Below are positions 1-64,000 of a DNA stretch of 64,000 nt, in pieces. A model generated the notes under the pieces. The model searched no databases. It saw nothing but the letters and a program-made list of their open reading frames with translations, and had not been told where the DNA came from. Every line of letters begins with the position of its first letter. The first letter of the stretch is position 1. The stretch is from Geodermatophilus amargosae (lineage in GTDB: Bacteria; Actinomycetota; Actinomycetes; Mycobacteriales; Geodermatophilaceae), in contig NZ_FPBA01000010.1 in the NCBI RefSeq assembly GCF_900116515.1, positions 1 through 64,000 of the forward strand. The letters run 5' to 3'. The translations under genes and the position numbers were made by a program.

Positions 1-269
1 GCCAGTAGCTGTTCGTGCAGCGCCGGCCAGACACCGGCCTCGGTCCAGTCCCGCAGCCGCCGCCAGCAGGTCACCCCCGAGCAGCCGACCAGCGAGGTGG
101 GCAGCTGGTTCCAGGTGATCCCGGTCTTGAGCACGAAGACGATGCCGGCCAACGCGGCGCGGTCATCGATCGGCCGGCGGCCGGGATGGCGATAGCGGCG
201 TGGCCTTGGCGGTGGGAGCAGTGGTGCGATCCGCTTCCACAGCTCATCCGGCACGAGCTCCTCGATCAC
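1..269 (-). CDS. IS5-family transposase, N-terminal part (cut by window edge)
   Basis: The minus strand reads from a GTG near 269 as WWVIEELVPDELWKRIAPLL, then RPIDDRAALAGIVFVLKTG, WNQLP and WRRLRDWTEAGVWPALHEQ. This is the N-terminal helical domain (DUF4096 type) of IS5-family DDE transposases, which recognise the IS ends. The DDE catalytic part lies beyond the window, so whether the gene is intact cannot be judged. An in-frame stop lies upstream near 318, so the start is at or just before 269. The IS end probably falls around 320-345; no terminal repeat or target duplication can be verified with one end visible. It lies outside the integrated element, about 90 bases from its left attachment site. 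Confidence 0.75.
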   Translation of the reverse strand, partial: MIEELVPDELWKRIAPLLPPPRPRRYRHPGRRPIDDRAALAGIVFVLKTGITWNQLPTSLVGCSGVTCWRRLRDWTEAGVWPALHEQLL

Positions 270-387
270 CCACCACAGCCTCGGCAGGTCGGGCAGATCA
301 CCGCGGGAGGCACGCCGAGCTCATCTTGAAACGATCTCTTAGTCAGCGAAGATCATCGGCGCTGAGAGCAGATTGAGAGCACGAGAA

Positions 388-421
388 GGGCCGGTGACCT
401 GTCCACGCAGGTCACCGGCCC
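388..421 (-). terminator. Hairpin 8 nt past the glnA-end copy; probable original glnA terminator
   Basis: Perfect 14-bp stem (388-401 with 408-421) and 6-nt loop. It starts 8 nt after the stop codon of the glnA 3'-end copy at 430-432 when read on the minus strand. Before the element inserted this would have followed glnA directly. There is no strong T-run, as is common for actinobacterial terminators. Confidence 0.65.
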
Positions 422-428
422 AGTCCGG

Positions 429-456
429 ATCAGATGTCGTAGTACATCGCGAACTC
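429..456. repeat. attL: 28-bp copy of the glnA 3' end
   Basis: Identical over 28 bp to 15347-15374. On the minus strand it encodes EFAMYYDI and a stop, the last eight codons of glnA. It is the left boundary of the integrated element and the stranded tail left by integration. Flanks diverge immediately to the right (cccc versus gtgc). Confidence 0.88.
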
Positions 457-559
457 CCCCCACGTGATTGGTCAACCGCGACTGTTGGTGGATATGACGC
501 TTGACCTGCGCTTTTGTGTTGGCCAGCCTTGGCTGAGAATGGTCCGAGCTGAGCGTCTT

Positions 560-578
560 GGGGACTGGACGGGGACTG
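560..578 (+). promoter_or_regulatory. Candidate integrase arm-type site (left)
   Basis: GGGGACTGGACGGGGACTG: two GGGGACTG octamers 11 bp apart. The same arrangement in the same orientation occurs at 15282-15300 inside the other end (17 of 19 positions equal). In the circular form the two pairs would flank the 28-bp core, as arm sites of tyrosine recombinases do. Confidence 0.5.
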
Positions 579-722
579 GCGGCAGGTCTCCGAGGATGAC
601 GCGGTGGCGATCGGCTGTCTCGCGGACTGGCTTCCGACCGGCGTCCTCTGCTCGTCCGTCGGCCCACTCTCGGAGTGGGTGACCCGCTTCCCACCCCGTT
701 CAGCCTGCCGGCTGTCTCGGTC

Positions 723-778
723 GCCGGAAGGGCGCTGCGCGTCCCTGCGGAATGGGCCTCCGGCCCACCCTTCCCCCG
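723..778 (+). repeat. 56-bp dispersed repeat, copy 1
   Basis: Matches 1240-1295 at 53 of 56 positions (begins GCCGGAAGGGCGCTGCGCGT). Weaker similarity continues about 35 bases beyond the right end in both copies. Function unknown; it may be an intergenic repeat family or a decayed duplication. Confidence 0.75.
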
Positions 779-1239
779 CCCTGCGACAGCTAGAGGAGCG
801 CCGGTTGTGGGGAAGCAGACAGGGATGGGGACGCGCCTAGTAGTGCTTCGTTAGGACGCTCGGGCGTGGCTGCTGATGCGTTGTCCCGGTAGGTGCGACC
901 GGGATGTTCTGACTAGCACGATCAAGGCAGACTTGTGGCCTGAGCTGCGAAGACACACATTGGCCAATCAGTGCCGAACAGGACCGATCACAAGGTCGTG
1001 TGCCCCAAATGTGCCCCAGCGGAGTCAGACCTCACGAAGGGGCAACGCAGCAACCGGCCGTCAATGCCGTCTCTGACCCAGGCCTTCGGCCTCTTGTCCC
1101 TTGGGTCTCGTCCGTCGGCCCTGGCTGCCAGCCGGATGTGTTGCGCTTCCGGGTGGGCGTGCTGCAGGTTGTCCCGGCACCTGCCCGCGGAGGCGGCACC
1201 CGCCCCCACCTCACGGGAGCGTCTCCGACTGCGCTGGCC

Positions 1240-1295
1240 GCCGGAAGGGCGCTGCGCGTCCCTGCGGGATGAGCCTGCGGCCCACCCTTCCCCCG
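1240..1295 (+). repeat. 56-bp dispersed repeat, copy 2
   Basis: Second copy of the 723-778 repeat, same orientation, three mismatches, about 517 bp away. It lies just before the decayed GH6 gene. Confidence 0.75.
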
Positions 1296-1469
1296 GCTGG
1301 TGCAGCCGGAGGGGAGCTGGTTATGGGAAGCGAGGTGAAGCCTCGGCTGACTTCCAGCGTCCTCCGTGACGCGGCAGGCCCGGCGCCCGCCTCCGGAGAG
1401 CGGGAGGAGGTGGAATGATCATGCTTGGCAGCTGCTGGCTGGCCCCCATCTATCCAGGTCAGTCACCTG

Positions 1470-2492
1470 GGGGCGGTCCAGTCGGAGTGCCCGGCGTCGA
1501 GGTACGTGCGGTCCGACGATTGGCCTCGAGGGCGTCGACCGCGTCCTGCAGCATCCGCACGCGCTGTGCCGGGTCGCCGCACAGGAGCGCCAGCGTGTCG
1601 GGCTCCACGATCACAATCGCGTCCGCGGTACCGATCGCGGCCGCCACCGCCCGGATCCAGCCGGCGTACGCCTCCGGTGAGGGCGCACCCCCCGCCGAGT
1701 ACCCGCCGCAGTCGAGGTCGGGCACGTTGTAGACGACGAAGACCGGGACGCCACCGGCCGCTCCGGCCTCGGCCATCCGCTGCCGGACCGTCGCCGCAAC
1801 GTCACCGCTCCAGTTCCCCAGCCAGGTGGCCGTCGGCACCTTCGCCAGGTCAGCGAGCAGCCTCGCGTCCTCGGGGCTCCTGGCCTGCCACTCGGCCGCC
1901 GCCCGGGCCGCGCCGGTGTTCGTGCCGACGAGGGTGACCCTGGCCAGGGGGTTGCCGGTCGGTGCGCCGTGCGACTGGCCGTCATCGGCCACCGGCACGG
2001 ACGGCGGGGCACCTGCAGCGCCTCGGCCGTCGAGGACGGAGACACCGACGGGGACGGGTCGGTCGTCGGCGCGGGAGAGTCGGTGGGAGTCGTCGGCGTC
2101 GCGGAGTCCCCGGCCGGCCGGGGTGTGCTGCTGCCGGCGTCCGGGCCGGTCGGCGTCGGGGACGGGGCCTCAGCCGATCCGGACGACGCGACCGGCGCCG
2201 CCGCCACGACTTCGACCCCGGTCGCGTCCGGCGGCGCGCTCACCAGCGGGGTGCACGCCATGAGCGTGGGAGCGATCGCCGCCGCGGCCAGTGCGGACCG
2301 CCACGACCGCCGCCCGGTGGGCCGGTGGCTGCCCGCGCCACCGCAGGAGGTCCGCGGCCGTGTCGCCTGGGCGCGAGCCGACGGCGGCTGAGGGAGGCGA
2401 CGGAACGGCAGCTCGAGCGGATCGAGCCGATCGAACGATGAAGAGATCACCGATTGTGACGCATAGAGCATGAGCGAGGAGTAATCAGTCAA
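1470..2492 (-). pseudogene. Decayed GH6 glycosidase (endoglucanase/cellobiohydrolase) lipoprotein
   Basis: The 5' part (about 2310-2010) encodes a hydrophobic leader ending in LMAC, a lipobox, then a Pro/Ser/Thr-rich linker. Near 2010 the frame must shift to continue into a glycoside hydrolase family 6 domain: NPLARVTLVGTN, then VYNVPDLDCGGYSAGG with a candidate catalytic Asp, then IVIVEPDTLALL. Near 1508 a second shift is needed to read YLDAGHSDWTA, a GH6 hallmark, and a third follows near 1480, after which similarity stops. The C-terminal third of the domain is absent. The enzyme would have been a cell-surface beta-1,4-glucanase. It lies downstream of, and in line with, a processive GT2/GT39 operon, suggesting it once trimmed that polysaccharide. 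Multiple shifts make sequencing error unlikely but not excluded. The start is uncertain. Confidence 0.75.
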
Positions 2493-2696
2493 AGTCTTTA
2501 AGTTAGTACATTATGGCCAGCGGCTCACCCCGCCTGTACCGCCGGCCGCTCGATGGGCACCGTCTTCCGCACGGTGGCGGAGCCGGTCCCGGCGCGGTGT
2601 GCGCCCGGACCGGCTCCTCCCGACGCCCTACGCGGCCGGCACGGCGCGGAGTCGGCGCCGTGACGGTTCTCCGCGGCGCACCGCCGCGGGGAGTCC

Positions 2697-4475
2697 TCAC
2701 TCGTCGAGGATGGTGAGGATCGTCTCCTGCGACGTCACGTACTTGGCCGCTAGTTCCGGGACGGACAGGGTGGCCTGGTCCACCTTGATCCCCTCGATCT
2801 GGCCGTTGGTCAGGTCGGTGAACTCGGCACTGGGCGCGGTCAGGAACGCCTCGAGCCGCTGCCGCTCGGCCTCGTCCTCTACTGCCTGGATGCGGGCCTG
2901 CTCCGCCAGGGGCAGCACGCGGCGCACCTCGATGCGCGCGTCCCCCTCGCCCGCGGTCCGGAGCAGCTCGCTGTGGTCGTAGGCCTCGACGACGATCGGG
3001 CCGGCGTTTCGGGCGACGTTGTCGGACCACACGAGGTAGTCGATGCCGAGGTAGTCGCCGCCGAGCTGCTCCATGACCGCTCCGTCGGAGTCGACCTTGT
3101 AGAACCAGACGACGTCCTCGGTCGCCCAGCCGGCGTCCACCAGGTCGTTCCACAGGGTGTTGTCGACCACGATCGTCGCGTCTCGCGGGAGGTCGTCCTC
3201 CACGTAGGCCGCGGTCGCCGACCGGACGTCGTTGGTGTCTGCGGTCCAAGCCGTCGCGTAGTCGTAGCGCCAGTCCGCGAGCGGCACCGTGGCCGCGGCC
3301 AGCGCGGCCAGCATCGACGCAGCGGAGATCACCCGGACCGGGGCGGTCCGCGCCCGCATGAGCCACCGCCACGCCACGTCGAGGAGCCCGGCGAGCGCCA
3401 GGGCGCAGAACGGGAGGACGGCGACGACGTACATCTGCGGGAGGTATCCGGACGGGCGCAGTGCCACCAGGGTCACGACGAGGACCGCGATCCCCACGGG
3501 ACGCAGCCGTCGCACGGCGAGGGTGACCAGCGCCGCTGCGACGCCGCCCACGACCAGCACGCCATCGTCGAAGTGCAGCCACCCGCTTAGGGCGTCGTAT
3601 GCGCCGTCGCTCGGGCCGTCGGGGTCCAGCAGCCAGCCGGAGCCCTCCCGACCGCCGAGCTGAAAGGCCAGGGCGTCCCAGATCGAGACGTGGTCCGGGC
3701 CGGGGAACAGCTCGTCGCGGATGAGCGCGTACAGCAGGTACGTCGAGCCCGAGATCGCCACGACGGCGGAGAAGCCCATGATGGCGAAGGGCCGGGTCGG
3801 GCGGTAGGCGGACTGCCAGAGCGCCACCAGGAGCGCCGGCAGGAACACCAGGACGGTCTCCTTGCTCAGCACCGCGACGCCGAAGCACAGTCCTCCCGCC
3901 ATATGGTGGCCCAGGTGCCGCCTGCGGTCGAGGACCAGGACGAACGCGCCCACCAGCCACGGGAGGGCGATGTTGTCGAGGAAGACCTGGCGGCCCTCGT
4001 AGACCACGAGCGGGTTGAGTGCCCACAGCAGCATGGCCGCCAGCGCCCAGCCCCGTGCCATCCCCAGGCGCTTCGCGAGCACGTACAACAGCAGTGCTGT
4101 GACCAGCGTGTAGGCCACCATGAGGATCCGGCCGGCCAGCAGGTCGGAGTTGACGTCGTCAGCCAGCAACGCCTCCGGCAGCCAGGAGAACAGGGCCATC
4201 TGCAGCCAGCCGGCCGGCGGGTGGTCGTACCAGTAGGTGTAGGGCGCGAGGGAGCCCATGTTCAGGACCGACCACGCCTGGGAGTAGTAGGTCCCCTCGT
4301 CGTCGAAGTACCGCGGCCAGCCGGCCAGGTTGAGGGAGTGGGCGACGCCGATGACGATCAGCGCGAGGCCAACCCGGAGTCGCTCGCTACCTCGCCGTGG
4401 CGCCGCGTGCGCGGGCCCGGCCGGCCGTGCCTCGTCTGGTTCGACGACGTCGATGTGCTCGAGAACCGTGCTCAC
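2697..4475 (-). CDS. GT39/GT83-type membrane glycosyltransferase (PMT_2/ArnT-like), 592 aa
   Basis: A multi-spanning membrane protein. After a short cytoplasmic start comes the first helix (about residues 34-52), then an acidic YFDDEG motif (about 57-61) in the first outer loop and YDHPPAGW (83-90), both typical of polyprenyl-phosphate-sugar dependent transferases (protein mannosyltransferase, ArnT, GT83). Around ten further hydrophobic segments follow, then a soluble C-terminal region of about 170 residues, probably extracytoplasmic. It would transfer a sugar from a lipid-phosphate donor outside the membrane. The start GTG overlaps the stop of the upstream GT2 gene by four bases (GTGA), so the two are translationally coupled. 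The acceptor is unknown. Last gene of the three-gene cargo operon. Confidence 0.82.
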   Translation of the reverse strand: MSTVLEHIDVVEPDEARPAGPAHAAPRRGSERLRVGLALIVIGVAHSLNLAGWPRYFDDEGTYYSQAWSVLNMGSLAPYTYWYDHPPAGWLQMALFSWLPEALLADDVNSDLLAGRILMVAYTLVTALLLYVLAKRLGMARGWALAAMLLWALNPLVVYEGRQVFLDNIALPWLVGAFVLVLDRRRHLGHHMAGGLCFGVAVLSKETVLVFLPALLVALWQSAYRPTRPFAIMGFSAVVAISGSTYLLYALIRDELFPGPDHVSIWDALAFQLGGREGSGWLLDPDGPSDGAYDALSGWLHFDDGVLVVGGVAAALVTLAVRRLRPVGIAVLVVTLVALRPSGYLPQMYVVAVLPFCALALAGLLDVAWRWLMRARTAPVRVISAASMLAALAAATVPLADWRYDYATAWTADTNDVRSATAAYVEDDLPRDATIVVDNTLWNDLVDAGWATEDVVWFYKVDSDGAVMEQLGGDYLGIDYLVWSDNVARNAGPIVVEAYDHSELLRTAGEGDARIEVRRVLPLAEQARIQAVEDEAERQRLEAFLTAPSAEFTDLTNGQIEGIKVDQATLSVPELAAKYVTSQETILTILDE

Positions 4476-5773
4476 GCGGCCTTCTCCTGCTGTCCGACCA
4501 GCGTCAGCTGGGGCGTGATGTGGGAGCCGGCATGGGCTGTCTTCTCCCAGGCGAAGTCGCCGGTGAAGTACTTCCAGGCTGCCCGCAGGACCGCGACAGC
4601 CAGGAGCAGTTGGTAGAAGGGCAGGGACAGCACCAGGCGGAGGTAGTCCCGCGGCCGCACGTCGAGGTGCATCTCCCGGCTCCACTCGCGCAGGATGAGC
4701 ATCTCGAAGCCGAGCATGGTCAGCGTCGGCGCCAGCGGCAGGAAGGTGATCAGCACCACCAGCGGCGGCACGTCGACGAGGAACCCGGTGAGGACGGCCA
4801 GCGGCAGGGCGATTCCCGAAAAGGCGACCGCGTGCTGTTGCACCAGCGTCCACCAGGCGTGGAAGCGCTGCGACCGCGTCGGCAGCTTCTTCCACTCACC
4901 CTTGGCGAGCACCTGCATGAAGCCCAGGGCCCAGCGCGTGCGCTGCTTGATCAGCTGCGGGATGCGCTCCGGGGTCTCCTCCTGCGTAGCGAGCCGCGAG
5001 TCGTAGCCGACCACGATCTTCTTGCCGAGGCAGGACAGCCGCACGCCGATCTCGCAGTCCTCGGCCAGGCAGTCGCCGTCCCAGCCGCCGACTTCCTCCA
5101 GCAGCGCCCGCTTCATGAACACGGTGTTGCCGCCGAGGGGGATGAAGCCGGACAGGGCGTGACCGTGCAGCCGTGACCGGAACCAGATCCGGTACTCCAT
5201 GCAGTTGCGGAGGCTGAACCAGGAGTCGCGGTAGTTCATCAGGTGCACGGCGCCCTGGACCACGTCGGCGTCGGTTCCCTGGAAGGTCGCGTCGACGTGC
5301 CGGAGCAGTCCCGGCTGGGTGAGGGACTCCGCGTCGATGATGCCGACGATCTCCTTGGTGCAGTCCAGCAGCGTGCTGTTCAACTGCCGCGGCTTGTTCT
5401 TGACCGCGTCGTGGTTGATCGAGACCTTGACCCGGGTCGGCCAGCGCCGGGCCAGCGCCTGGGCGATCTCCACCGTGGAGAGGCCGTCGGTCATCGGCTT
5501 GGCGTCGTCGTGGCCGACCGACAGGATGACCTCCAGATCCGGGTGGTCCTGGGCCAGCAGGCGCTGGACCGTCGCCCGCATGACCGGCTCGGTCTCCTCG
5601 CGGCACGGCACGATGAGGCTGAAGGAGTACCTCGCCCGGACCGGGACCTCGAAACCCACCGACCGGAACGAACGGGGGGAGGACCAGGCGTGCATCTGCC
5701 ACCACAGGGTGGCGCCCGCGATCACCAGCAGGGCCACGGCGACGAGGGTGAGAACGGCGGAGACGAACACCAC
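4472..5773 (-). CDS. Processive family-2 glycosyltransferase (cellulose/hyaluronan-synthase-like), 433 aa
   Basis: An N-terminal membrane helix (residues 1-26) precedes a GT-A domain with SLIVPCREE (52-60), DAES (147-150), AEDCEIG (237-243) and QRTRW (277-281), then two or three C-terminal helices. The QxxRW motif after the D, DxD and ED residues marks processive membrane polysaccharide synthases such as BcsA-type enzymes, which polymerise and extrude beta-linked chains. No PilZ domain is present, so no c-di-GMP control is evident. The chosen GTG start lies 2 bases past the stop of the upstream gene; a second GTG three bases on is equally possible. Polymer identity is not determined by sequence; the neighbouring GH6 remnant hints at a beta-glucan. 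Confidence 0.85.
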   Translation of the reverse strand: MVFVSAVLTLVAVALLVIAGATLWWQMHAWSSPRSFRSVGFEVPVRARYSFSLIVPCREETEPVMRATVQRLLAQDHPDLEVILSVGHDDAKPMTDGLSTVEIAQALARRWPTRVKVSINHDAVKNKPRQLNSTLLDCTKEIVGIIDAESLTQPGLLRHVDATFQGTDADVVQGAVHLMNYRDSWFSLRNCMEYRIWFRSRLHGHALSGFIPLGGNTVFMKRALLEEVGGWDGDCLAEDCEIGVRLSCLGKKIVVGYDSRLATQEETPERIPQLIKQRTRWALGFMQVLAKGEWKKLPTRSQRFHAWWTLVQQHAVAFSGIALPLAVLTGFLVDVPPLVVLITFLPLAPTLTMLGFEMLILREWSREMHLDVRPRDYLRLVLSLPFYQLLLAVAVLRAAWKYFTGDFAWEKTAHAGSHITPQLTLVGQQEKAA

Positions 5774-5775
5774 GG

Positions 5776-7044
5776 TCAGACCTCCACGGTCGTGCGCAGG
5801 GGGCGGGCGGACGGCTCGGACCGCGGGGACCGGTACACCACACGGGAGGCGAAGAGGAACCGCGCCAAGAAGGCGACGGCGAGGGTGATCCCCTGCGCGA
5901 GCACCGCCCAGACGTGCACGGTCTCGACGAGCAGGACCAACAACGGCAGGCGAATCAGCGCCTCGACGCTGTTGAACGCCAGGTGGTGCGCCAACCGGCG
6001 TGGCCAGCGGTAGGTGCCGTCTCGCAGGTCGCTGAAGACGAACCGTTCCTGGAGGACGAAGTTGTGCAGCATCGAGACCTCGGCGGCCACGATCGCGGCG
6101 AGGACGTAGCCGACCTCCAGCGGCCCGTTCACCAGCAGCGCCATGGCCCCGAGGTTGACCAGCGTGCCGAGCGCTCCCACCGCGGCGAACCGGCTCATCC
6201 GGCCCATTCGCAGGTTGACCATCTGGTGGACGAATGCCACCCCGTTCCGCCATGAGGCCTTGCTCTCACCGGCCAGTCGCTCGGCGAAGGTGAAAGGCAG
6301 CTCCCGGACCCGCAGGTCATGCCGCGCCAGGATCTCGAGCAGGATCTTGAAGCCGCGCGGACGTAGACGTGACATCTCGATCGCCGACCGGCGGAAGCAG
6401 AAGAACCCGGTCATGGGATCCGTGCAGACCCGTCCCACCCGGCGCGGGAAGCAGGCCTGGACGATGAGCGTGCTGGAACGTGACACCCAGCGCCGGTAGG
6501 TGCTGGCCAGGCCGGAAGGCCGGCCGTCCCCCGCGTAGCGCGAGGCCACGGACAGGTCCCCGTGGCCGACGGCATCACGCAGGGCGGGCACCAGCTCGGG
6601 CGGGTGCTGGAGGTCGCCGTCCATGACGACGACGAAGTCGCTGTCGGAGGCGAGGATGCCGGCACTCACCGCGCCGGACAGGCCGCCGACCCGCTCGGCC
6701 GGCTCCCGGTGGATCATCCGTACCGGGAGCTCGGCCCAGGCGGCCGCCCGGGAGACCTGCTCGGGAGTGTCGTCGGTGCTGTCGTCGACGACGACGATCT
6801 CGGCGCTCCGCCCGCGCAGGGCGGCACAGAGGCGGGTGACCAGGGAGACGACGTTGGTACCCTCGTTGAACGTCGGGACGACGACGGTCACGTCGAGTCG
6901 GGAACCGGCCCGCGCGTCCTCGTCGTCGGCGGGCGGTGCCCAGATGGTCGCAGTCGCGCCTGCGATGTGGTTCCCGGTCATGACGACCGGCCGATCGAGG
7001 ATCGACGACACCCCGGAGGGGTCGCGATCGGATCGCAAGTGCAT
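5776..7044 (-). CDS. Polyprenyl-phosphate sugar synthase (DPM1-like GT2) fused to GtrA, 422 aa
   Basis: Residues 50-260 are a non-processive GT2 domain: VTVVVPTFNEG, VVVDDSTDD (D87/D88) and MDGDLQHPPE (DxD at 142-144), the signature of dolichol/polyprenyl-phosphate mannose or glucose synthases. From about 262 the protein has four membrane helices of the GtrA type (RFAAVGALGTLVNLG), thought to move or present the lipid-linked sugar across the membrane. It would make the donor used by the GT39-type enzyme encoded last in this operon. ATG at 7044 is preceded by a GAGGA ribosome site, favoured over an upstream in-frame start. First gene of the cargo operon; no clear promoter box was picked. Confidence 0.85.
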   Translation of the reverse strand: MHLRSDRDPSGVSSILDRPVVMTGNHIAGATATIWAPPADDEDARAGSRLDVTVVVPTFNEGTNVVSLVTRLCAALRGRSAEIVVVDDSTDDTPEQVSRAAAWAELPVRMIHREPAERVGGLSGAVSAGILASDSDFVVVMDGDLQHPPELVPALRDAVGHGDLSVASRYAGDGRPSGLASTYRRWVSRSSTLIVQACFPRRVGRVCTDPMTGFFCFRRSAIEMSRLRPRGFKILLEILARHDLRVRELPFTFAERLAGESKASWRNGVAFVHQMVNLRMGRMSRFAAVGALGTLVNLGAMALLVNGPLEVGYVLAAIVAAEVSMLHNFVLQERFVFSDLRDGTYRWPRRLAHHLAFNSVEALIRLPLLVLLVETVHVWAVLAQGITLAVAFLARFLFASRVVYRSPRSEPSARPLRTTVEV

Positions 7045-7386
7045 GGAAGTCCTCGTCTGGAGAAGACGCACGGCGCAGGTCGACGCCTAGGAGGCAGCCG
7101 GTGGGCGCGCGAACGTCGGGCCTGCGGGCGGAGATGGAGCAGGGCTGTCGGCGGGAGAGCGGCGACAGCAGCGCTGCTGTGGACCTCCGCCGAGGTGGCG
7201 GCTCTCCTAGGTGTACGCGCCGATCGCAGGATCGCAGTCTGTCAATTCGTGATAATCCGACTGCTTTCGGTAAGGCTTGATCCACTGTGTGTCTGCAGCG
7301 GGTATGAGCATGGCCGGCGGGTCGACCGAGCTTGCGAGCCGTCGCTGTCCGGACCCCTATAGGCACATGCTGTGTAATGGCATCAA

Positions 7387-7701
7387 GTGCTACACCTCAC
7401 GCGGATTGCATCTATCCCCGAGGACACGGCTGCGAGCTCATCGACTTGCGCGACCCGCAGGCTCCCGGCTGGGCGACCGCAGCGACGGGTCACCGGCGGC
7501 CGCGTCCTCTACTCCCAGCAGACCGGCACCAGCTCTGCTCTGCTGGACGAGGCCGCGCTGACTGCCCTGTACGAGCAGGCGTTCACCACCTGCAGCAGGG
7601 TTGAGCCGACGGCCGACGACACAGCTTCGATGACGACCTGTCGTCACATCTCGGCCCGCCACCTGAATTGCCAGGCCGGGCTGCTCGGCTTCCTGGAGTG
7701 A
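7387..7701 (+). CDS. Possible small hypothetical protein
   Basis: A 104-residue frame. The C-terminal part (GRVLYSQQTGTSSALLDEA, then LTALYEQAFTTCSR) looks protein-like, while the N-terminal third looks like random GC-rich translation, and a second frame in the first half (ELIDLRDPQAPGW) is equally plausible. This may be a frameshifted remnant. No homologue recognised. The 340 bases between the glycosyltransferase operon and this frame show nothing else. Confidence 0.25.
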   Translation: MLHLTRIASIPEDTAASSSTCATRRLPAGRPQRRVTGGRVLYSQQTGTSSALLDEAALTALYEQAFTTCSRVEPTADDTASMTTCRHISARHLNCQAGLLGFLE

Positions 7702-7712
7702 TGACAGGACGG

Positions 7713-7737
7713 AGCCCCGGCCCCGTGGCCCGGGGCT
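7713..7737. terminator. Hairpin terminator candidate
   Basis: AGCCCCGG pairs with CCGGGGCT over a 9-nt spacer. It lies just after the possible small gene ending at 7701 and in the gap facing the convergent secreted-protein gene. Confidence 0.45.
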
Positions 7738-7746
7738 TCGCCCGGT

Positions 7747-7781
7747 CGTCGGGGTCGGCGGTGAGGCCGTCGACCCCGACG
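7747..7781 (-). terminator. Hairpin downstream of the secreted-protein gene
   Basis: An 11-bp arm CGTCGGGGTCG (7747-7757) pairs with 7771-7781 over a 13-nt loop that can pair further. It lies 40 nt past the stop of the minus-strand gene at 7822, a normal position for its terminator. Confidence 0.5.
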
Positions 7782-7821
7782 GGTGTCAGCGGGCGGAGCC
7801 GCTCTCGCGGCTGCTGTCGCT

Positions 7822-8463
7822 TCAGCCGTTGGTCCACTTGATCGTGATGTCGTCCTTGACCCGCTCGTCGCGGCAGCCGTTGGCGTCGGCATCGGCGCAC
7901 CAGACGACGTACTGGGTGCCCGCCGTGGTGTTGTTGTTGAGCCGGGCGTGGAACTCGAGGTCACCCGCGGCGCCGGTCATCTGGTAGCTGGACTGGAAGC
8001 ACAGGTCGTTGCGGCCGTCACGGTTGGTGTCGCTGAGCCGGGAGTACTCCGGTCCTGCGCCGTCGGGGTCGGGGCAGGCGCTGATGAACCCGACGCCGGA
8101 GCTCTGGAAGGAGGCGGGCCCGTTGACCTTCTGGCCCTGCCGGTCGAGGAAGCAGGCGTCGTTGTGCACGTTGCGGTTCGCGGTGCCGGGGTCGCTGAGC
8201 CGCTGCCGGTCGTACTGGTCGGGGTTGGCGCAGGAGGAGCCGCGGTTGACGTCGGGGTTCTCCGTCGTCGCTCCGGTGTCGCGGTTGATGTAGGAGGCGG
8301 CGCGGACGCCGTCGCGGCCGTCGCCACGGTCGTAGCTGGCGCCGTAGCTGCCCCCACTGCTGGCGCTGCCTCCCTCGCCGTGGGCGAGGGCGAGGGGGGT
8401 ACCCAGGCCCATGGCGGTCACGCTCAGGGTGGCGATGGCTGCGGTGCGGACGGCTGCTCGCAT
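7822..8463 (-). CDS. Secreted cysteine-containing protein of unknown function, 213 aa
   Basis: A classical signal peptide (MRAAVRTAAIATLSV, cleavage after ALALA, about residue 27) leads a hydrophilic mature protein rich in Asn, Asp, Gly and Ser. The sequence contains several loosely similar stretches with one or two Cys each: GSSCANPDQYDRQRLSD, LSDTNRDGRNDLCF and CADADANGCRDE. The Asp/Asn loops resemble calcium-binding loops (DxNxDG-like), but no known domain is certain. Six Cys in the mature part could form disulfides outside the cell. ATG at 8463 has an AGGAG site 7 nt upstream. It lies alone between the glycosyltransferase cargo and the relaxase. Confidence 0.75.
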   Translation of the reverse strand: MRAAVRTAAIATLSVTAMGLGTPLALAHGEGGSASSGGSYGASYDRGDGRDGVRAASYINRDTGATTENPDVNRGSSCANPDQYDRQRLSDPGTANRNVHNDACFLDRQGQKVNGPASFQSSGVGFISACPDPDGAGPEYSRLSDTNRDGRNDLCFQSSYQMTGAAGDLEFHARLNNNTTAGTQYVVWCADADANGCRDERVKDDITIKWTNG

Positions 8464-8754
8464 GAGGAACTCCTGGTGATGTCGGCCGTGGCCGGACCCG
8501 GCTCTGCGAGTCACCTGTACGTACGGGGCGCCGGTGTGGTCCGTTCAACACCGCGCAACCTTTTTCACCGAGCTGGCTGCCCTCGCGCTCCTCATCCCGC
8601 ACGCGGATGGGCACCCGAGCCGCCGAGGACGCGGCAGGATCGACCCTCCCGGGCCGGAGTCGGGGGAGAGACCGGTCCTCGAGGTCGACGTCTCCGTTCA
8701 GCGCCACAGGCGATGACCGCGAGCGGATCACCGAGCGGCCCGCCCGATGAAGGA
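8464..8754. other. Non-coding stretch upstream of the secreted-protein gene
   Basis: No gene recognised. The first part should hold the promoter and 5' leader of the secreted-protein gene on the minus strand. Long open frames here are composition shadows. Confidence 0.5.
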
Positions 8755-9045
8755 TCCAGACGCGGTCGAGGGGCTCGTGAGGGCCCTCGGGCAGCTCGAC
8801 CGTTATGACGTCATTGTGGCGACGTCCCCACCAGCCGCCACGACGCTCAGATCCCGGCCTGGCGCACAATGGATTTGTCAGCGACGCGATGAACAACCAA
8901 TCTCAGTAGTCGTGGCCTGAGCGTGTCGATCTGCGCGCACGGGTTGCGTAGCCCAGTCACCTCGACGACGGCCGTTGCGCCGATCTGTAGCCGGGTACCG
9001 AGAGGCAGGGCCAGCAGCTCGCGGTCGCGCGTAGTGGTGTTATGG
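8755..9045 (-). pseudogene. MOSC-domain protein remnant
   Basis: On the minus strand from about 9043 a frame reads NTTTRDRELLALPLGTRLQI, then AVVEVTGLRNPCAQID and LRLVVHRVADKSIVRQAGI. These are the conserved core of MOSC proteins, which bind molybdenum cofactor or a sulfur carrier Cys; the Cys in LRNPC is that residue. At about 8855 one base is missing: restoring it continues as MSVVAAGGDV, and another single-base shift near 8820 gives HNDVITVELPEGPHEPLDRV, the usual family C-terminus. The N-terminal half is absent, ending at an AT-richer junction near 9050. It is a truncated, twice-frameshifted relic. Confidence 0.72.
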
Positions 9046-9222
9046 CTGAGCTGAGCTCACGTTGTCAACACGAGCAGCCAGGCAGTCCGCATCCTGCATC
9101 GAATCAGTGATTGCCAACAATGACCAATGAGATAGCCCTACAACGACTGCCGCTCGTGATATTCAACCCCTGTCAATAACCCCCAGGACTTTGCTGAACA
9201 ACGGCACGCATGCTACCAATGG

Positions 9223-9259
9223 CGGTAGTCCGGGCCCCGCTTCGCGGGGCCCACTGCCG
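9223..9259. other. Long imperfect hairpin before the relaxase; oriT candidate
   Basis: GGGCCCCGC (9232-9240), TTC loop, then GCGGGGCCC (9244-9252): a perfect 9-bp stem. It is extended by CGGTAGT (9223-9229) against ACTGCCG (9253-9259) after a CC bulge, with one G-T pair. It sits 44 nt before the MobF gene in unusually AT-rich DNA (about 9050-9230). Relaxases of this type often have their origin of transfer just upstream, with an inverted repeat near the nick. It could instead be a terminator; no nick site can be assigned. Confidence 0.4.
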
Positions 9260-9302
9260 TTTCTGGGGGTGACGTGTTGGTCGTTGTTGGCAGGTATTGA
9301 AA

Positions 9303-12300
9303 ATGCGCGGCGGAATGAAGATCTACGCTGGCGCCCCTGCCGCGGCCCGCCACTACGTAGAGGCCGACCGGGGCCGGGCCGATGACTACTACCTGACCGA
9401 GGGCACCGGGCTCGCCCGCCGCTACACCGCCACAGACGGCAGGGTGGCCGAGCTCGCGCCGCTCGCCGGGGACGGCTACCAGGAGTGGGTCGCCGGCACC
9501 GATCCCGATACCGGTGAGCTACGCGGTTGGCTGCGCACCGATGACCGGGCGGTGCGGTTCGTCGAGGTGATCGTCAACGGGCCGAAGTCCTGGTCGCTGG
9601 CCGCCGCCCTGCACCCGGACATCGCCGTCGTCTACGACGCCGCCCAGGACAGCGCCGCGGTCCAGATCATCGGCTGGCTCGCGCAGCACGCCACCACCCG
9701 GGTCGGCCCGCGCGGCGGGCAGGTGCAGGTACCGGTCGAGCGCCTGGAGGCGGTGACCATGCGGCACCACACCTCCCGGGCTGGGGATCCGCACCGGCAC
9801 CTGCACCTGCAGATCAACGCGCGGGTGTTCGCCGCCGGCCGGTGGCGGGGGCTGCACACCGTCGGGGTGCGCGACTTCCTTGCCGCGATCAACGGCATCG
9901 GCCACGCGGCAGTGGCCACCGATCCGCAGTTCCGGGCCGCGCTGGCCGCGCACGGGTACACGATGGACGCAACCGCAGATGTACCGGAGCTGGCCGCCTA
10001 CGCTGCGGCGTTCAGCGCCCGCGCGGCCCAGATCGGCCGCAATATCGACCGTTACGAGCGGCAGTGGGCGGCCGCGCACCCCGGCCAGACGCCGGGTCCG
10101 GGGCTGCGGCGGGCCTGGGACGCGCGGGCGTGGGCCGAGGGCCGCCCGGACAAGGTCACCTCACGACCGGGCGCCGACTTGACCGTCCGCTGGGTGGGCG
10201 AGTTGGCCGCCCTGGGCTACCGCGACCCCGGGCGACCGGTCGACCTGACCCCGGCTCCGGTTGGCGGGCTGGACCGAAATGACGCGGTCGAGCGCGTGCT
10301 GGCCCGGTTGGCCGCCGCCCGCTCGGCGTGGAACGCCGCTGACGTCCGCGGGGAGGTCGAGCAGCTGCTCGCCGCCGCCGGCGTTGTCGCCGACGCCGGC
10401 GTGCGCGCCGAGCTGGCCGAGGACCTCACCGCCCGGGCCATGGCCCGGTGCGTACCGCTGCTGGACCGGGACGGCGCCGGCGTTCCCGAGCACATCCGGG
10501 CCTGGACCTCCCAGCCGGTGCTCGATGTCGAGGCCGACCTGACCGACCGGTTGGCCGCCCGCAGCACCCCGGCACCAGCCGACAAGCGGCGAGACCTGGA
10601 GCCGGAACTGCCTGACGCGGTGCGCGGACGGCTGGATGCCGGGCAGGCGGCGGCGGTCACCGCACTGGCCGGGAACCGGCCGCTGGTGGTGCTCGAGGGG
10701 GCGGCCGGGGCGGGCAAGACCACCACCCTGGCCGCCACCCGGACGCTGCTGCACGCGAACGGCCGCGGCCTGGTGGTCGTCACCCCCACACTCAAGGCGG
10801 CCAAGGTCGCCTCCCTCGAGGTCGGCGCGCACACCGGGTCGGCGGCGGGGCTGGCCTATCAGCACGGCTGGCGCTGGAGCGATCACGGCGCCTGGACCCG
10901 ACTGGCCCTCGGCGAGGTCGATCCGGTCACCGGCGTGCCCTACGCCGGCCCGCGCGAGGCGGCGCGCCTGGGCGCAGGAGACCTGCTGGTGGTGGACGAG
11001 GCCGGGATGCTGGACCAGGACACCGCCCGCGCGCTGCTGACCGTCGCCGACGAGACCGGCGCCCGGCTGGCGCTGCTGGGCGACCGGCACCAGCTGGCCG
11101 CAGTCGGCCGCGGCGGCGTGCTGGACCTCGCCGTGCGTCAGGTCGACCCGGCAGCCCACCTGGTGCTCGACGGGGTTCATCGCTTCGTCCGCACCGACGA
11201 CGCCGGCCGGGCGACCCCGGACACGGAGTACGCCGAGCTGACCCTGGCCATGCGCACCGGGGAGGATTCGAGCGCGGTGTTCGACGCCCTGGTTGCCCGC
11301 GGCCAGATCCGCGTGCACGCCGACCCGCCGGCGCTGCGGGAGGCGCTGGCCACAACCGCCGCCGCCCATCACCGCGACGGCGAGCAAGTGGCCTTGGTGG
11401 TCGACACCCGCGAGCAGGCCACCGAGCTCAGCGACGCCATCCGCGAGCGGCTGGTCGCCGACGGCCGCGTCGGCGACACCCGGGTCGCGGTCACCGGGGC
11501 CGGGCAGCGGATCGGTGCCGGGGACCAGATCGCCACCCGGCGCAACGACCGCGACCTCGGCGTGGCCAACCGCGACACTTGGACCGTCGTCGCCGTCGGC
11601 TGCGACGGGGCTCTGGCCGTCGTCCCGACCGAGGTCGCCCCAAGAAATGCTCTCCCTGCCCCTGTCACCACGACCGGCACCGCTCCTGGTGCTGTCACCC
11701 CACCGGAGGCGGGGCAGCGGGTGCTGCCCGCCGGCTACGTCAGCTCGCACGTCGAGCTGGCCTACGCCTCCACCGCACACGGCGCGCAGGGTGACACCGT
11801 GTCGACCGGACACCTGGTGGTGGGTGAGCACACCGGCGCGGCGGCCGCCTATGTCGGGATGACCCGCGGCCGCACCGCCAACACCGCCCACCTGGTCGCT
11901 GCCGACCTGACCGAGGCGCGGGAGCAGTGGATCGCCGTGTGCGCCCGGGACCGGGCCGACCTCGGACCCGCCCACGCCGCCGACCTGGCTGCCGCCGAGG
12001 CCGCCCGATACGCCGCACCCCGCCCGTTCGAGCAGGTGCTGGCCGACCTGCAGCAGGTCTGGACGGTCGAGCAGCGCAGCCTGGACCGGCTGGCCGTCCT
12101 GCAGCCCTGGTGCGAGGACCTGCGCCGGGCCGTGGCGCTTCAGGCCGCCCACGGTGGCGAACTGACCCGGCTGGAGGACCACGCCCGCCGGGCAACCCAC
12201 ATTGCTGAGCAGGCGACGCAGCGGGTGCAGGCCGCCGACGCCGTCCTCGCCGAGGAGGCCAAGCGGATCCGCGAGGGCCTGCTCACCGCCTGGGACGACG

Positions 12301-12632
12301 ACCGCGGCGCCGCCCGCGCCGCGGCGAAGGTGGTGCTCGACGGGCCCGGCTGGTGGAGGCTCAAGCGCGCACGGGTCGCCCGGGCCGAGGAGCAGTTGGC
12401 CGGCTGGGCCGACCGGTGGCGCCTCCACCTGCCCGACCTGCCCACGAATCCCGAGCAGCTGGCCCGGGTGGCCGACCGGTTCGACGACTGGCCGGCGCTG
12501 TCCCGAGCATTCAATGCCACCGCCCACCACGCCGCCGAACGAGACCACCCCGACCGCGCCGGGCTGCACGCCGCCGCCGAGGCCGCCGTCCGGGCCGGCG
12601 AACAGGCCCAAGCCGCCCTGACCAAGGCTTAA
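9303..12632 (+). CDS. MobF-family (TrwC/TraI-like) conjugative relaxase-helicase, truncated, 1109 aa
   Basis: The relaxase domain has paired tyrosines (DDYY, about 27-30) and the metal-binding three-histidine motif HRHLHLQ (164-170). From about residue 450 a RecD-like helicase follows: Walker A EGAAGAGKTTT (about 466), Walker B VVDEAGMLD, GDRHQLAAVGRGG, and a late motif YASTAHGAQGDTV. The enzyme would nick oriT, stay bound to the strand and unwind it. ATG at 9303 has GGCAGG about 8 nt upstream; ATG 9315 (MKIYAG) and TTG 9297 are alternatives. An in-frame TAA ends the gene at 12632, yet the same frame stays open and protein-like to 12980. No T4SS or coupling genes are nearby. Confidence 0.88.
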   Translation: MRGGMKIYAGAPAAARHYVEADRGRADDYYLTEGTGLARRYTATDGRVAELAPLAGDGYQEWVAGTDPDTGELRGWLRTDDRAVRFVEVIVNGPKSWSLAAALHPDIAVVYDAAQDSAAVQIIGWLAQHATTRVGPRGGQVQVPVERLEAVTMRHHTSRAGDPHRHLHLQINARVFAAGRWRGLHTVGVRDFLAAINGIGHAAVATDPQFRAALAAHGYTMDATADVPELAAYAAAFSARAAQIGRNIDRYERQWAAAHPGQTPGPGLRRAWDARAWAEGRPDKVTSRPGADLTVRWVGELAALGYRDPGRPVDLTPAPVGGLDRNDAVERVLARLAAARSAWNAADVRGEVEQLLAAAGVVADAGVRAELAEDLTARAMARCVPLLDRDGAGVPEHIRAWTSQPVLDVEADLTDRLAARSTPAPADKRRDLEPELPDAVRGRLDAGQAAAVTALAGNRPLVVLEGAAGAGKTTTLAATRTLLHANGRGLVVVTPTLKAAKVASLEVGAHTGSAAGLAYQHGWRWSDHGAWTRLALGEVDPVTGVPYAGPREAARLGAGDLLVVDEAGMLDQDTARALLTVADETGARLALLGDRHQLAAVGRGGVLDLAVRQVDPAAHLVLDGVHRFVRTDDAGRATPDTEYAELTLAMRTGEDSSAVFDALVARGQIRVHADPPALREALATTAAAHHRDGEQVALVVDTREQATELSDAIRERLVADGRVGDTRVAVTGAGQRIGAGDQIATRRNDRDLGVANRDTWTVVAVGCDGALAVVPTEVAPRNALPAPVTTTGTAPGAVTPPEAGQRVLPAGYVSSHVELAYASTAHGAQGDTVSTGHLVVGEHTGAAAAYVGMTRGRTANTAHLVAADLTEAREQWIAVCARDRADLGPAHAADLAAAEAARYAAPRPFEQVLADLQQVWTVEQRSLDRLAVLQPWCEDLRRAVALQAAHGGELTRLEDHARRATHIAEQATQRVQAADAVLAEEAKRIREGLLTAWDDDRGAARAAAKVVLDGPGWWRLKRARVARAEEQLAGWADRWRLHLPDLPTNPEQLARVADRFDDWPALSRAFNATAHHAAERDHPDRAGLHAAAEAAVRAGEQAQAALTKA

Positions 12633-12980
12633 CGCCAGCAGAGGGAGCGGCTGACCGCGCTCGGACCGCTCGCCTTCACATCCGACCCGACCGGGTCGCT
12701 GGCCCACTTCGAGGGCTACGCCGCCACCGCTCGGGACGCGCTGGCCGACGCACAGACGCGCATCACCAATCTGCGGGCCGAGCCGGCTCTCCTCGGTCAG
12801 TCGCCCGACCTACTCACCGCAGCCAAAGACGCCTGGTGTACCCGGTACGCCGCCGAGCATCAGCAGCGCCCAGCCGTGACGCCGAACCCGGCCGGCTACC
12901 CGGCGGGTATCCCGCGGCCCGGGGCCGAGCGCTATGGGCCACGGAGCGCGCGGGATGTCACCCCGAGCGTGGGGCGGTGA
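12633..12980 (+). pseudogene. Separated C-terminal tail of the relaxase
   Basis: Directly after the TAA at 12630-12632 the relaxase frame continues for 115 sense codons (RQQRERLTALGPLAFTS, HFEGYAATARDALADAQ, then a Pro/Arg-rich end) to TGA at 12978-12980. Codon use matches the relaxase and no other stop occurs. The simplest reading is one nonsense mutation (for example GAA to TAA). The tail has no own start site with a ribosome site and probably is not made unless the stop is read through. Confidence 0.65.
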
Positions 12981-13297
12981 GCCGGGCTGTTCGCCACCGG
13001 ACCGCTGTCAGCCAGGTGAGCGGGCACTGCAGGAGAACTGAAGCACCACCGCAGGCCCGCCGACCTCGGGCAGGTCACCGCCGCAGCGAGCCTCCAGGAC
13101 GCCCTCACCGGCGCCGGTCTCGGCGCCGAGCGGTGACCTCAAGCGCTCCCGTCCCGGCGACGCTCGGAGGGTGTCAACAGGAGGAAAACAGGAGCTCGAC
13201 TGAAGAACTTGGCTGTGGGCTGTCAGCAACGACCACGAAACGGCGCCTTCTAGGGCTGGGCAGCCGCCCCCATCCGTCGAGCCTCCGGAGACAAGCC
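12981..13297. other. Intergenic region before the integration-control operon
   Basis: 317 bases without a gene. A short open run (about 13030-13137, reading QVTAAASLQDALTGAGLGAE in part) looks like an eroded C-terminal fragment without a start. AT-richer sequence around 13180-13250 may carry the promoter for the HTH gene. Nothing else seen. Confidence 0.45.
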
Positions 13298-13519
13298 ATG
13301 ACCGACCCCACCCCCGGCCTTGAGCACCCCGCCGAGCTGCTCACCATCGGCGAAGCCGCTCAGCTGCTGCGCGCCCCGGTCGCCACACTGCGGTACTGGC
13401 GCCACCTGGGCACCGGTCCGCACTCCTTCCGGCTCGGCCGCCGCGTCGTCTACCGCCGGGACGACCTGCACGCCTGGATCGACGCCGAGCGCCGGCAGAC
13501 CGCTACCGACCACCCTTGA
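13298..13519 (+). CDS. Small HTH (MerR/excisionase-like) DNA-binding protein, 73 aa
   Basis: LLTIGEAAQLLRAPVATLRYW followed by GRRVVYRRDDLHAWID is the HTH_17 fold of excisionases and small regulators: a helix-turn-helix then a short beta wing. In integrative elements such a protein beside the integrase usually directs excision or represses the int operon. The ATG start has GGAG about 9 nt upstream. Its stop overlaps the TTG start of the next gene (TTGA), so it is coupled to the toxin-like gene. It may be the element's Xis; a transcriptional regulator is the alternative. Confidence 0.78.
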   Translation: MTDPTPGLEHPAELLTIGEAAQLLRAPVATLRYWRHLGTGPHSFRLGRRVVYRRDDLHAWIDAERRQTATDHP

Positions 13520-13806
13520 CCGAGCCAGTTGTGTCACACAATACTGAGTCCTTAGAGATCCGGTTCACCCAGTCGGCGCGCAAGCACCGCATCGGCCGGG
13601 CCTCCGCCCGGTACGTCCTGGCCACCGCCGAACCGACCGCCGTCACTACGACCAGCGGTGCCGACGCCTGGCTGTACGTGGGACCCGACGAACGGGGGCG
13701 GGAACTGGAGATCATCGCCCTCGAGGTGCACCCGGCCGACGGCCGGCAGCCCTACCTGCTGGTCATCCACGTCATGCCGACCCAGCTCCGAGGAGACCGC
13801 TCATGA
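13516..13806 (+). CDS. Toxin-like protein of a type II toxin-antitoxin pair, 96 aa
   Basis: The core IRFTQSARKHRIGRASARY, then DAWLYVGPDERGRELEIIAL and LLVIHVMPTQLR, has the beta-rich pattern of small BrnT/RelE-type toxins: an RxHxIG-like start and a final VIHVMP strand. No catalytic assignment is made. Its stop overlaps the ATG of the ribbon-helix-helix gene (ATGA), the tight coupling typical of toxin-antitoxin pairs, here with the toxin first. TTG at 13516 is chosen because it overlaps the preceding stop; GTG at 13531 is an alternative. It could instead be an uncharacterised partner of the RHH protein. Confidence 0.6.
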   Translation: MTEPVVSHNTESLEIRFTQSARKHRIGRASARYVLATAEPTAVTTTSGADAWLYVGPDERGRELEIIALEVHPADGRQPYLLVIHVMPTQLRGDRS

Positions 13807-14126
13807 ACGACGAGCACCGGCCCGCCGTCACTCCTGACTCGCCGATCGGCCCGGACGTCGACCTCGACGCCGAGGACGTCCGGCTGGCCGACGGGACCCG
13901 GCTGACCGAGCAGCGCGCCGCCGAGATCGTCGACGAAGTCCGCCGCCGCGGCGGCCGGCCCTCCCTGACCGGAGAGGCGGCCCCTTCTCCGCGGATCGTC
14001 TTCCGCGTCACCCCCGCCGTCCGCGACCGCGCCGCCGAGATCGCCGCCCGCGAGGGCAAGACCATCTCCCAGCTCGCCCGGGAGGCACTCGAGGCGCGAG
14101 TCGCAACCGAACCGCACGCCACCTGA
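13803..14126 (+). CDS. Ribbon-helix-helix (CopG-like) antitoxin/regulator, 107 aa
   Basis: The C-terminal half, PRIVFRVTPAVRDRAAEIAA then EGKTISQLAREALEARV, is a ribbon-helix-helix DNA-binding domain: one strand followed by two helices. The N-terminal half (RLTEQRAAEIVDEVRRRGGR) is charged and would wrap the toxin. Such proteins bind their partner and repress the operon. The start ATG overlaps the toxin stop. The integrase follows after 48 bases, so autoregulation may also affect integrase expression; that link is inference. Confidence 0.68.
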   Translation: MNDEHRPAVTPDSPIGPDVDLDAEDVRLADGTRLTEQRAAEIVDEVRRRGGRPSLTGEAAPSPRIVFRVTPAVRDRAAEIAAREGKTISQLAREALEARVATEPHAT

Positions 14127-14174
14127 CGGAGCTCGACAACCGCCCCGCCCTTGTGCCGGAGATCGGACAAGCTC

Positions 14175-15341
14175 GTGACCTTTCGCAGCATCCAGGACCG
14201 GTGGTACGTCACCGACCCTGCCACGGGGAAGCGCATCCCGAGCGCCCGGCACGGGGAGGGGATGCGCTACCGCGCGCGCTACAAGGACACCGCCGGCAAC
14301 GAGGTCACCCGAGCGTTCTCGGACAAGGAGAAGTCCAAGGCGCAACGGTGGCTCGACGAGGTCACGACCAGTCAGGTGACCGGCACCTACGTCGATCCGA
14401 AGACCGCCCGGACGACGGTCGCCGAGTGGTGCGAGACGTGGACGGCCGGCTACGCCACCCGGCGTCCGAGCACCGTGCGGCAGGCGCAGGTGCACCTCGC
14501 CCAGATCACCGCCGCGTTCGGCTCGCTGCCGCTCTCGGCCGTTCGACCGTCAGCGATCCGCTCGTGGACGGTCAAGCTCAAGGCCGACGGCCTGGCCGAC
14601 AGTTACGTCTACGCCCTGCACTCCAGGCTCTCGCAGGTCATGAGCGACGCCGTGCACGACGGGTTGCTGGCGCGCAACCCGTGCTCCCGCCGCACCTCGC
14701 CCGGAGCCGGTGGCCAGCGCCCGTACGTCGCCACGACCGAACAGGTCTGGGCGCTGCACGACACGGTCGCCGAGCACCTGCGCCCGGCGATCCTGCTCGG
14801 TGCGTTCGTCGGGCTTCGGACCGCCGAGGTGGTGGGGCTGCGGGTCGCGGACGTCGACTTCATGCGCGGCGTCGTCCGGCCGGTGGAGCAGGGCAACGGG
14901 GAGCCGCTGAAGAGCGAGACGTCCTGTACGGCTCTGCCCATCCCGCAGGAGCTGGCCGCGGTGCTGTCGGCTGCGGTGGCTCGGTGGGGCGGGGACCACG
15001 TCGTCACCGATGGCACCGGCCGGCAGACCTCGACGTGGGCCATCGAGCGGGCGATCCGATCGGCTCGGCCGAAGGTCGCCGGGCTGCCCGCTGCGTTCCG
15101 CTTCCACGATCTGAGGCACTACCTGGCCAGCCTGCTCATCGGCAGCGGCCCCGACGTCAAGGTCGTCCAGCACCGCCTCCGGCACGGCTCGGCCAAGACG
15201 ACGCTCGACACCTACGGGCACCTGTGGCCCGACAGCGACGAGTCCGCACGGGCGGCCGTCGGTGCTGTGCTCGCCGCTCGTGGGGACTGGTTGGGGACTG
15301 AGCGGGCTGACCTGCAGCAAAACCGCAGGTCAGCCCGCTAG
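14175..15341 (+). CDS. Tyrosine recombinase/integrase of the element, 388 aa
   Basis: N-terminal arm-binding region (1-75), SAM-like core-binding domain (about 80-165), then a catalytic domain with R215 (GLRTAEVVGL), K246, H311-x-x-R314 (HDLRHY), H337 (RLRHGSA) and nucleophile Y347 (TYGHLWP). It would join the element's att site to the glnA 3' end and, with an Xis, reverse it. GTG 14175 is chosen because the protein then starts VTFRSIQDRWYV, the usual start for actinobacterial integrases; TTG 14151 is possible. The 3' end holds a candidate arm site (15282-15300) and a terminator hairpin covering the last codons. The gene faces glnA tail to tail, with 6 bp between stops. Confidence 0.92.
   Translation: MTFRSIQDRWYVTDPATGKRIPSARHGEGMRYRARYKDTAGNEVTRAFSDKEKSKAQRWLDEVTTSQVTGTYVDPKTARTTVAEWCETWTAGYATRRPSTVRQAQVHLAQITAAFGSLPLSAVRPSAIRSWTVKLKADGLADSYVYALHSRLSQVMSDAVHDGLLARNPCSRRTSPGAGGQRPYVATTEQVWALHDTVAEHLRPAILLGAFVGLRTAEVVGLRVADVDFMRGVVRPVEQGNGEPLKSETSCTALPIPQELAAVLSAAVARWGGDHVVTDGTGRQTSTWAIERAIRSARPKVAGLPAAFRFHDLRHYLASLLIGSGPDVKVVQHRLRHGSAKTTLDTYGHLWPDSDESARAAVGAVLAARGDWLGTERADLQQNRRSAR
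15282..15300 (+). promoter_or_regulatory. Candidate integrase arm-type site (right)
   Basis: GGGGACTGGTTGGGGACTG: two GGGGACTG octamers with 11-bp period, inside the end of the integrase gene and 46 bp from the right core repeat. It matches 560-578 in sequence, period and orientation. Confidence 0.5.
15301..15339. terminator. Bidirectional hairpin at the int/glnA junction
   Basis: Perfect 15-bp stem (15301-15315 with 15325-15339), 9-nt loop. It covers the last integrase codons and lies 8 nt past the glnA stop, exactly the distance of the displaced hairpin at 388-421. Both stems contain GACCTG/CAGGTC. It gives glnA a replacement terminator supplied by the element. Confidence 0.7.
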
Positions 15342-15347
15342 TCGACA

Positions 15348-16784
<1,437 letters not shown>

Positions 16785-16952
16785 CGATCCTCCGGGAGTG
16801 GGCGGACAGCCACAGACGAACCTATGGCCGGGGGGTTGCCCCGGGGTGTCCCGTCTGTTTCGGGGCGGTAACAACGGCTCCGGCGTGTCGGGCCGGGCGG
16901 CGTCGTCGCTGGTCGTACGGGTCCGCGGCGGGCGGGTCCTACGCTGGTGGAC
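16785..16952. promoter_or_regulatory. Divergent glnA/RDD control region
   Basis: 168 bp between divergent starts. It should contain the glnA promoter and any GlnR site; I could not assign a GlnR box with confidence. For the RDD gene, TACGCT at 16940-16945 lies 7 nt before ATG 16953, fitting a leaderless transcript. Confidence 0.4.
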
Positions 16953-17375
16953 ATGGTCGGGGACGCGCAGCCACCCTCTCAGGAGCGACGGCGGGGCGCT
17001 TCGCTGGGCCTGCCCGGGAGCGGCCCCGGCTCGCTGGCGCCCTTCGGCACGCGGGTGCTCGCCTTCCTGGTCGACGCCTTCCTCTCCGCCGTCGTCGCGG
17101 GCTTCTTCACCGCGCCGGACCTGCCGGGCAACTGGAGCCTGCTGTCCTTCGCCGTGGTCTACGTCCTGTTCCTCGTGGCGATGGGGCAGACGCCGGGCAT
17201 GAAGGTGTTCGGGCTGCGGATGGCGCACCCGCACCCGGCGGCCCGGCTGGCGCCCTGGCGCGCCGTCGTCCGCACGGGGCTGCTCATGCTGCTGGTGCCG
17301 GCGCTGGTCGTCGACGCCGACGGCCGCGGTCTGCACGACCGCATCACCGACACCGCCGTCGTCCTCGACCGGTGA
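16953..17375 (+). CDS. RDD-family membrane protein, 140 aa
   Basis: After a short polar start comes [20 protein letters not shown], where Arg and Asp in the first helix define the RDD family. [26 protein letters not shown] carries the conserved GQTPGMK-GLR turn, and a final helix ([23 protein letters not shown]) ends in the usual LHDR motif. Function unproven; some members are proposed ion antiporters. In many actinobacteria an RDD gene lies between glnA and the DUF4191/lipA genes, as here. The ATG matches a leaderless start; GTG 16947 is the alternative. Its stop overlaps the next GTG. Confidence 0.85.
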
Positions 17376-17869
17376 TCGTCCGGCGCGAGCGGCCGGCCGA
17401 CTCCCGCGGCGTCGACGCCGTGCACCGCGCGGCGTTCCCCACGGACGTCGAGGCCCGCCTGCTCGCGGAGCTGCGGGAGGACACCGGTTTCCTGCCGCAC
17501 CTGGCGCTGGTCGCCGTCGACGGCGGGGACGTCGTCGGCTCCGTCGTAGCCACCCGCGGGTGGCTCGAGCCCGTCGGCGCCGCGGCGCTCGGGCTGGGCC
17601 CGGTCGGCGTCCTGCCGACCCAGCAGGGGAGGGGCGTCGGGACGGTGCTGGTGCACGCGTTGCTCGCCGTCGCCGAGGCCGCGGGGGAGCGCCTGGTCGC
17701 ACTGCTCGGGGACCCGGCGTACTACCGGCGGTTCGGCTTCGTCGTCTCGACCGAGCTGGGGGTCGACCCGCCCGACCCCACCTGGGGCGTGCACTTCCAG
17801 GCGCGGGCGCTCGCCGACCCCACGCCGCGCGGCACCTTCCGCTACGCCGTGCCCTTCAGCCGCCTGTGA
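17372..17869 (+). CDS. GNAT-family N-acetyltransferase, 165 aa
   Basis: Single GNAT domain: [20 protein letters not shown] start, [20 protein letters not shown] (acetyl-CoA pyrophosphate loop QxxGxG, about 80-90), and [15 protein letters not shown], the signature of YhbS/YncA-like N-acetyltransferases acting on small substrates. Substrate unknown. The GTG start overlaps the RDD stop (GTGA), so the two are co-translated. It is separated by a hairpin from the convergent DUF4191 gene. Confidence 0.85.
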
Positions 17870-17886
17870 CGGCCCCCCTGCAGGGG

Positions 17887-17912
17887 CCTGCCGCGAGTTC
17901 GCGAGCGGCAGG
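17887..17912. terminator. Hairpin between GNAT and DUF4191 genes
   Basis: CCTGCCGC (17887-17894) pairs with GCGGCAGG (17905-17912). Further C- and G-runs outside (17875-17924) can extend the fold. Positioned to serve both convergent genes. Confidence 0.5.
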
Positions 17913-17929
17913 GACAGGGGGGTCCTCTC

Positions 17930-18781
17930 TCAGCGGCGGCGGACCTGTCGCTGGCTTACCGACATCTGCCGGCCGCCGGGCAGCGGGCCACCGGGGACCG
18001 GGGGACGCGGTCCGCCGAGGGCGGCCAGGCGCCGGCCGAGGGTGTTGACCTCACCGGCGGAGAGGTTGCGCGGCAGCTTCATCACGTGGGTGCTGAGCTT
18101 GCGCAGGGGCACCTGTCCCTCCTCCTCGCCGACGACGATGTCGTAGATCGGGGTGTCACCGACGACGCGGGCGATCCGCTTCTTCTCCTGCGCGAGCAGG
18201 CCGCGCACGCGGGCCGGCGAGCCCTCGGCGACCAGGACGACGCCGGGGCGGCCCAGGACCCGGTGCACCGAGTCCAGCTGCGCGGTCCCGGCGACGCCGG
18301 CCGACACCCGCCAGTCACCGCGCATGCCCTCGAGCACCCAGGCGGCGGCGCCGGGCTGGCCCTCGACCTGGCGGTAGGCCGAGCCCTGCGCGCGGCGGCC
18401 GAACACGATCATCGCGGCCATCAGGCCCAGGACGACCGCGATCGGGATGAACAGGAACGGCGCACCGAAGAGGATCGCCAGGAGCTCGATCAGGCCGGCC
18501 ACCACCACGAAGGCGATGAGCATGAGCCAGGGCAGCCTGGGGTCGTTCTTCTGGGTGAGCGTGTACGCCTGCTTGATCAGGCGGACCTGGTTGCCGACCT
18601 TCTTCAGCCGGCCGACCTTCGGCTGGCCGTCCTTGCCGACCTTCGCCGACTTGCCGGCCTTGATCTTGCTGACCGCGGTGGCGCCGGCTGCAGCCCCCGA
18701 GGACCGGCCGCGTCCCGCGGCGGGGCCCCGCCCGGCGTTGCCGGAGGGAGCGGGGGAGTCTGTGGGCTTGCTGCGTGCCAT
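17930..18781 (-). CDS. DUF4191 membrane protein, 283 aa
   Basis: A Ser/Gly/Lys-rich cytoplasmic N-terminus (1-65) is followed by two close helices (about 87-135: LIAFVVVAGLIELLAILFGA, then FIPIAVVLGLMAAMIVFGRR). A soluble C-terminal domain contains QGSAYRQVEGQPGAAAWVL and VGDTPIYDIVVGEEEGQVPL. This is the DUF4191 family, present next to lipA across actinobacteria (Rv2219-like). Role unknown; the context suggests a link to lipoate metabolism or membrane function. A TATCCT box lies 6 nt before the ATG, so it may have its own leaderless transcript besides any read-through from lipA. Confidence 0.85.
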   Translation of the reverse strand: MARSKPTDSPAPSGNAGRGPAAGRGRSSGAAAGATAVSKIKAGKSAKVGKDGQPKVGRLKKVGNQVRLIKQAYTLTQKNDPRLPWLMLIAFVVVAGLIELLAILFGAPFLFIPIAVVLGLMAAMIVFGRRAQGSAYRQVEGQPGAAAWVLEGMRGDWRVSAGVAGTAQLDSVHRVLGRPGVVLVAEGSPARVRGLLAQEKKRIARVVGDTPIYDIVVGEEEGQVPLRKLSTHVMKLPRNLSAGEVNTLGRRLAALGGPRPPVPGGPLPGGRQMSVSQRQVRRR

Positions 18782-18832
18782 GCCCCCAGGATAGGGGCGC
18801 GGCGCGACGGTCCCGGGGAGCCGGCGGGCCGG

Positions 18833-19807
18833 TCAGCCCCGAGTGGTGAGGCCGCGGGCCTCGACGGCCTGCTGGTAGAGCCGCCCGGCCCGGTAGGAGC
18901 TGCGCACCAGCGGCCCGGCGAGCACACCCGGGAAGCCGATCTCCTCCGCCTGCTGCTGGAAGCCGACGAACTCCTCGGGCTTGACCCAGCGGACGACGGG
19001 GTGGTGCCGCGGCGAGGGCCGCAGGTACTGGGTGATCGTCAGCAGGTCGCAGCCGGCGTCGTGCAGCGCCCGCATGGTCTCGACGACCTCACCGGGCTCC
19101 TCGCCCATCCCGAGGATGAGGTTGGACTTGGTGACCAGCCCGGCCTCGCGGGCGGCGGTGATGACCGACAGGGACCGCTCGAAGCGGAAACCGGGCCGGA
19201 TGCGCTTGAAGATCCGCGGCACCGTCTCGACGTTGTGCGCGAGGACCTCGGGCCGGGAGGAGAAGACCTCGGCGAGCTGGGCCGGGTCGGCGTTGAAGTC
19301 GGGGATCAGCAGCTCGACGCCACAGCCGGGGACGGCGGCGTGGATCTGGCGGACCGTCTCGGCGTAGAGCCACGCACCGCCGTCGGGCAGGTCGTCGCGG
19401 GCGACGCCGGTGACGGTCGCGTAGCGCAGCTGCATCGTTGCGACGCTCTCGGCCACGCGGCGGGGCTCGTCGGCGTCGAAGTCGGCGGGCTTGCCGGTGT
19501 CGATCTGGCAGAAGTCGCAGCGCCGGGTGCACTGGTCGCCACCGATGAGGAAGGTGGCCTCCCGGTCCTCCCAGCACTCGTAGATGTTGGGGCAGCCGGC
19601 CTCTTCGCAGACGGTGTGCAGACCCTCGCGGCGGACCAGCGACTTGAGCTCGGTGTACTCCGGCCCCGTCTTGAGCCGGGTCTTGATCCACTCGGGCTTG
19701 CGCTCGATCGGGACCTGGGCGTTGCGGACCTCGAGACGGAGCAGCTTGCGGCCCGAGGGGCCGATCTGGGACGGGTCGGAGGTACTGGTCGTCACCGTCT
19801 CGCTCAT
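18833..19807 (-). CDS. lipA: Lipoyl synthase, 324 aa
   Basis: Radical SAM enzyme that inserts two sulfurs into protein-bound octanoyl groups. Two iron-sulfur sites are visible: the auxiliary cluster cysteines in [12 protein letters not shown] and the SAM cluster motif CTRRCDFC, plus the C-terminal RSSYRAG serine ligand region. The full domain continues through [25 protein letters not shown] and [15 protein letters not shown]. Length is typical. The ATG ([10 protein letters not shown]) has TACCGT 7 nt upstream, a leaderless arrangement; a long in-frame upstream extension lacks similarity. It works after LipB (26828-27487) to lipoylate the E2 and glycine-cleavage proteins. Confidence 0.95.
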
Positions 19808-19889
19808 GATCCCCACGGTACCCCCGGACGCAGACCGCCCCCGCTGCCTCGAGGGGCGGCGGGGGCGGTCTGGGGAGTGCCGGGTCGGC

Positions 19890-20957
19890 TCAGGCCTGGC
19901 CGGCCGCCGGACCTGCGGTCGGGCCCTCGTCGGACCCGCCGCCCGCGGTGAACGGCTCGGGAGCGGTCTGGGTGGGGTCGGTGGCGCCGGCGTCGTCGTC
20001 ACCGGCGACGAGCTGGGCATCACGGATGCCCATGTCGGACTCGGCGGGCGCCGAGTCACCGGCCACGAACATCGCGTCGGAGACGGTCTTGCCGGAATCG
20101 TCGTTGCTCGGGGAGCTGGGCACGGGGTCCTCTCGGTAGCTCGGCACGGGCCCGTCACCGGCCGGGGCCGGCGTCCACGGGTCCGCCTTCTTGCGACGCG
20201 TGAGCACCGTCGCAGCGGCGACCGCCGCGACCATGGCCAGCAGCCACGGCCAGCGCCGTGACCCCTGCTCGACAGCCACCTTCCGCTTCGCCTTCGCGGC
20301 CTTGCTCGCGGTCCTCCGCTTGGCCTTCTTGCCCGCCTTCGTGGTCCCCGACACCAGTTCGGCGCGGCGGCTCTCCAGCTCACCGAGCGCGGTGCTGATG
20401 CCGGCCACCAGGGTCCCGCGCGCGTTGTCCAGCGCGGGGACCACGGTGTCCCTCGCGGCGGCCACGCGCGGCGCGACGTCGGCGGCCAGCTTGCGGCTGG
20501 CGGCCGAGGCGGCCTCGACGCGCGGCGCGAGGTCGGCGGCGGCCCTGGCGGCGGCGGCACCGGCGGCGGTCAGGGCCGTGGTGACGGTGGGACCGGCGGC
20601 CTCGCGGGCCGCGACGACGCGCGGCGTCAGCGCGATGACGGCGGCGTCGACCCGCTCGCGGGCGGCCTCGAGGACGGGGCTCGTCGCGTCGCGGGCGGCG
20701 TCCACGCGGGGCGTGAGGGCCTCACGGGCGGAGGCGACGGCGGGCGCGGCCACGGCGACCGCGGCGGCGACCTTGGGGGCGACCGCCACGCGGGCGGCGT
20801 CGAGCACCGGTCCGGCCGCCTCGAACGCGGCGTCCAGCCGGGGGCCGAGCTGCTCCGCGGCGGCGCGGCCCGCCTCGGTGACGGCGGCGCCGAGGTGGCT
20901 CAGCCCCTCCTGGAGCTCGGCCTGGATGACCTGGCCGCGGGACTGTGTGCGGAACAC
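19890..20957 (-). CDS. Ala-rich protein with apolipoprotein-like amphipathic repeats and one membrane anchor, 355 aa
   Basis: Residues about 15-200 are degenerate repeats in which AAR/VAP/LTP turns recur roughly every 11-22 residues ([48 protein letters not shown]), a pattern of long amphipathic helices like apolipoproteins. Then comes a Lys-rich stretch ([20 protein letters not shown]), one helix ([17 protein letters not shown]), and a polar acidic tail. It probably lies along the membrane or cell wall; function unknown. GTG 20957 is chosen because GGAGG is 8 nt upstream; GTG 20966 is in frame but overlaps that site. Confidence 0.75.
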
Positions 20958-21032
20958 GTGAAGCACCTCCGGGTTGATCGACTCCGGCCATCCTGCCCGC
21001 TGCCGCTGGCCGGCACACCCCCGGGCAGGCGC

Positions 21033-23309
21033 TCAGACGGAGCGGAGCAGCCCGCTGCGCTCGCCCGCCAGCCAGCGCAGGAGGTCCTCGACGGGCATCG
21101 GCCGGGCGACGGCGTAGCCCTGCGCGACGTCGCAGCCCAGCGCCGCGAGCCGCCGGGCGGTGGCGACGTCCTCGACGCCCTCGGCGACCAGGCTCAGGCC
21201 CAGGTCGTGGGCGAGCGCGACCGTGTGCCGGACGATCGCCGCGGCCCGCTCGTCGGTGTCGACGTCGGCGGTGAGGCTGCGGTCGAGCTTGAGCTCGTCG
21301 GCGGGCAGCCGGCGCAGGTAGGCCAACGAGCTGTAGCCGGTGCCGTAGTCGTCGATGGAGGTGCGCACGCCGAGGCGGCGCAGCTCGCCGAGCACGGAGC
21401 GGCCGCGCTCGGGATCGGCCATGAGGGTGTCCTCGACCAGCTCCAGGGTGAGCGCGGCGGCCGGCAGCCCGCGCCGGGCCAGCTTCGCGGCGACCTTGCC
21501 GGGCAGGTCGATGTCGGCGACGTTGGCCGCGGACAGGTTCACCGACACCGGCACCCGGTGCTCGTCCCACCACTGCGCCACCGCGTCGAGCGAGCGCTCG
21601 AGCACGGTGTCGGTGAGCGGGCGCATCAGGCCGGCCTGCTCGGCGGCGGGCAGGACGTGCCCAGGGGAGAGCAGCCCTCGCTCGGGGTGGTGCCAGCGCA
21701 GCAGCGCCTCGACGCCGACGACGCGGCCGTCGTCCATGGCGACCTGCGGCTGCAGGTGGACGTCGAGCTGGTCCGCGACGAGGGCGGTGCGCAGCTCCTC
21801 CATCGTGCGCAGCCGCTCGCCCGAGCCGCTGTTCGGGTCCGGGACGTAGACGTGCACGCCGGTGCGCTCGGTCTTGGCGGCGTACATGGCGACGTCAGCG
21901 CAGCGCAGCAGCTCCTGGACGTCGTCCGCGGGCACCGGCGCGGTCGAGACGCCGATGCTCACACCGACGTGCAACCGGATGCCGTCGACCTCGAAGGGCT
22001 GCCGCAGCAGGTCGTGCACGATGCCGGCGCGCTCGGCGGCGGCGTCGAGGTCGACGTCGGGCAGCAGGACGGCGAACTCGTCGCCGCCGAGCCGGGCGAG
22101 CACCTCACCCGGGCGCAGCGCCGGTTCCAGCCGCGGGCCGACCTGGCACAGCAGCTGGTCGCCGGCGCCGTGCCCCAGGCTGTCGTTGACCTCCTTGAAG
22201 CCGTCGAGGTCGAGCAGCAGCAGCGCCGCCGGGGAGCCGGTGGTCGCCCCGGCGACGACGACCCGGGCCCGCTCGAGCAGCGCACGCCGGTTGGGCAGCC
22301 CGGTGAGCTCGTCGGTGCGCGCCTCCTGCCGGACGACCGCGAAGAAGCGGACCTCGCGGAAGGTGACCGCGGTGCGGGTGAGCGCGGCCAGGACGCAGCC
22401 GACTGCCAGCCACCCGGCGGAGTCGGGGAGGTCGTCGCCGTAGCCGGCGGCGAGGACGGCGAGGGCGGCCAGCGTGCCGGCCAGCGGCAGCGCGACCAGC
22501 CGCCAGGTGATGCGGACGCCCTCCTGGCCGTCGCGGGGCTGCGGGTCGCCGGTCGTGCTCCGCGCGGCGAGGGCGGCGAGCAGGATGCCGGCCTGCCACA
22601 ACAGCTCCAGCGGCCCGCCGTCGGCGTAGCGGCCCTCGGCGCTCAGCACGAACAGGGTGGCGTCGGCGACGCAGAACAGCGCGACCGCACCGCCGACGCA
22701 CAGCAGGGTGCGGTCGAGGTGCACGCCGAGGATGGCGCTGACCCCGACGAGCAGCGAGAGCAGCAGGACGTCGGCGCCGGGCCAGGCGAGCTGGGCGACC
22801 GACACGTGGCCGCCGGCGGTGAGGTAGGGGCCGAGCAGGAAGCCGGTGCCGACCGCGGTGGTCCCGAGGACACCGACGACGCCGTCGAGCCACATGCTGG
22901 GCAGGAAGCGGGGGACGCGGGCGCGGATGAGGACGAACAGCGCGACGTAGAGGCTCGCGTAGGCGACGGCCACGCAGGTGTCGGCCACCGGCGCCGGGGT
23001 GGTGCCGGCCTGGCCGGTCTCGATGATCCGGGCGACGTTGCCCGCGGCACCTGCGACCAGCGTGGTCGCCAGCGCCCGCCAGGCCAGGGCCTCGCGGGGC
23101 GCCCGGCGGGCGGTCAGCCAGCACGCGGTGCCGGCCGCCAGCCAGGCCACGTGGTAGAGGACGACGTCGTACAGGACGTCCCAGGCCGCGCCGGCCGGGC
23201 GCGGGCCGACGCCGGTGGCGAAGGCGGCCACGGCGAGCACCGCGACCCCCAGGAGGAGGTCACGGGGATCGGTCCCCGGAGGCCGGGGGGACTGCGGACC
23301 GCGTCGCAC
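21033..23309 (-). CDS. Membrane GGDEF-EAL c-di-GMP enzyme, 758 aa
   Basis: About eight N-terminal membrane helices (residues 20-310) are followed by a GGDEF domain with intact active site (RTDELTGLPNRRALLE, RLGGDEFAVLLPD), then an EAL domain. The EAL part keeps VEALLRWHHPERG, NLSAAN, LELVEDTLM, IDDYGTGYSSL, KLDRSL and AEGVE, the metal and catalytic set, so both synthesis and breakdown of c-di-GMP are possible on sequence. No RxxD inhibitory site was confirmed. The sensor is the membrane part, ligand unknown. GTG 23309; divergent from the leuS leader promoter. The processive GT2 in the element lacks a PilZ domain, so no direct link is claimed. Confidence 0.92.
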   Translation of the reverse strand: MRRGPQSPRPPGTDPRDLLLGVAVLAVAAFATGVGPRPAGAAWDVLYDVVLYHVAWLAAGTACWLTARRAPREALAWRALATTLVAGAAGNVARIIETGQAGTTPAPVADTCVAVAYASLYVALFVLIRARVPRFLPSMWLDGVVGVLGTTAVGTGFLLGPYLTAGGHVSVAQLAWPGADVLLLSLLVGVSAILGVHLDRTLLCVGGAVALFCVADATLFVLSAEGRYADGGPLELLWQAGILLAALAARSTTGDPQPRDGQEGVRITWRLVALPLAGTLAALAVLAAGYGDDLPDSAGWLAVGCVLAALTRTAVTFREVRFFAVVRQEARTDELTGLPNRRALLERARVVVAGATTGSPAALLLLDLDGFKEVNDSLGHGAGDQLLCQVGPRLEPALRPGEVLARLGGDEFAVLLPDVDLDAAAERAGIVHDLLRQPFEVDGIRLHVGVSIGVSTAPVPADDVQELLRCADVAMYAAKTERTGVHVYVPDPNSGSGERLRTMEELRTALVADQLDVHLQPQVAMDDGRVVGVEALLRWHHPERGLLSPGHVLPAAEQAGLMRPLTDTVLERSLDAVAQWWDEHRVPVSVNLSAANVADIDLPGKVAAKLARRGLPAAALTLELVEDTLMADPERGRSVLGELRRLGVRTSIDDYGTGYSSLAYLRRLPADELKLDRSLTADVDTDERAAAIVRHTVALAHDLGLSLVAEGVEDVATARRLAALGCDVAQGYAVARPMPVEDLLRWLAGERSGLLRSV

Positions 23310-23400
23310 GCTTGCGACAACGGCAGATGCGGCCCCGGAGTGCAGTCCGGAGCCCCGCGACGACCCGTCCGGGTGAGCCGCCGGGCGCTAGACTCGCGGT

Positions 23401-23436
23401 GTGACCGGCGGGCAGCTGCTTCTCCGGCCGTGCTGA
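23401..23436 (+). CDS. Leucine leader peptide, 11 aa (VTGGQLLLRPC)
   Basis: GTG start 6 nt after the -10 box, so leaderless. Codons 6-8 are CTG CTT CTC, three different Leu codons in a row, followed by Arg, Pro, Cys and TGA. Too short to act as a protein; its role is to sense leucyl-tRNA charging for the leuS transcript. Confidence 0.72.
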   Translation: MTGGQLLLRPC

Positions 23437-23459
23437 CCTGATCTCTCAGGCAGCACGGC

Positions 23460-23486
23460 GACCCCTCCTGCGTGAGGGGTCTTTTC
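23460..23486 (+). terminator. Attenuator terminator upstream of leuS
   Basis: GACCCCTC (23460-23467), loop CTGCGT, GAGGGGTC (23474-23481), then TTTTC. A T-run after a stem is rare in this window, which favours a real intrinsic terminator. It lies 35 nt before the leuS ATG and inside its transcript. Confidence 0.8.
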
Positions 23487-23520
23487 ATGTCCGCCGACGG
23501 ATGACCCCGGGAGCACCGCG

Positions 23521-26412
23521 ATGAGCCAGACGGCCAGCCAGCCCACCACCGAGCCGGCCGAGGAGGGCGTCCCCCCGCACCGCTACACCCCGGCCCTCGC
23601 CCAGCGCATCGAGCTCGAGTGGCAGGACCGGTGGGAGCGGGAGGGGACCTTCCACACACCGAACCCGGTGGGCCGGCTCTCGGCGGGCTTCGACCGGGTC
23701 GCCGACCGGCCCAAGACCTTCCTCATGGACATGTTCCCGTACCCCTCGGGCGCGGGCCTGCACGTGGGGCACCCGCTGGGCTACCTGGGCACCGACGTCA
23801 CCAGCCGGTTCCGCCGCATGGACGGCGACAACGTGCTGCACCCGATGGGCTACGACGCCTTCGGCCTGCCCGCCGAGCAGTACGCCGTCCAGACCGGGCA
23901 GCACCCGCGGGTCACCACCGAGGCCAACATCGCGGCGATCCGGGCGCAGCTGCGCCGCCTCGGCGTCGACCACGACGAGCGCCGCACCTTCGCCACGATC
24001 GACCCGGGCTACTACCGGTGGACCCAGTGGATCTTCCTGAAGATCTTCGGCTCCTGGTTCGACGAGGAGGCCGGGCGGGCCCGCCCGGTCGAGGAGCTGG
24101 TGGCCGAGCTGGACGCCGGCACGCGCGAGCCCGCGCCCGGCACCGACCCGTCGGGGCGGCCGTGGGCGGAGCTGTCCGACGTCGACAAGCGGAAGGTCGT
24201 CGACGCCCACCGGCTGGCCTACCTGCACGAGGCGCCGGTCAACTGGTGCCCGGGCCTGGGCACGGTGCTCTCCAACGAGGAGGTCACCCCCGACGGGCGC
24301 TCCGAGCGCGGCAACTTCCCGGTGTTCCGGCGCCCGCTGACCCAGTGGATGATGCGGATCACCGCCTACGCCGAGCGGCTGCTGGCCGACCTCGACCGGC
24401 TGGACTGGTCGGACTCGGTCAAGCAGATGCAGCGCAACTGGATCGGCCGCTCGACCGGTGCCCGGATCCGCTTCGCGGCCGGCGACTCGGCGATCGAGGT
24501 CTTCACCACCCGCCCCGACACGCTGTTCGGCGCCACGTACATGGTGCTGGCGCCCGAGCACCCGATGGTGGCGGAGCTGACCGCGGACGCGTGGCCCGAC
24601 GGCACCGACCCGCGGTGGACCGCCGGCGCGGCGACCCCGCGCGAGGCGGTCGAGGCCTACCAGCGGCAGGCGTCGCGGCGCTCGGAGCTCGACCGGCAGA
24701 ACGAGAGCCGGGAGAAGACCGGCGTCTGGCTGGGCGCGACCGCCGTCAACCCGGTCACCGGCCGGGAGCTGCCGGTGTTCATCGCCGACTACGTCCTGAC
24801 CGGCTACGGCACCGGCGCGATCATGGCCGTCCCCGGCGAGGACACCCGCGACTGGGAGTTCGCGCAGGCGTTCGGCCTGCCGGTGGTGCGCACGGTGCAG
24901 CCGCCGGCCGACTTCGACGGCGGCGCGTACACCGGCAGCGGCCCAATGATCAACTCGTCGAACGAGCAGGTGTCGCTGGACGGGCTGACCGACAAGGCCG
25001 ATGCCATCGCGGCGATGACCGACTGGCTGGTCGCCTCCGGGCACGGCGAGGCAACGACCACCTACAAGCTGCGCGACTGGCTGTTCAGCCGTCAGCGCTA
25101 CTGGGGCGAGCCGTTCCCGGTCGTCTACGACGCCGACGGCCTGCCGCGTGCGGTGCCCGAGTCGCTGCTGCCGGTGCTGCTGCCCGACGTCGACGACTAC
25201 TCGCCGAAGACCTTCGCCGACGACGACGCCACGTCCGTGCCCGAGCCGCCGCTGTCGCGGGTGAGCGAGTGGACGACCGTCGAGCTCGACCTGGGCGACG
25301 GGCCCAAGCCCTACCGCCGCGAGACCAACACGATGCCCAACTGGGCCGGCTCGTGCTGGTACTACCTGCGCTACCTGGACCCGGGCGACGACGCGCAGAT
25401 GGTCGACCCGGAGCTGGAGCGCTACTGGCTGGGGCCGCGCACTTCGGGCGACGTCGGCGGCGTGGACCTCTACGTCGGCGGCATGGAGCACGCCGTCCTG
25501 CACCTGCTCTACGCGCGCTTCTGGCACAAGGTGCTGCACGACCTGGGCTACGTGTCCAGCGAGGAGCCGTTCCGGCGGCTGGTGAACCAGGGGTACATCT
25601 CGGCCTACGCCTACACCGACGAGCGCGGCTTCTACGTGCCCGCCGCCGAGGTGGTGGAGGAGGGCGGGCAGTTCCTGTTCGAGGGCAAGCCGGTCAACCG
25701 GGAGTACGGGAAGATCGGCAAGTCCCTGAAGAACATGGTCACGCCCGACGAGATGATCGGCGCCTACGGGGCCGACACGTTCCGCGTCTACGAGATGTCG
25801 ACCGGTCCGCTGGAGCAGTCGCGGCCGTGGGACACCAAGGCCGTGGTCGGCTCGCAGCGGCTGCTGCAGCGGATCTGGCGGGTCGTCGTCGACGAGGGGA
25901 CCGGCGCGGTCCGGGTCTCCGACGAGGCCCCGGGCGAGGACGTGCTGCGGGCGCTGCACAAGGCGATCGCCGGCGTGCGCGACGGCATGACGACGCTGCG
26001 GTTCAACGTCGCGATCGCCCGGATCGCCGAGCTGACCAACGTGCTGACCGCTGCCCACGGTGCCGACGTCCCCGTCCCGCGGTCGGTGGCCGAGCCGCTG
26101 GTGCTGCTGGTGGCGCCGCTGGCCCCGCACCTGGCCGAGGAGCTGTGGGCGCGGCTGGGGCACGGCGAGTCGGTGGCGTGGGCGCCGTTCCCGGTGGCCG
26201 ACGAGCGCTGGCTGGTCGAGGACACCGTGCAGGTCGCCGTGCAGGTCAACGGCAAGGTGCGCGCGCAGGTCACCGTGCCGGCCGACGCCGACGCCGACGC
26301 CCTCGAGGCGGCGGCGCGCGACGAGGACAAGGTCGCCGCGCAGCTGGCCGGCAAGACCGTGCGGCGCGTCATCGCGGTGCCCGGCCGGCTGGTCAACTTC
26401 GTCGTCTCGTGA
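23521..26412 (+). CDS. leuS: Leucyl-tRNA synthetase, 963 aa
   Basis: Class Ia synthetase charging tRNA-Leu. HIGH-type motif in [18 protein letters not shown] (about residue 75); a large CP1 editing domain with [20 protein letters not shown] and [18 protein letters not shown]-type motif as [16 protein letters not shown] (about 735), the usual actinobacterial variant; an anticodon-binding domain and C-terminal [18 protein letters not shown]. Full length. ATG 23521 has GGGAG upstream. Controlled by the leader described at 23389-23487. Confidence 0.97.
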
Positions 26413-26418
26413 GGCACC

Positions 26419-26446
26419 CCCCTCCCGACCCGGGGGTCAGGAGGGG
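26419..26446. terminator. Hairpin between leuS and the PPOX gene
   Basis: CCCCTCC (26419-26425) pairs with GGAGGGG (26440-26446), and inside it GACCC pairs with GGGTC. It overlaps the stop codon of the convergent minus-strand gene. Confidence 0.6.
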
Positions 26447-26820
26447 CTTATGCGCAGGAGCTCGTGGCGCTCGGTGCCCGGCTTCGTGAACCGGGTCCAC
26501 AGCCGCGAGGTGACGTACTCGGCCTGGAAGCGGAAGCCGTAGGTCCGGCGGAGCGCGGCGAGCGCCTGCGGCCAGTCGGCGTGGTCGACGAAGTCGGCGG
26601 TCGCCTCGACGGCGGGACCGCGCACCCGGCCCCGCATGTCGCACGGCGCCACGGTGACCCGGGCGGTGTGCCGCAGCCGCTTGACCTTGTCGGAGTCCGC
26701 TCGGGTCCACACCACCAGGTCCTCGCCGTCGGGCGCGGCCCACACCGGCGTGGGCACCGGCTGCCCGGTGCGGCGGAAGGTGGTCAGGCTGACGTAGGTG
26801 CTGCGCGGGAGGTCGGCCAC
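26437..26820 (-). CDS. PPOX-class F420-dependent enzyme-like protein, 127 aa
   Basis: Single split-barrel flavin fold: STYVSLTTFRRTGQPVPTPVW, LVVWTRADSDKVKRLRHTARVTVAPCD, GRVRGPAVEATADF. These are the strands that bind F420 or FMN in the actinobacterial PPOX family (Rv1155/Rv2991-like), which reduce small substrates. Substrate unknown. GTG 26820 is 7 bases after the lipB stop, so it is probably read from the lipB transcript. Normal length for the family. Confidence 0.85.
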   Translation of the reverse strand: MADLPRSTYVSLTTFRRTGQPVPTPVWAAPDGEDLVVWTRADSDKVKRLRHTARVTVAPCDMRGRVRGPAVEATADFVDHADWPQALAALRRTYGFRFQAEYVTSRLWTRFTKPGTERHELLRISPS

Positions 26821-26827
26821 CGACCGG

Positions 26828-27487
26828 TCAGACGGCCGGCGCCATCGTGAGGACCCGCCGCATCGCGGCCTCGACCGCGTCGATCACCTCGGCGACGGGG
26901 ACGTCGCGGCCCAGCTCGGCGGAGAGCGAGGTGACGCCGGCGTCGGCGATGCCGCACGGGACGATCGCGCCGAACGCGCCCAGGTCGGGGTCGCAGTTGA
27001 GCGCGAAGCCGTGCATGGTCACTCCGCGGGCGACCCGCACGCCGATCGCGGCGATCTTGCGTTCTAGCCGGGACCGGCTGTCCGGTCCGGGAGCGTCGGC
27101 GGGCAGCCAGACGCCGCTGCGGCCGTCGACGCGCTGCGTCTCGACACCGAGGGAGCCGCAGACCTGCATGAGCGCGTCCTCGAGCCGGCGCACGTGCGCC
27201 ACGACGTCGACCGGGTCGGGCAGCGCGATGATCGGGTAGCCGACCAGCTGGCCGGGACCGTGCCAGGTGATCTTGCCGCCGCGGTCGACGTCGACGACCG
27301 GCGTGCCGTCGAACGGGCGCTCGTGCGGCTCGGTGCGCCGGCCGGCGGTGTAGACCGACGGGTGCTCGAGCAGCAGCAGCGTGTCCGGCCCCTCTCCGGC
27401 GACCCGGGCGGCGTGGACCTCGCGCTGGCGCGCCCACGCCTCCTCGTAGGGGACGGTGCCGGCCCGGACGACGCGCAACTCGGTCAC
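26828..27487 (-). CDS. lipB: Octanoyl-[ACP]:protein N-octanoyltransferase, 219 aa
   Basis: Transfers octanoate from acyl carrier protein to lipoyl domains, the step before LipA. Seen: [34 protein letters not shown] (family signature), the catalytic Lys in [10 protein letters not shown] and the catalytic Cys in [14 protein letters not shown]. Full length. GTG 27487 has TAGGCT 7 nt upstream, a leaderless start. In this genome lipA is 7 kb away rather than adjacent, separated by leuS and others. Clients nearby are the E2 (32304-34229) and the glycine-cleavage system, of which gcvT is present. Confidence 0.95.
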
Positions 27488-27509
27488 GGTGCCCAGCCTA
27501 GGCCGGTCC

Positions 27510-28244
27510 TCAGCGGAGCCGCCGCGGCTCGATGCGGGTCTCGACGGCGGTGCCGTCGGGGCCGCGTTCGACCCGGTAGGCGGCCGCGCCCGGCCGGTCG
27601 GCGACGGCCTCGACCAGCGCGGTGCCGCGGTAGAGGAGGCCCACGCCGTCGTCGGTGGCGTGCCCTGCCGGGAGCGTGCCGTCGGCGACCAGCCGGTGGT
27701 ACAGCGGCCGCCGCTCCCGCTCGGAGTCGTAGTGCACGCCGTTCGACGTCGGGATCAGCCCCAGGCCGTTGGTCACCGGCCGCAGGTCGGGGCCGAAGGA
27801 GTCGGTGGTGCCGCCGACGTGCCAGCACAGCGACCCCGCGGACACCCCGCCGAGCACCACCCCGGCGCGCCAGCACTCGGCGAGCACCTCGTCCAGGCCG
27901 TGCACGCGCCAGACGGCCAGCAGGTTGGCGACGCTCCCGCCGCCGACCCAGACGACGTCCTGCGCGAGCAGGTGGGCCCGCACGTCGGGGACGGTCGGCA
28001 TCGGGAACAGGCTCAGGTGGCTGACCTGCACCCGGCTGCCGGCGAACGCGCCGTAGACGCCGGCGATGCGGACCGGGTCGTCACCGGTCGCGGTACCGAG
28101 GTGGCACAGCCGCGGCCGCTCCGGCGCCCCGGCCAGCTCGACGGCCAGGTCGAACACCGGGCCCGGCGCCCAGTCGTGGGGACCGCGGCCGCGGGAGTCG
28201 AAGCCGATGCTGGTGGCCAGGATGGTCGGCGACGCCGCGGGCAT
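27510..28244 (-). CDS. S51-family (cyanophycinase/peptidase E-like) serine hydrolase, 244 aa
   Basis: Seen: [15 protein letters not shown] start, [31 protein letters not shown], the nucleophile elbow GVSAGSLCW (GxSAG) and [10 protein letters not shown] with the active-site His. This is the fold of peptidase E, which cleaves Asp-X dipeptides, and of cyanophycinase. The exact substrate is open. The ATG shares one base with the stop of the upstream oxidoreductase gene (TGATG), so the two are translated together. It is followed by 22 bp before the lipB start region on the same strand. Confidence 0.85.
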
Positions 28245-29515
28245 CAGGCGGCTCCCGGCCCGGCGGCCGCCCGGCCGCCGGGCGCCGGAGTGGACCGCAG
28301 CGCGCGCAGCACGGCCGCGGCGGTGCGCCGGCCGCTGGCCATGGCCCCCTGGATCGACGGGGTGTCCCGGTGGTCGCCGCAGACGTAGAGGCCGCCGCCG
28401 AGGTCCACCGCACGGCGGTGCCGCAGCGGGGGGAGCGCGGCCGGCTGCGCGCCGGTCACCGTCACCGTGGTCAGGTGCTCGAGGTCGCCCGTGGCGACGT
28501 CGTGCAGCCGGGCCACCTCCTCGCGCACCTCGGCCTCCCGCGTCGGGGCGAGGGTGTTGCTGGCCAGCAGGGCGCGTCCGTCGGGGGAGTAGGCGGGCTG
28601 CGCGTCGCTGAGCACGACGCTGTTGACCAGGCGGCCCTCGGGCGTCCCGAGCACGATGAGCGGCTCGGTCCAGGGCGAGGCCGGCAGCACGTGGTAGTGC
28701 GTCGTCACCTGCCGGGGAGCGGCGGCCTCGACGGCCGGGACGAGGTCGGCGGCGGTGCCCGGGTCGGTGGCCACGACGACGGCGTCCGCGCGCACCCGGC
28801 CGGTGCCGCTGTCGACCGAGGTCCCGGAGACGGCGGTGACGCGCACGCGGTGGTGGACGCGGCCCTCGCCGACCCGGGCGGCCAGCTGCTCGCCGATCGC
28901 CTGGATGCCCCGCGCCGGCAGGGCCGTCCCGCCGCGGGCGAAGCTGCGCCAGAGCAGGTCGAGGTAGCGGCTGGAGGTCTCGAGCCGGTCCTCGAGGAGC
29001 ACCCCGGCGAGGAACGGGCCGAAGAAGCGCTCGAGCGCCACCTCCCCGACCCCCGCCTGCTCCAGGTGGGCGGCGGCCGAGGTCTCGCGGGCGGCGAGCA
29101 GGCGGGAGACCGGCCAGTACCCGGCCCGCGCGGAGAAGGCGGCGATGGCCACCTTGTGCGGCAGGGAGCCGAGCGGCGCGCGCAGGGTGTCCACCAGCGC
29201 CGACGGCCGGCGGCGGGGGTCGGCCACCCGGTGCGCCCGGTCCCCGACCCGCACCACGGCTCCCGGCGTGAAGAACCCGAGGTCGAGGGCGGGCAGGTCG
29301 AGGTCGGCGGCGCGGGGGTAGCCGGTGTTGAACACCTGGAAGCCCCGGTCGACCACGAAGCCGTCGACCTGCTCGGTGGCCAGCCGGCCACCCGCGTGCG
29401 TGGAGGCCTCCAGGACGTGCACGTCGCAGCCGGCGGCTGCCAGCCGGGTCGCCACCGAGAGCCCGGCCAGCCCCGCGCCCACGACGACGACCTCGGCACG
29501 GGCGGGGAGCGGCAT
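28244..29515 (-). CDS. FAD-dependent amine oxidase/desaturase-like oxidoreductase, 423 aa
   Basis: N-terminal dinucleotide-binding motif VVVVGAGLAGLSVATRLAAAG followed by VLEASTHAGGRLATE, the pattern of the monoamine-oxidase/phytoene-desaturase superfamily. The second FAD contact is near the C-terminus: GLYVCGDHRDTPSIQGAMASG. No signal peptide, so cytoplasmic. Substrate unknown; such genes are often annotated as protoporphyrinogen- or carotenoid-type, but nothing here decides it. ATG 29515 has TAGGTT 6 nt upstream, a leaderless start. It forms a pair with the S51 hydrolase. Confidence 0.85.
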   Translation of the reverse strand: MPLPARAEVVVVGAGLAGLSVATRLAAAGCDVHVLEASTHAGGRLATEQVDGFVVDRGFQVFNTGYPRAADLDLPALDLGFFTPGAVVRVGDRAHRVADPRRRPSALVDTLRAPLGSLPHKVAIAAFSARAGYWPVSRLLAARETSAAAHLEQAGVGEVALERFFGPFLAGVLLEDRLETSSRYLDLLWRSFARGGTALPARGIQAIGEQLAARVGEGRVHHRVRVTAVSGTSVDSGTGRVRADAVVVATDPGTAADLVPAVEAAAPRQVTTHYHVLPASPWTEPLIVLGTPEGRLVNSVVLSDAQPAYSPDGRALLASNTLAPTREAEVREEVARLHDVATGDLEHLTTVTVTGAQPAALPPLRHRRAVDLGGGLYVCGDHRDTPSIQGAMASGRRTAAAVLRALRSTPAPGGRAAAGPGAA

Positions 29516-29633
29516 GCTCCGAACCTAGGCGCAGCCGGGCGGGCGCACCCGTCCGGGACCGCGCCTGTGGACGCCTCCCGCGCCTGTGGACGGACGGCAC
29601 GCCAGCGGCGCCCGGCGGCATACGGTCCCCGCC

Positions 29634-31307
29634 GTGCCCGCCTCTCCCGAGCCCAACGACGCGCCCGCAGACGCCCCGCCCGGTGCCGGTGCAGGTGCCG
29701 CGCCGGTGCCGCCCGTCGTGCCCGGCTACCGGCTCGAGCGGCTGCTCGGCCGCGGCGGGTCCGGGGAGGTCTGGCGGGCCCGCCCGCGGGACGGCGGCGC
29801 GCCGGTGGCCGTCAAGTTGCTCGTCGCCGGCGACGGCGAACGCCAGGCGCGCGAGGCGGCGCTCCTCGGCGCCCTCGACCACCCGCACCTGGTCCGGCTG
29901 CACGAGGTGGTCCACCAGCCGCGGCGTGGCGGTCCGGCCCGGGTCGCCCTGGTGCTCGACCTGCTCGAGGGCGGCAGCCTGGCCGCGTTGCTGGCCCGGC
30001 GTGGGCGGCTGCGTCCCGGCGAGGTGGTGACCGCGCTGGCCCCGGTGGCCGCGGCGCTGGCGTGCGCGCACGAGCAGGGCGTCGTCCACGGCGACCTGTC
30101 CCCGGGCAACGTCGTCTTCACCGCCGAGGGGCGCCCGGTGCTCACCGACCTCGGCGTCGCCCGGGTGCTGGGGGAGGACGCCGACGGCGAGGTGACGCCC
30201 GCCTACGTCGACCCCGCCGTCGCGCGCGGCGGTGCGCCGGGGCCGGCCTCCGACGTCTTCGGCGTCGCCGCGGCCGCCTTCCACGCGCTCACCGGCGTCC
30301 CGCCGTGGAACGCCGCCTCGCCCGCCGACACCCTCGCCGTCGCCGCCACCGGGGAGCTGCCCGACCTCGCCGGGCTCGCGCCCGGCGCGCCACCGGCGCT
30401 GCTCGACGTGGTCGCCCGCGGCCTGGCGGCCGATCCGCACGCCCGGGGGTCGGCCGCGGCGTTCGCGCTGGACCTGCGGCACGCCTGCCGGCCGGAACCC
30501 GTGCGGCTGCCCACCCCGGGGATCCCGGATGCCGAACTCGCCGGGACCGGCCGTGGGCACCGGACCGAGCTCACCCACCAGGTGCCCGCACGGCACCGCC
30601 GCGAGGCGCCACCGGAGGTGCACGTCCGGTCCGGCCGGTCCTGGGCGTGGGCCGGGTTCCTGGCGCGGCGGGCCGCCGCCGGGATCGCCGTCGCGGCCCT
30701 GGTGCTCGGCGCGATCGCACTCGGGCTGGCGCTGACGCGGTCGGGGCCGGGTGGAGGAGCGGTCCCCGCGGCGACGGGCAGCGCCGCTGCGACCGAGGCC
30801 CTGACGCCCCCCGCACCGACTGCCCCGACCCCGACACCGGCCCCGACCCCCACCTCGGCCCCGGGCCCGGCGCCGACCCCGGCTCCCGCGCCACCGGCCG
30901 AGGCCGATGCCGTCGACTGGACCGCCGTCCTCACGGAGCTCTACGCGCGCCGGGCCCGGGCCTTCACCACGGGTGACGTGGCGCTGCTCGGGGAGGTCTA
31001 CACGGCCGACAGCCCACTGCTGGTCGCCGACCGCGCCTACCTGCAGGCGCTCACCGCGGCCGGTGAGGTGCTGCGCGGCTTCGCCCCGTCGGTGTCGGCA
31101 GTGTCGGTGGCCGCCGGTCCGGCCGGCGACGGGACGGTGCAGGTGCAGCTGGTCGACAGCCGGCCGGAGTGCGCGGTCGTGTCCGCGGCGGCTCCGGACG
31201 GCACGCCGCTGCGCACCGAGCCCGGCCGAGGAGAGGTCGCGGTGGCGATGGTGCTGGTGCCCGGGCCCGGAGGCTGGCGGATCGGGACCGCGGGACGGCT
31301 GGCGTGA
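29634..31307 (+). CDS. Membrane-anchored Ser/Thr protein kinase (PknB-like), 557 aa
   Basis: Kinase domain about residues 27-285: glycine loop LLGRGGSGEVWRA, Lys in VAVKLLVA, catalytic loop HGDLSPGNVVF (Asp present, HGD instead of HRD), and DLG in place of DFG. A juxtamembrane Arg-rich stretch leads to one helix (about 350-372: AAAGIAVAALVLGAIALGLAL), then a Pro/Thr/Ala linker and an extracellular domain of about 140 residues (TAVLTELYARRARAFTTGDV onward) resembling small SnoaL/NTF2-like sensor folds. Catalytic residues are kept, so activity is likely. GTG 29634 has TACGGT 7 nt upstream; an upstream in-frame start is less likely. Divergent from the oxidoreductase. Confidence 0.88.
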   Translation: MPASPEPNDAPADAPPGAGAGAAPVPPVVPGYRLERLLGRGGSGEVWRARPRDGGAPVAVKLLVAGDGERQAREAALLGALDHPHLVRLHEVVHQPRRGGPARVALVLDLLEGGSLAALLARRGRLRPGEVVTALAPVAAALACAHEQGVVHGDLSPGNVVFTAEGRPVLTDLGVARVLGEDADGEVTPAYVDPAVARGGAPGPASDVFGVAAAAFHALTGVPPWNAASPADTLAVAATGELPDLAGLAPGAPPALLDVVARGLAADPHARGSAAAFALDLRHACRPEPVRLPTPGIPDAELAGTGRGHRTELTHQVPARHRREAPPEVHVRSGRSWAWAGFLARRAAAGIAVAALVLGAIALGLALTRSGPGGGAVPAATGSAAATEALTPPAPTAPTPTPAPTPTSAPGPAPTPAPAPPAEADAVDWTAVLTELYARRARAFTTGDVALLGEVYTADSPLLVADRAYLQALTAAGEVLRGFAPSVSAVSVAAGPAGDGTVQVQLVDSRPECAVVSAAAPDGTPLRTEPGRGEVAVAMVLVPGPGGWRIGTAGRLA

Positions 31308-31321
31308 GACCCGCGGTGCCG

Positions 31322-32233
31322 TCAGCGGCGGCCCAGCGCTTCCCGCAGGGCGGAGGGCAGGTCCCCGTGACGGAACTCGTAGCCGGCGGCCTGCAGCCGC
31401 GCGGGCACGGCCCGCTGCCCGGCCAGGACGCTGGAGCGCCCGAACTCGCCGAGGGCCAGCCGGATGGCCGGAGCGGGCACCGGCAGCACCGCCGGCCGCC
31501 GGACGGCGCGGGCGAGCTCGCGCACGAACTCGCTGTTGCGCACCGGCTCGGGGCCGGTGAGGTTCACCGGGCCGGACACGTCGTCGGCGGTCAGCAGGAA
31601 CTGCAGGGCGCTGATCTCGTCGGCCAGGCTCACCCAGGGCCAGAACTGCCGGCCCGACCCCATGCGGCCGCCGAGGCCGAACCGGAAGATCGTGCCGAGG
31701 ATCTGCACCAGCATGGCGCCCCGCCCGATGACCAGGCCGGTCCGCACGGTGACCACCCGGACCCCGGCGTCGGAGGCGGGCCGGGTGGCCTCCTCCCACT
31801 GCACGCAGACCCGGGCGAGGAAGTCCTCCCCGGGCGGGGCGTCCTCCTCCACGACCCGGTCGCCGGTGTCGCCGTAGTAGCCGACCGCCGATGCCGAGAC
31901 CAGCACCCGCCGGCGCCTGGGGTCGACCGCGGCCGCGGCGGCCAGGGCCTCGCTGATGGTCGTGGTGCTGTCGAGCCGGCTGGTCAGCAGGTCCCGCCGG
32001 TAGCCCTCCGTGAAGGGCCGCGGCCGGATCGGCGTGCCGGCGAGGTTCACCACCGCGTCGACGTCGAGCAGCAGCGTCGGGTCGATCCGCCGGTGCTGCG
32101 GGTCCCAGCGGTCCTCGTCGGCCGTGCGCGGCGTGCGGCGCACCAGCCGGACCACCTCGTGCCCGTCGGCGCGCAGTGCCGGGACCAGCGTCGACCCGAT
32201 GAGGCCGGAGGCCCCCGTGACCGCGATCTTCAT
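31322..32233 (-). CDS. TIGR01777-family NAD(P)-binding epimerase-like protein, 303 aa
   Basis: Rossmann start KIAVTGASGLIGSTLVPAL, then VNLAGTPI with the ARPFTEGYRRDLLTSRL-like segment (here RPRPFTEGYRR), VSASAVGYYGDTGD (active-site Tyr motif) and FWPWVSLADEISALQFLL. This combination defines the TIGR01777/YfcH family of atypical SDR proteins (some fused to cell-division SulA-like domains; not here). Activity unproven. ATG 32233 with a strong GAGGAG site 6 nt upstream. Positioned downstream of the E2 gene on the same strand, separated by a strong hairpin. It matches the Rv2216 position in mycobacteria. Confidence 0.9.
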   Translation of the reverse strand: MKIAVTGASGLIGSTLVPALRADGHEVVRLVRRTPRTADEDRWDPQHRRIDPTLLLDVDAVVNLAGTPIRPRPFTEGYRRDLLTSRLDSTTTISEALAAAAAVDPRRRRVLVSASAVGYYGDTGDRVVEEDAPPGEDFLARVCVQWEEATRPASDAGVRVVTVRTGLVIGRGAMLVQILGTIFRFGLGGRMGSGRQFWPWVSLADEISALQFLLTADDVSGPVNLTGPEPVRNSEFVRELARAVRRPAVLPVPAPAIRLALGEFGRSSVLAGQRAVPARLQAAGYEFRHGDLPSALREALGRR

Positions 32234-32263
32234 GACCCTCCTCGTCCCCTGCCCACTACGACG

Positions 32264-32293
32264 TCGGGCCCCGGCGCACGCGCCGGGGCCCGA
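32264..32293 (-). terminator. Strong hairpin after the E2 gene
   Basis: Perfect 13-bp stem TCGGGCCCCGGCG (32264-32276) with 32281-32293, loop CACG. It begins 11 nt past the E2 stop and lies upstream of the TIGR01777 gene, so it should end the E2/lpd transcript. Confidence 0.75.
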
Positions 32294-32303
32294 CCGGGGG
32301 ACG

Positions 32304-34229
32304 TCAGCCCAGCCCGAGCTCGCCCTCGAACTGCCCGGCCTCGAGCCGCTCCTTCACGGTGCCGAGGAAGCGCGCGGCGTCGGCGCCGTCGACGATCCGG
32401 TGGTCGTAGGTGAGGGCCAGGTAGATCATCGACCGCACCGCGATGACCTCGCCGAGGTCGGGGTCCTGGACGACGACCGGCCGCTTGACCACGGTGCCGG
32501 TGCCCAGGATCGCCACCTGCGGCTGGTTGATGATCGGCGTGTCGAACAGCGCGCCGCGGCTGCCGGTGTTGGTGAGCGTGAAGGTGCCGCCACCGAGCTC
32601 GTCCGGCGTGACCTTGTTGAGCCGGGTCCGCTCCGCCAGGTCGGAGATCTTGCGGGCGAGCCCGCCGATGCTCAGGTCGCCGGCGCCGCGGATGACCGGT
32701 ACGAGCAGGCCGCGCTCGGTGTCGACGGCGACGCCGAGGTTCTCCGCGTCGTGGTAGGCGACCGTGCCTGCCTCCATGTCCACCGAGGAGTTCACGGCCG
32801 GGTGGGCCTTGAGCGCCTCGACGGCCGCCTTCGCGAAGAACGGCAGGAAGGACAGCTTCACGCCCTCGCGGGCCTCGAAGTCCCGCTTGGCCCGGTCGCG
32901 CAGCTTGGCGATGCGGGTGACGTCGACCTCGACCACGGTGGTCAGCTGCGCACTGATCGCCAGGGACTCGACCATCCGCCGGGCGATGACCCCGCGCAGC
33001 CGGGACATCTTCTCCGTGCGCCCGCGCAGCGAGGTGTCGGCCTGGGCCGCCGGGGACGGCGTCGTGGGACGGCCGGCGGTGGCCGCGGGGGCGGGAGCGG
33101 CGGCCGGAGCCGGAGCGGCAGCCGGAGCGGCGGACTCGGCGGCGGCGAGGACGTCCTGCTTGCGGATCCGCCCGCCGACCCCGGTGCCGGTGACGCTGGA
33201 CAGGTCCACGCCGTGCTCGGTGGCCAGGCGGCGCACCAGCGGCGTCACGTAGGTGCCGGAACCGTCGGCCGGGGAGGCGCTCGGCGCCGGAGCCGGTGCC
33301 GGCGCCTGGGCCGGTGCCTGGGCCGGTGCCTCCGCCCGCGAGGGCTGCGAGGGCTGGTTGCTCTGCTGCGCCCGGACGGTCTCGGCCTCACCGGACCCGT
33401 AGTCGGCGCCGGCGGGCACCGACGGCGGGGCGCCCGGCGGCTGCGACGCGGGCTGCTGCTCCTGGCGCGGCGCCGGAGCCGGAGCGGGCGCCGGCTCGGG
33501 AGCGGGGGCCTCCTGCGGGGCGGGCGCCGGAGCGGCCGCAGCGGGAGCCCCGCCACCGGCCGCGCCGGAGCCGATCACGGCCAGCTGCGCGCCGACCTCG
33601 ACCGTCTCGTCCTCGTTGACGCTGATCGACAGGAGCGTCCCCGACACCGGTGCCGGGATCTCGGTGTCGACCTTGTCGGTCGAGACCTCGAGCAGCGGCT
33701 CGTCCGCGGTGACCTCGTCGCCGACCGCCTTGAGCCAGCGGGTGACGGTGCCCTCGGTGACGCTCTCGCCGAGCGCCGGCATGGTCACCGGCGTCCCCTC
33801 GCCGCCACCCTGACCGCCGCCCTGGTCGCCGCCCTGGTCGCTCTGGCCGTCGGATGCGGGGGCCTCGGCGGCGGGCGCGGGCGTCGGCTCCTCGGACGGA
33901 CCGGGGCCGGCGTCCTCCACCTGGTCGACCGGGGTCTGCGGGGTGGTGGCGTCGTCGGCCGACGCGGGCGTGCCCGCGTCCCCACCGTCGCCGTCCCCGC
34001 CGATCACCGCAAGCTCGGCGCCGACTTCGACGGTCTCGTCCTCGGACACGAGGATCTTGGTGAGCACGCCCGCGGCGGGCGAGGGGATCTCGGTGTCGAC
34101 CTTGTCGGTCGAGACCTCGAGCAGCGGCTCGTCGACCTCGACCTGCTCACCCTCCTGCTTCAACCATCGGGTGACCGTGCCCTCGGTGACGCTCTCGCCC
34201 AGGGCGGGCATGGTGACGGAGGTCGGCAT
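32304..34229 (-). CDS. sucB: Dihydrolipoamide acyltransferase E2 with two lipoyl domains, 641 aa
   Basis: Two lipoyl domains (about residues 2-77 and 148-223), each with the lipoylated Lys in [12 protein letters not shown], are joined by long Ala/Pro/Gln linkers. An E3-binding peripheral domain follows ([17 protein letters not shown], about 330), then the C-terminal catalytic acyltransferase with [18 protein letters not shown] and [16 protein letters not shown] (catalytic His). It passes acyl groups to CoA in a 2-oxoacid dehydrogenase. The gene name follows common annotation; the mycobacterial relative (DlaT, Rv2215) serves pyruvate dehydrogenase and related complexes, so substrate is not fixed. 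Lipoylation needs LipB and LipA encoded nearby; E3 is the next gene upstream. Confidence 0.92.
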
Positions 34230-34283
34230 CGGGGCAGGGCTCCTTCGTGGCGGCGCGGGTGGGGGAGAGCGGACCGGGCGGGG

Positions 34284-35663
34284 TCAGCTGTGGGCGTGCA
34301 GCGGCTTGCCGGCCAGGGCCAGGTGGGCCTCGCCGATCGCCTCGCTCTGCGTGGGGTGCGGGTGGATCAGGGCGGCGACCTCGTCGGGCAGCGCCTCCCA
34401 GTTGAAGATCAGCTGCGCCTCGGCGACGAGCTCGCCGACCCGGCTGCCGACCATGTGCACGCCGACGACCGGGCCGTCCTTCTGGCGGATCAGCTTGACC
34501 GCGCCCTGCGTCTTGAGGATCTGGCTGCGGCCGTTGCCGCCCAGGTCGTACACGAGGGTCTCCACCTCGCCGTACTTCTCGCGGGCCTGGACCTCGGTGA
34601 GACCGACGGAGGCGACCTCGGGCTCGGAGTAGGTGACCCGGGGGACGCCGGCGTAGTCGATCGGGACGACGGGGAGACCGGCCAGGCGCTCGGCGACGAG
34701 GATGCCCTCGCCGAACCCGACGTGCGCGAGCTGGAGGGTGGGGATGAGGTCGCCGACGGCGGAGATGGTCGGGACGTTGGTCTGGCAGTACTCGTCGACG
34801 AGCACGTAGCCGCGGTCCATCGTGACCCCGGCCTCCTCGTAGCCGAGGCCCTGGCTGACCGGGCCGCGGCCGACGGCGACCAGGACGATCTCGGCCTCGA
34901 AGTCCTTGCCGTTCTGCAGGCTGACCTTGACGCCGTTCTCGGTGTGCTCGACGGAGGACACCAGGTTGCCCAGCTCGAAGTTGATCTTCCGGCGGCGGAA
35001 CGCCCGCTCCAGGAGCTTGGAGGAGCTCTCGTCCTCGAGCGGCACGAGGTGCTTGAGGCCCTCGATGATCGTGACGTCGACGCCGAAGGACTTCCAGGCG
35101 CTGGCGAACTCGCAGCCGATCACGCCGCCGCCCAGGATGATCGCCGACGTCGGCACGCGGTCGAGCTGCAGCGCCTGCTCGCTGTCGATGACGCGGACGC
35201 CGTCGAGCTCGACGCCCGGGATGCTGCGGGAGTAGGAGCCGGTGGCCAGCAGGACGTGGCGGCCCTCGTAGGTCTGGCCGTTCACCGACACCGTCGTGGG
35301 GGAGACCAGCCGGCCCTCGCCCTCGATGTAGTTGATCTTACGGCTCTTGATCAGGCCCTGCAGGCCCTTGTACAGCCGCGAGACGACGCCGTCCTTGTAG
35401 GCGTTGACGCCGTCCATGTCGATGCCGGCCAGCGAGGTCTTGACGCCGAACTGCTCGCCCTCGCGGGCCTGGTCGGCGATCTCACCGCTGTGCAGCAGGG
35501 CCTTGGTCGGGATGCACCCGCGGTGCAGGCAGGTGCCGCCGACCTTGTCCTTCTCGATCAGGACGACCGACAACCCGAGCTCGGCGGCCCGCAGCGCGGC
35601 GGCATAGCCACCCGAGCCACCACCGAGGATGACCAGGTCGGCGGGGGTGGTGGGTGCGCTCAC
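34284..35663 (-). CDS. lpdA: Dihydrolipoyl dehydrogenase E3, 459 aa
   Basis: FAD motif LVILGGGSGGYAAALRAAEL, redox disulfide GGTCLHRGCIPTK, NAD-binding IILGGGVIGCEFASAW, SAVGDLIPTLQLAHVG, and the dimer-interface catalytic HPHPTQSE near the C-terminus. It reoxidises dihydrolipoamide on E2 and GcvH with NAD. GTG 35663 with GAGGAG upstream; the longer in-frame extension has no similarity. It precedes the E2 gene by 54 nt on the same strand, forming an E3-E2 operon without E1 genes, the usual actinobacterial split. Confidence 0.94.
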   Translation of the reverse strand: MSAPTTPADLVILGGGSGGYAAALRAAELGLSVVLIEKDKVGGTCLHRGCIPTKALLHSGEIADQAREGEQFGVKTSLAGIDMDGVNAYKDGVVSRLYKGLQGLIKSRKINYIEGEGRLVSPTTVSVNGQTYEGRHVLLATGSYSRSIPGVELDGVRVIDSEQALQLDRVPTSAIILGGGVIGCEFASAWKSFGVDVTIIEGLKHLVPLEDESSSKLLERAFRRRKINFELGNLVSSVEHTENGVKVSLQNGKDFEAEIVLVAVGRGPVSQGLGYEEAGVTMDRGYVLVDEYCQTNVPTISAVGDLIPTLQLAHVGFGEGILVAERLAGLPVVPIDYAGVPRVTYSEPEVASVGLTEVQAREKYGEVETLVYDLGGNGRSQILKTQGAVKLIRQKDGPVVGVHMVGSRVGELVAEAQLIFNWEALPDEVAALIHPHPTQSEAIGEAHLALAGKPLHAHS

Positions 35664-35768
35664 GACGTGCTCCTCGATGCTCTCGGCCTGCCCCACCCGA
35701 ACGGGTGGGGGATGGTCCTCGTCCATCCTGCCACTCCGCGGAGCAGGGGGAGCCGAGGGCGGCTGTGC

Positions 35769-35803
35769 GCCGTGCGCGACCGGGCGTCCCGGCCGCGCAC
35801 GGC
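35769..35803. terminator. Hairpin after pepA
   Basis: GCCGTGCGCG (35769-35778) pairs with CGCGCACGGC (35794-35803), and an inner CCGGG/CCCGG pair extends the stem. It ends 2 bp before the pepA stop codon, in the gap to lpdA on the same strand. Confidence 0.65.
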
Positions 35804-35805
35804 GG

Positions 35806-37317
35806 TCAGCGGGCGAGCAGGTCCTCGATGGTCGCCAGCAGAGTCCGGACCGGCACCCCGGTGCCGCCCTTGGGCGTGTAGCCCCAGGGTGCGCCGGTGT
35901 TGTAGCTCGGGCCGGCGATGTCGACGTGCGCCCACGGCAGACCGGCGGGCACGAACTCGGCGAGGAAGTGCGCCCCGACGAGCATCCCGCCCATGCGGTC
36001 GGCGTTGGCGTTGACGAAGTCAGCGACGGGGGAGTCGATGCCGCGCCGCAGCTCCTCGGGCATGGGCATCGGCCACATCGGCTCGCCGCTGCGACGGCTG
36101 GCCGCGACGACGGCGTCGCGCAGGTCGTCGCTGCCCATGACGCCGGCGGTGCGCGACCCCAGCGCGACCAGCTGCGCACCGGTGAGCGTCGAGGTCTCGA
36201 GCAGGAGGTCGGGGGAGTCCTCGGCCGCCCGGGCGATGGCGTCGGCCAGGACCACGCGGCCCTCGGCGTCGGTGTTGGTGATCTCGGCCTTCTTGCCGTT
36301 GCGGAAGGTCACCACGTCGGCCGGCCGGTAGGCGGTGCCGCTGGGCAGGTTCTCCGCGATCGGCACGGTGGCGGTCACCTCGACGGGCAGGCCGAGCCGG
36401 GCGACCAGGCACGCGGTGGCGATCACGGCGGCGGCGCCGGCCATGTCGCTGGTCATGTGGTGCATGTTCGCGGCCGGCTTGATCGACAGGCCGCCGCTGT
36501 CGAAGGTGATGCCCTTGCCGACGAGGGCGACCTTCTTCTGCGCCTTCTTGCCGCTGTAGCTCAGCCGCAGCAGGCGCGGGCCGCGGGCCGAGCCGCTGCC
36601 GACGGCCAGGATGCCGCCGTAGCCGCCGGCCACGAGGTCGTCCTCGTCGAGCACCTCGACCGACAGGCCGGCCGCCTTGCCGGCGGCCGCCCCGCGGGCG
36701 GTCAGCTCGGCGGGGTGGAGGTCGTTGGGAGGGGTGTTGACCAGGTCGCGCACCAGCGTGACGGCGTCGACGACGGCACGGACCCGCGCCAGCGGCGCCT
36801 TGGCCGCACCGGCGTCGGGGACGACGACGGTGAACTCGCGCGGCGGCGCGGGCCGGTCCGCCGGCAGGTCGGACTTGTACTCGGTGAACTCGTAGGCGCC
36901 GAGCAGCGCGCCCTCGCCGACGGCGTGCAGCCGCTCGGCGTCCGGCGTCCCGCCGACGGCGGCGAGCAGCGTCACCACCGAGGTCCGGCCGGTCAGCGCG
37001 CGGCTGGCAGCTCCCGCGGCGCGGCGGACCGTCTCGGGGGAGTACCCGCCGGTGGCCTCGGGAGCGCCGAGCCCGACGGCGGCGACCACGGGGAACGGTC
37101 CCTGGCCGAGGGTGGCCACCCGGGTGACCTCGTCCTGGCCGCCGCGCGCGCCGAGGTCGGCCAGCGCGGGGAGCAGCCGGCCGCCGAGCAGCCGGTCCAC
37201 GGCCTCCGCACCTGGTGTGAGCAGCGGGCCGGAGGCACCCTTCCCGATCCCGACGACGACGGCGTCGGCGGGCGTCTTCTCGAGCGGGCGGTCGGTGGCG
37301 GTGATCGTCGGCGGCAC
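35806..37317 (-). CDS. pepA: Leucyl (cytosol) aminopeptidase M17, 503 aa
   Basis: Two-metal aminopeptidase releasing N-terminal residues. The C-terminal catalytic domain shows [17 protein letters not shown] (metal Lys and Asp), [11 protein letters not shown] and the family signature [13 protein letters not shown]; the N-terminal macro-like domain spans about 1-170. Hexameric and cytoplasmic by family. Full length. GTG 37317 has TAGGAT 6 nt upstream, a leaderless start, and is divergent from gcvT with about 80 bp between. Corresponds in position to mycobacterial pepB (Rv2213). Confidence 0.95.
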
Positions 37318-37397
37318 CGCTCGATCCTAGGTGTCCGGTTCCGGACGGTAGTGAGGACGGCGAAGGGTCGGGGGCCGCCGTCGCTACGGTGCCCCGT

Positions 37398-38507
37398 GTG
37401 ACCGCGCGGACCTCGCCCCTGCACGACCGCCACGTCGCGGCCGGCGCCAAGCTGGCCGACTTCGGTGGCTGGTCGATGCCGATCGAGTACGCCGGCGGCG
37501 GGGTGCTCGCCGAGCACGCCGCCGTGCGCGAGGCGGCCGGCCTGTTCGACGTGTCGCACCTGGGCACCGGCACCGTGCGCGGCTCCGGGGCCGCGGCCCT
37601 GGTCGACGCCTGCCTCACCAACGACCTGGGCCGGATCGGTCCCGGCCAGGCGCAGTACACGCTGTGCTGCGTCCCTGACGACGAGGACGACGCCGGCGGT
37701 GTGGTCGACGACCTGATCGTCTACCTGCACGGTCCCGACGACGTGCTGCTGGTGCCGAACGCGGCCAACGCGGCGGAGGTCCTCGCCCGGCTGGCCGCCG
37801 CGGCGCCGGCGGGGGTCACGGTGACCGACCGGCACGAGGAGGTGGCCGTCCTCGCCGTGCAGGGGCCGTGCTCGGCCGCCGTCCTGGAGGCCGCGGGGCT
37901 GGCCGCCGACCTGGCCTACATGGCCTTCGCGGGCGGGGAGCGGCGGGAGATCACCGTCTGCCGCACCGGCTACACCGGCGAGCACGGCTACGAGCTCCTC
38001 GTCGCCGCCGACGAGGCCGGTGCGCTGTGGGACCGGCTGCTCGAGGCCGGTGCCGCCGAGGGCATCCGGCCCTGCGGGTTGGGCGCGCGCGACACCCTGC
38101 GCACCGAGATGGGCTACCCGCTGCACGGTCACGAGCTGTCCCGGCACATCACGCCGAACCAGGCGCGCAGCGGCTGGGCGGTCGGCTGGCGCAAGCCCGC
38201 GTTCTGGGGACGCGAGGCACTGCTGGCGGAGAAGCAGGCCGGCCCGTCGCGGCTGCTGTGGGGTCTGCGGGCACCGGGCCGGGGCATCCCGCGCCCCGGG
38301 ATGGCCGTGCTCGACGGGAACGGCGCGCGGGTCGGCGAGGTCACCAGCGGCACCTTCTCGCCGACCCTGCGCACCGGCATCGCGCTGGCCCTGCTCGACA
38401 CCGGTGCCGGTGTCGCGGAGGGCGGCGAGCTCGCCGTCGACGTCCGGGGCCGTCCCCAGCCGGTCGAGGTGGTCGAGCCGCCGTTCGTGCCCTCGCACGT
38501 GCGCTGA
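37398..38507 (+). CDS. gcvT: Aminomethyltransferase (glycine cleavage T-protein), 369 aa
   Basis: T-protein releases ammonia from aminomethyl-lipoyl-H-protein and makes methylene-tetrahydrofolate. Seen: [50 protein letters not shown] (catalytic Asp region D-D-L), [12 protein letters not shown], and a C-terminal barrel ([16 protein letters not shown], [12 protein letters not shown]). Normal length. GTG 37398 has TACGGT 7 nt upstream; GTG 37389 overlaps that box and is less likely. gcvH and gcvP are not in the window. Separated by 12 bp from the convergent YihY-family gene. Confidence 0.93.
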
Positions 38508-38519
38508 GGCAGGGTCCTG

Positions 38520-39656
38520 CTACTGCTTGGGGTGCGACTCCTTGGTCGGCTCCGGCGGGTCGGGCAGCTCGTCGGCCATGGTGGCGTTGCGCTCACCCAT
38601 CGGGACCGGAGGCCCCTCGGTGGTGTCCTCGGCCGTCTGGTGCTCGGACTCGGAGTTGATCTCCGCGCCGAGCAGCACCAGGTAGCAGGTCAGGTACAGC
38701 CACAGCATCAGGACGATGACGCCGGCGATGGTCCCGTAGGTCTTGTCGTAGGACCCGAAGTTGTTGACGTAGAAACTGAAACCGAGGCTGACCAGCGCCC
38801 AGATGACGGTGACGAAGATCGCGCCCAGGCTCACCCATTTCAGCTGCGGGGCGTCGCGGTCGGGGGCGACCCGGTAGAGGACGGCCAGCGACCCGGCGAA
38901 GACGCCGAGCAGCAGCACCCACCGCAGCACCTGCGCCAGGACGCTGCCGACCACGCCCAGCGGCAGCATGTCGAGCACCGCCGGCACGACCGCGACCAGG
39001 GCGAAGGTCACGAGCACGAACAGGATCGCGCCGAGCGTCAACCCGAGGGCCAGCGCCTTCCGCTTGACGAACGAGCGGGTCTCGACCTCGTCGTAGGCGA
39101 TGTTGACCGCCGTGAGGAGGTTGCCGGTGCCGCCGGAGGCCGACCACAGCGCGCCGAGCACGGAGATCGCCAGCGAGATCGACAGCGCCCCGCCGCTGTT
39201 CTGTGTGATGGAGGTCAGCTGGTCGCCGATGAGGCTGGCCGCGCTCTCGGGCAGCTGCGCGGAGAGCTCGGTGATCTGGCGCTCGACCGTCTCCGGGGAG
39301 GCGACGAGGCCGTAGATCGAGATCGTCGCGATCAGCGCCGGGAAGATCGCGAGGAAGGCGAAGAACGCGACGCCGCCGGCGATGATCGGCATGTTGTCGG
39401 CGTTGTTCTCGGCCCACGCGCGCTTGACGATCTGCTTCCAGCCCCGCGCCGGGATCTGTGTGGGCGCCTCCGCGTGGACGCCGGGCAGATCCGCGTGACT
39501 CGGGCCGCCGGGCGGGACCCTGCCGGGGTCGGCTGTCCGCTCCCCGCGCTCGGCCCGCTCGGCCGCCTCCCGGGCGGCGGCCCGCCGGGCGGCCTTCTCC
39601 TCGACCCGTTCCCGGATCCGGTCGACGGCGCTGTCGCGCTGCCTGGTCCCTGCCAT
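38520..39656 (-). CDS. YihY/BrkB-family inner membrane protein, 378 aa
   Basis: A charged Arg/Ala/Glu-rich N-terminus (1-85) precedes six membrane helices with the family features: AENNADNMPIIAGGVAFFAF, TGNLLTAVNIAYDEVETRSF, and a last helix YGTIAGVIVLMLWLYLTCYLVLLGAEIN. The family (once called ribonuclease BN) is of unknown function, probably a transporter or envelope factor. The ATG start is chosen at MAGTRQRDSAVDR; longer extensions have no support. It heads an actinobacterial cluster with DUF4235, DUF3618 and a holin-like protein. Confidence 0.9.
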   Translation of the reverse strand: MAGTRQRDSAVDRIRERVEEKAARRAAAREAAERAERGERTADPGRVPPGGPSHADLPGVHAEAPTQIPARGWKQIVKRAWAENNADNMPIIAGGVAFFAFLAIFPALIATISIYGLVASPETVERQITELSAQLPESAASLIGDQLTSITQNSGGALSISLAISVLGALWSASGGTGNLLTAVNIAYDEVETRSFVKRKALALGLTLGAILFVLVTFALVAVVPAVLDMLPLGVVGSVLAQVLRWVLLLGVFAGSLAVLYRVAPDRDAPQLKWVSLGAIFVTVIWALVSLGFSFYVNNFGSYDKTYGTIAGVIVLMLWLYLTCYLVLLGAEINSESEHQTAEDTTEGPPVPMGERNATMADELPDPPEPTKESHPKQ

Positions 39657-39687
39657 GCCCGGCCCCCTCTGTCCCGTCGCGGTCGCG

Positions 39688-39966
39688 TCAGTCGCCCGGC
39701 CAGCTGCCGGTGAGCTTGGTGAACCCCCGGGCCCCCGCCCGGTCGATGGCCGCCTTCGTCGCGGCGAAGAGCGCGCCCTGGATCGCCGCGGCGAGGACCA
39801 CCTCGCGCATGCCGTACTCGCTCTGCAGGGCGTCCGGGGCGTCGTCCTCCCCGGAGACCCGCTTCCAGACCTGCTTGAAGATCGCGCCGGAGACGACACC
39901 GGCGAGGACGCCGCCGATCAGTCCGACCGGGCGGTAGACCAGCTTGGCGCCCTTGCTGCCGCTCAC
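39688..39966 (-). CDS. DUF4235 small membrane protein, 92 aa
   Basis: GSKGAKLVYRPVGLIGGVLAG, then FKQVWKRVSGEDDAPDALQSEYG, then LAAAIQGALFAATKAAIDRAG: two hydrophobic segments around a conserved charged loop, the DUF4235 pattern. Membrane protein of unknown role. The GTG start overlaps the stop of the DUF3618 gene (GTGA). Third gene of a coupled trio read from 40897. Confidence 0.85.
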   Translation of the reverse strand: MSGSKGAKLVYRPVGLIGGVLAGVVSGAIFKQVWKRVSGEDDAPDALQSEYGMREVVLAAAIQGALFAATKAAIDRAGARGFTKLTGSWPGD

Positions 39967-40460
39967 TTCCGCACCTTCCTCGTGGCCTTGCGCGTCCGCT
40001 TCCTGCTCCGCTGGGCGTTCCGCGCCACCGCCTTGCGTGCCCGGGCCGCCTCGCGTGCCGCCTTCTTGCGGGCGACGCGGGCCTCCGCACGTGCCTGGGC
40101 CAGTGCGGCGTTGCTCCCGGCGGCGGTGGCGGTGGCAGCGGCCCGGCGGCGCTTGCGGCGCCGCCGCCACACCACGAGGCCGATCAGCCCGACCAGCCCG
40201 GCACCCGCGCCGACGACGGCCGGCGGGCTCTCCCGGTAGGTCTCCACCGCGGTGTCCTTGGCGCGGGCCGCGCCTTCCTTGGCCCGGGCCGGGACGTCGA
40301 GTCGGTGGCTCAGCTCGTCGACGGTGCGGCCCAACTGCTCGCGGGTCGCCTCGATCTCGGCCTTGATGGCGTCGGGGTCGGTGGGGCCGTTGGTCTCGCC
40401 GGACGCCGCGTCGGTGCGTGCGGCGTCGTCGGGACGGGAGCTCCCGGAGGGGGTACTCAT
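39963..40460 (-). CDS. DUF3618 membrane protein, 165 aa
   Basis: PDAIKAEIEATREQLGRTVDELSHRLDVP is the DUF3618 helix; then one membrane segment (AVVGAGAGLVGLIGLVVW) followed by a very basic Arg/Lys/Ala tail (about residues 95-165) able to bind nucleic acid or acidic polymers. ATG 40460 overlaps the stop of the holin-like gene (ATGA). Function unknown; regularly paired with the next two genes in actinobacteria. Confidence 0.87.
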   Translation of the reverse strand: MSTPSGSSRPDDAARTDAASGETNGPTDPDAIKAEIEATREQLGRTVDELSHRLDVPARAKEGAARAKDTAVETYRESPPAVVGAGAGLVGLIGLVVWRRRRKRRRAAATATAAGSNAALAQARAEARVARKKAAREAARARKAVARNAQRSRKRTRKATRKVRK

Positions 40461-40897
40461 CGGCGCGCGTTCTCCTTCACGGTCGCGATGTCGGCCTTCG
40501 TGCTGGCGATCGCCTCGGTGGGCACCGGCGGCGACCCCTTCTGCACGTCCTTCTTGCCGACCAGGGCGAGGACCCCGGCGACGGCGAACAGCACGACCGC
40601 CACGATCAGCGCGGCCAGCCAGGCCGGCAGGACGACGTCGAGCGCGAGGACGGCGGTGGCGACCAGCACGCACAGCCCGAGGAAGCCGAACAGGCCGGCG
40701 CCGCCGAACAGGCCGGCACCGACGCCGAGGCGCTTGGCCTTCTGGGTCATCTCGGCCTGGGCGAGGCGGGCCTCGTCCCGCACCAGGCGGGAGACCTGCT
40801 CGGTCAGCTGGCTGATCAGCTGACCGGTCGAGGAGTCCTCGGTGGTCGGGGGCGGTGGGGTGGCGCGGGAGGCGCCCCCCGTCTGGGGCACGGTCAT
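40457..40897 (-). CDS. Phage-holin-3_6-like (Actinobacterial holin X type) membrane protein, 146 aa
   Basis: STGQLISQLTEQVSRLVRDEARLAQAEM is the conserved helix before two membrane segments (LFGGAGLFGFLGLCVLVATA, LAALIVAVVLFAVAGVLAL), the Phage_holin_3_6 pattern of chromosomal actinobacterial genes. Not a lysis holin in this context. First of three genes joined by four-base overlaps. Upstream 138 bp to the divergent small gene at 41036 holds the promoter. Confidence 0.85.
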   Translation of the reverse strand: MTVPQTGGASRATPPPPTTEDSSTGQLISQLTEQVSRLVRDEARLAQAEMTQKAKRLGVGAGLFGGAGLFGFLGLCVLVATAVLALDVVLPAWLAALIVAVVLFAVAGVLALVGKKDVQKGSPPVPTEAIASTKADIATVKENARR

Positions 40898-41035
40898 CGG
40901 TCCTCCGAGCGATCGGGGCGGTCGATGACCTCCTGTGCCCCCGATGATCGCCCGCATAACCCGGCCGGTGGTCACACCCCGGACACGGCGAGGACCACGG
41001 GACGCGGGGAGGGCGCCGTCACTACCCTCGCGGCC

Positions 41036-41248
41036 ATGACCTGGACGTGGCGGCTCGAGGACCCGAACGGCGCGACGCTGGACCCGGCCACCCTCGGCGT
41101 CGAGGTCCCGCCGGCGGACAACCAGGGCGACGCCGAGTCCTGGCTGGGGGAGAACTGGCGCGACCTGCTGGCCCGCGGCGTGGCCCAGGTCAGCCTGTTC
41201 GACGGCGACACCAAGGCGTACGGCCCGATGGGCCTGGCCCCGGCCTGA
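41036..41248 (+). CDS. Conserved actinobacterial hypothetical protein, 70 aa
   Basis: TWTWRLEDPNGATLDP onward, with SWLGENWRDLLARGVAQVSL and AYGPMGLAPA. Compact, soluble, Trp-rich. I recognise the type as a conserved actinobacterial small protein but know no function. TACCCT lies 7 nt before the ATG (leaderless). Single gene, divergent from the holin-like operon. Confidence 0.75.
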   Translation: MTWTWRLEDPNGATLDPATLGVEVPPADNQGDAESWLGENWRDLLARGVAQVSLFDGDTKAYGPMGLAPA

Positions 41249-41269
41249 ACCTCGACTCGAGGTCGAGGT
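41249..41269. terminator. Short hairpin between convergent genes
   Basis: ACCTCGAC (41249-41256) pairs with GTCGAGGT (41262-41269), loop TCGAG. It begins at the stop of the 70-aa gene and faces the aldo/keto reductase end. Confidence 0.45.
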
Positions 41270-41284
41270 CCAGACCGGGGACGT

Positions 41285-42268
41285 TCAGCCCCGGGCCGTC
41301 TTCTCCGGGTCGCGCTCGACGACCTCGCCGAGCACCTCGTCGATGCGCGCCATGACGTCGTCCTCGAGGCGGACGCCGGCGGCCTTCACGTTGTCGTGCA
41401 CCTGCTCGGGCCGGGTGGCCCCGATGATCGCCGCGGCCACGTTCTCGTTCCGCAGCACCCACGCGACGGCCAGCTGCGCCATCGACAGGCCGAGGTCGTC
41501 GGCGACCGGCCGCAGGTCCTGCACGCGCGACAGAACGTCGTCGGTCATGAACCGGCGGATGAAGCGCCCGGCCTCCGGGTCGGTGGCACGGCTGCCGGCC
41601 GGCGGCTGCTCGCCGGGGAGGTACTTGCCGGTGAGCACGCCCTGGGCCAGCGGCGACCAGACGATCTGCGAGACGCCCTCGCGCTCCGACGTCGGGACGA
41701 CCTCGTCCTCGATGACCCGCCACAGCATCGAGTACTGCGGCTGGTTGCTGATGAGCTGGATGCCGAGCTCGCGGGCGAGGGCGGCACCGGCGGCGATCTC
41801 GTCCGCCCGCCACTCCGAGACGCCGACGTAGAGCACCTTGCCGGCCCGCACGAGGTCGGCGAAGGCGGTCATCGTCTCCTCCAACGGCACCGTCGCGTCG
41901 TAGCGGTGCGCCTGGTAGAGGTCGATGTGGTCGGTCTGCAGCCGCCGCAGCGAGGCGTCGCAGCTCTCGCTGACGTGCTTGCGGCCCAGGCCGCGGTCGT
42001 TCGGGCCGGGGCCGGTGGGCCAGTAGACCTTGGTGAAGATCTCCAGGCCCTCGCGGCGCTGGCCGGCCAGGGCCCGGCCGAGCACCGACTCGGCGCGGGT
42101 GCCGGCGTAGACGTCGGCGGTGTCGAAGGTGGTGATGCCGGCGTCGAGGGCGGCGCGCACGCAGGCCTGCGCGGCGTCCTCCTCGACCTGGCCACCGTGG
42201 GTGAGCCAGTTGCCGTAGGCGATCTCGGAGATGGTCAGGCCGGAACGGCCGAGGCGTCGGTACTCCAC
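41285..42268 (-). CDS. Aldo/keto reductase (Kv-beta/YghZ-like), 327 aa
   Basis: NADPH-dependent TIM-barrel reductase. Catalytic set visible: Asp in FDTADVYAGTRAE, the Tyr of that same segment, Lys in FTKVYWP, and His in YQAHRYD; the cofactor end has WSPLAQGVLTGKY and the late IIGATRPEQVHDN. Closest in style to voltage-gated K-channel beta-subunit-like AKRs. Physiological substrate unknown. GTG 42268 has TAGCGT 8 nt upstream. Normal length. Confidence 0.92.
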   Translation of the reverse strand: MEYRRLGRSGLTISEIAYGNWLTHGGQVEEDAAQACVRAALDAGITTFDTADVYAGTRAESVLGRALAGQRREGLEIFTKVYWPTGPGPNDRGLGRKHVSESCDASLRRLQTDHIDLYQAHRYDATVPLEETMTAFADLVRAGKVLYVGVSEWRADEIAAGAALARELGIQLISNQPQYSMLWRVIEDEVVPTSEREGVSQIVWSPLAQGVLTGKYLPGEQPPAGSRATDPEAGRFIRRFMTDDVLSRVQDLRPVADDLGLSMAQLAVAWVLRNENVAAAIIGATRPEQVHDNVKAAGVRLEDDVMARIDEVLGEVVERDPEKTARG

Positions 42269-42305
42269 GTGCCCCGACGCTAGTGCCGAGGGGGGTGTGG
42301 CGCTC

Positions 42306-42917
42306 TCAGACCTGGGCGCCCATCGGGACCTCGGGCTTCGGGAAGCGCCAGCGGCGGATCATCGTGGCCCGGCTGACGCCGTACCAGGTGAGCGACTTCA
42401 TCCGGTGCGGCTGGTCGGGGAAGCGCTGCCGCACCGTCCGGGAGATCCGCCGGCCCAGGAACACCGAGTCGACGATGATCACCAGGAAGAAGAGGAACCA
42501 GACGAAGACCGTGTAGTTCTGCACCGCCGGGTTCGGGATGAAGTACCCGACCAGGACCAGCGCGGCCACCGGCAGGAAGAAGCTGCCGGCGTTGCGGCGG
42601 GTGTCGACGAGGTCGCGCACGAGCTTGCGCACCGGGCCGCGGTCGCGCGCCGGGAGGTAGGAGTCGTCGCCGCGCGCCATGCCCGCCCGGGTGTCGGCCC
42701 GGCGCTGCGCCTGCTGCTGGCGCTGGCGGGCGTAGGCCTCCTTGCGCGTGGTCGGCGGCGGCAGGGGCGGGCCGGGACGGCGGCCCTGCGCCTCGGAGCG
42801 CCGGGGGGTCGGACGGCCCTTGCCGCCGGCCTTCACCAGCTGGGGCGTCAGGCCGGCAGCGGTGTCCGGGGCGGTCTCGGCGGCGGGGGTCCGGCGCCCG
42901 GGCAGGCGGAGCTTCAC
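42306..42917 (-). CDS. DUF3043 membrane protein, 203 aa
   Basis: A basic, Pro/Arg/Gln-rich cytoplasmic half (GRPTPRRSEAQGRRPGP, TRKEAYARQRQQQ) leads to two helices (FFLPVAALVLVGYFIPNP; YTVFVWFLFFLVIIVDSVFL) and the conserved end HRMKSLTWYGVSRATMIRRW. This is DUF3043, an actinobacterial family beside erpA (Rv2206-like). Role unknown. GTG 42917 has TAGACT 8 nt upstream (leaderless). Divergent from erpA. Confidence 0.87.
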   Translation of the reverse strand: MKLRLPGRRTPAAETAPDTAAGLTPQLVKAGGKGRPTPRRSEAQGRRPGPPLPPPTTRKEAYARQRQQQAQRRADTRAGMARGDDSYLPARDRGPVRKLVRDLVDTRRNAGSFFLPVAALVLVGYFIPNPAVQNYTVFVWFLFFLVIIVDSVFLGRRISRTVRQRFPDQPHRMKSLTWYGVSRATMIRRWRFPKPEVPMGAQV

Positions 42918-42973
42918 GACCGGGGAGTCTACGTGCGTCCACGCGGGGGACTGGTCCTCGCGCGCTCGCGCCG

Positions 42974-43018
42974 TACAGTTGTCCCCGGCCATGGAACAGC
43001 GTCGGCTCCGGCGCTGTT
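42974..43018 (+). promoter_or_regulatory. erpA promoter and 5' leader hairpin
   Basis: TACAGT (42974-42979) is a good -10 box, giving a 5' leader of about 85 nt before ATG 43073. Near its start AACAGCG (42995-43001) pairs with CGCTGTT (43012-43018). No known riboswitch recognised. Confidence 0.4.
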
Positions 43019-43072
43019 GGTCCGCTGCAGGGAGTGCCGCAACGGACGCCCTCGGATGTGGGAGGACAACAC

Positions 43073-43429
43073 ATGACGGTGCAGGACACCCAGACCGCCG
43101 GCAGCACCGGCGTGCTGCTCAGCGACCCGGCGGCGTCGAAGGTCAAGGCGCTGCTGGACCAGGAGGGCCGTGACGACCTGCGTCTGCGCATCGCCGTCCA
43201 GCCCGGTGGCTGCTCCGGCCTGCGCTACCAGCTCTTCTTCGACGAGCGGTTCCTCGACGGCGACCAGACCTACGAGTTCGGTGGCGTCGAGGTCATCGTG
43301 GACCGGATGAGCGGCCCGTACCTGGGCGGCGCGGTGATCGACTTCGTCGACACCATCGAGAAGCAGGGCTTCACGATCGACAACCCGAACGCGCAGGGCT
43401 CCTGCGCCTGCGGGGACTCGTTCTCCTGA
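43073..43429 (+). CDS. erpA: A-type iron-sulfur carrier/insertion protein, 118 aa
   Basis: HesB/IscA fold: VLLSDPAASKVKALLDQEG, QPGGCSGLRYQLFFDE (first cluster Cys) and the C-terminal pair in SCACGDSF. Binds and delivers Fe-S clusters, plausibly to LipA and other cluster proteins in this window; that pairing is inference. ATG 43073 has GGGAGGA 9 nt upstream. Length is typical. Confidence 0.93.
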   Translation: MTVQDTQTAGSTGVLLSDPAASKVKALLDQEGRDDLRLRIAVQPGGCSGLRYQLFFDERFLDGDQTYEFGGVEVIVDRMSGPYLGGAVIDFVDTIEKQGFTIDNPNAQGSCACGDSFS

Positions 43430-43442
43430 GCTCCACCGCCTG

Positions 43443-43486
43443 ACGCAGAACGGCGCCCGCCCCCAGGGGCGGGCGCCGTTCTGCGT
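43443..43486. terminator. Very strong bidirectional terminator (erpA/asnB)
   Basis: A perfect 21-bp inverted repeat (43443-43463 with 43466-43486) with only two central bases. It starts 13 nt past the erpA stop and ends 25 nt before the asnB stop, serving both convergent genes. Confidence 0.85.
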
Positions 43487-43511
43487 CCACGGCCCGGCCG
43501 GGGCCGGGCGC

Positions 43512-45446
43512 CTACAGCTTGACCGGGTAGACCGTCTCCGGGACGTCGACGGCGATCCGGTCCTCGACGAAGATCCCGTGCCACACCATGAAGACCAGCA
43601 CCGACCACAGCTGACGGGCGACCCGCTTGCTCGGGACCTCCTCGGCGCGGAGCCGGTCGAGCAGGCCGAGGACGACGTCGCGGTCGAGCCACTGCTGCGT
43701 CTGGCTCTCGGTGACGATCCCGCGGGCCCAGTCGTGCAGCGGGCCGGCGAGGAAGTCCGCCGTCGGCACGGGGAAGCCGAGCTTGCGCCGGTTCATGATC
43801 CGCGGCGGCACGATCTGGCGCATCGCCTGGCGCAGCGCGTACTTGGTCGCGTCCCCGCGCCGCGGGACCCGCTGCTCGACCGGCAGGGAGCTCGCGATGG
43901 CGAACACCTCGGGGTCGAGGAAGGGCACCCGCAGCTCGAGGGAGTTGGCCATGGTCATCTTGTCGGCCTTGACCAGGATGTCGCCGCGCAGCCAGGTGAA
44001 CAGGTCGACGTACTGCATCGCCGTCACGTCGTCGTACCCGGCCTCGCGGGTGCGCCGGTAGAGGTCCTCGGTGACCGCGACGTGCGACAGGTCGGGATCG
44101 CGGCCGGGCAGCAGCGCGGCCAGCTCGTCGTCGCGCATGTTCCGGGCGTTGCCGTAGTACCGCTGCTCGAGCGGGGTGGCGGCGCGCCGCAGCAGGTCCT
44201 GGCCGCGGACGCCCTCCGGCAGCAGGTCTGCGATGCGCGCCATCGCGCGGCGGCCGGCCGGCGGCAGGTTCGAGGCCCAGGCCAGGCTGATCGGCTCGCG
44301 GTAGATGGTGTAGCCGCCGAACAGCTCGTCGGCGCCCTCGCCGGAGAGCACCACCTTGACGTGCTTGCGCGCCTCGCGGGCCACGAAGTACAGCGGCACG
44401 AGCGCGGGGTCGGCGACCGGGTCGTCGAGGTACCAGACCACCTCGGGGATGGCCGCCGCGAACTCCTCGGCGGTCACCTCCACCGGCACGTGCTCGACCC
44501 CGAGGATCGACGCCGACTCCGCGGCGATCTCGATCTCCGACTGCGCCTGCCGCTGGAAGCCGACCGTGAAGGTCATCAGGTCGGGGTTGTAGCGGTGCGC
44601 CAGCGCGGCGATCGCCGTCGAGTCGATGCCGCTGGACAGGAACGACCCGACCGTGACGTCGGCGCGCATGTGCTTGGCCACCGACTCGTCGAGGACGTCG
44701 GCGATGCGCTCGTAGAGCTCCTGCTCACCGCCGGCCGGCACCGGCCGCGGCGTCCACGCCGGGTGGAAGTAGCGGGCGGTGGTCAGCTCGCCGTCGACGA
44801 CGGTGAAGCTCGTGCCGCTCTCGATCCGGCGGATGCCCCGGTGCAGCGTCGCCGGCTCGGGCACGTACTGCAGCGTCAGGTAGTGCTGCAGCGACGCCGG
44901 GTCGACGCCGCCCGCGGCCGCGCTGCCGCCGAGCAGCTGCAGCACCGCCTTCTTCTCCGAGCTGAAGACCAGCCCGCCGTCGGCCAGGCGCGCGGTGAAC
45001 AGCGGCTTGATGCCGAACGGGTCCCGGGCCCCGAAGGCGGTGCGGGTCTGGGTGTCCCAGATGACGAAGGAGAACATCCCGCGCAGTCGCCGGACGACGT
45101 CCTGGCCCCACAGGTGGTAGCCCGCGACGATCGTCTCGGTGTCGCCGTGCGTGGCCAGCTGCGCTCCGGCCGCCTGCAGCTCCTCGCGCAGTTCGACGTA
45201 GTTGTAGATCTCGCCGTTGAAGAGGATCCGGTAGCGGTCACCGGCGTAGGGGAGCGGCTGCGGGCTGCCCTCGACGTCGATGATCGACAGCCGGTTGAAG
45301 CCGAGGACGACGTGCTCGTCGGACCACACCGCGGTGTCGTCCGGGCCGCGGTGGTGCAGGCAGTGCAACGCCTCGGAGACGTCGTCGACGTGCGCCTCGG
45401 CGACCCGGGGGACGTCGGTGGACAGGTAGGCGAGCAGGCCACACAT
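43512..45446 (-). CDS. asnB: Asparagine synthase (glutamine-hydrolysing), 644 aa
   Basis: N-terminal glutaminase with nucleophile Cys2 (MCGLLAYLST) and FNGEIYNYVELREEL, HGDTETIV, RDPFGIKPLF; C-terminal synthetase with the ATP pyrophosphatase loop VGSFLSSGIDSTAIAALA, VLSGEGADELFGGY and KADKMTMANSLELRVPFLD. Full length for the actinobacterial AsnB type (Rv2201 position). Because some paralogues amidate other carboxylates (for example cell-wall residues), the acceptor is not proven. ATG 45446. Beside cytochrome oxidase genes, as in mycobacteria. Confidence 0.93.
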   Translation of the reverse strand: MCGLLAYLSTDVPRVAEAHVDDVSEALHCLHHRGPDDTAVWSDEHVVLGFNRLSIIDVEGSPQPLPYAGDRYRILFNGEIYNYVELREELQAAGAQLATHGDTETIVAGYHLWGQDVVRRLRGMFSFVIWDTQTRTAFGARDPFGIKPLFTARLADGGLVFSSEKKAVLQLLGGSAAAGGVDPASLQHYLTLQYVPEPATLHRGIRRIESGTSFTVVDGELTTARYFHPAWTPRPVPAGGEQELYERIADVLDESVAKHMRADVTVGSFLSSGIDSTAIAALAHRYNPDLMTFTVGFQRQAQSEIEIAAESASILGVEHVPVEVTAEEFAAAIPEVVWYLDDPVADPALVPLYFVAREARKHVKVVLSGEGADELFGGYTIYREPISLAWASNLPPAGRRAMARIADLLPEGVRGQDLLRRAATPLEQRYYGNARNMRDDELAALLPGRDPDLSHVAVTEDLYRRTREAGYDDVTAMQYVDLFTWLRGDILVKADKMTMANSLELRVPFLDPEVFAIASSLPVEQRVPRRGDATKYALRQAMRQIVPPRIMNRRKLGFPVPTADFLAGPLHDWARGIVTESQTQQWLDRDVVLGLLDRLRAEEVPSKRVARQLWSVLVFMVWHGIFVEDRIAVDVPETVYPVKL

Positions 45447-45503
45447 GGGACGGGGGTCCTCCGGGGTCGGGGGGCGTCGCGGCGGGCGGGACGACGTCGG
45501 GCG

Positions 45504-45851
45504 TCAGACCCGCTCGCCGGCGCGGGTGCGTCGGGTGACCCAGCGCTCGGCGACGAAGGACAGGAACGGGATCGTCCCGGCCAGCAGCACCAGGACGGTG
45601 CCCTTGGCGCTCCAGCGGGCGCGCAGGGCCAGGTCGAAGGCCGTCAGCAGGTAGACGGCGTAGAGGAAACCGTGCGCGGGGCCGATGACCGCCACCGGGC
45701 CGGGGACGTCGGCGAGGTACTTCAGCGGCATGGCGACCAGCACCAGCAGCAGGAGCATGACGCCGACGACGTAGGCGAGGACGCGGTAGCGGGTCAGGGC
45801 GGCGGGCACGCCACGGCCGGTGGCCGGGCGCACGGTGCGCTCAGTGGCCAC
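45504..45851 (-). CDS. DUF3817 membrane protein, 115 aa
   Basis: Three helices: LTRYRVLAYVVGVMLLLLVLVAMPLKYL, PVAVIGPAHGFLYAVYLLTAFDLAL (the conserved GxxHGFLY motif) and GTVLVLLAGTIPFLSFVAE. This is DUF3817, found near cytochrome oxidase genes and as a C-terminal part of some YdzA-like proteins. GTG 45851 lies inside the end of the upstream gene (11-nt overlap), so it is translated with it. Function unknown. Confidence 0.85.
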   Translation of the reverse strand: MATERTVRPATGRGVPAALTRYRVLAYVVGVMLLLLVLVAMPLKYLADVPGPVAVIGPAHGFLYAVYLLTAFDLALRARWSAKGTVLVLLAGTIPFLSFVAERWVTRRTRAGERV

Positions 45852-46206
45852 CCGGACCCCGCTGACCCAGTGCCTTCTCGTTGAGCTCGGCGAGGTAGGC
45901 GTTGTACGCGGCCAGCTCCGGGTCGCCGGTGGTGTCGACCCGCGGCCGCTGGTACAGCACGACGGCGGAGCTGGGCTCCTCCTCGTCGGGGTCGCGGTTG
46001 AGCTCGACGCGCACCATGCGGACGTAGAACCACAGGCCCATGAACCCGTAGAGCGGCCACTGCAGCGCGTAGCTCCAGTTGACCGCGCCGCCGCCGTTCT
46101 CGGCCTTGGTCAGCTGCCAGTAGCCGAGGAAGAACGTGGCGACGAACAGCACCGCGACCAGCAGGTGCAGCAGGACCCACCGGGGGGTCAGCAGCCGCGT
46201 CCACAC
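45841..46206 (-). CDS. Small membrane protein beside cytochrome oxidase genes (SURF1-N-terminus-like), 121 aa
   Basis: VWTRLLTPRWVLLHLLVAVL then FFLGYWQLTKAENGG resembles the first helix and WQL motif of SURF1 oxidase-assembly proteins, but the rest of SURF1 is missing. A second helix (ALQWPLYGFMGLWFYVRMVRVEL) and an acidic tail (EEEPSSAVVLYQRPRVD, then AYNAYLAELNEKAL) follow. Homologues are common in actinobacteria at this spot, often misnamed. A role near the terminal oxidase is inferred from place only. GTG 46206 has TAGAGT 7 nt upstream. Confidence 0.7.
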   Translation of the reverse strand: MWTRLLTPRWVLLHLLVAVLFVATFFLGYWQLTKAENGGGAVNWSYALQWPLYGFMGLWFYVRMVRVELNRDPDEEEPSSAVVLYQRPRVDTTGDPELAAYNAYLAELNEKALGQRGPGGH

Positions 46207-46348
46207 GACTCCGACTCTAACCGCCCGCACGCGCGGGCAGGCGTCACGGTGAGCAGCCCCACGGGCCACCCGGTCACCCGTGTCCCGGCCGCCCCGGCCG
46301 ACCCGCCGGTCCCTGGTCTCCGGTGCTCGGCCGCCGTGCGAGGTCGGC

Positions 46349-46354
46349 TAGTCT
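46349..46354 (+). promoter_or_regulatory. Candidate -10 box for ctaC
   Basis: TAGTCT at 46349-46354, giving a 5' leader of about 100 nt before GTG 46462. The 255 bp between the divergent genes hold nothing else recognised. Confidence 0.4.
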
Positions 46355-46461
46355 CGGCTCAGACTGTGGTCGGCGCACCAGCCGGCGCGGGGTACCCGCC
46401 GCCGGACGCGCCGGAGAGCCGCCCGGGGTCCCCCGGGCGGAGGACGAGGAGGCAGCGAGCA

Positions 46462-47334
46462 GTGGCTCGACGCAGCAGGCTCGCGCGGGTCGCCGCGCTC
46501 GGTCTCCTGGGGGTGCTCACCCTCACCGGGTGCGACCTGAACAACGAGTTCTGGCGCTTCGGCTTCCCCGAGGGCGTCACCGAGGAAGCCACCGCGGTCC
46601 GCCAGCTGTGGACCGGTTCGGTCATCGCAGCGCTGATCATCGGCTTCATCGTGTGGGGCCTGATCGTCTGGTCGGTGATCATGCACCGGAAGAAGGGCGA
46701 TGAGCTCCCGCGGCAGACGGCCTACAATCTGCCGCTGGAGATCGCGTACTCGATCTTCCCGTTCATCATCATCGCCGGCCTGTTCTTCTTCACCGTGACC
46801 GTCCAGAACGACGTCATGGAGCGCAGCGACGAACCCGACACCACCATCGCGGTCAACGCCTTCAAGTGGAACTGGCAGTTCGTCTACCCCGACACCACCG
46901 GTGCCGACGGCGAGCCGGTGAACACCGTCGGCGCGACCGACGAGATCCCGATCCTGGTGATCCCGGTCGACCAGGACGTCCGGTTCGAGGTCGCCTCCGC
47001 CGACGTCATCCACTCGTTCTGGGTGCCGGAGTTCCTCTTCAAGCTCGACGTCATCCCGGGCAACGAGAACGGCCGGGACAACGTCTTCGAGGTGCACCCC
47101 AACGAGGAGGGCGCCTACGTGGGCCGGTGTGCCGAGCTGTGCGGGAGCTACCACGCGTACATGAACTTCGAGGTCCGCGTGGTCAGCGCCGACGACTACG
47201 ACTCCTACCTGGCCGCCCGCGAGCAGGGTCAGAGCACCCGTGAGGCGCTGGAGAGCATCGGCCAGGAGGGCGAGGCCACGACCACCCGGCCGTTCCGCGT
47301 CGGCGACGGCTACTACCAGCGTGCGGCCGACTGA
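46462..47334 (+). CDS. ctaC: Cytochrome c oxidase subunit II (lipoprotein), 290 aa
   Basis: Lipoprotein signal with lipobox LTLTGC (about residue 21), two membrane helices (IAALIIGFIVWGLIVWSVIM; LEIAYSIFPFIIIAGLFFFTV), then the periplasm-side cupredoxin with CuA ligands: His in DVIHSFWVPEFLFK and the CAELCGSYHAYM cluster (two Cys, His, Met). WNWQF aromatic electron-entry patch present. Accepts electrons from the bc1-type complex. GTG 46462, GGAGG about 10 nt upstream. Followed by ctaF; ctaD (subunit I) is not here, as in mycobacteria. Confidence 0.95.
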   Translation: MARRSRLARVAALGLLGVLTLTGCDLNNEFWRFGFPEGVTEEATAVRQLWTGSVIAALIIGFIVWGLIVWSVIMHRKKGDELPRQTAYNLPLEIAYSIFPFIIIAGLFFFTVTVQNDVMERSDEPDTTIAVNAFKWNWQFVYPDTTGADGEPVNTVGATDEIPILVIPVDQDVRFEVASADVIHSFWVPEFLFKLDVIPGNENGRDNVFEVHPNEEGAYVGRCAELCGSYHAYMNFEVRVVSADDYDSYLAAREQGQSTREALESIGQEGEATTTRPFRVGDGYYQRAAD

Positions 47335-47388
47335 CGTGACCGCCGGAACCGATCACCACCGCACCGCCACTGCGCAGGGAGGACGACC

Positions 47389-47793
47389 GTGAAGGTCGAG
47401 GCGCTCATCTTCAACCTCATCGCGGTCTTCTGCGTCGTCACGGCAGCCGTGTACGGCGTCTGGTCCCGTGAGCCGATCGGCACGACCGCGCTGGTCCTGT
47501 CCGGTGCGCTCTGCGGCCTGATCGGCGGCTTCTTCTGGTTCGTCGCGCGACGCATCGACGCCCGCCCCGAGGACCGCAAGGACGCCGAAATCGCCGAGGG
47601 CTCCGGCGAGCTGGGCTTCTTCAGCCCGGCCAGCTACTGGCCCTTCGCTCTCGCCTCCTCCGCCGCGCTCACCGGCCTGGGCCTGGGCTTCTGGTACGAC
47701 TGGCTGATCCTCCTCGGCCTGGTCAGCGTGCTCATCACCGTCGGTGGCCTGCTCTTCGAGTACTACACGGGGCAGAACGCGCAGTCGAGCTGA
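47389..47793 (+). CDS. ctaF: Cytochrome c oxidase subunit IV (actinobacterial CtaF), 134 aa
   Basis: Four hydrophobic segments: ALIFNLIAVFCVVTAAVYGVW, LVLSGALCGLIGGFFWFVARR, YWPFALASSAALTGLGLGFW and LILLGLVSVLITVGGLLFEYY, with a polar middle (RIDARPEDRKDAEIAEGSGELGFFSP). Small structural subunit specific to actinobacterial aa3 oxidase. GTG 47389 with GGGAGG 7 nt upstream, 54 bp after ctaC, same transcript. Confidence 0.93.
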   Translation: MKVEALIFNLIAVFCVVTAAVYGVWSREPIGTTALVLSGALCGLIGGFFWFVARRIDARPEDRKDAEIAEGSGELGFFSPASYWPFALASSAALTGLGLGFWYDWLILLGLVSVLITVGGLLFEYYTGQNAQSS

Positions 47794-47806
47794 CGTCCCC
47801 GAGCTC

Positions 47807-47844
47807 ACGAGGGCCCCTCCCGCACCCGCGGGAGGGGCCCTCGT
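47807..47844 (+). terminator. Strong terminator after ctaF
   Basis: Perfect 17-bp stem (47807-47823 with 47828-47844), loop ACCC, 13 nt past the ctaF stop. Confidence 0.85.
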
Positions 47845-48326
47845 CGCGTTCCCGGTCAGCAGGGCGCTCCCGGTCGGCAGTGCGTTCCCGGTCGGCTGGG
47901 TGACCGATGAGCGACCCCCTCCCGCCCTCGGGTGACCCTGCGGGCGCCCCCTGCTGCTCCGTCACCGGGCCAGGGCCGCTGGAGGGCGCTCAGGGGGCGC
48001 TGTGCCGGTGCCGGGCCATCCGGGTGCCGGTGGCGGTCACTCCGCCCGGACCGGGAGCCGCTGAGAGGTCCGAGGTGACCGGCGGGTGCACGGTCGCCGT
48101 GGACGGACCGCTGGGGCGCTCGGGACGCCATGGGGGCCGCCGGCCGACAGCGTGATCACCACGCGTCGGTGGCTGACCCAGGGACTCCCGGGACGACCGT
48201 GGACGCGTCGTCGTCGTCACCGCGCTGCTGGGCCGGCCCGTGCTCGGACGCTGCCGGCGTAGGGGAGCTCGCCGCCCGCCGGGACTCCGCACGATCGCCC
48301 CGCGTCCGCACGAAGCCCCAGAGATG
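47845..48326. other. Gene-free stretch between ctaF and qcrB
   Basis: About 480 bp without a convincing gene; long frames on both strands are repeats or composition shadows. It starts with three 18-bp tandem units (47846-47899). Confidence 0.55.
47846..47899 (+). repeat. Three 18-bp tandem repeats
   Basis: Units GCGTTCCCGGTCAGCAGG, GCGCTCCCGGTCGGCAGT and GCGTTCCCGGTCGGCTGG lie end to end directly after the ctaF terminator. Each differs from the others by a few bases. Likely slippage-prone spacer; no function seen. Confidence 0.75.
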
Positions 48327-48366
48327 CAGCAGGGCCCCGGTGGAGTGCTCCACCGGGGCCCTGCTG
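48327..48366 (-). terminator. Strong terminator after qcrB
   Basis: A perfect 19-bp stem (48327-48345 with 48348-48366) with 2 central bases, 15 nt past the qcrB stop on the minus strand. Confidence 0.82.
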
Positions 48367-48381
48367 GGTCGTGCGATCGCG

Positions 48382-50100
48382 CTAGTCGCGCGGCTCCTGC
48401 GGACGGCCGCCCTCGGAGGGGCGTCCACCCTCGGCGGGACGGCCACCCTCGGCGGGACGGCCACCCTCAGCGGGCCGGCCGCTGCTGGTCAGCTCGCGCT
48501 GGGTTTCGGCCGACGCGAGGCCCCGCTCCTCACCGCGCTGCTCGAGCTCGACGGCCGTCGGCTCCTCGATCGGCGAGAAGAACCCGCGGATGGCGCGACG
48601 GGCACCGCCGACCTGGTTCATCTTCTTGGGCACCGGAGCGCCGCCGTAGGCCAGCTGGCCGTGGCCGTGGGCGTCCACCGGGCCGAGGGGCTGGTGGACC
48701 TCGATGAACTCACCGTGCGGGAGCCGGCGGATGACACCGGTCTCGATGCCGTGCTCGAGGACCTCGCGGTCGTGCTGCTGCAGACCGAGGCAGATCCGGT
48801 AGGTGATCACGTACGCGATGGGCGGCAGGATGATCAGGCCGATGCGCCCGACCCAGGTCATCGCGTTGAGGCTGATGTCGAACTTGTCGGCGATGACGTC
48901 GTTGCCACCCGACAGCAGCAGCACCAGGTAGAAGGTGATGGCCATCAGGCCCAGCGAGGTGCGGACCGGGACGTCGCGCGGCCGCTGCAGCAGGTGGTGC
49001 GACGCGGTGTCGCCGGTGAGCTTCCGCTCCAGCATGGGATAGGCCAGCAGCAGCGTGAAGAGGATCCCGGGCAGGACCAGTGTCGGCCAGAACAGCGCCG
49101 GGATGTTGTAGTTGCCCGGCAGGTAGATGTCCCACGCGGGGAACAGTCGCGTCGACCCGTCCAGGAACATGACGTACCAGTCGGGCTGGGAGGCGGCAGA
49201 CACCTGCGCCGGGTTGTACGGGCCCCACAGCCAGACCGGGTTGATCTGGACCAGCCCGCCCAGAGCGGCGACGACACCGAAGACCACGAGCAGCAGCCCG
49301 GTCGCCTTGCCCGCGAAGGCGGGGAAGAGGCGGTTGCCGACCACGTTGTGCTCGGTGCGGCCCGGGCCGGGGAACTGCGTGTGCTTCTGCTTGACCAGGA
49401 TGAGCAGGTGCAGCGCGATCAGCCCGAGCAGGATCGCCGGGATCAGCAGCACGTGGACGATGTAGAACCGGCCGACGATGAGCTCACCGACGTAGTCGCC
49501 GCCGAACACGGCCCAGTGCGCCCAGGTCCCGATCACCGGGATGGACAGGATGATCGCGCTGATGATCCGGAGACCGGTGCCGGAGAGCAGGTCGTCGGGC
49601 ATGGTGTAGCCGGTCATGCCCTCGACCAGGGCCAGCACCAGCAGTGCGACACCGATCAGCCAGTTGGTCTCCCGCGGCCGGCGGAAGGCGCCGGTGAAGA
49701 AGATCCGCAGCATGTGGACGACGATCGAGGCGACGAAGAGCAGAGCCGCCCAGTGGTGCATCTGCCGGATCAGCAGACCGCCGCGGACGTCGAAGGAGAG
49801 GTCCAGCGTCGAGGCGTAGGCGATCGACATCTCGACGCCCCGCAGCGGCGCGTACGAGCCCTCGTAGGTGACCTCGGTCATCGCGGCCTGGAAGAAGAAC
49901 GTCAGGTACGTGCCGGTCAGCAGCAGGATGATGAACGAGTAGAGCGCGATCTCCCCGAGCAGGAACGACCAGTGGTCGGGGAAGACCTTGTTCAGCGTGC
50001 GGCGCAGCGGACCGGCGACGATGAGCCGGTCGTCGACCTCGAGAGCGGCCTTGCCGAGGGCCGTCTTCGGCGCACCCGGCGAGGTGGCAGTACGAGCCAT
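48382..50100 (-). CDS. qcrB: Cytochrome bc1 complex cytochrome b subunit, 572 aa
   Basis: Membrane diheme quinol oxidase subunit. Seen: [24 protein letters not shown], heme His pairs in [24 protein letters not shown] and later [24 protein letters not shown], and the quinol-site PDWY (in SQPDWYVMF, replacing PEWY). A long actinobacterial C-terminal extension ends in five six-residue repeats ([24 protein letters not shown], 48394-48483). ATG 50100 shares one base with the qcrA stop. Part of qcrCAB after ctaE; forms the III2-IV2 supercomplex with the cta products. Confidence 0.95.
48394..48483 (-). repeat. Five 18-bp repeats encoding the QcrB C-terminal tail
   Basis: Tandem units of 18 bp, each coding (G/S)GRP(A/S/Q)E, at the very end of qcrB. 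In frame and without stops, so copy number can vary without harming the membrane core. Confidence 0.85.
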
Positions 50101-51212
50101 CAGATGCGCTCCCGGTTCCAGTAAGTGGGACCCACAGCCTCAATGTAGTCGCTGCGCGCCACGAAGAATCCCTCGTCGTCGACCGTGATCGGCAGCTGCG
50201 GGAGCGAGCGGGTCGCGGGGCCGAAGATGGGCTTGGCGCCCTGGGTGACGTCGAACTGCGACTGGTGGCACGGGCAGAGGATCCGGCTGGTCTCCTGCTC
50301 GTACAGCGACACCGGACAGCCGGCGTGGGTGCAGATCTTCGAGTACGCGACGTAGTCGCCGTAGCCGAAGTCCTCCTGGCCCTGGCGCGGCACCGCCTGG
50401 TCCTGCTGCGAGGGGCGCAGCCGGATGAGCATGGTGGCGGCGTCGGTCAGGTGGTTGCCGCCGGGGACGGCGGGGAAGACGGTCTCCAGCGAGCCGGGCT
50501 CCTGGTCGCCGGGGCGGACCGGGGTGCCGTCGTCACGGACGAGGCGCACACCCTCGGCCCAGTCGGTGGTGCCCAGCGGGTTCCCGCGGCTGGGGTTCTT
50601 GATGAGGCCGCCCAGGGGGGCGATCAGCATCAGGCCGAGGCCGCCGCCCATGAAGAGCAGCGAGCGGGTGATCAGCTTGCGGCGCTTCAGGCCGCTGTTG
50701 TGCAGGCCGCCCACGAGGGTCGCGCCGGTGGTGACGCGGTCGAAGTGCGAGCCGTCGTGCTTGTCCTGCACGGCGGTCTCGTGCGGCAGCAGCTTCTTGG
50801 TGTAGAGCACGAGGCCCACGCCGAAGAAGGTGAACGCCAGGCCCATGAGCGCACCGAGCAGCGGGGTGTACAGCGCGCTGAAGGTGCTGCTGCCCAGCTC
50901 CCACTGCCAGTCGGGGAGGAACCAGCCGGCACCGGCGTAGACGACGCAGAAGGCGAAGGCGGACAGGCCGGCGAGGGCGAACAGCAACCCGACCTGGCGC
51001 ACCGCGCGCTTCTCCATCGCCGAGCCCGGCTCGGGGCCCGGCTCGACGTGCAGGATCTCCACGCCGTCGTACCGGGCGCCGAGGCGGTCGAGGTCCTCGC
51101 GAGAAAGGGCGGCGAGCTGCTCGGGGGTGTGGTCGTCGTCCGGACCGCCGTGCAGCGGGCCCGGCGTGTCCGCCCCGCCGGTGGTGCCGGGGCGGGTGTC
51201 GTGCGTGGTCAC
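50100..51212 (-). CDS. qcrA: Rieske iron-sulfur subunit of the bc1 complex, 370 aa
   Basis: Three N-terminal helices (actinobacterial type: [40 protein letters not shown], then [19 protein letters not shown] after a KRRKLITRS stretch) and a C-terminal Rieske domain with CTHAGCPV and CPCHQSQFD, the [2Fe-2S] Cys-His pairs. Moves electrons from quinol to QcrC. The GTG start overlaps the qcrC stop by four bases (GTGA). Confidence 0.95.
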
Positions 51213-52084
51213 GCCTTGCTCCCCATCCAGAAGATCCCGAACAGCAGTGCGGAGATGCCCACGGTCCAGATGACCAGGCCCTCGCTGACCGGGCCGATGC
51301 GGCCGATGCCGGCGCCACCCGGGTCCGGCATGTCGGTGATCGTCTGGATGTAGTTGATGATCGCCCGCTTCTCCTCGGGGGTCAGCTGGTTGTCCCCGAA
51401 GACCGGCATGTTCTCGGGCCCGCTCAGCATCGCGGAGTAGATCTCGAGGTCGTTGGAGTCCTCGAGGCTGGGCGCGTACTTGCCGGAGGACAGCGCGCCG
51501 CCCTGGCCGACGAAGTTGTGGCACTGCGCGCAGTTGAGCCGGAACAGCTCACCGCCGGCGGCGAGGTCGCCGTCGCGCAGGTCGCCGGAGGGGAGTACCG
51601 GGCCCCCGCCGTTGGCCTGGACGTAGGCCATCAGCTGGTCGATCTCCTCGTCGGAGAAGATGGCCGGCTTGTCGGGGGCCTGGGAGCCCTGGCGCACGAG
51701 CGGCATGCGGCCGGTGTGCACCTGGAAGTAGACGGAGGCTTCGCCGACGCCGATCAGCGACGGGCCGCGGTTGGGCACGCCCTCGAGGTTCTCGCCGTGG
51801 CAGCTGATGCAGCTGCGCTCGTAGAGCTCGCGGCCGGCGGCCTCGGCGGTGGACTCGCTGCCCTCGTCGGCGGCCTGGGCCGGGGCGAAGGTGGAGTACA
51901 GCGCACCGGTCAGGACCAGGCCGGCCATGAGCGCCGCGACGTTGCCGATCCGGCGCCGCTGCTTGGAGCGGCGGCGGGCGCGGGCGGCAGCGGCCGGGGT
52001 GCCCTCGGCCGGGCGGCGCGACCAGCGCGAGCGCCGCGGCCCCTCGTCGGGCTGGGTGTCGGACTGGGGGTTCGTGGTGGACAC
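51209..52084 (-). CDS. qcrC: Diheme cytochrome c subunit of the bc1 complex, 291 aa
   Basis: A basic N-terminus and helix (AALMAGLVLTGALYSTFAPAQA) precede two cytochrome c domains, each with a CXXCH heme site (CISCH about residue 90, CAQCH about 185), and a C-terminal anchor helix (GLVIWTVGISALLFGIFWM). It replaces a soluble cytochrome c by linking Rieske directly to CtaC. GTG 52084, 7 bases after the ctaE stop. Confidence 0.95.
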   Translation of the reverse strand: MSTTNPQSDTQPDEGPRRSRWSRRPAEGTPAAAARARRRSKQRRRIGNVAALMAGLVLTGALYSTFAPAQAADEGSESTAEAAGRELYERSCISCHGENLEGVPNRGPSLIGVGEASVYFQVHTGRMPLVRQGSQAPDKPAIFSDEEIDQLMAYVQANGGGPVLPSGDLRDGDLAAGGELFRLNCAQCHNFVGQGGALSSGKYAPSLEDSNDLEIYSAMLSGPENMPVFGDNQLTPEEKRAIINYIQTITDMPDPGGAGIGRIGPVSEGLVIWTVGISALLFGIFWMGSKA

Positions 52085-52091
52085 CGGTTCC

Positions 52092-52718
52092 CTAGCGGAT
52101 CAGGTAGATCGTGGCGAAGAGCCCGACCCACACGACGTCGACGAAGTGCCAGTAGTAGGAGACCACGATGGCCGAGGTCGCCTGCGCGGGCGTGAACCGG
52201 CCCATGGTGGACCGGATGAGCACGTAGACGAAGGCCACGAGGCCCCCGATGACGTGGAGCGCGTGGAACCCGGTCGTCAGGTAGAAGACCGAGCCGTAGG
52301 TGCTGCTCGAGAGGGTGGTGCCGTGCTCGGTGACGAGCACGCGGTACTCGTTCATCTGGGCGAGCACGAAGACCAGGCCCATGACGAAGGTGATCGTGAA
52401 CCAGCGGCGCAGGCCGTAGACGTTGCCGCTCTCCGCGGCGAACACGCCGATCTGGCAGGTGACCGACGAGGCCACGAGGACCAGCGTGAAGACCAGCGCG
52501 TACGGCAGGTTCAGCTCGGTGGGTTCCGGCGGCCAGCCTTCGGTCGCGCGCGCCCGCGCGGTGAAGTACATGGCGAACAGTCCGGCGAAGAACATCAGCT
52601 CGCTCGAGAGCCAGATGATCGTGCCGACGCTGACCATGTTCGGACGGGTCAGGGAGTGCACCCGCGAGGTGTCGAAGGTGCTGCTCGCCACGGGGGCCGT
52701 TGTCACGACGCCCATCAT
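52092..52718 (-). CDS. ctaE: Cytochrome c oxidase subunit III, 208 aa
   Basis: Five to seven helices: [86 protein letters not shown] and a final [21 protein letters not shown]; the FHxxHV and HFVDxVW motifs are hallmarks of subunit III. First gene of ctaE-qcrCAB. ATG 52718 is chosen; ATG 52715 directly follows. Confidence 0.94.
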
Positions 52719-52849
52719 GGCACCGGCTGTCGACACGCACCGACCGTGGGTGGCACGGCGTGCCCGCACCGTGACCGCTCCGAGACCGTCCCCCGGACGG
52801 GGGCCGCGTCCACCCGGACGGGAGCCGCGTGGGCACTAGGCTGCCGGGC

Positions 52850-53269
52850 GTGAGCGACGCGCCCGCGACCGTCCTGGTCTACAGCTCCCGCCCCGAGGTC
52901 CGCGAGGCCGTCCGCACCGCCGTCGGCCGCCGCCCGGCACCCGACGTCGGCCCGTTGACCTGGGTGGAGTGCGCCACCGGCGACGACGTCGTCGACACCG
53001 TCGACGGCGGCGGGGTGGACCTGTGCATCCTCGACGGCGAGGCCCAGCCGACCGGCGGCCTGGCGCTGTCCCGCCAGATCACCGTGGAGGTCGCCGACCG
53101 CCCGGCCCTGTGCGTGGTCATCGCCCGGCAGCCCGACCGCTGGCTGGCGCACTGGTCGCAGGCCGACGCCACCCTCGCGTTCCCGGTCGACCCGCTGATC
53201 GCCCCTCAGGTGGTCGCCGACCTGCTGCGCGCGCACGCGGCCCGGGGCCGCCGTCCCGTCATCCGGTGA
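52850..53269 (+). CDS. Response-regulator-receiver-like protein of unknown role, 139 aa
   Basis: [20 protein letters not shown], then [23 protein letters not shown], then [19 protein letters not shown] and [17 protein letters not shown]: a CheY-like alternation with an Asp (ILDGE) at the phospho-acceptor position. The usual Thr/Lys are not clear (VVIAR; no obvious KP), so signalling by phosphorylation is doubtful. No output domain. TAGGCT 7 nt before GTG 52850 (leaderless). Its stop overlaps the trpD start (GTGA), a coupled pair often seen in actinobacteria. Confidence 0.72.
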
Positions 53270-54324
53270 GCGCCGGCACGACCGCCGGGCCGACGTGGCC
53301 CGGCCTGCTGACGCGCCTGCTGGCCCGCGAGGACCTCAGCGCCGCCGACACGGCCTGGGCCATGCGCGAGGTGATGACCGGCGAGGCGACGCCGGCGCAG
53401 GTGGCCGGGTTCGCCGTCGCGCTGCGCGCCAAGGGCGAGGCGCCGGAGGAGGTCGCCGGCCTGGCGGCCACGATGCTCCAGCAGGCGACGCCGGTCGACC
53501 TGCCCGTGGCCACCGTCGACATCGTGGGCACCGGCGGCGACGGCGCGCACACCGTGAACATCTCCACGATGGCCGCCGTGGTCACCGCGGCCGCGGGCGT
53601 GCCGGTGGCCAAGCACGGCAACCGGGCGGCGTCGTCGTCGTCCGGGGCCGCGGACGTGCTGGAGGCCCTCGGCGTCGTCATCGACCTGCCCGCCGCGGCC
53701 GTGGCCCGCTGCGTGCGCGAGGCCGGCATCGGCTTCTTCTTCGCGCCGGTCTTCCACCCCGGCTACCGGCACACCGCGGCGCCGCGCCGGGAGATGGGCA
53801 TCGGCACGGTCTTCAACTTCCTCGGGCCGCTCACCAACCCGGCGCGGCCGGTGGCCGCCGCGATCGGCTGCGCGGACGCCCGGATGGCGCCGGTGCTGGC
53901 CCAGGTGGTGGCCGGCCGCGACGCCCGCGCCCTGGTCTTCCGCGGCGACGACGGCCTCGACGAGCTCACCACCGCGACGACGTCGCGGGTGTGGGTGGCC
54001 CGCGACGGCGCGGTGACCCCGGGGCGGGTCGACCCGGCCGCCCTCGGGATCGCGGCGGCCGGCCCGGACGCCCTGCGCGGCGGGGACCCGGCGCACAACG
54101 CGGCGGTCTTCCGGCGGGTCCTCGACGGCGAGCGCGGGCCGGTGCGCGACGCCGTCCTGCTCAACGCCGCGGCCGCGCTGGCCGCCTTCGACGAGCGCGG
54201 CGGTGAGCTCCACGACGTGCTCGCCGTCGGCCTGCAGCGGGCGGCCGCCGCGGTCGACGACGGCCGGGCCGCCGCGCTGCTCGACCGGTGGGTCGCGGTC
54301 AGCCGTGAGGCCGCCGGTCGCTGA
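53266..54324 (+). CDS. trpD: Anthranilate phosphoribosyltransferase, 352 aa
   Basis: Second step of tryptophan synthesis: joins anthranilate to PRPP. Seen: the N-terminal helical domain ([20 protein letters not shown]), the PRPP loop [57 protein letters not shown] and [14 protein letters not shown]. Full length. GTG start overlaps the stop of the receiver-like gene. It stands apart from other trp genes. Four bases separate its stop from the convergent Lrp-like gene. Confidence 0.95.
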
Positions 54325-54328
54325 CGGC

Positions 54329-54616
54329 CTAGCCGGTGCCCTCGAGGCCCAGGGAGAAGGCCGCCTCGAGGTCGTGGCGGGAGTAGGCCCGGAACGCGAT
54401 GTGCGTCTCGGTCTCGAGCACGCCCGGCACCTTGTTGATGCGGCCGGCGATCACCTCGGCGACCTGGTCGAACTCGCGGACCCGTACCAGCGCGATCAGG
54501 TCGACCTCCCCGGCGGTCGAGTAGACCTCGCTGACGCCGTCGAGGTCGGCGATCGCGGCCGCCACCTCGGGGATCGCGTCGGTGGCGGCGTCGATCATCA
54601 CGATGGCGGTGATCAC
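54329..54616 (-). CDS. Lrp/AsnC ligand-binding-domain (RAM) protein, 95 aa
   Basis: VITAIVMIDAATDAIPEVAAA, VSEVYSTAGEVDLIALVRV, VPGVLETETHIAF: the stand-alone effector-binding domain of Lrp/AsnC regulators without a DNA-binding HTH. Such proteins form rings and bind amino acids. TAGCAT lies 7 nt before the GTG (leaderless). Its start overlaps the stop of the nuclease gene upstream (GTGA), so it can also be co-translated. Confidence 0.87.
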   Translation of the reverse strand: MITAIVMIDAATDAIPEVAAAIADLDGVSEVYSTAGEVDLIALVRVREFDQVAEVIAGRINKVPGVLETETHIAFRAYSRHDLEAAFSLGLEGTG

Positions 54617-56673
54617 GCCGGGGATGCTAGCGGCGGCACGGGACCGCCGCCGACCGCCGGAGAGCCGCCGGTCACCCGCTCCGGACGGGACCGGGTGCCC
54701 AGCTGGCGGCCGTCGGCGAACGGGTCGCGCAGCGCGCGGCCGGCCTCGACCCGGGCGAGGAAGCCGCTGAACCCGCCGGTGCCGGGGGCGACGCAGGCCA
54801 GCGTGCCGGTGACCTCGACCAGCCGGGTGCCGGGCTTCTCCATCCAGCGCATGACCAGCTCGGTCTCGTCGACCGTCGCCGCCAGCTCGCCGTCGTCGTC
54901 CGGGGTGGTCTCGGCGGTGGCGCGCAGGCCGACGAGGGTGTCGCGCACCGACGTCCCGCGCGGGGCGCACCCGGCGGCGACCAGCCGGCCCCGGCGCACG
55001 ACCGACAGCGCCCACCCGCCCTCGCCGTCGGGCCGGGCGATCGCCAGCTCCGGGACGGCGGCCAGCGACTGCAGCCGCTGCCGCCGGCGCACCGCGCGCA
55101 GCAGGACCGTGACCCGGTCGCGCAGGACCCCGGCGTCCTCGAAGCGGTGCTCGGCCGACAGCCGGTCGACGCGGGTGAGCAGCGGCTCGACCAGGGCGCT
55201 CGGGTCCCCGTCGACGGCGGCACGCAGCACGGCGGCGATCCGCGCGTACTCCTCGACCGACTGGTGGCCTGCGCACGGCGCTCCGCAGCGGCCCATCCCG
55301 AACAGGGCGCAGGCGCTGGTGGGCACCCGCGGGGACAGCCGGCTGGTGCACTGCCGCAGCGGGAGCGCCTCGTGGATCGCGGCGGTGGCCATGTCGGCGG
55401 CGCGCCGGTCGGCGAAGGGGCCGAGGAACACGCCCGCGCCGGGCCGGACCCGCCGGACCGTGGACAGCCGGGGGAAGTGCTCCTCGGTGAGGCGCAGCCA
55501 CAGCGCGCGCTCGGGGAAGCGCGAGCGGCGGTTGTAGCGCGGCTTGTGCTCGGCGATCAGCCGCAGCTCCCGGACGGCGGCCTCGAGGTCGTGCGCGCAG
55601 GACAGCGCCTCGATGCGCTGGGCCAGCGCCACCATCTCGGTCATCCGGCTGCGCTGCTCCCCGGAGGAGAAGTAGCTGCGGACGCGGGTGCGCAGGTCGT
55701 TCGACGTCCCGACGTAGAGCGGCTCGTCGCGCGGGCCGCGGAACACGTAGACGCCGGGGCCGGAGGGGACGTGCTCGGCGAGGTGGCGTTTCCCGCGGCG
55801 CACCGGGTCGACCTGCCGGGTCAGGCCGTGCAGCTCCTCCAGCGACGTCACCCCGAGGGGCCCGAGTCGTTCGAACAGGCCGTGCAGGACGTCGACGGTC
55901 GCGCGGGCGTCGTCGAGGGCGCGGTGGCACGGCGAGGTCGTGGCGGAGAAGTAGGGCGCCAGGGTGGCGAGTTTGCAGTTGGGCACCTCGTCGCGGGACA
56001 GCAGCCGCCGGGCGAGGACCGCGGTGTCGACCGAGGCGGCCGCGGGCCACGCGGTGCCGGTCTGCTCGCAGGCCGCCCTGAGGAAGCCGAGGTCGAAGGG
56101 GGCGTTGTGCGCCACGAGCACCGCGCCGCGGGCGAACTCCAGGAAGGCCGGCAGCACCGCGCCGATCCGCGGAGCGGTGGCGACCATCGCCGTCGTGATC
56201 CCGGTGAGCACGCTGATGTAGGGCGGGACCTCGCAGCCGGGGTCGACCAGCGTCTGGAACTCCCCGAGCACCTCGCCCCCGCGGACCTTGACCGCCCCGA
56301 TCTCGGTGATCGCGCTGTCCTTGGGCGATCCGCCGGTGGTCTCGAGGTCGACGACGACGAAGGTCGTGCCGGCCAGCGGCGTCCCGAGGTCGTCGATGCT
56401 CGCCTGCACGTACCGGGCCGGGCCGGCGGGCTCCCGGACGGGGGGAGCCGGGCGGGAGCGGGGGAGCGGCCGCTCGCCGTGGGCCGGGGCCTGCTCGTGG
56501 CGCGGCAGCGAGGAACCCGTGCCGCTGGCGGGGAAGAGCACGGCGGGACGGTAGGCCGGGGGTCGGACAGTCCCGGGGACGCGCGCCCTGCGACCCGCCC
56601 GGGGGGACTCGCCCGGGTGGGGGACCGGCGGTGCCACACCCGGTTGCCAGGGTGGCCGGACGCGGACGACCAT
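54613..56673 (-). CDS. DEDDh exonuclease fused to a UvrC-like GIY-YIG region, 686 aa
   Basis: After about 100 low-complexity residues, a DnaQ-type 3'-5' exonuclease: FVVVDLETTGGSPKD (DxE), LVAHNAPFDLGFL, and HRALDDARATVDVL with the HxxxxD general-base pair. Next comes a GIY-YIG domain, GPGVYVFRGPRDEPLYVGTS with LRTRVRSYF, followed by UvrC N-terminal-like sequence (RYNRRSRFPERALWL, CTSRLSP, FGMGRCGAPCAG) and a UvrB/UvrC-motif-like segment. This is the actinobacterial Rv2191 type, probably a repair nuclease. The start is uncertain: ATG 56673 is the first supported, but internal starts before the exonuclease are possible. Confidence 0.85.
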   Translation of the reverse strand: MVVRVRPPWQPGVAPPVPHPGESPRAGRRARVPGTVRPPAYRPAVLFPASGTGSSLPRHEQAPAHGERPLPRSRPAPPVREPAGPARYVQASIDDLGTPLAGTTFVVVDLETTGGSPKDSAITEIGAVKVRGGEVLGEFQTLVDPGCEVPPYISVLTGITTAMVATAPRIGAVLPAFLEFARGAVLVAHNAPFDLGFLRAACEQTGTAWPAAASVDTAVLARRLLSRDEVPNCKLATLAPYFSATTSPCHRALDDARATVDVLHGLFERLGPLGVTSLEELHGLTRQVDPVRRGKRHLAEHVPSGPGVYVFRGPRDEPLYVGTSNDLRTRVRSYFSSGEQRSRMTEMVALAQRIEALSCAHDLEAAVRELRLIAEHKPRYNRRSRFPERALWLRLTEEHFPRLSTVRRVRPGAGVFLGPFADRRAADMATAAIHEALPLRQCTSRLSPRVPTSACALFGMGRCGAPCAGHQSVEEYARIAAVLRAAVDGDPSALVEPLLTRVDRLSAEHRFEDAGVLRDRVTVLLRAVRRRQRLQSLAAVPELAIARPDGEGGWALSVVRRGRLVAAGCAPRGTSVRDTLVGLRATAETTPDDDGELAATVDETELVMRWMEKPGTRLVEVTGTLACVAPGTGGFSGFLARVEAGRALRDPFADGRQLGTRSRPERVTGGSPAVGGGPVPPLASPA

Positions 56674-56716
56674 CGGCGGGCGGACCAGGGGGGTCCGCCG
56701 CGGCAGAGGGAGTCCG

Positions 56717-58459
56717 ATGCGCCCGCGCTCCCCGTGGCGCACCCGCCGGGGACCGGCGTCGGTGCTGGTCACGGTGGCGGCCGCCGTCCTGCTGGCGGTG
56801 CCGCTCGCGGGTCCGGCGGGCGCGGAGCCGAGCGACCAGCCCGGCGGTACCAGCGGCGTCCTCGACAGCGAGGCGCTCGACCGCCTGCAGCAGCGTGCCG
56901 CCGAGGTCCAGGCCGACCTGCAGCAGCGGCAGACGGAGGTCGCCGCGGCGCGGCAGCAGCTGGCCGGCGCGCAGGCCGAGGTCGACGCCGCCCGCGCCAC
57001 GGTGGACGCGGCCGAGGGTGTGCTGGCGCAGGACCAGGCGCTGGTGGCCCGGTACGCCTCGGCGGTCTACCGCGACGGCGGCGCGCTCACCCCGCTCACG
57101 GTGCTGCTCAGCGGCGGCGACCCCGCCGACGTCGTCTCGGCACTGGGCTACCTCGAGGCCGTCGACGACCACACCGCCGCGGTGGTCGGGGCCGCCGAGG
57201 AGCAGCGGCAGGCCGCGCTGGCGCAGCAGGCCACCGCGGACGCCGCCCTCACCGGGGCGCGGCAGCGCGCGGACGAGCTGGCCGCGGAGGTGGCCGACCT
57301 CGAGGCCGCCGCCGACGCGGTGACCGCCGAGCTCGACGTGGCCCTCGGCGACGTCGACCGGCAGCTGTCGGACCTGCAGCGGCAGCAGGTCGACGTCAAC
57401 ACCCAGACGGCGGCCAACTGGCGTGCCTACGTCGACCAGCTGGGCGAGGCCGGGGTCGTCCCGCCGCCGGCGGCGGAGATGCTCGACCCGGTCCGGAGCC
57501 TGCGCGCCGGGCTGACGCCGATCGGCGCGGCCGCCGGCGGGGTGCAGCGGGGTGCGGCCCAGTTCCCGCGCGAGCCGACGTCCCTGCTCGTGCTGCCCGC
57601 CGAGACCATCGCGGCGGTCAGCGCGGCGATGGACGCCCTGGGCAAGCCCTACGCGCCGGGGACGGCCGGGCCGGACTCGTGGGACTGCGGGTCGCTGGTG
57701 TCCACGGTCTACGGGGCGGCGGGCATCGACCTGCCCGACGAGCAGTCCGCCCTGTTCGCCGTCAGCACGCCGGTCGACCAGGCCGACGTCCTGCCCGGTG
57801 ACCTGGTCTTCCTCGGCACCCCCGAGTCGGGGCTGGGGCACGTCGGGATCGCCCTCGACGGCCGGACGATGCTGGCCGCCGACGGGCGGGCCGGCGCGGT
57901 CGTCGTCCGCCGGCTGCCCGCCGAGCAGGTGGTCCACGTCGGGCGGCCCAGCCTGGGCCCGCGGCCGCAGGAGCCCGCTCCCGGGCCGTCCGGTGGCGCG
58001 CTGCGGGTGGAGTGCGGCAACGCCGTCTACCCGCCGACCTTCGACGGCGCCCGCTCGTGGGGCGGCTACCCCAACGGGCTGATCCCGCCGAGCGCGCTCT
58101 GCCCGCTCGGGGTGGGCGGCCACTCGCTGCGCTGCGACGCAGCCGCGGCCTACCGTGCGATGAGCGCGGCCTACGCCGAGGCCTTCGGCCGGCCGGTCTG
58201 CATCACCGACTCCTACCGGACCTACGCCGGCCAGGTGCGCCTCTACGGCGAGAAACCGGCGCTGGCCGCGGTCCCGGGCACCAGCAACCACGGCTGGGGC
58301 CTGGCGGTCGACCTGTGCGGCGGCATCGACGGCTTCGGCACCCCGCAGTACGCGTGGATGGTGGCCAACGCCGGCCGGTTCGGATGGCTGCACCCCACGT
58401 GGGCCGACCCGGGCAACGGCCGCGAGGAGCCCTGGCACTGGGAGTACGCGGGCAGCTGA
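56717..58459 (+). CDS. Secreted NlpC/P60 endopeptidase fused to VanY-type D,D-carboxypeptidase, 580 aa
   Basis: Signal peptide (cleavage after GPAGA, about 36), a long coiled coil rich in Gln/Ala (about 50-225: LQQRAAEVQADLQQRQTEVA, QRADELAAEVADLEAAADAV), an NlpC/P60 domain (about 290-410) with catalytic Cys in DSWDCGSLVSTVYGAAG and His in LGHVGIAL, and a C-terminal M15B/VanY-like zinc peptidase with TDSYRTYAGQ, TSNHGWGLAVDLCGG (SxHxxGxAxD) and EPWHWEY. It could cut two different peptidoglycan stem-peptide bonds. GAGGGAG 5 nt before the ATG. Divergent from the nuclease gene, 43 bp apart. Confidence 0.88.
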   Translation: MRPRSPWRTRRGPASVLVTVAAAVLLAVPLAGPAGAEPSDQPGGTSGVLDSEALDRLQQRAAEVQADLQQRQTEVAAARQQLAGAQAEVDAARATVDAAEGVLAQDQALVARYASAVYRDGGALTPLTVLLSGGDPADVVSALGYLEAVDDHTAAVVGAAEEQRQAALAQQATADAALTGARQRADELAAEVADLEAAADAVTAELDVALGDVDRQLSDLQRQQVDVNTQTAANWRAYVDQLGEAGVVPPPAAEMLDPVRSLRAGLTPIGAAAGGVQRGAAQFPREPTSLLVLPAETIAAVSAAMDALGKPYAPGTAGPDSWDCGSLVSTVYGAAGIDLPDEQSALFAVSTPVDQADVLPGDLVFLGTPESGLGHVGIALDGRTMLAADGRAGAVVVRRLPAEQVVHVGRPSLGPRPQEPAPGPSGGALRVECGNAVYPPTFDGARSWGGYPNGLIPPSALCPLGVGGHSLRCDAAAAYRAMSAAYAEAFGRPVCITDSYRTYAGQVRLYGEKPALAAVPGTSNHGWGLAVDLCGGIDGFGTPQYAWMVANAGRFGWLHPTWADPGNGREEPWHWEYAGS

Positions 58460-58570
58460 GCCGGGACTGTCGGTGGTCGTCCCTAGCGTGCGGACAGACC
58501 GACAGGGAGACCCGTCCCGACCGCGGCCCGGCACCGGGCGGAGCGGCCGGGACACCGGAGGGACACGGCC

Positions 58571-58858
58571 ATGCTCATCGACTGCGACTCGTGCACCGCG
58601 CGCGGTGTCGGCTGCGCCGACTGCGTCGTCACCGCCCTGCTGGGCGCTCCGCCGGGAGAGCGGGACACCACCCCGGTGCTGCTCCCCGTGCCCCCCGTCC
58701 CGGCGGCCCGGACGGCCGACGTCGCCGTCCCGCGGCCCGGCGTGGTGGTCGAGCTCGACGACGTCGAGCGCCGGGCCGTGCGGGCGCTGGCCGAGGGGGG
58801 TCTGGTGCCCCCGTTGCGGCACCGGCCGTCGGGGGACGGGCGCCGACGCACGGGCTGA
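58571..58858 (+). CDS. Small CxxC-CxxC protein, 95 aa
   Basis: Starts MLIDCDSCTARGVGCADCVV: two Cys pairs (CxxC at 5/8, CxxC at 15/18) that could bind zinc or a cluster. A Pro/Val linker follows, then PGVVVELDDVERRAVRALAE and LVPPLRHRP. Conserved small protein beside peptidoglycan genes in related actinobacteria, as far as I recall; function unknown. The ATG has GGAGGGA about 8 nt upstream. It lies 111 bp after the P60-VanY gene. Confidence 0.7.
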   Translation: MLIDCDSCTARGVGCADCVVTALLGAPPGERDTTPVLLPVPPVPAARTADVAVPRPGVVVELDDVERRAVRALAEGGLVPPLRHRPSGDGRRRTG

Positions 58859-58945
58859 CGACCAGCGGGGACACCGGATCCGGGTGCGCACCGGAGTGGC
58901 GCGGCTGCCGACCGTGTGTGTTCTCACAGTCCCCGCACCCCACGT

Positions 58946-58974
58946 TTGTCACAACTGCATCACGTCCGTACTGT
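58946..58974 (+). promoter_or_regulatory. Promoter of the riboswitch-controlled NlpC/P60 gene
   Basis: TTGTCA (58946-58951), 17-bp spacer, TACTGT (58969-58974). One of the best -35/-10 pairs in the window. The transcript would start near 58981 and carry about 235 nt of leader. Confidence 0.65.
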
Positions 58975-59009
58975 GGCCGCGTCCAGCCGGGTGGTCGTCA
59001 CCCGCCACG

Positions 59010-59205
59010 AGGTGACCTCGGCCGGGCACCGCCGAGTCACCGGACGGCCCCTCCCGGGGGTGCGCGAGGTGAGCCGGGGACCCACCGCAGCACTGGGGTG
59101 AGTTCTCGTGTGCGCCGGTCCCGACCGGTGTACGGAGATAGGGCACGTCTTCCCAGCCCGAACCCGTCAGCTAACTCGGTAGGCGGTAGCTGAGGAAGAA
59201 ACGGA
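59010..59205 (+). ncRNA. ydaO/yuaA-type c-di-AMP riboswitch
   Basis: Conserved blocks of the class occur in order: GGGGTGAGTT (59095-59104), AGGGCA (59140-59145), CCCGAACCCGTCAGCTAAC (59157-59175) and GTAGGCGG (59179-59186), with stems between (for example GCCGGTC/GACCGGT around 59113-59129). This class binds c-di-AMP and in actinobacteria typically precedes secreted cell-wall hydrolase genes, usually lowering expression when ligand is bound. It directly precedes the NlpC/P60 gene at 59218. The 5' edge is approximate. Confidence 0.85.
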
Positions 59206-59217
59206 GAGCCGCCGCCC

Positions 59218-60495
59218 GTGGCGACCCCCCGCCCCCTCCTGGGGCATGCCCGCGCACAGTCCACTGCCACCACCCGCATCGCCGGGCCGCACCGACCGTC
59301 GCGGGCCCGCCGCCTCGGCCGGGTCGCGCTCGTCGGCACCACCGCGGCGCTGACCATGAGCCTCCTGCCCGGCACGGCGGCCGCCGATCCGGAACAGGCC
59401 ACCACCTCCGAGCAGGCCGCCCAGCTCGCCGCCGAGGCCGGCCACCGCCTCGAGGTCCTCAGCGAGCAGGTCAACGAGGCCCGTGAGGTCCTGACCCAGC
59501 AGCAGGCCGCCGCCGACGAGGCCGACCGGGCCGCCGCCGACACGCAGGCGCAGCTGCAGGACCTCGACGGCCAGATCCGGCAGGTGGCCCGCAGCGCGTA
59601 CACCGGCGGGCACAGCGACACCCTCGCCGGGCTCGACCTGCTCATGAGCAGCGACTCGGCCGAGGACTTCGTCAGCTCGCTGGCCACGCTCGACCAGATC
59701 GCCGGCCACACCAGCTCCGTCCTCGACCAGGTCTCGCAGGCGGCGGCCGCCGCGCAGCAGGCCCAGGCCGACGCCGAGGAGGCGGCGGCCGCCGCGCAGC
59801 GCACCCTCGACGACCTCAGCGCCCAGGAGGGCCGGCTCGAGGACGACATCGCCGACTACCAGGCCCAGGTCGCCGCGCTGACCGAGGCCGAGCGGCAGGC
59901 GGCCCTGGCCGCGCAGGAGGCCGGTCGGGCCGCCGCCGCTGCTGCCGCTGCCGCGGAGGCCGAGGCGGCCGCCGGGGCGTCCGACAGCTCGGCCGGGGAC
60001 TCGGCCGGGGACACCGCCAGGGACACCGCCGGGGACACCGCCGGGGACACCGCCCGCACGAGCGTTCCTGCTCCCGCACCCGCGGCCACCCGGGCGGCGG
60101 CCCCCGCCCCGGCGCCGGCGGTCTCCGCGGGCAACGGTGGCAGCGGCGCCGCGCAGGCCGCGGTGCAGACGGCGCTGGCCCAGGTCGGCGACCCCTACGT
60201 GTGGGGCGCCGGCGGGCCGAACGCCTTCGACTGCTCCGGCCTGACCCAGTACGCCTACGCGGCGGCCGGGATCAACCTCCCGCACTCCAGCAGCATGCAG
60301 TCGCGGATGGGCACCGCCGTCTCGCGGGCGGACCTGCAGCCGGGCGACCTGATCTTCTACTACAGCCCGGTCAGCCACGTCTCGATGTACATCGGCAACG
60401 GGCAGATGGTGCACGCCTCCACCTCGGGTCAGCCGGTGAAGGTCGTGTCGGTCGACTCGATGGGCGGCATCACCGGCATGCGCCGCATCGCCTAG
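59218..60495 (+). CDS. Secreted NlpC/P60 peptidoglycan endopeptidase (RipA-like), 425 aa
   Basis: Signal peptide (cleavage near GTAAA, about 58), a coiled coil (about 65-230: LSEQVNEAREVLTQQQAAAD, QRTLDDLSAQEGRLEDDIA), an Ala-rich run, five AGDT-type four-residue repeats (59989-60048), an Ala/Pro linker and a C-terminal NlpC/P60 domain (about 310-425). Catalytic Cys is in NAFDCSGLTQYAYAAAG, His in SHVSMYIG and the third residue in MVHAS. Cleaves the D-Glu-DAP bond by family; the coiled coil probably restrains the enzyme. Controlled by the c-di-AMP riboswitch directly upstream. GTG 59218 with GGAG about 12 nt upstream. Confidence 0.92.
   Translation: MATPRPLLGHARAQSTATTRIAGPHRPSRARRLGRVALVGTTAALTMSLLPGTAAADPEQATTSEQAAQLAAEAGHRLEVLSEQVNEAREVLTQQQAAADEADRAAADTQAQLQDLDGQIRQVARSAYTGGHSDTLAGLDLLMSSDSAEDFVSSLATLDQIAGHTSSVLDQVSQAAAAAQQAQADAEEAAAAAQRTLDDLSAQEGRLEDDIADYQAQVAALTEAERQAALAAQEAGRAAAAAAAAAEAEAAAGASDSSAGDSAGDTARDTAGDTAGDTARTSVPAPAPAATRAAAPAPAPAVSAGNGGSGAAQAAVQTALAQVGDPYVWGAGGPNAFDCSGLTQYAYAAAGINLPHSSSMQSRMGTAVSRADLQPGDLIFYYSPVSHVSMYIGNGQMVHASTSGQPVKVVSVDSMGGITGMRRIA
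59989..60048 (+). repeat. Five 12-bp in-frame repeats
   Basis: Units TCGGCCGGGGAC (twice) and ACCGCC(A/G)GGGAC (three times), coding SAGD/TA(R/G)D in the linker of the NlpC/P60 protein. Confidence 0.8.
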
Positions 60496-60508
60496 GGACC
60501 TCCACCTC

Positions 60509-60548
60509 ACCGAGGGCCGGTGACCTCCTCGGGTCGCCGGCCCTCGGT
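60509..60548 (+). terminator. Terminator after the NlpC/P60 gene
   Basis: ACCGAGGGCCGG (60509-60520) pairs with 60537-60548, with an inner GACC/GGTC pair. 13 nt past the stop. Confidence 0.7.
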
Positions 60549-60598
60549 GTCGTCAGGGGCCGGTCGACGCCCGGACCGGCCCGCCTAGGATCGGCCGG

Positions 60599-61864
60599 GT
60601 GAGCCCACGCCGGGCCGCCCTGCTGGTCGCGGCCGTGCTCGGCGCAGCGCTCGTGGTGGTCATCGCCGTCCGTACGCCCTGGACCCTGCTGCCCACCCCG
60701 CCCGGCGGAGCCGTCCCGGTCAGCGACGACGCCGGCCTGCCCGCCGCTGTCGTCGCGCGGGCCGAGGCGCTCGCCGGCGCCATCCGCCCGGCGTCCCTGG
60801 CCAACCTGCTGCTCGGGCTGGCCGTCTCGGCGCTGCTGGGCCTCACCCGGCTGGGCAGCCGCCTGGTCGGTGCGCTCGCCCGCCCGGTCGGGGGCCGGTG
60901 GGCGCTCACCGTGCTGCTGGGCACCGTGGCGCTCGTCGTCGTCGGCCGGCTGGTGACGCTGCCGATCGCGGCCTACGGCGAGATGGTGCGGCACCGCTAC
61001 GGGCTGTCCACCCGCTCGTGGCCGCTGTGGCTGCGCGACGTCGCGGTCTCCGCCGCCATCGACGCCGCGCTCACCGCGCTCGCCCTGCTGGTGCTCGTCG
61101 CCCTCGCCCGGCGCGCGCCCCGCACCTGGTGGGCCTGGGCCGCCGGCGGCGCGGCCGCGCTGGTCGTGGCCGGCTCCTTCCTCTACCCGGTGGCCATCGA
61201 GCCGGCGTTCAACTCCTTCGCCCCGCTGGAGGCCGGCCCGCTGCGCACCGACCTGCTCGCGCTCGCCGAGGAGAGCGGCACACCGGTCGACGACGTCCTC
61301 GTCGCCGACGCCTCCCGGCGGACGACGTCGCTCAACGCGTACGTGTCCGGGTTCGGGTCGACCCGCCGGGTGGTCCTCTACGACACCCTGCTCACCGACG
61401 TCCCCGACGACGAGATCGAGTCGATCGTCGCCCACGAGCTCGGGCACGTGGCCACCGACGACGTCCTCACCGGCACGCTGATCGGTGCGCTCGGCGCGGC
61501 CGCCGCCGTCGCGCTGCTCGGCTGGCTGCTCACCTGGGCGCCGCTGCTGCGCCGCGCGGGCGCGGACTCCCCGGGTGACCCGCGCGTGGTCCCGCTCGCG
61601 ATGCTGCTGATCGCGCTGGGCACGCTGGTGTCCACACCGGTGCAGAACCTCGTCTCGCGGCACGTCGAGGCCCGGGCGGACCTGCACGCGCTCGACCTCA
61701 CCCAGAACGCCGCGGCGTTCGAGGAGATGCAGCGCCGGCTGGCCGAGACCAACGTCTCCGACCCGAGCCCGCCGGTGCCGTGGCAGTGGTGGTTCGGCTC
61801 GCACCCGACGGCGGCGCAGCGGATCGCGATGGCCGAGACCTGGCTGCGGCTGGACGGCCGGTGA
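60599..61864 (+). CDS. M48-family membrane metallopeptidase (Ste24/CAAX-protease-like), 421 aa
   Basis: Six or seven helices surround a zinc site: SIVAHELGHVATDD (HExxH, about residue 280), and the third ligand Glu in RHVEARADLHALDL. LNAYVSGFGSTRRVVLYDTLL and SHPTAAQRIAM are typical of Ste24-like M48 proteases. Probably membrane-protein quality control; substrate unknown. TAGGAT 7 nt before GTG 60599 (leaderless). Its stop overlaps the PimB-type start (GTGA), coupling the two. Confidence 0.9.
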   Translation: MSPRRAALLVAAVLGAALVVVIAVRTPWTLLPTPPGGAVPVSDDAGLPAAVVARAEALAGAIRPASLANLLLGLAVSALLGLTRLGSRLVGALARPVGGRWALTVLLGTVALVVVGRLVTLPIAAYGEMVRHRYGLSTRSWPLWLRDVAVSAAIDAALTALALLVLVALARRAPRTWWAWAAGGAAALVVAGSFLYPVAIEPAFNSFAPLEAGPLRTDLLALAEESGTPVDDVLVADASRRTTSLNAYVSGFGSTRRVVLYDTLLTDVPDDEIESIVAHELGHVATDDVLTGTLIGALGAAAAVALLGWLLTWAPLLRRAGADSPGDPRVVPLAMLLIALGTLVSTPVQNLVSRHVEARADLHALDLTQNAAAFEEMQRRLAETNVSDPSPPVPWQWWFGSHPTAAQRIAMAETWLRLDGR

Positions 61865-63000
61865 GCGCCGGGCGCACCCTCGTCGTCACGAACGACTTCC
61901 CGCCACGGCAGGGCGGCATCCAGACCTTCGTCGCGGCGCTGCTCGAGCGCCGCCCGCCGGAGTCGCTGGTCGTGCTGGCCTCCCGCTCGCCGGGGTGGGA
62001 GCGGTACGACGCGCAGCTGCCCTACCCGGTGGTCCGGCAGCGGACGGCGGTGCTGCTGCCCACTCCGGCCACCTCCCGCGCCGCCGTGGCGCTGGCGGCC
62101 GAGCACGGCTGCGACACCGCCTTCTTCGGCGCCGCCGCGCCGCTGGGCCTGATCGCGCCCGCCCTGCGCGCCGCCGGCGTGCGCCGCCTGGTCGGGGCCA
62201 CCCACGGCCACGAGACCGGCTGGGTCGCGCTGCCCGGCGCCCGGCAGCTCATGCGCCGGATCGCCGGCGGTCTGGACGTCCTGACCTACATCAGCGACTA
62301 CACCCGCACCCACCTCGAACCGGCCCTCGGCGGGCGGACCCGGCTGGCGCAGCTGTCGCCCGGGGTCGACGTCGACCGGTTCACCCCGTCCGCCGACGGG
62401 AGGGCGGTCCGCCGGCGGCACGGGCTGGGGGAGGCGCCGGTCGTCGTCTGCGTGTCCCGGCTGGTGCCGCGCAAGGGACAGGACGCGCTCGTCGCCGGGT
62501 GGCCGCGGGTCCTCGCCCGGCACCCGGACGCGCGCCTGCTCCTGGTCGGCGGCGGCCCGGACGAGGGCCGGCTGCGCCGCGCGGTGGCCGACCGGGGACT
62601 GGGTGGCTCCGTGGTGCTGACCGGCCCGGTGCCGCCGGCGCAACTGCCCGAGCACTACGCGGCCGGCGACGTGTTCGCCATGCCCTGCCGCACCCGCCGC
62701 GGCGGGCTCGACGTCGAGGGCCTCGGGATGGTCTACCTCGAGGCGGCCGCCGTGGGGCTGCCGGTGGTGGCGGGTACGTCCGGCGGCGCCCCGGAGGCGG
62801 TCCGCGACGGCGAGACCGGCACCGTGGTGGCCGACCCCCGCTCCCCGGAGGCCGTGGCCGCCGCCGTCACGGCGCTGCTCGACGACCCCGCCCGGGCCCG
62901 CGCCATGGGCGCCGCCGGGCGGGCGTGGGTGGAGGAGCGCTGGTCGTGGACGACGATCGCGGCCGACCTCGCCGCGCTGCTGGACCCCGGGGAGGACTGA
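61861..63000 (+). CDS. pimB: PimB-type GT4 mannosyltransferase, 379 aa
   Basis: GT-B fold: TLVVTNDFPPRQGGIQTFVA start, VGATHGHETGW, LSPGVDVDRFTP, VVCVSRLVPRKGQDALVAGW, LLVGGGPDEGRLRR and the nucleotide-sugar site RRGGLDVEGLGMVYLEAAA then VAGTSGGAPEAVRDGETG (E-x7-E). Matches GDP-mannose-dependent phosphatidylinositol-monomannoside mannosyltransferases (Rv2188c position), an early step of PIM/lipomannan synthesis on the inner membrane face. Name by similarity and synteny; substrate not proven. Ends inside a hairpin shared with fadD. Confidence 0.87.
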   Translation: MSAGRTLVVTNDFPPRQGGIQTFVAALLERRPPESLVVLASRSPGWERYDAQLPYPVVRQRTAVLLPTPATSRAAVALAAEHGCDTAFFGAAAPLGLIAPALRAAGVRRLVGATHGHETGWVALPGARQLMRRIAGGLDVLTYISDYTRTHLEPALGGRTRLAQLSPGVDVDRFTPSADGRAVRRRHGLGEAPVVVCVSRLVPRKGQDALVAGWPRVLARHPDARLLLVGGGPDEGRLRRAVADRGLGGSVVLTGPVPPAQLPEHYAAGDVFAMPCRTRRGGLDVEGLGMVYLEAAAVGLPVVAGTSGGAPEAVRDGETGTVVADPRSPEAVAAAVTALLDDPARARAMGAAGRAWVEERWSWTTIAADLAALLDPGED

Positions 63001-63033
63001 GCCCCGCCCCGCGCGACGGCGGGGCGGGGCTCA
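62998..63033. terminator. Strong hairpin between pimB and fadD
   Basis: Perfect 15-bp stem TGAGCCCCGCCCCGC (62998-63012) with 63019-63033, loop GCGACG. It includes the pimB stop codon and faces the convergent fadD end. Confidence 0.8.
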
Positions 63034-63042
63034 GAGGTGGGC

Positions 63043-64000
63043 TCAGCGGGAGTACAGCGCCTCGACCTCGGCGTCGAACTCCTTCATGACCACCGAGCGC
63101 TTGAGCTTCAGGCTCGGGGTCAGCATCCCGTTGTCCTCGGTGAAGTCCGTGGCGAGGACGCGGTACTTCTTGATCGCCTCGGCCTGGGACACGGCCCTGT
63201 TGGCGTCGGCGACGGCGGCGTCGATCTCCGCCGTGACGTCCGGGTCGTCGGCGAGCTGGGCGACCGGGGTGCCGGCCGGCTTGCCCTTGCTCTCCAGCCA
63301 GCCCGGCAGCGCCTCCTCGTCGAGCGTGATCAGCGCGGCGATGAAGGGCCGCTGGTCGCCGACGACGATGCACTGGCTGACCAGCCGGTGCGCGCGCAGG
63401 CGGTCCTCCAGCACCGCCGGGGCGACGTTCTTGCCGCCCGCGGTCACCAGGATCTCCTTCTTGCGGCCGGTGATCCGGGTGAAGCCGTCGGTGTCGATCT
63501 CGCCGATGTCGCCGGTGTGGAACCAGCCGTCGGCGTCGATGGCCTCGGCGGTGGCCTGCTCGTTCTTCCAGTAGCCGCGCATGACCACGCCGCCGCGGAT
63601 GAGGATCTCGCCGTCCTCGGCGATGCGGAACCCGACGCCGGGCAGTGGGCGGCCCACGGAACCGATCCGCAGCGCGCGGTCGTGGTTGACCGAGGCGGCG
63701 GCGGTGGTCTCGGTCAGGCCGTAGCCCTCGAAGACGGTGACGCCGGCGCCGCGGAAGAAGTGGCCCAGCCGGTCGCCGAGCGGGGCGCCGCCGGAGATGG
63801 CGCCCAGGCAGCGGCCGCCGAGCGCGGCGCGCAGCTTGCTGTAGACGAGCCGGTCGAACAGCGCGTGCTGGGCGCGCAGCGCGAGCCCGGCGCCGCCGGT
63901 GTCCTGCGCGCGCGACCAGGCGATGGCCACCTGGGCGGCCCGGCCGAAGATCTTCCCCTTGACCGGGCTCGCGCCCTCGGCCTTGGCCTTCGCCTGGTTG
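63043..64000 (-). CDS. fadD: Long-chain acyl-CoA synthetase (FadD15-like), C-terminal half; cut by window edge
   Basis: Adenylate-forming enzyme activating fatty acids to acyl-CoA. Visible: [16 protein letters not shown], the A5 motif [30 protein letters not shown], the A7/A8 segment [26 protein letters not shown] and the A10-type Lys region ([16 protein letters not shown]). The N-terminal ATP P-loop is outside. The long C-terminal insert ([20 protein letters not shown]) is typical of the FadD15/FAA1 bacterial group. Convergent with pimB, as in the mycobacterial Rv2187-Rv2188c pair. Confidence 0.92.

What the first reader, a model, noticed from the sequence alone, without database searches (positions are those of the whole stretch)
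429..15374. Integrative element that uses the glnA 3' end as attachment site
A 28-bp perfect direct repeat 14.9 kb apart equals the last eight glnA codons plus stop, and a complete tyrosine integrase lies beside one copy. Most actinobacterial elements use tRNA genes; a core nitrogen-assimilation protein gene as target is unusual and gives the element a site present in nearly every actinobacterium. The protein is rebuilt exactly.
Basis: partly seen in the sequence, partly recalled or inferred. Interest (0 to 1): 0.82.

Follow-up and report, generated by a model that had tools for sequence, protein, structure and literature searches.

The report
Mobile element inserted at glnA end
A 14.9-kb mobile DNA element sits exactly at the end of the glutamine-synthetase gene and rebuilds that end, and its integrase belongs to a widespread actinobacterial family that usually chooses this same spot.

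Summary
A 28-bp perfect repeat (429-456, 15347-15374), the last eight glnA codons plus stop and one base, brackets an element with tyrosine integrase, Xis-like HTH protein and MobF relaxase. The only two arm-type paired sites in the window lie just inside its ends. In a sister genus the native glnA hairpin touches glnA in empty genomes and follows the distal repeat in filled ones. Integrases at least 50% identical lie within 3 kb of a glnA end in 24 of 31 cases, those below 50% in 0 of 106. In a class sample 7 of 8 lie beside glnA. Seven loci outside the family repeat their host's own glnA end. Correction: the left flank (349-428) is the tail of a second glnA-type integrase cut by an IS, so this is a tandem site. 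Against: one cargo gene has homologues 7-9 kb behind glnA in three genomes without integrase. The module also sits on small elements with phage capsid genes. Gene-end insertion is known; nine paper searches showed no glnA target. Excision and transfer are untested.

The parts
1..348 (-). IS end with the 5' part of a transposase ORF (IS5-type by recall), cut by the contig start; it truncates the neighbouring element
   Evidence: Minus frame open from about 320 down to 1; Pfam gave no family for this stretch; the name is recalled
349..428 (+). Tail and hairpin of a second ('type B') glnA-type integrase, remnant of a tandem neighbour
   Evidence: 349-427 is 95% identical to L097:9857-9935, between the type-B integrase and glnA in genome G006; 351-427 is 91% identical to own contig C10
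429..456 (+). Distal attachment repeat (28 bp, glnA 3' end copy)
457..15346 (.). Body of the integrative element
   Evidence: Bounded by the two repeats; paired same-strand repeats also in 13 other family genomes, integrase hit in 12 of those 13
560..578 (+). Left paired arm-type site GGGGACTGGACGGGGACTG
   Evidence: One of only two matches in the window, 0.00 expected by chance
1459..1998 (-). Cargo: truncated GH6 glycosidase fragment
   Evidence: Pfam Glyco_hydro_6, profile 5-151 of 305
2697..4895 (-). Cargo: PMT-type membrane glycosyltransferase
   Evidence: Pfam PMT_2 4e-08
4472..6253 (-). Cargo: family-2 glycosyltransferase; start uncertain, the listed ORF overlaps the next gene
   Evidence: Pfam Glyco_tranf_2_3 6e-41 at residues 211-443
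5776..7071 (-). Cargo: GT2 with GtrA domain
   Evidence: Pfam Glycos_transf_2 and GtrA_DPMS_TM
7822..8514 (-). Cargo: 230-aa protein of unknown family
   Evidence: No Pfam or NCBIfam hit; homologues in 6 of 26 genus genomes including this one
9297..12632 (+). MobF/TrwC relaxase-helicase
   Evidence: Pfam TrwC 2.6e-47 and AAA_30; NCBIfam MobF 119.4 bits, cut-off 100
13298..13519 (+). Xis-like small HTH protein
   Evidence: Pfam HTH_17 8.7e-13; NCBIfam excisionase domain 26.3 bits, below its cut-off of 28.8; ATG at 13298
13516..13806 (+). 96-aa ORF of an overlapping pair, possibly toxin-antitoxin
   Evidence: No family hit; the pair is found in 3 of 13 other family elements
13803..14126 (+). 107-aa ORF, possible antitoxin
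   Evidence: Only NF048017 (RelB-like) at E 0.042, far below cut-off
14151..15341 (+). Tyrosine integrase of the glnA-associated clade
   Evidence: Pfam Phage_integrase 5.1e-17; tree clade 100/100
15282..15300 (+). Right paired arm-type site GGGGACTGGTTGGGGACTG
15301..15339 (.). Hairpin at the integrase 3' end, between the convergent integrase and glnA; possible replacement terminator for glnA
   Evidence: AGCGGGCTGACCTGC..GCAGGTCAGCCCGCT; 80 bases after the glnA stop fold at -44.7 kcal/mol, z -4.5 against 100 single-letter shuffles
15347..15374 (+). glnA-proximal attachment repeat, forming the glnA 3' end
15348..16784 (-). glnA, intact, 478 codons

Best explanation
A site-specific integrative, probably mobilizable, element. 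Its tyrosine integrase recombines an attP that contains a copy of the glnA 3' end with the chromosomal glnA 3' end. The incoming copy rebuilds the last codons and stop, the element's own sequence (here with a hairpin) now follows the gene, and the host's original end and terminator are pushed to the far side. Integrase with the Xis-like protein should reverse this, and the MobF relaxase should start single-strand transfer through a helper's secretion channel. In this genome the element lies in tandem with the remnant of a second element whose integrase is of the same type. Shown by sequence: boundaries, intact gene end, empty and filled sites in relatives, tandem remnant, target choice of the integrase family. 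Inferred: excision, direction, transfer and terminator function.
For: Repeat and integrase. Paired arm-type sites only at the two ends. Second same-strand att copy on the glnA contig in 13 other family genomes, 2.4-19.1 kb apart. G041, G027 and G039 carry a GCGGCCCCCGACCTG hairpin right after glnA; G031, G048, G026, G040 and G034 carry the same or a related hairpin right after the distal repeat. G009 against empty G011: the region downstream of glnA resumes after the insert. Integrase identity at least 50%: 24 of 31 within 3 kb of a glnA end; below 50%: 0 of 106. Of 393 class genomes, 8 integrases outside the family: 7 beside glnA; one of the 7 was already among the loci, so 6 of 7 fresh cases. 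Seven loci outside the family carry a 20-28 bp repeat of their own glnA end. Junctions reading integrase - glnA end - arm site, without glnA, in L180 and L066, as expected of attP or of a tandem junction.
Against: No circular junction or transfer data. No T4SS, TraB or Rep family among the proteins scanned, though not every ORF was scanned. The left chromosomal side is missing because the contig starts inside the IS; the region homologous to G011's downstream DNA lies on contig C47, with no att or integrase in the 20 kb fetched. The int-att-arm junctions could be tandem elements rather than circles. Three of 41 rows in the integrase clade lack glnA in the fetched stretch, and in 33 of 42 glnA loci no second repeat was seen in the stretch held. 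A homologue of one cargo gene lies 7-9 kb behind glnA in three genomes without integrase there. A strong hairpin behind glnA was seen in only 6 of 18 other loci.
Confidence: 0.92

Rival explanations
1. The site holds a composite: at least two elements of the same specificity stacked at glnA, with 457-15346 as the inner one and the left neighbour reduced to a remnant. Any mobility may be that of the whole array.
For: Left flank 349-427 is 95% identical to the tail of a type-B glnA integrase in G006 and 91% to own contig C10. C10 holds a degraded integrase, the same 28-bp repeat and a 77% match to window 351-789. C54 holds further integrase fragments and a relaxase remnant. G021 shows a type-B tail beyond its distal repeat.
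Against: Not exclusive of the best explanation, which includes it for the left side. C10 and C54 are not linked to the window contig (the 300-bp contig ends compared share no 21-mer).
Confidence: 0.8
2. The element is a fixed, immobile remnant: integrated once, now only inherited.
For: The GH6 gene is truncated. Of 26 genus genomes 14 have an integrase or fragment at glnA, and about half of these are short fragments.
Against: Intact integrase, relaxase and Xis-like ORFs, perfect repeats and both arm sites; other genus members hold different sequence or none there.
Confidence: 0.25
3. The repeat arose by duplication of the glnA tail without an integrase, and the genes between are native neighbours of glnA.
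For: A homologue of the 230-aa cargo protein lies 7-9 kb downstream of glnA in G001, G008 and G011.
Against: That gene alone matches in G011, in the other orientation, and is less similar (73%) than copies elsewhere (82-89%); the rest of the element has no match in five relatives without an intact glnA-type integrase there. Native hairpins are displaced exactly at the distal repeat in relatives.
Confidence: 0.01

Closest known systems
Integrative and mobilizable elements and genomic islands that use the 3' end of a protein gene (SGI1 at trmE, dusA islands; PMC8409611, title and abstract start seen in listing)
   Same: Integrase-driven insertion at the 3' end of a protein gene; mobilizable island
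   Different: Target is glnA; actinobacterial host; MobF relaxase; glycosyltransferase cargo
Actinomycete ICEs (AICEs; PMC3218068 and PMC9513070, passages read)
   Same: Actinobacterial host, integrase with Xis-type protein, accretion of several elements at one site, some protein-gene targets
   Different: AICEs are defined by TraB and Rep functions, not found here; PMC3218068 reports tRNA genes for the vast majority of AICEs with tyrosine integrases, the pSLS subfamily excepted
Capsid-encoding phage satellites (cf-PICIs and the Streptomyces satellites of PMC10690885, passages read)
   Same: Two glnA-bounded elements of 9-10 kb (G031, L047) carry a major head protein; L047 also a primase-helicase
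   Different: The window element has a relaxase and no phage gene was recognised; the two satellites in that paper lack primases, and glnA has no occurrence in its main text

Membership tests
Site-specific integrative element with tyrosine integrase | Tyrosine recombinase next to a boundary | tested here: met
   Phage_integrase 5.1e-17; ORF ends 5 bp before the repeat
Site-specific integrative element with tyrosine integrase | Direct repeats matching the target at both ends | tested here: met
Site-specific integrative element with tyrosine integrase | Empty target in relatives | tested here: met
Site-specific integrative element with tyrosine integrase | Excision as a circle | not testable with these tools
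   Only indirect: int-att-arm junctions in L180 and L066
Integrative and mobilizable element (IME) | Integrase plus relaxase | tested here: met
Integrative and mobilizable element (IME) | No conjugation machinery of its own | tested here: inconclusive
   None among the 10 proteins scanned; not every ORF scanned
Integrative and mobilizable element (IME) | Mobilization by a helper | not testable with these tools
   Needs mating
AICE | TraB (FtsK-like) translocase and Rep initiator | tested here: inconclusive
   Neither among the 10 proteins scanned with Pfam; not every ORF scanned
Conjugative ICE | Type IV secretion genes | tested here: inconclusive
   None among the 10 proteins scanned; not every ORF scanned
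Capsid-encoding phage satellite (for L047 and G031, not the window) | Own capsid and packaging genes, dependence on a helper | tested here: inconclusive
   Major head protein in both; primase-helicase and a weak tape-measure match in L047; terminase, portal and helper not shown

The most novel reading that the evidence does not exclude
One old integrase-attP module specialised for the glnA 3' end is passed between unlike vehicles, MobF-mobilizable islands and capsid-encoding phage-satellite-like elements, across at least nine actinobacterial families. The glnA end thereby becomes a class-wide docking site where unrelated elements stack, decay and repeatedly replace the sequence behind a central nitrogen gene.
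Probability: 0.45. Interest if true: 0.65.

Novelty: new variant of a known kind. Interest (0 to 1): 0.52.

Why it matters
glnA is highly conserved, so an integrase that reads its last codons may find a site in many actinobacteria. The integrase with its attP is therefore a candidate for broad-host integration vectors. It also makes a question testable: whether swapping the sequence behind glnA changes nitrogen assimilation. The hotspot offers natural series of empty, single, tandem and decayed states, and shows one targeting module on relaxase-type and on capsid-gene-type elements.

Tried and rejected
Chance repeat: rejected. Duplication of the glnA tail without recombination: rejected by empty and filled sites. 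tRNA target: no tRNA found in the window. Known phage or plasmid integrase: best-ranked named phage relative about 30% identical, best-ranked plasmid relative 32%. Joining the window to the native downstream region in its own genome: failed; the homologous DNA is on contig C47, with no att or integrase in its first 20 kb. Search for another cargo gene (the PMT-type protein) in the genus failed twice for technical reasons, so only the 230-aa protein was searched genome-wide; all five cargo proteins were compared with 88 fetched loci, the one hit at E 1e-10 being the 230-aa protein in L099. My first two glnA translations used a wrong frame; one search repeats the work in the right frame.

Literature: nine answered searches looked for glnA or glutamine synthetase, or for actinobacterial elements, with integrase and att terms; two searches listed only 20 of 77 and 20 of 56 papers. 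No listed title or abstract start described glnA as a target. Term searches inside PMC3218068, PMC12884075, PMC9513070 and PMC10023795 found neither glnA nor glutamine, PMC8190616 no glnA and one unrelated glutamine, PMC10690885 neither. In PMC11755657, PMC6071183, PMC10872708, PMC8270828 and PMC7325909 the mentions were metabolic, phylogenetic or a reference title. One search looked for actinobacterial satellites. The supplementary site table of PMC9513070 could not be read, so glnA may be listed there.
Full report
OBSERVATION. The 28-bp sequence occurs exactly twice in the 64-kb window, at 429-456 and 15347-15374, and shuffled sequence gives none. Read on the minus strand it is the end of glnA, EFAMYYDI plus stop, with one further base. 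glnA is intact, 478 codons, 16784 to 15348. The integrase ORF 14151-15341 runs toward it and is a clear tyrosine recombinase; by eye it keeps the catalytic R, K, H-x-x-R, H and Y (recalled motif, no tool). The window is the first 64 kb of contig C56. Two genomes of its genus, G009 and G013, match named contigs by length, Geodermatophilus obscurus and Geodermatophilus ruber.

ANATOMY. Between the repeats, left to right: a truncated GH6 fragment, three glycosyltransferase-type genes on the minus strand, a 230-aa protein without family, a MobF/TrwC relaxase-helicase, a small Xis-like HTH protein, two short overlapping ORFs and the integrase. The pattern GGGGACTGNNNGGGGACTG has two matches in the whole window, at 560-578 and 15282-15300, with 0.00 expected. 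They lie 103 bp and 46 bp inside the repeats, as arm-type integrase sites would. Nine sequences were scanned with a looser form: the window, L059, L058 and L140 have a pair near both ends, L103, L047 and L180 show one, L055 and L181 none. Integrase and glnA converge on a hairpin (z -4.5 against single-letter shuffles); of 18 other glnA-adjacent stretches 6 were strong (z below -3), so a strong hairpin is not general.

EMPTY AND FILLED SITES. In a sister genus of 23 genomes I searched with the distal flank of G031. In G041, G027 and G039 glnA is followed directly by a GCGGCCCCCGACCTG hairpin. In G031, G048, G026, G040 and G034 the integrase end follows glnA, and the same or a related hairpin stands directly after the distal repeat, up to 19 kb away. 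In the window's own genus, DNA downstream of glnA in G011 is collinear with G009 only beyond a 13-kb element, a second repeat, about 0.7 kb of further sequence and a decayed third repeat with 6 mismatches. Of 26 genomes there, 14 have an integrase or fragment within 1.5 kb of glnA and 12 have none; two of the stretches (G023, and one of two copies in G021) were shorter than 1.5 kb.

TARGET SPECIFICITY. From the search of 112 family genomes (at most 16 candidates scored per genome) I copied 137 integrase matches and the glnA ends located in 102 genomes. Of 31 matches at 50% identity or more, 22 lie within 150 bp and 24 within 3 kb of a glnA end. Of 106 below 50% none lies within 3 kb; the closest is 45 kb away. 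The 7 exceptions are four fragments on contigs C54 and C10 of the window's own genome, and one each in G095 (beside an att copy), G052 and G104. A pattern-based scan of 84,980 species genomes returned 52 loci: 42 hold glnA, 37 of them with the integrase match ending within 300 bp of it, five farther or without an integrase match at that threshold; 10 hold no glnA, of which 4 are distant relatives at 33-40%. Named families with an integrase within 300 bp of glnA are Geodermatophilaceae, Sporichthyaceae, Streptosporangiaceae, Micromonosporaceae, Promicromonosporaceae, Dietziaceae, Demequinaceae, Pseudonocardiaceae and Streptomycetaceae; a Nocardioidaceae member lies at 1.15 kb. A tree of 52 integrases puts the 38 rows that I labelled glnA in one clade of 41 (100/100); the label needs 4 changes against 12.5 in shuffles, and the bootstrap had not settled. 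The three unlabelled rows are L061, which by eye has a glnA-end core followed by other DNA, L064, which converges on nucS, and a decayed copy on C54. Of 393 genomes drawn evenly from the class, 8 outside the family have such an integrase; 7 have glnA directly behind it, one (G214) does not. One of the 7 (L188) is identical to L067 of the earlier scan, so 6 of 7 cases were fresh. The repeat follows the host's own codons: 25 bp in Micromonospora, 26 and 22 bp in two Streptomyces, 24 in Demequina, 20 in Prauserella, 28 in Sphaerisporangium, 22 in Nonomuraea. Of 42 loci tested 33 showed no second copy in the stretch held, which for longer elements is uninformative.

RESULT AGAINST. The 230-aa cargo protein has homologues in 6 of 26 genus genomes including this one. 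In G001, G008 and G011, which have no integrase within 1.5 kb of glnA, the homologue (73%) lies 7-9 kb downstream of glnA. In G011 only this gene matches the element, in the other orientation relative to glnA, and copies elsewhere are closer (89% in G003, 86% on own C28, 82% in G009). The rest of the element had no match in L091, L093, L095, L099 or L107. I read this as a mobile or variable gene, but capture of native DNA is not excluded.

TANDEM STATE. The 79 bp left of the distal repeat are 95% identical to the stretch between a related 'type-B' integrase and glnA in G006. An IS has cut this neighbour at about 349. Contig C10 repeats the same junction with a decayed integrase, and C54 holds further integrase and relaxase remnants. 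G021 shows a type-B tail beyond its distal repeat too. So the glnA end is an accretion site. G032 has a 17-kb insert at the same place with a different tyrosine integrase and a distal copy with 6 mismatches, which suggests independent use of the site.

VEHICLES. Of 13 other family elements compared, 12 have the integrase, 11 an Xis-like hit, 7 a MobF hit (2 partial) and 3 the ORF96/ORF107 pair. G031 (9.1 kb) and Micromonospora L047 (10.1 kb, 25-bp repeats) instead carry a major head protein. L047 also has a primase-helicase and a weak tape-measure match; L057 has the helicase, L058 a tape-measure protein. These look like phage satellites or small prophage remnants. In two viral contigs the integrase is followed by a glnA-end copy and then non-glnA DNA (L180, L181); in L180 an arm site follows, as attP would look.

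MECHANISM. Shown: boundaries, intact gene end, displaced native hairpin in relatives, specificity, stacking. Inferred: integrase-mediated exchange within the last glnA codons, Xis-assisted excision, relaxase-led transfer through a helper, hairpin acting as terminator. The crossover base is not resolved.

KNOWN AND NEW. Insertion into the 3' end of a protein gene is known, and accretion is described for AICEs (PMC9513070, passages and section 12 read). PMC3218068 reports tRNA targets for the vast majority of AICEs with tyrosine integrases (passages). I found no mention of glnA as a target in the searches listed under Tried and rejected; subscription papers and supplementary tables were not covered. 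On checking, my confidence went from 0.93 to 0.92 because of the cargo-gene result.

Noticed in passing
L174 (G032:C1:1477500-1497400), 16172-17779 -: A 17-kb insert at the glnA end with a different tyrosine integrase (Phage_integrase 1.2e-06), so a second integrase lineage may use the site.
   Followed up: partly
L064:9971-11793: In Leucobacter an integrase of the glnA clade converges on the 3' end of nucS (Pfam NucS); possible target switch, no repeat of 14 bp or more found in the stretch held.
   Followed up: partly
L186 (G214): The one class-sample integrase not beside glnA converges on another coding 3' end, ending DDFNMSTVSQAS; it resembles a TldD/PmbA protein by eye, not tested.
   Followed up: no
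L047:1056-11200 and L140:4620-13765: Small glnA-bounded elements with a phage major head protein; possible actinobacterial phage satellites.
   Followed up: partly
L180:5001-6240, L181:5001-6300, L066:391-1100: Integrase followed by a glnA-end copy and then non-glnA sequence (with an arm-type site in L180 and L066), as in attP or a tandem junction.
   Followed up: partly
L087 (G000:C10) 5201-6700 and L139 (G000:C54) 218-1525 and 13738-17916: Further decayed glnA-type integrases and a relaxase remnant in the same genome, not linked to the window contig.
   Followed up: partly
window 7822-8514; L099:17105-17749: Homologues of the 230-aa cargo protein lie 7-9 kb behind glnA in G001, G008 and G011 although no glnA-type integrase was found there; unexplained coincidence or captured native gene.
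   Followed up: partly
window 13516-14126: Overlapping 96- and 107-aa ORFs between xis and integrase, found in three relatives; could be a toxin-antitoxin pair.
   Followed up: no
window 708-778 and 1225-1295: A 71-bp direct repeat, 87% identical, inside the left end; with a GTGCCCCAAATGTGCCCC motif near 1000 it may mark an older element end.
   Followed up: no
G087:C1 1890936 and 1921071: Two same-strand glnA-end copies 30 kb apart, with an integrase-tail match beside glnA; not analysed further.
   Followed up: no
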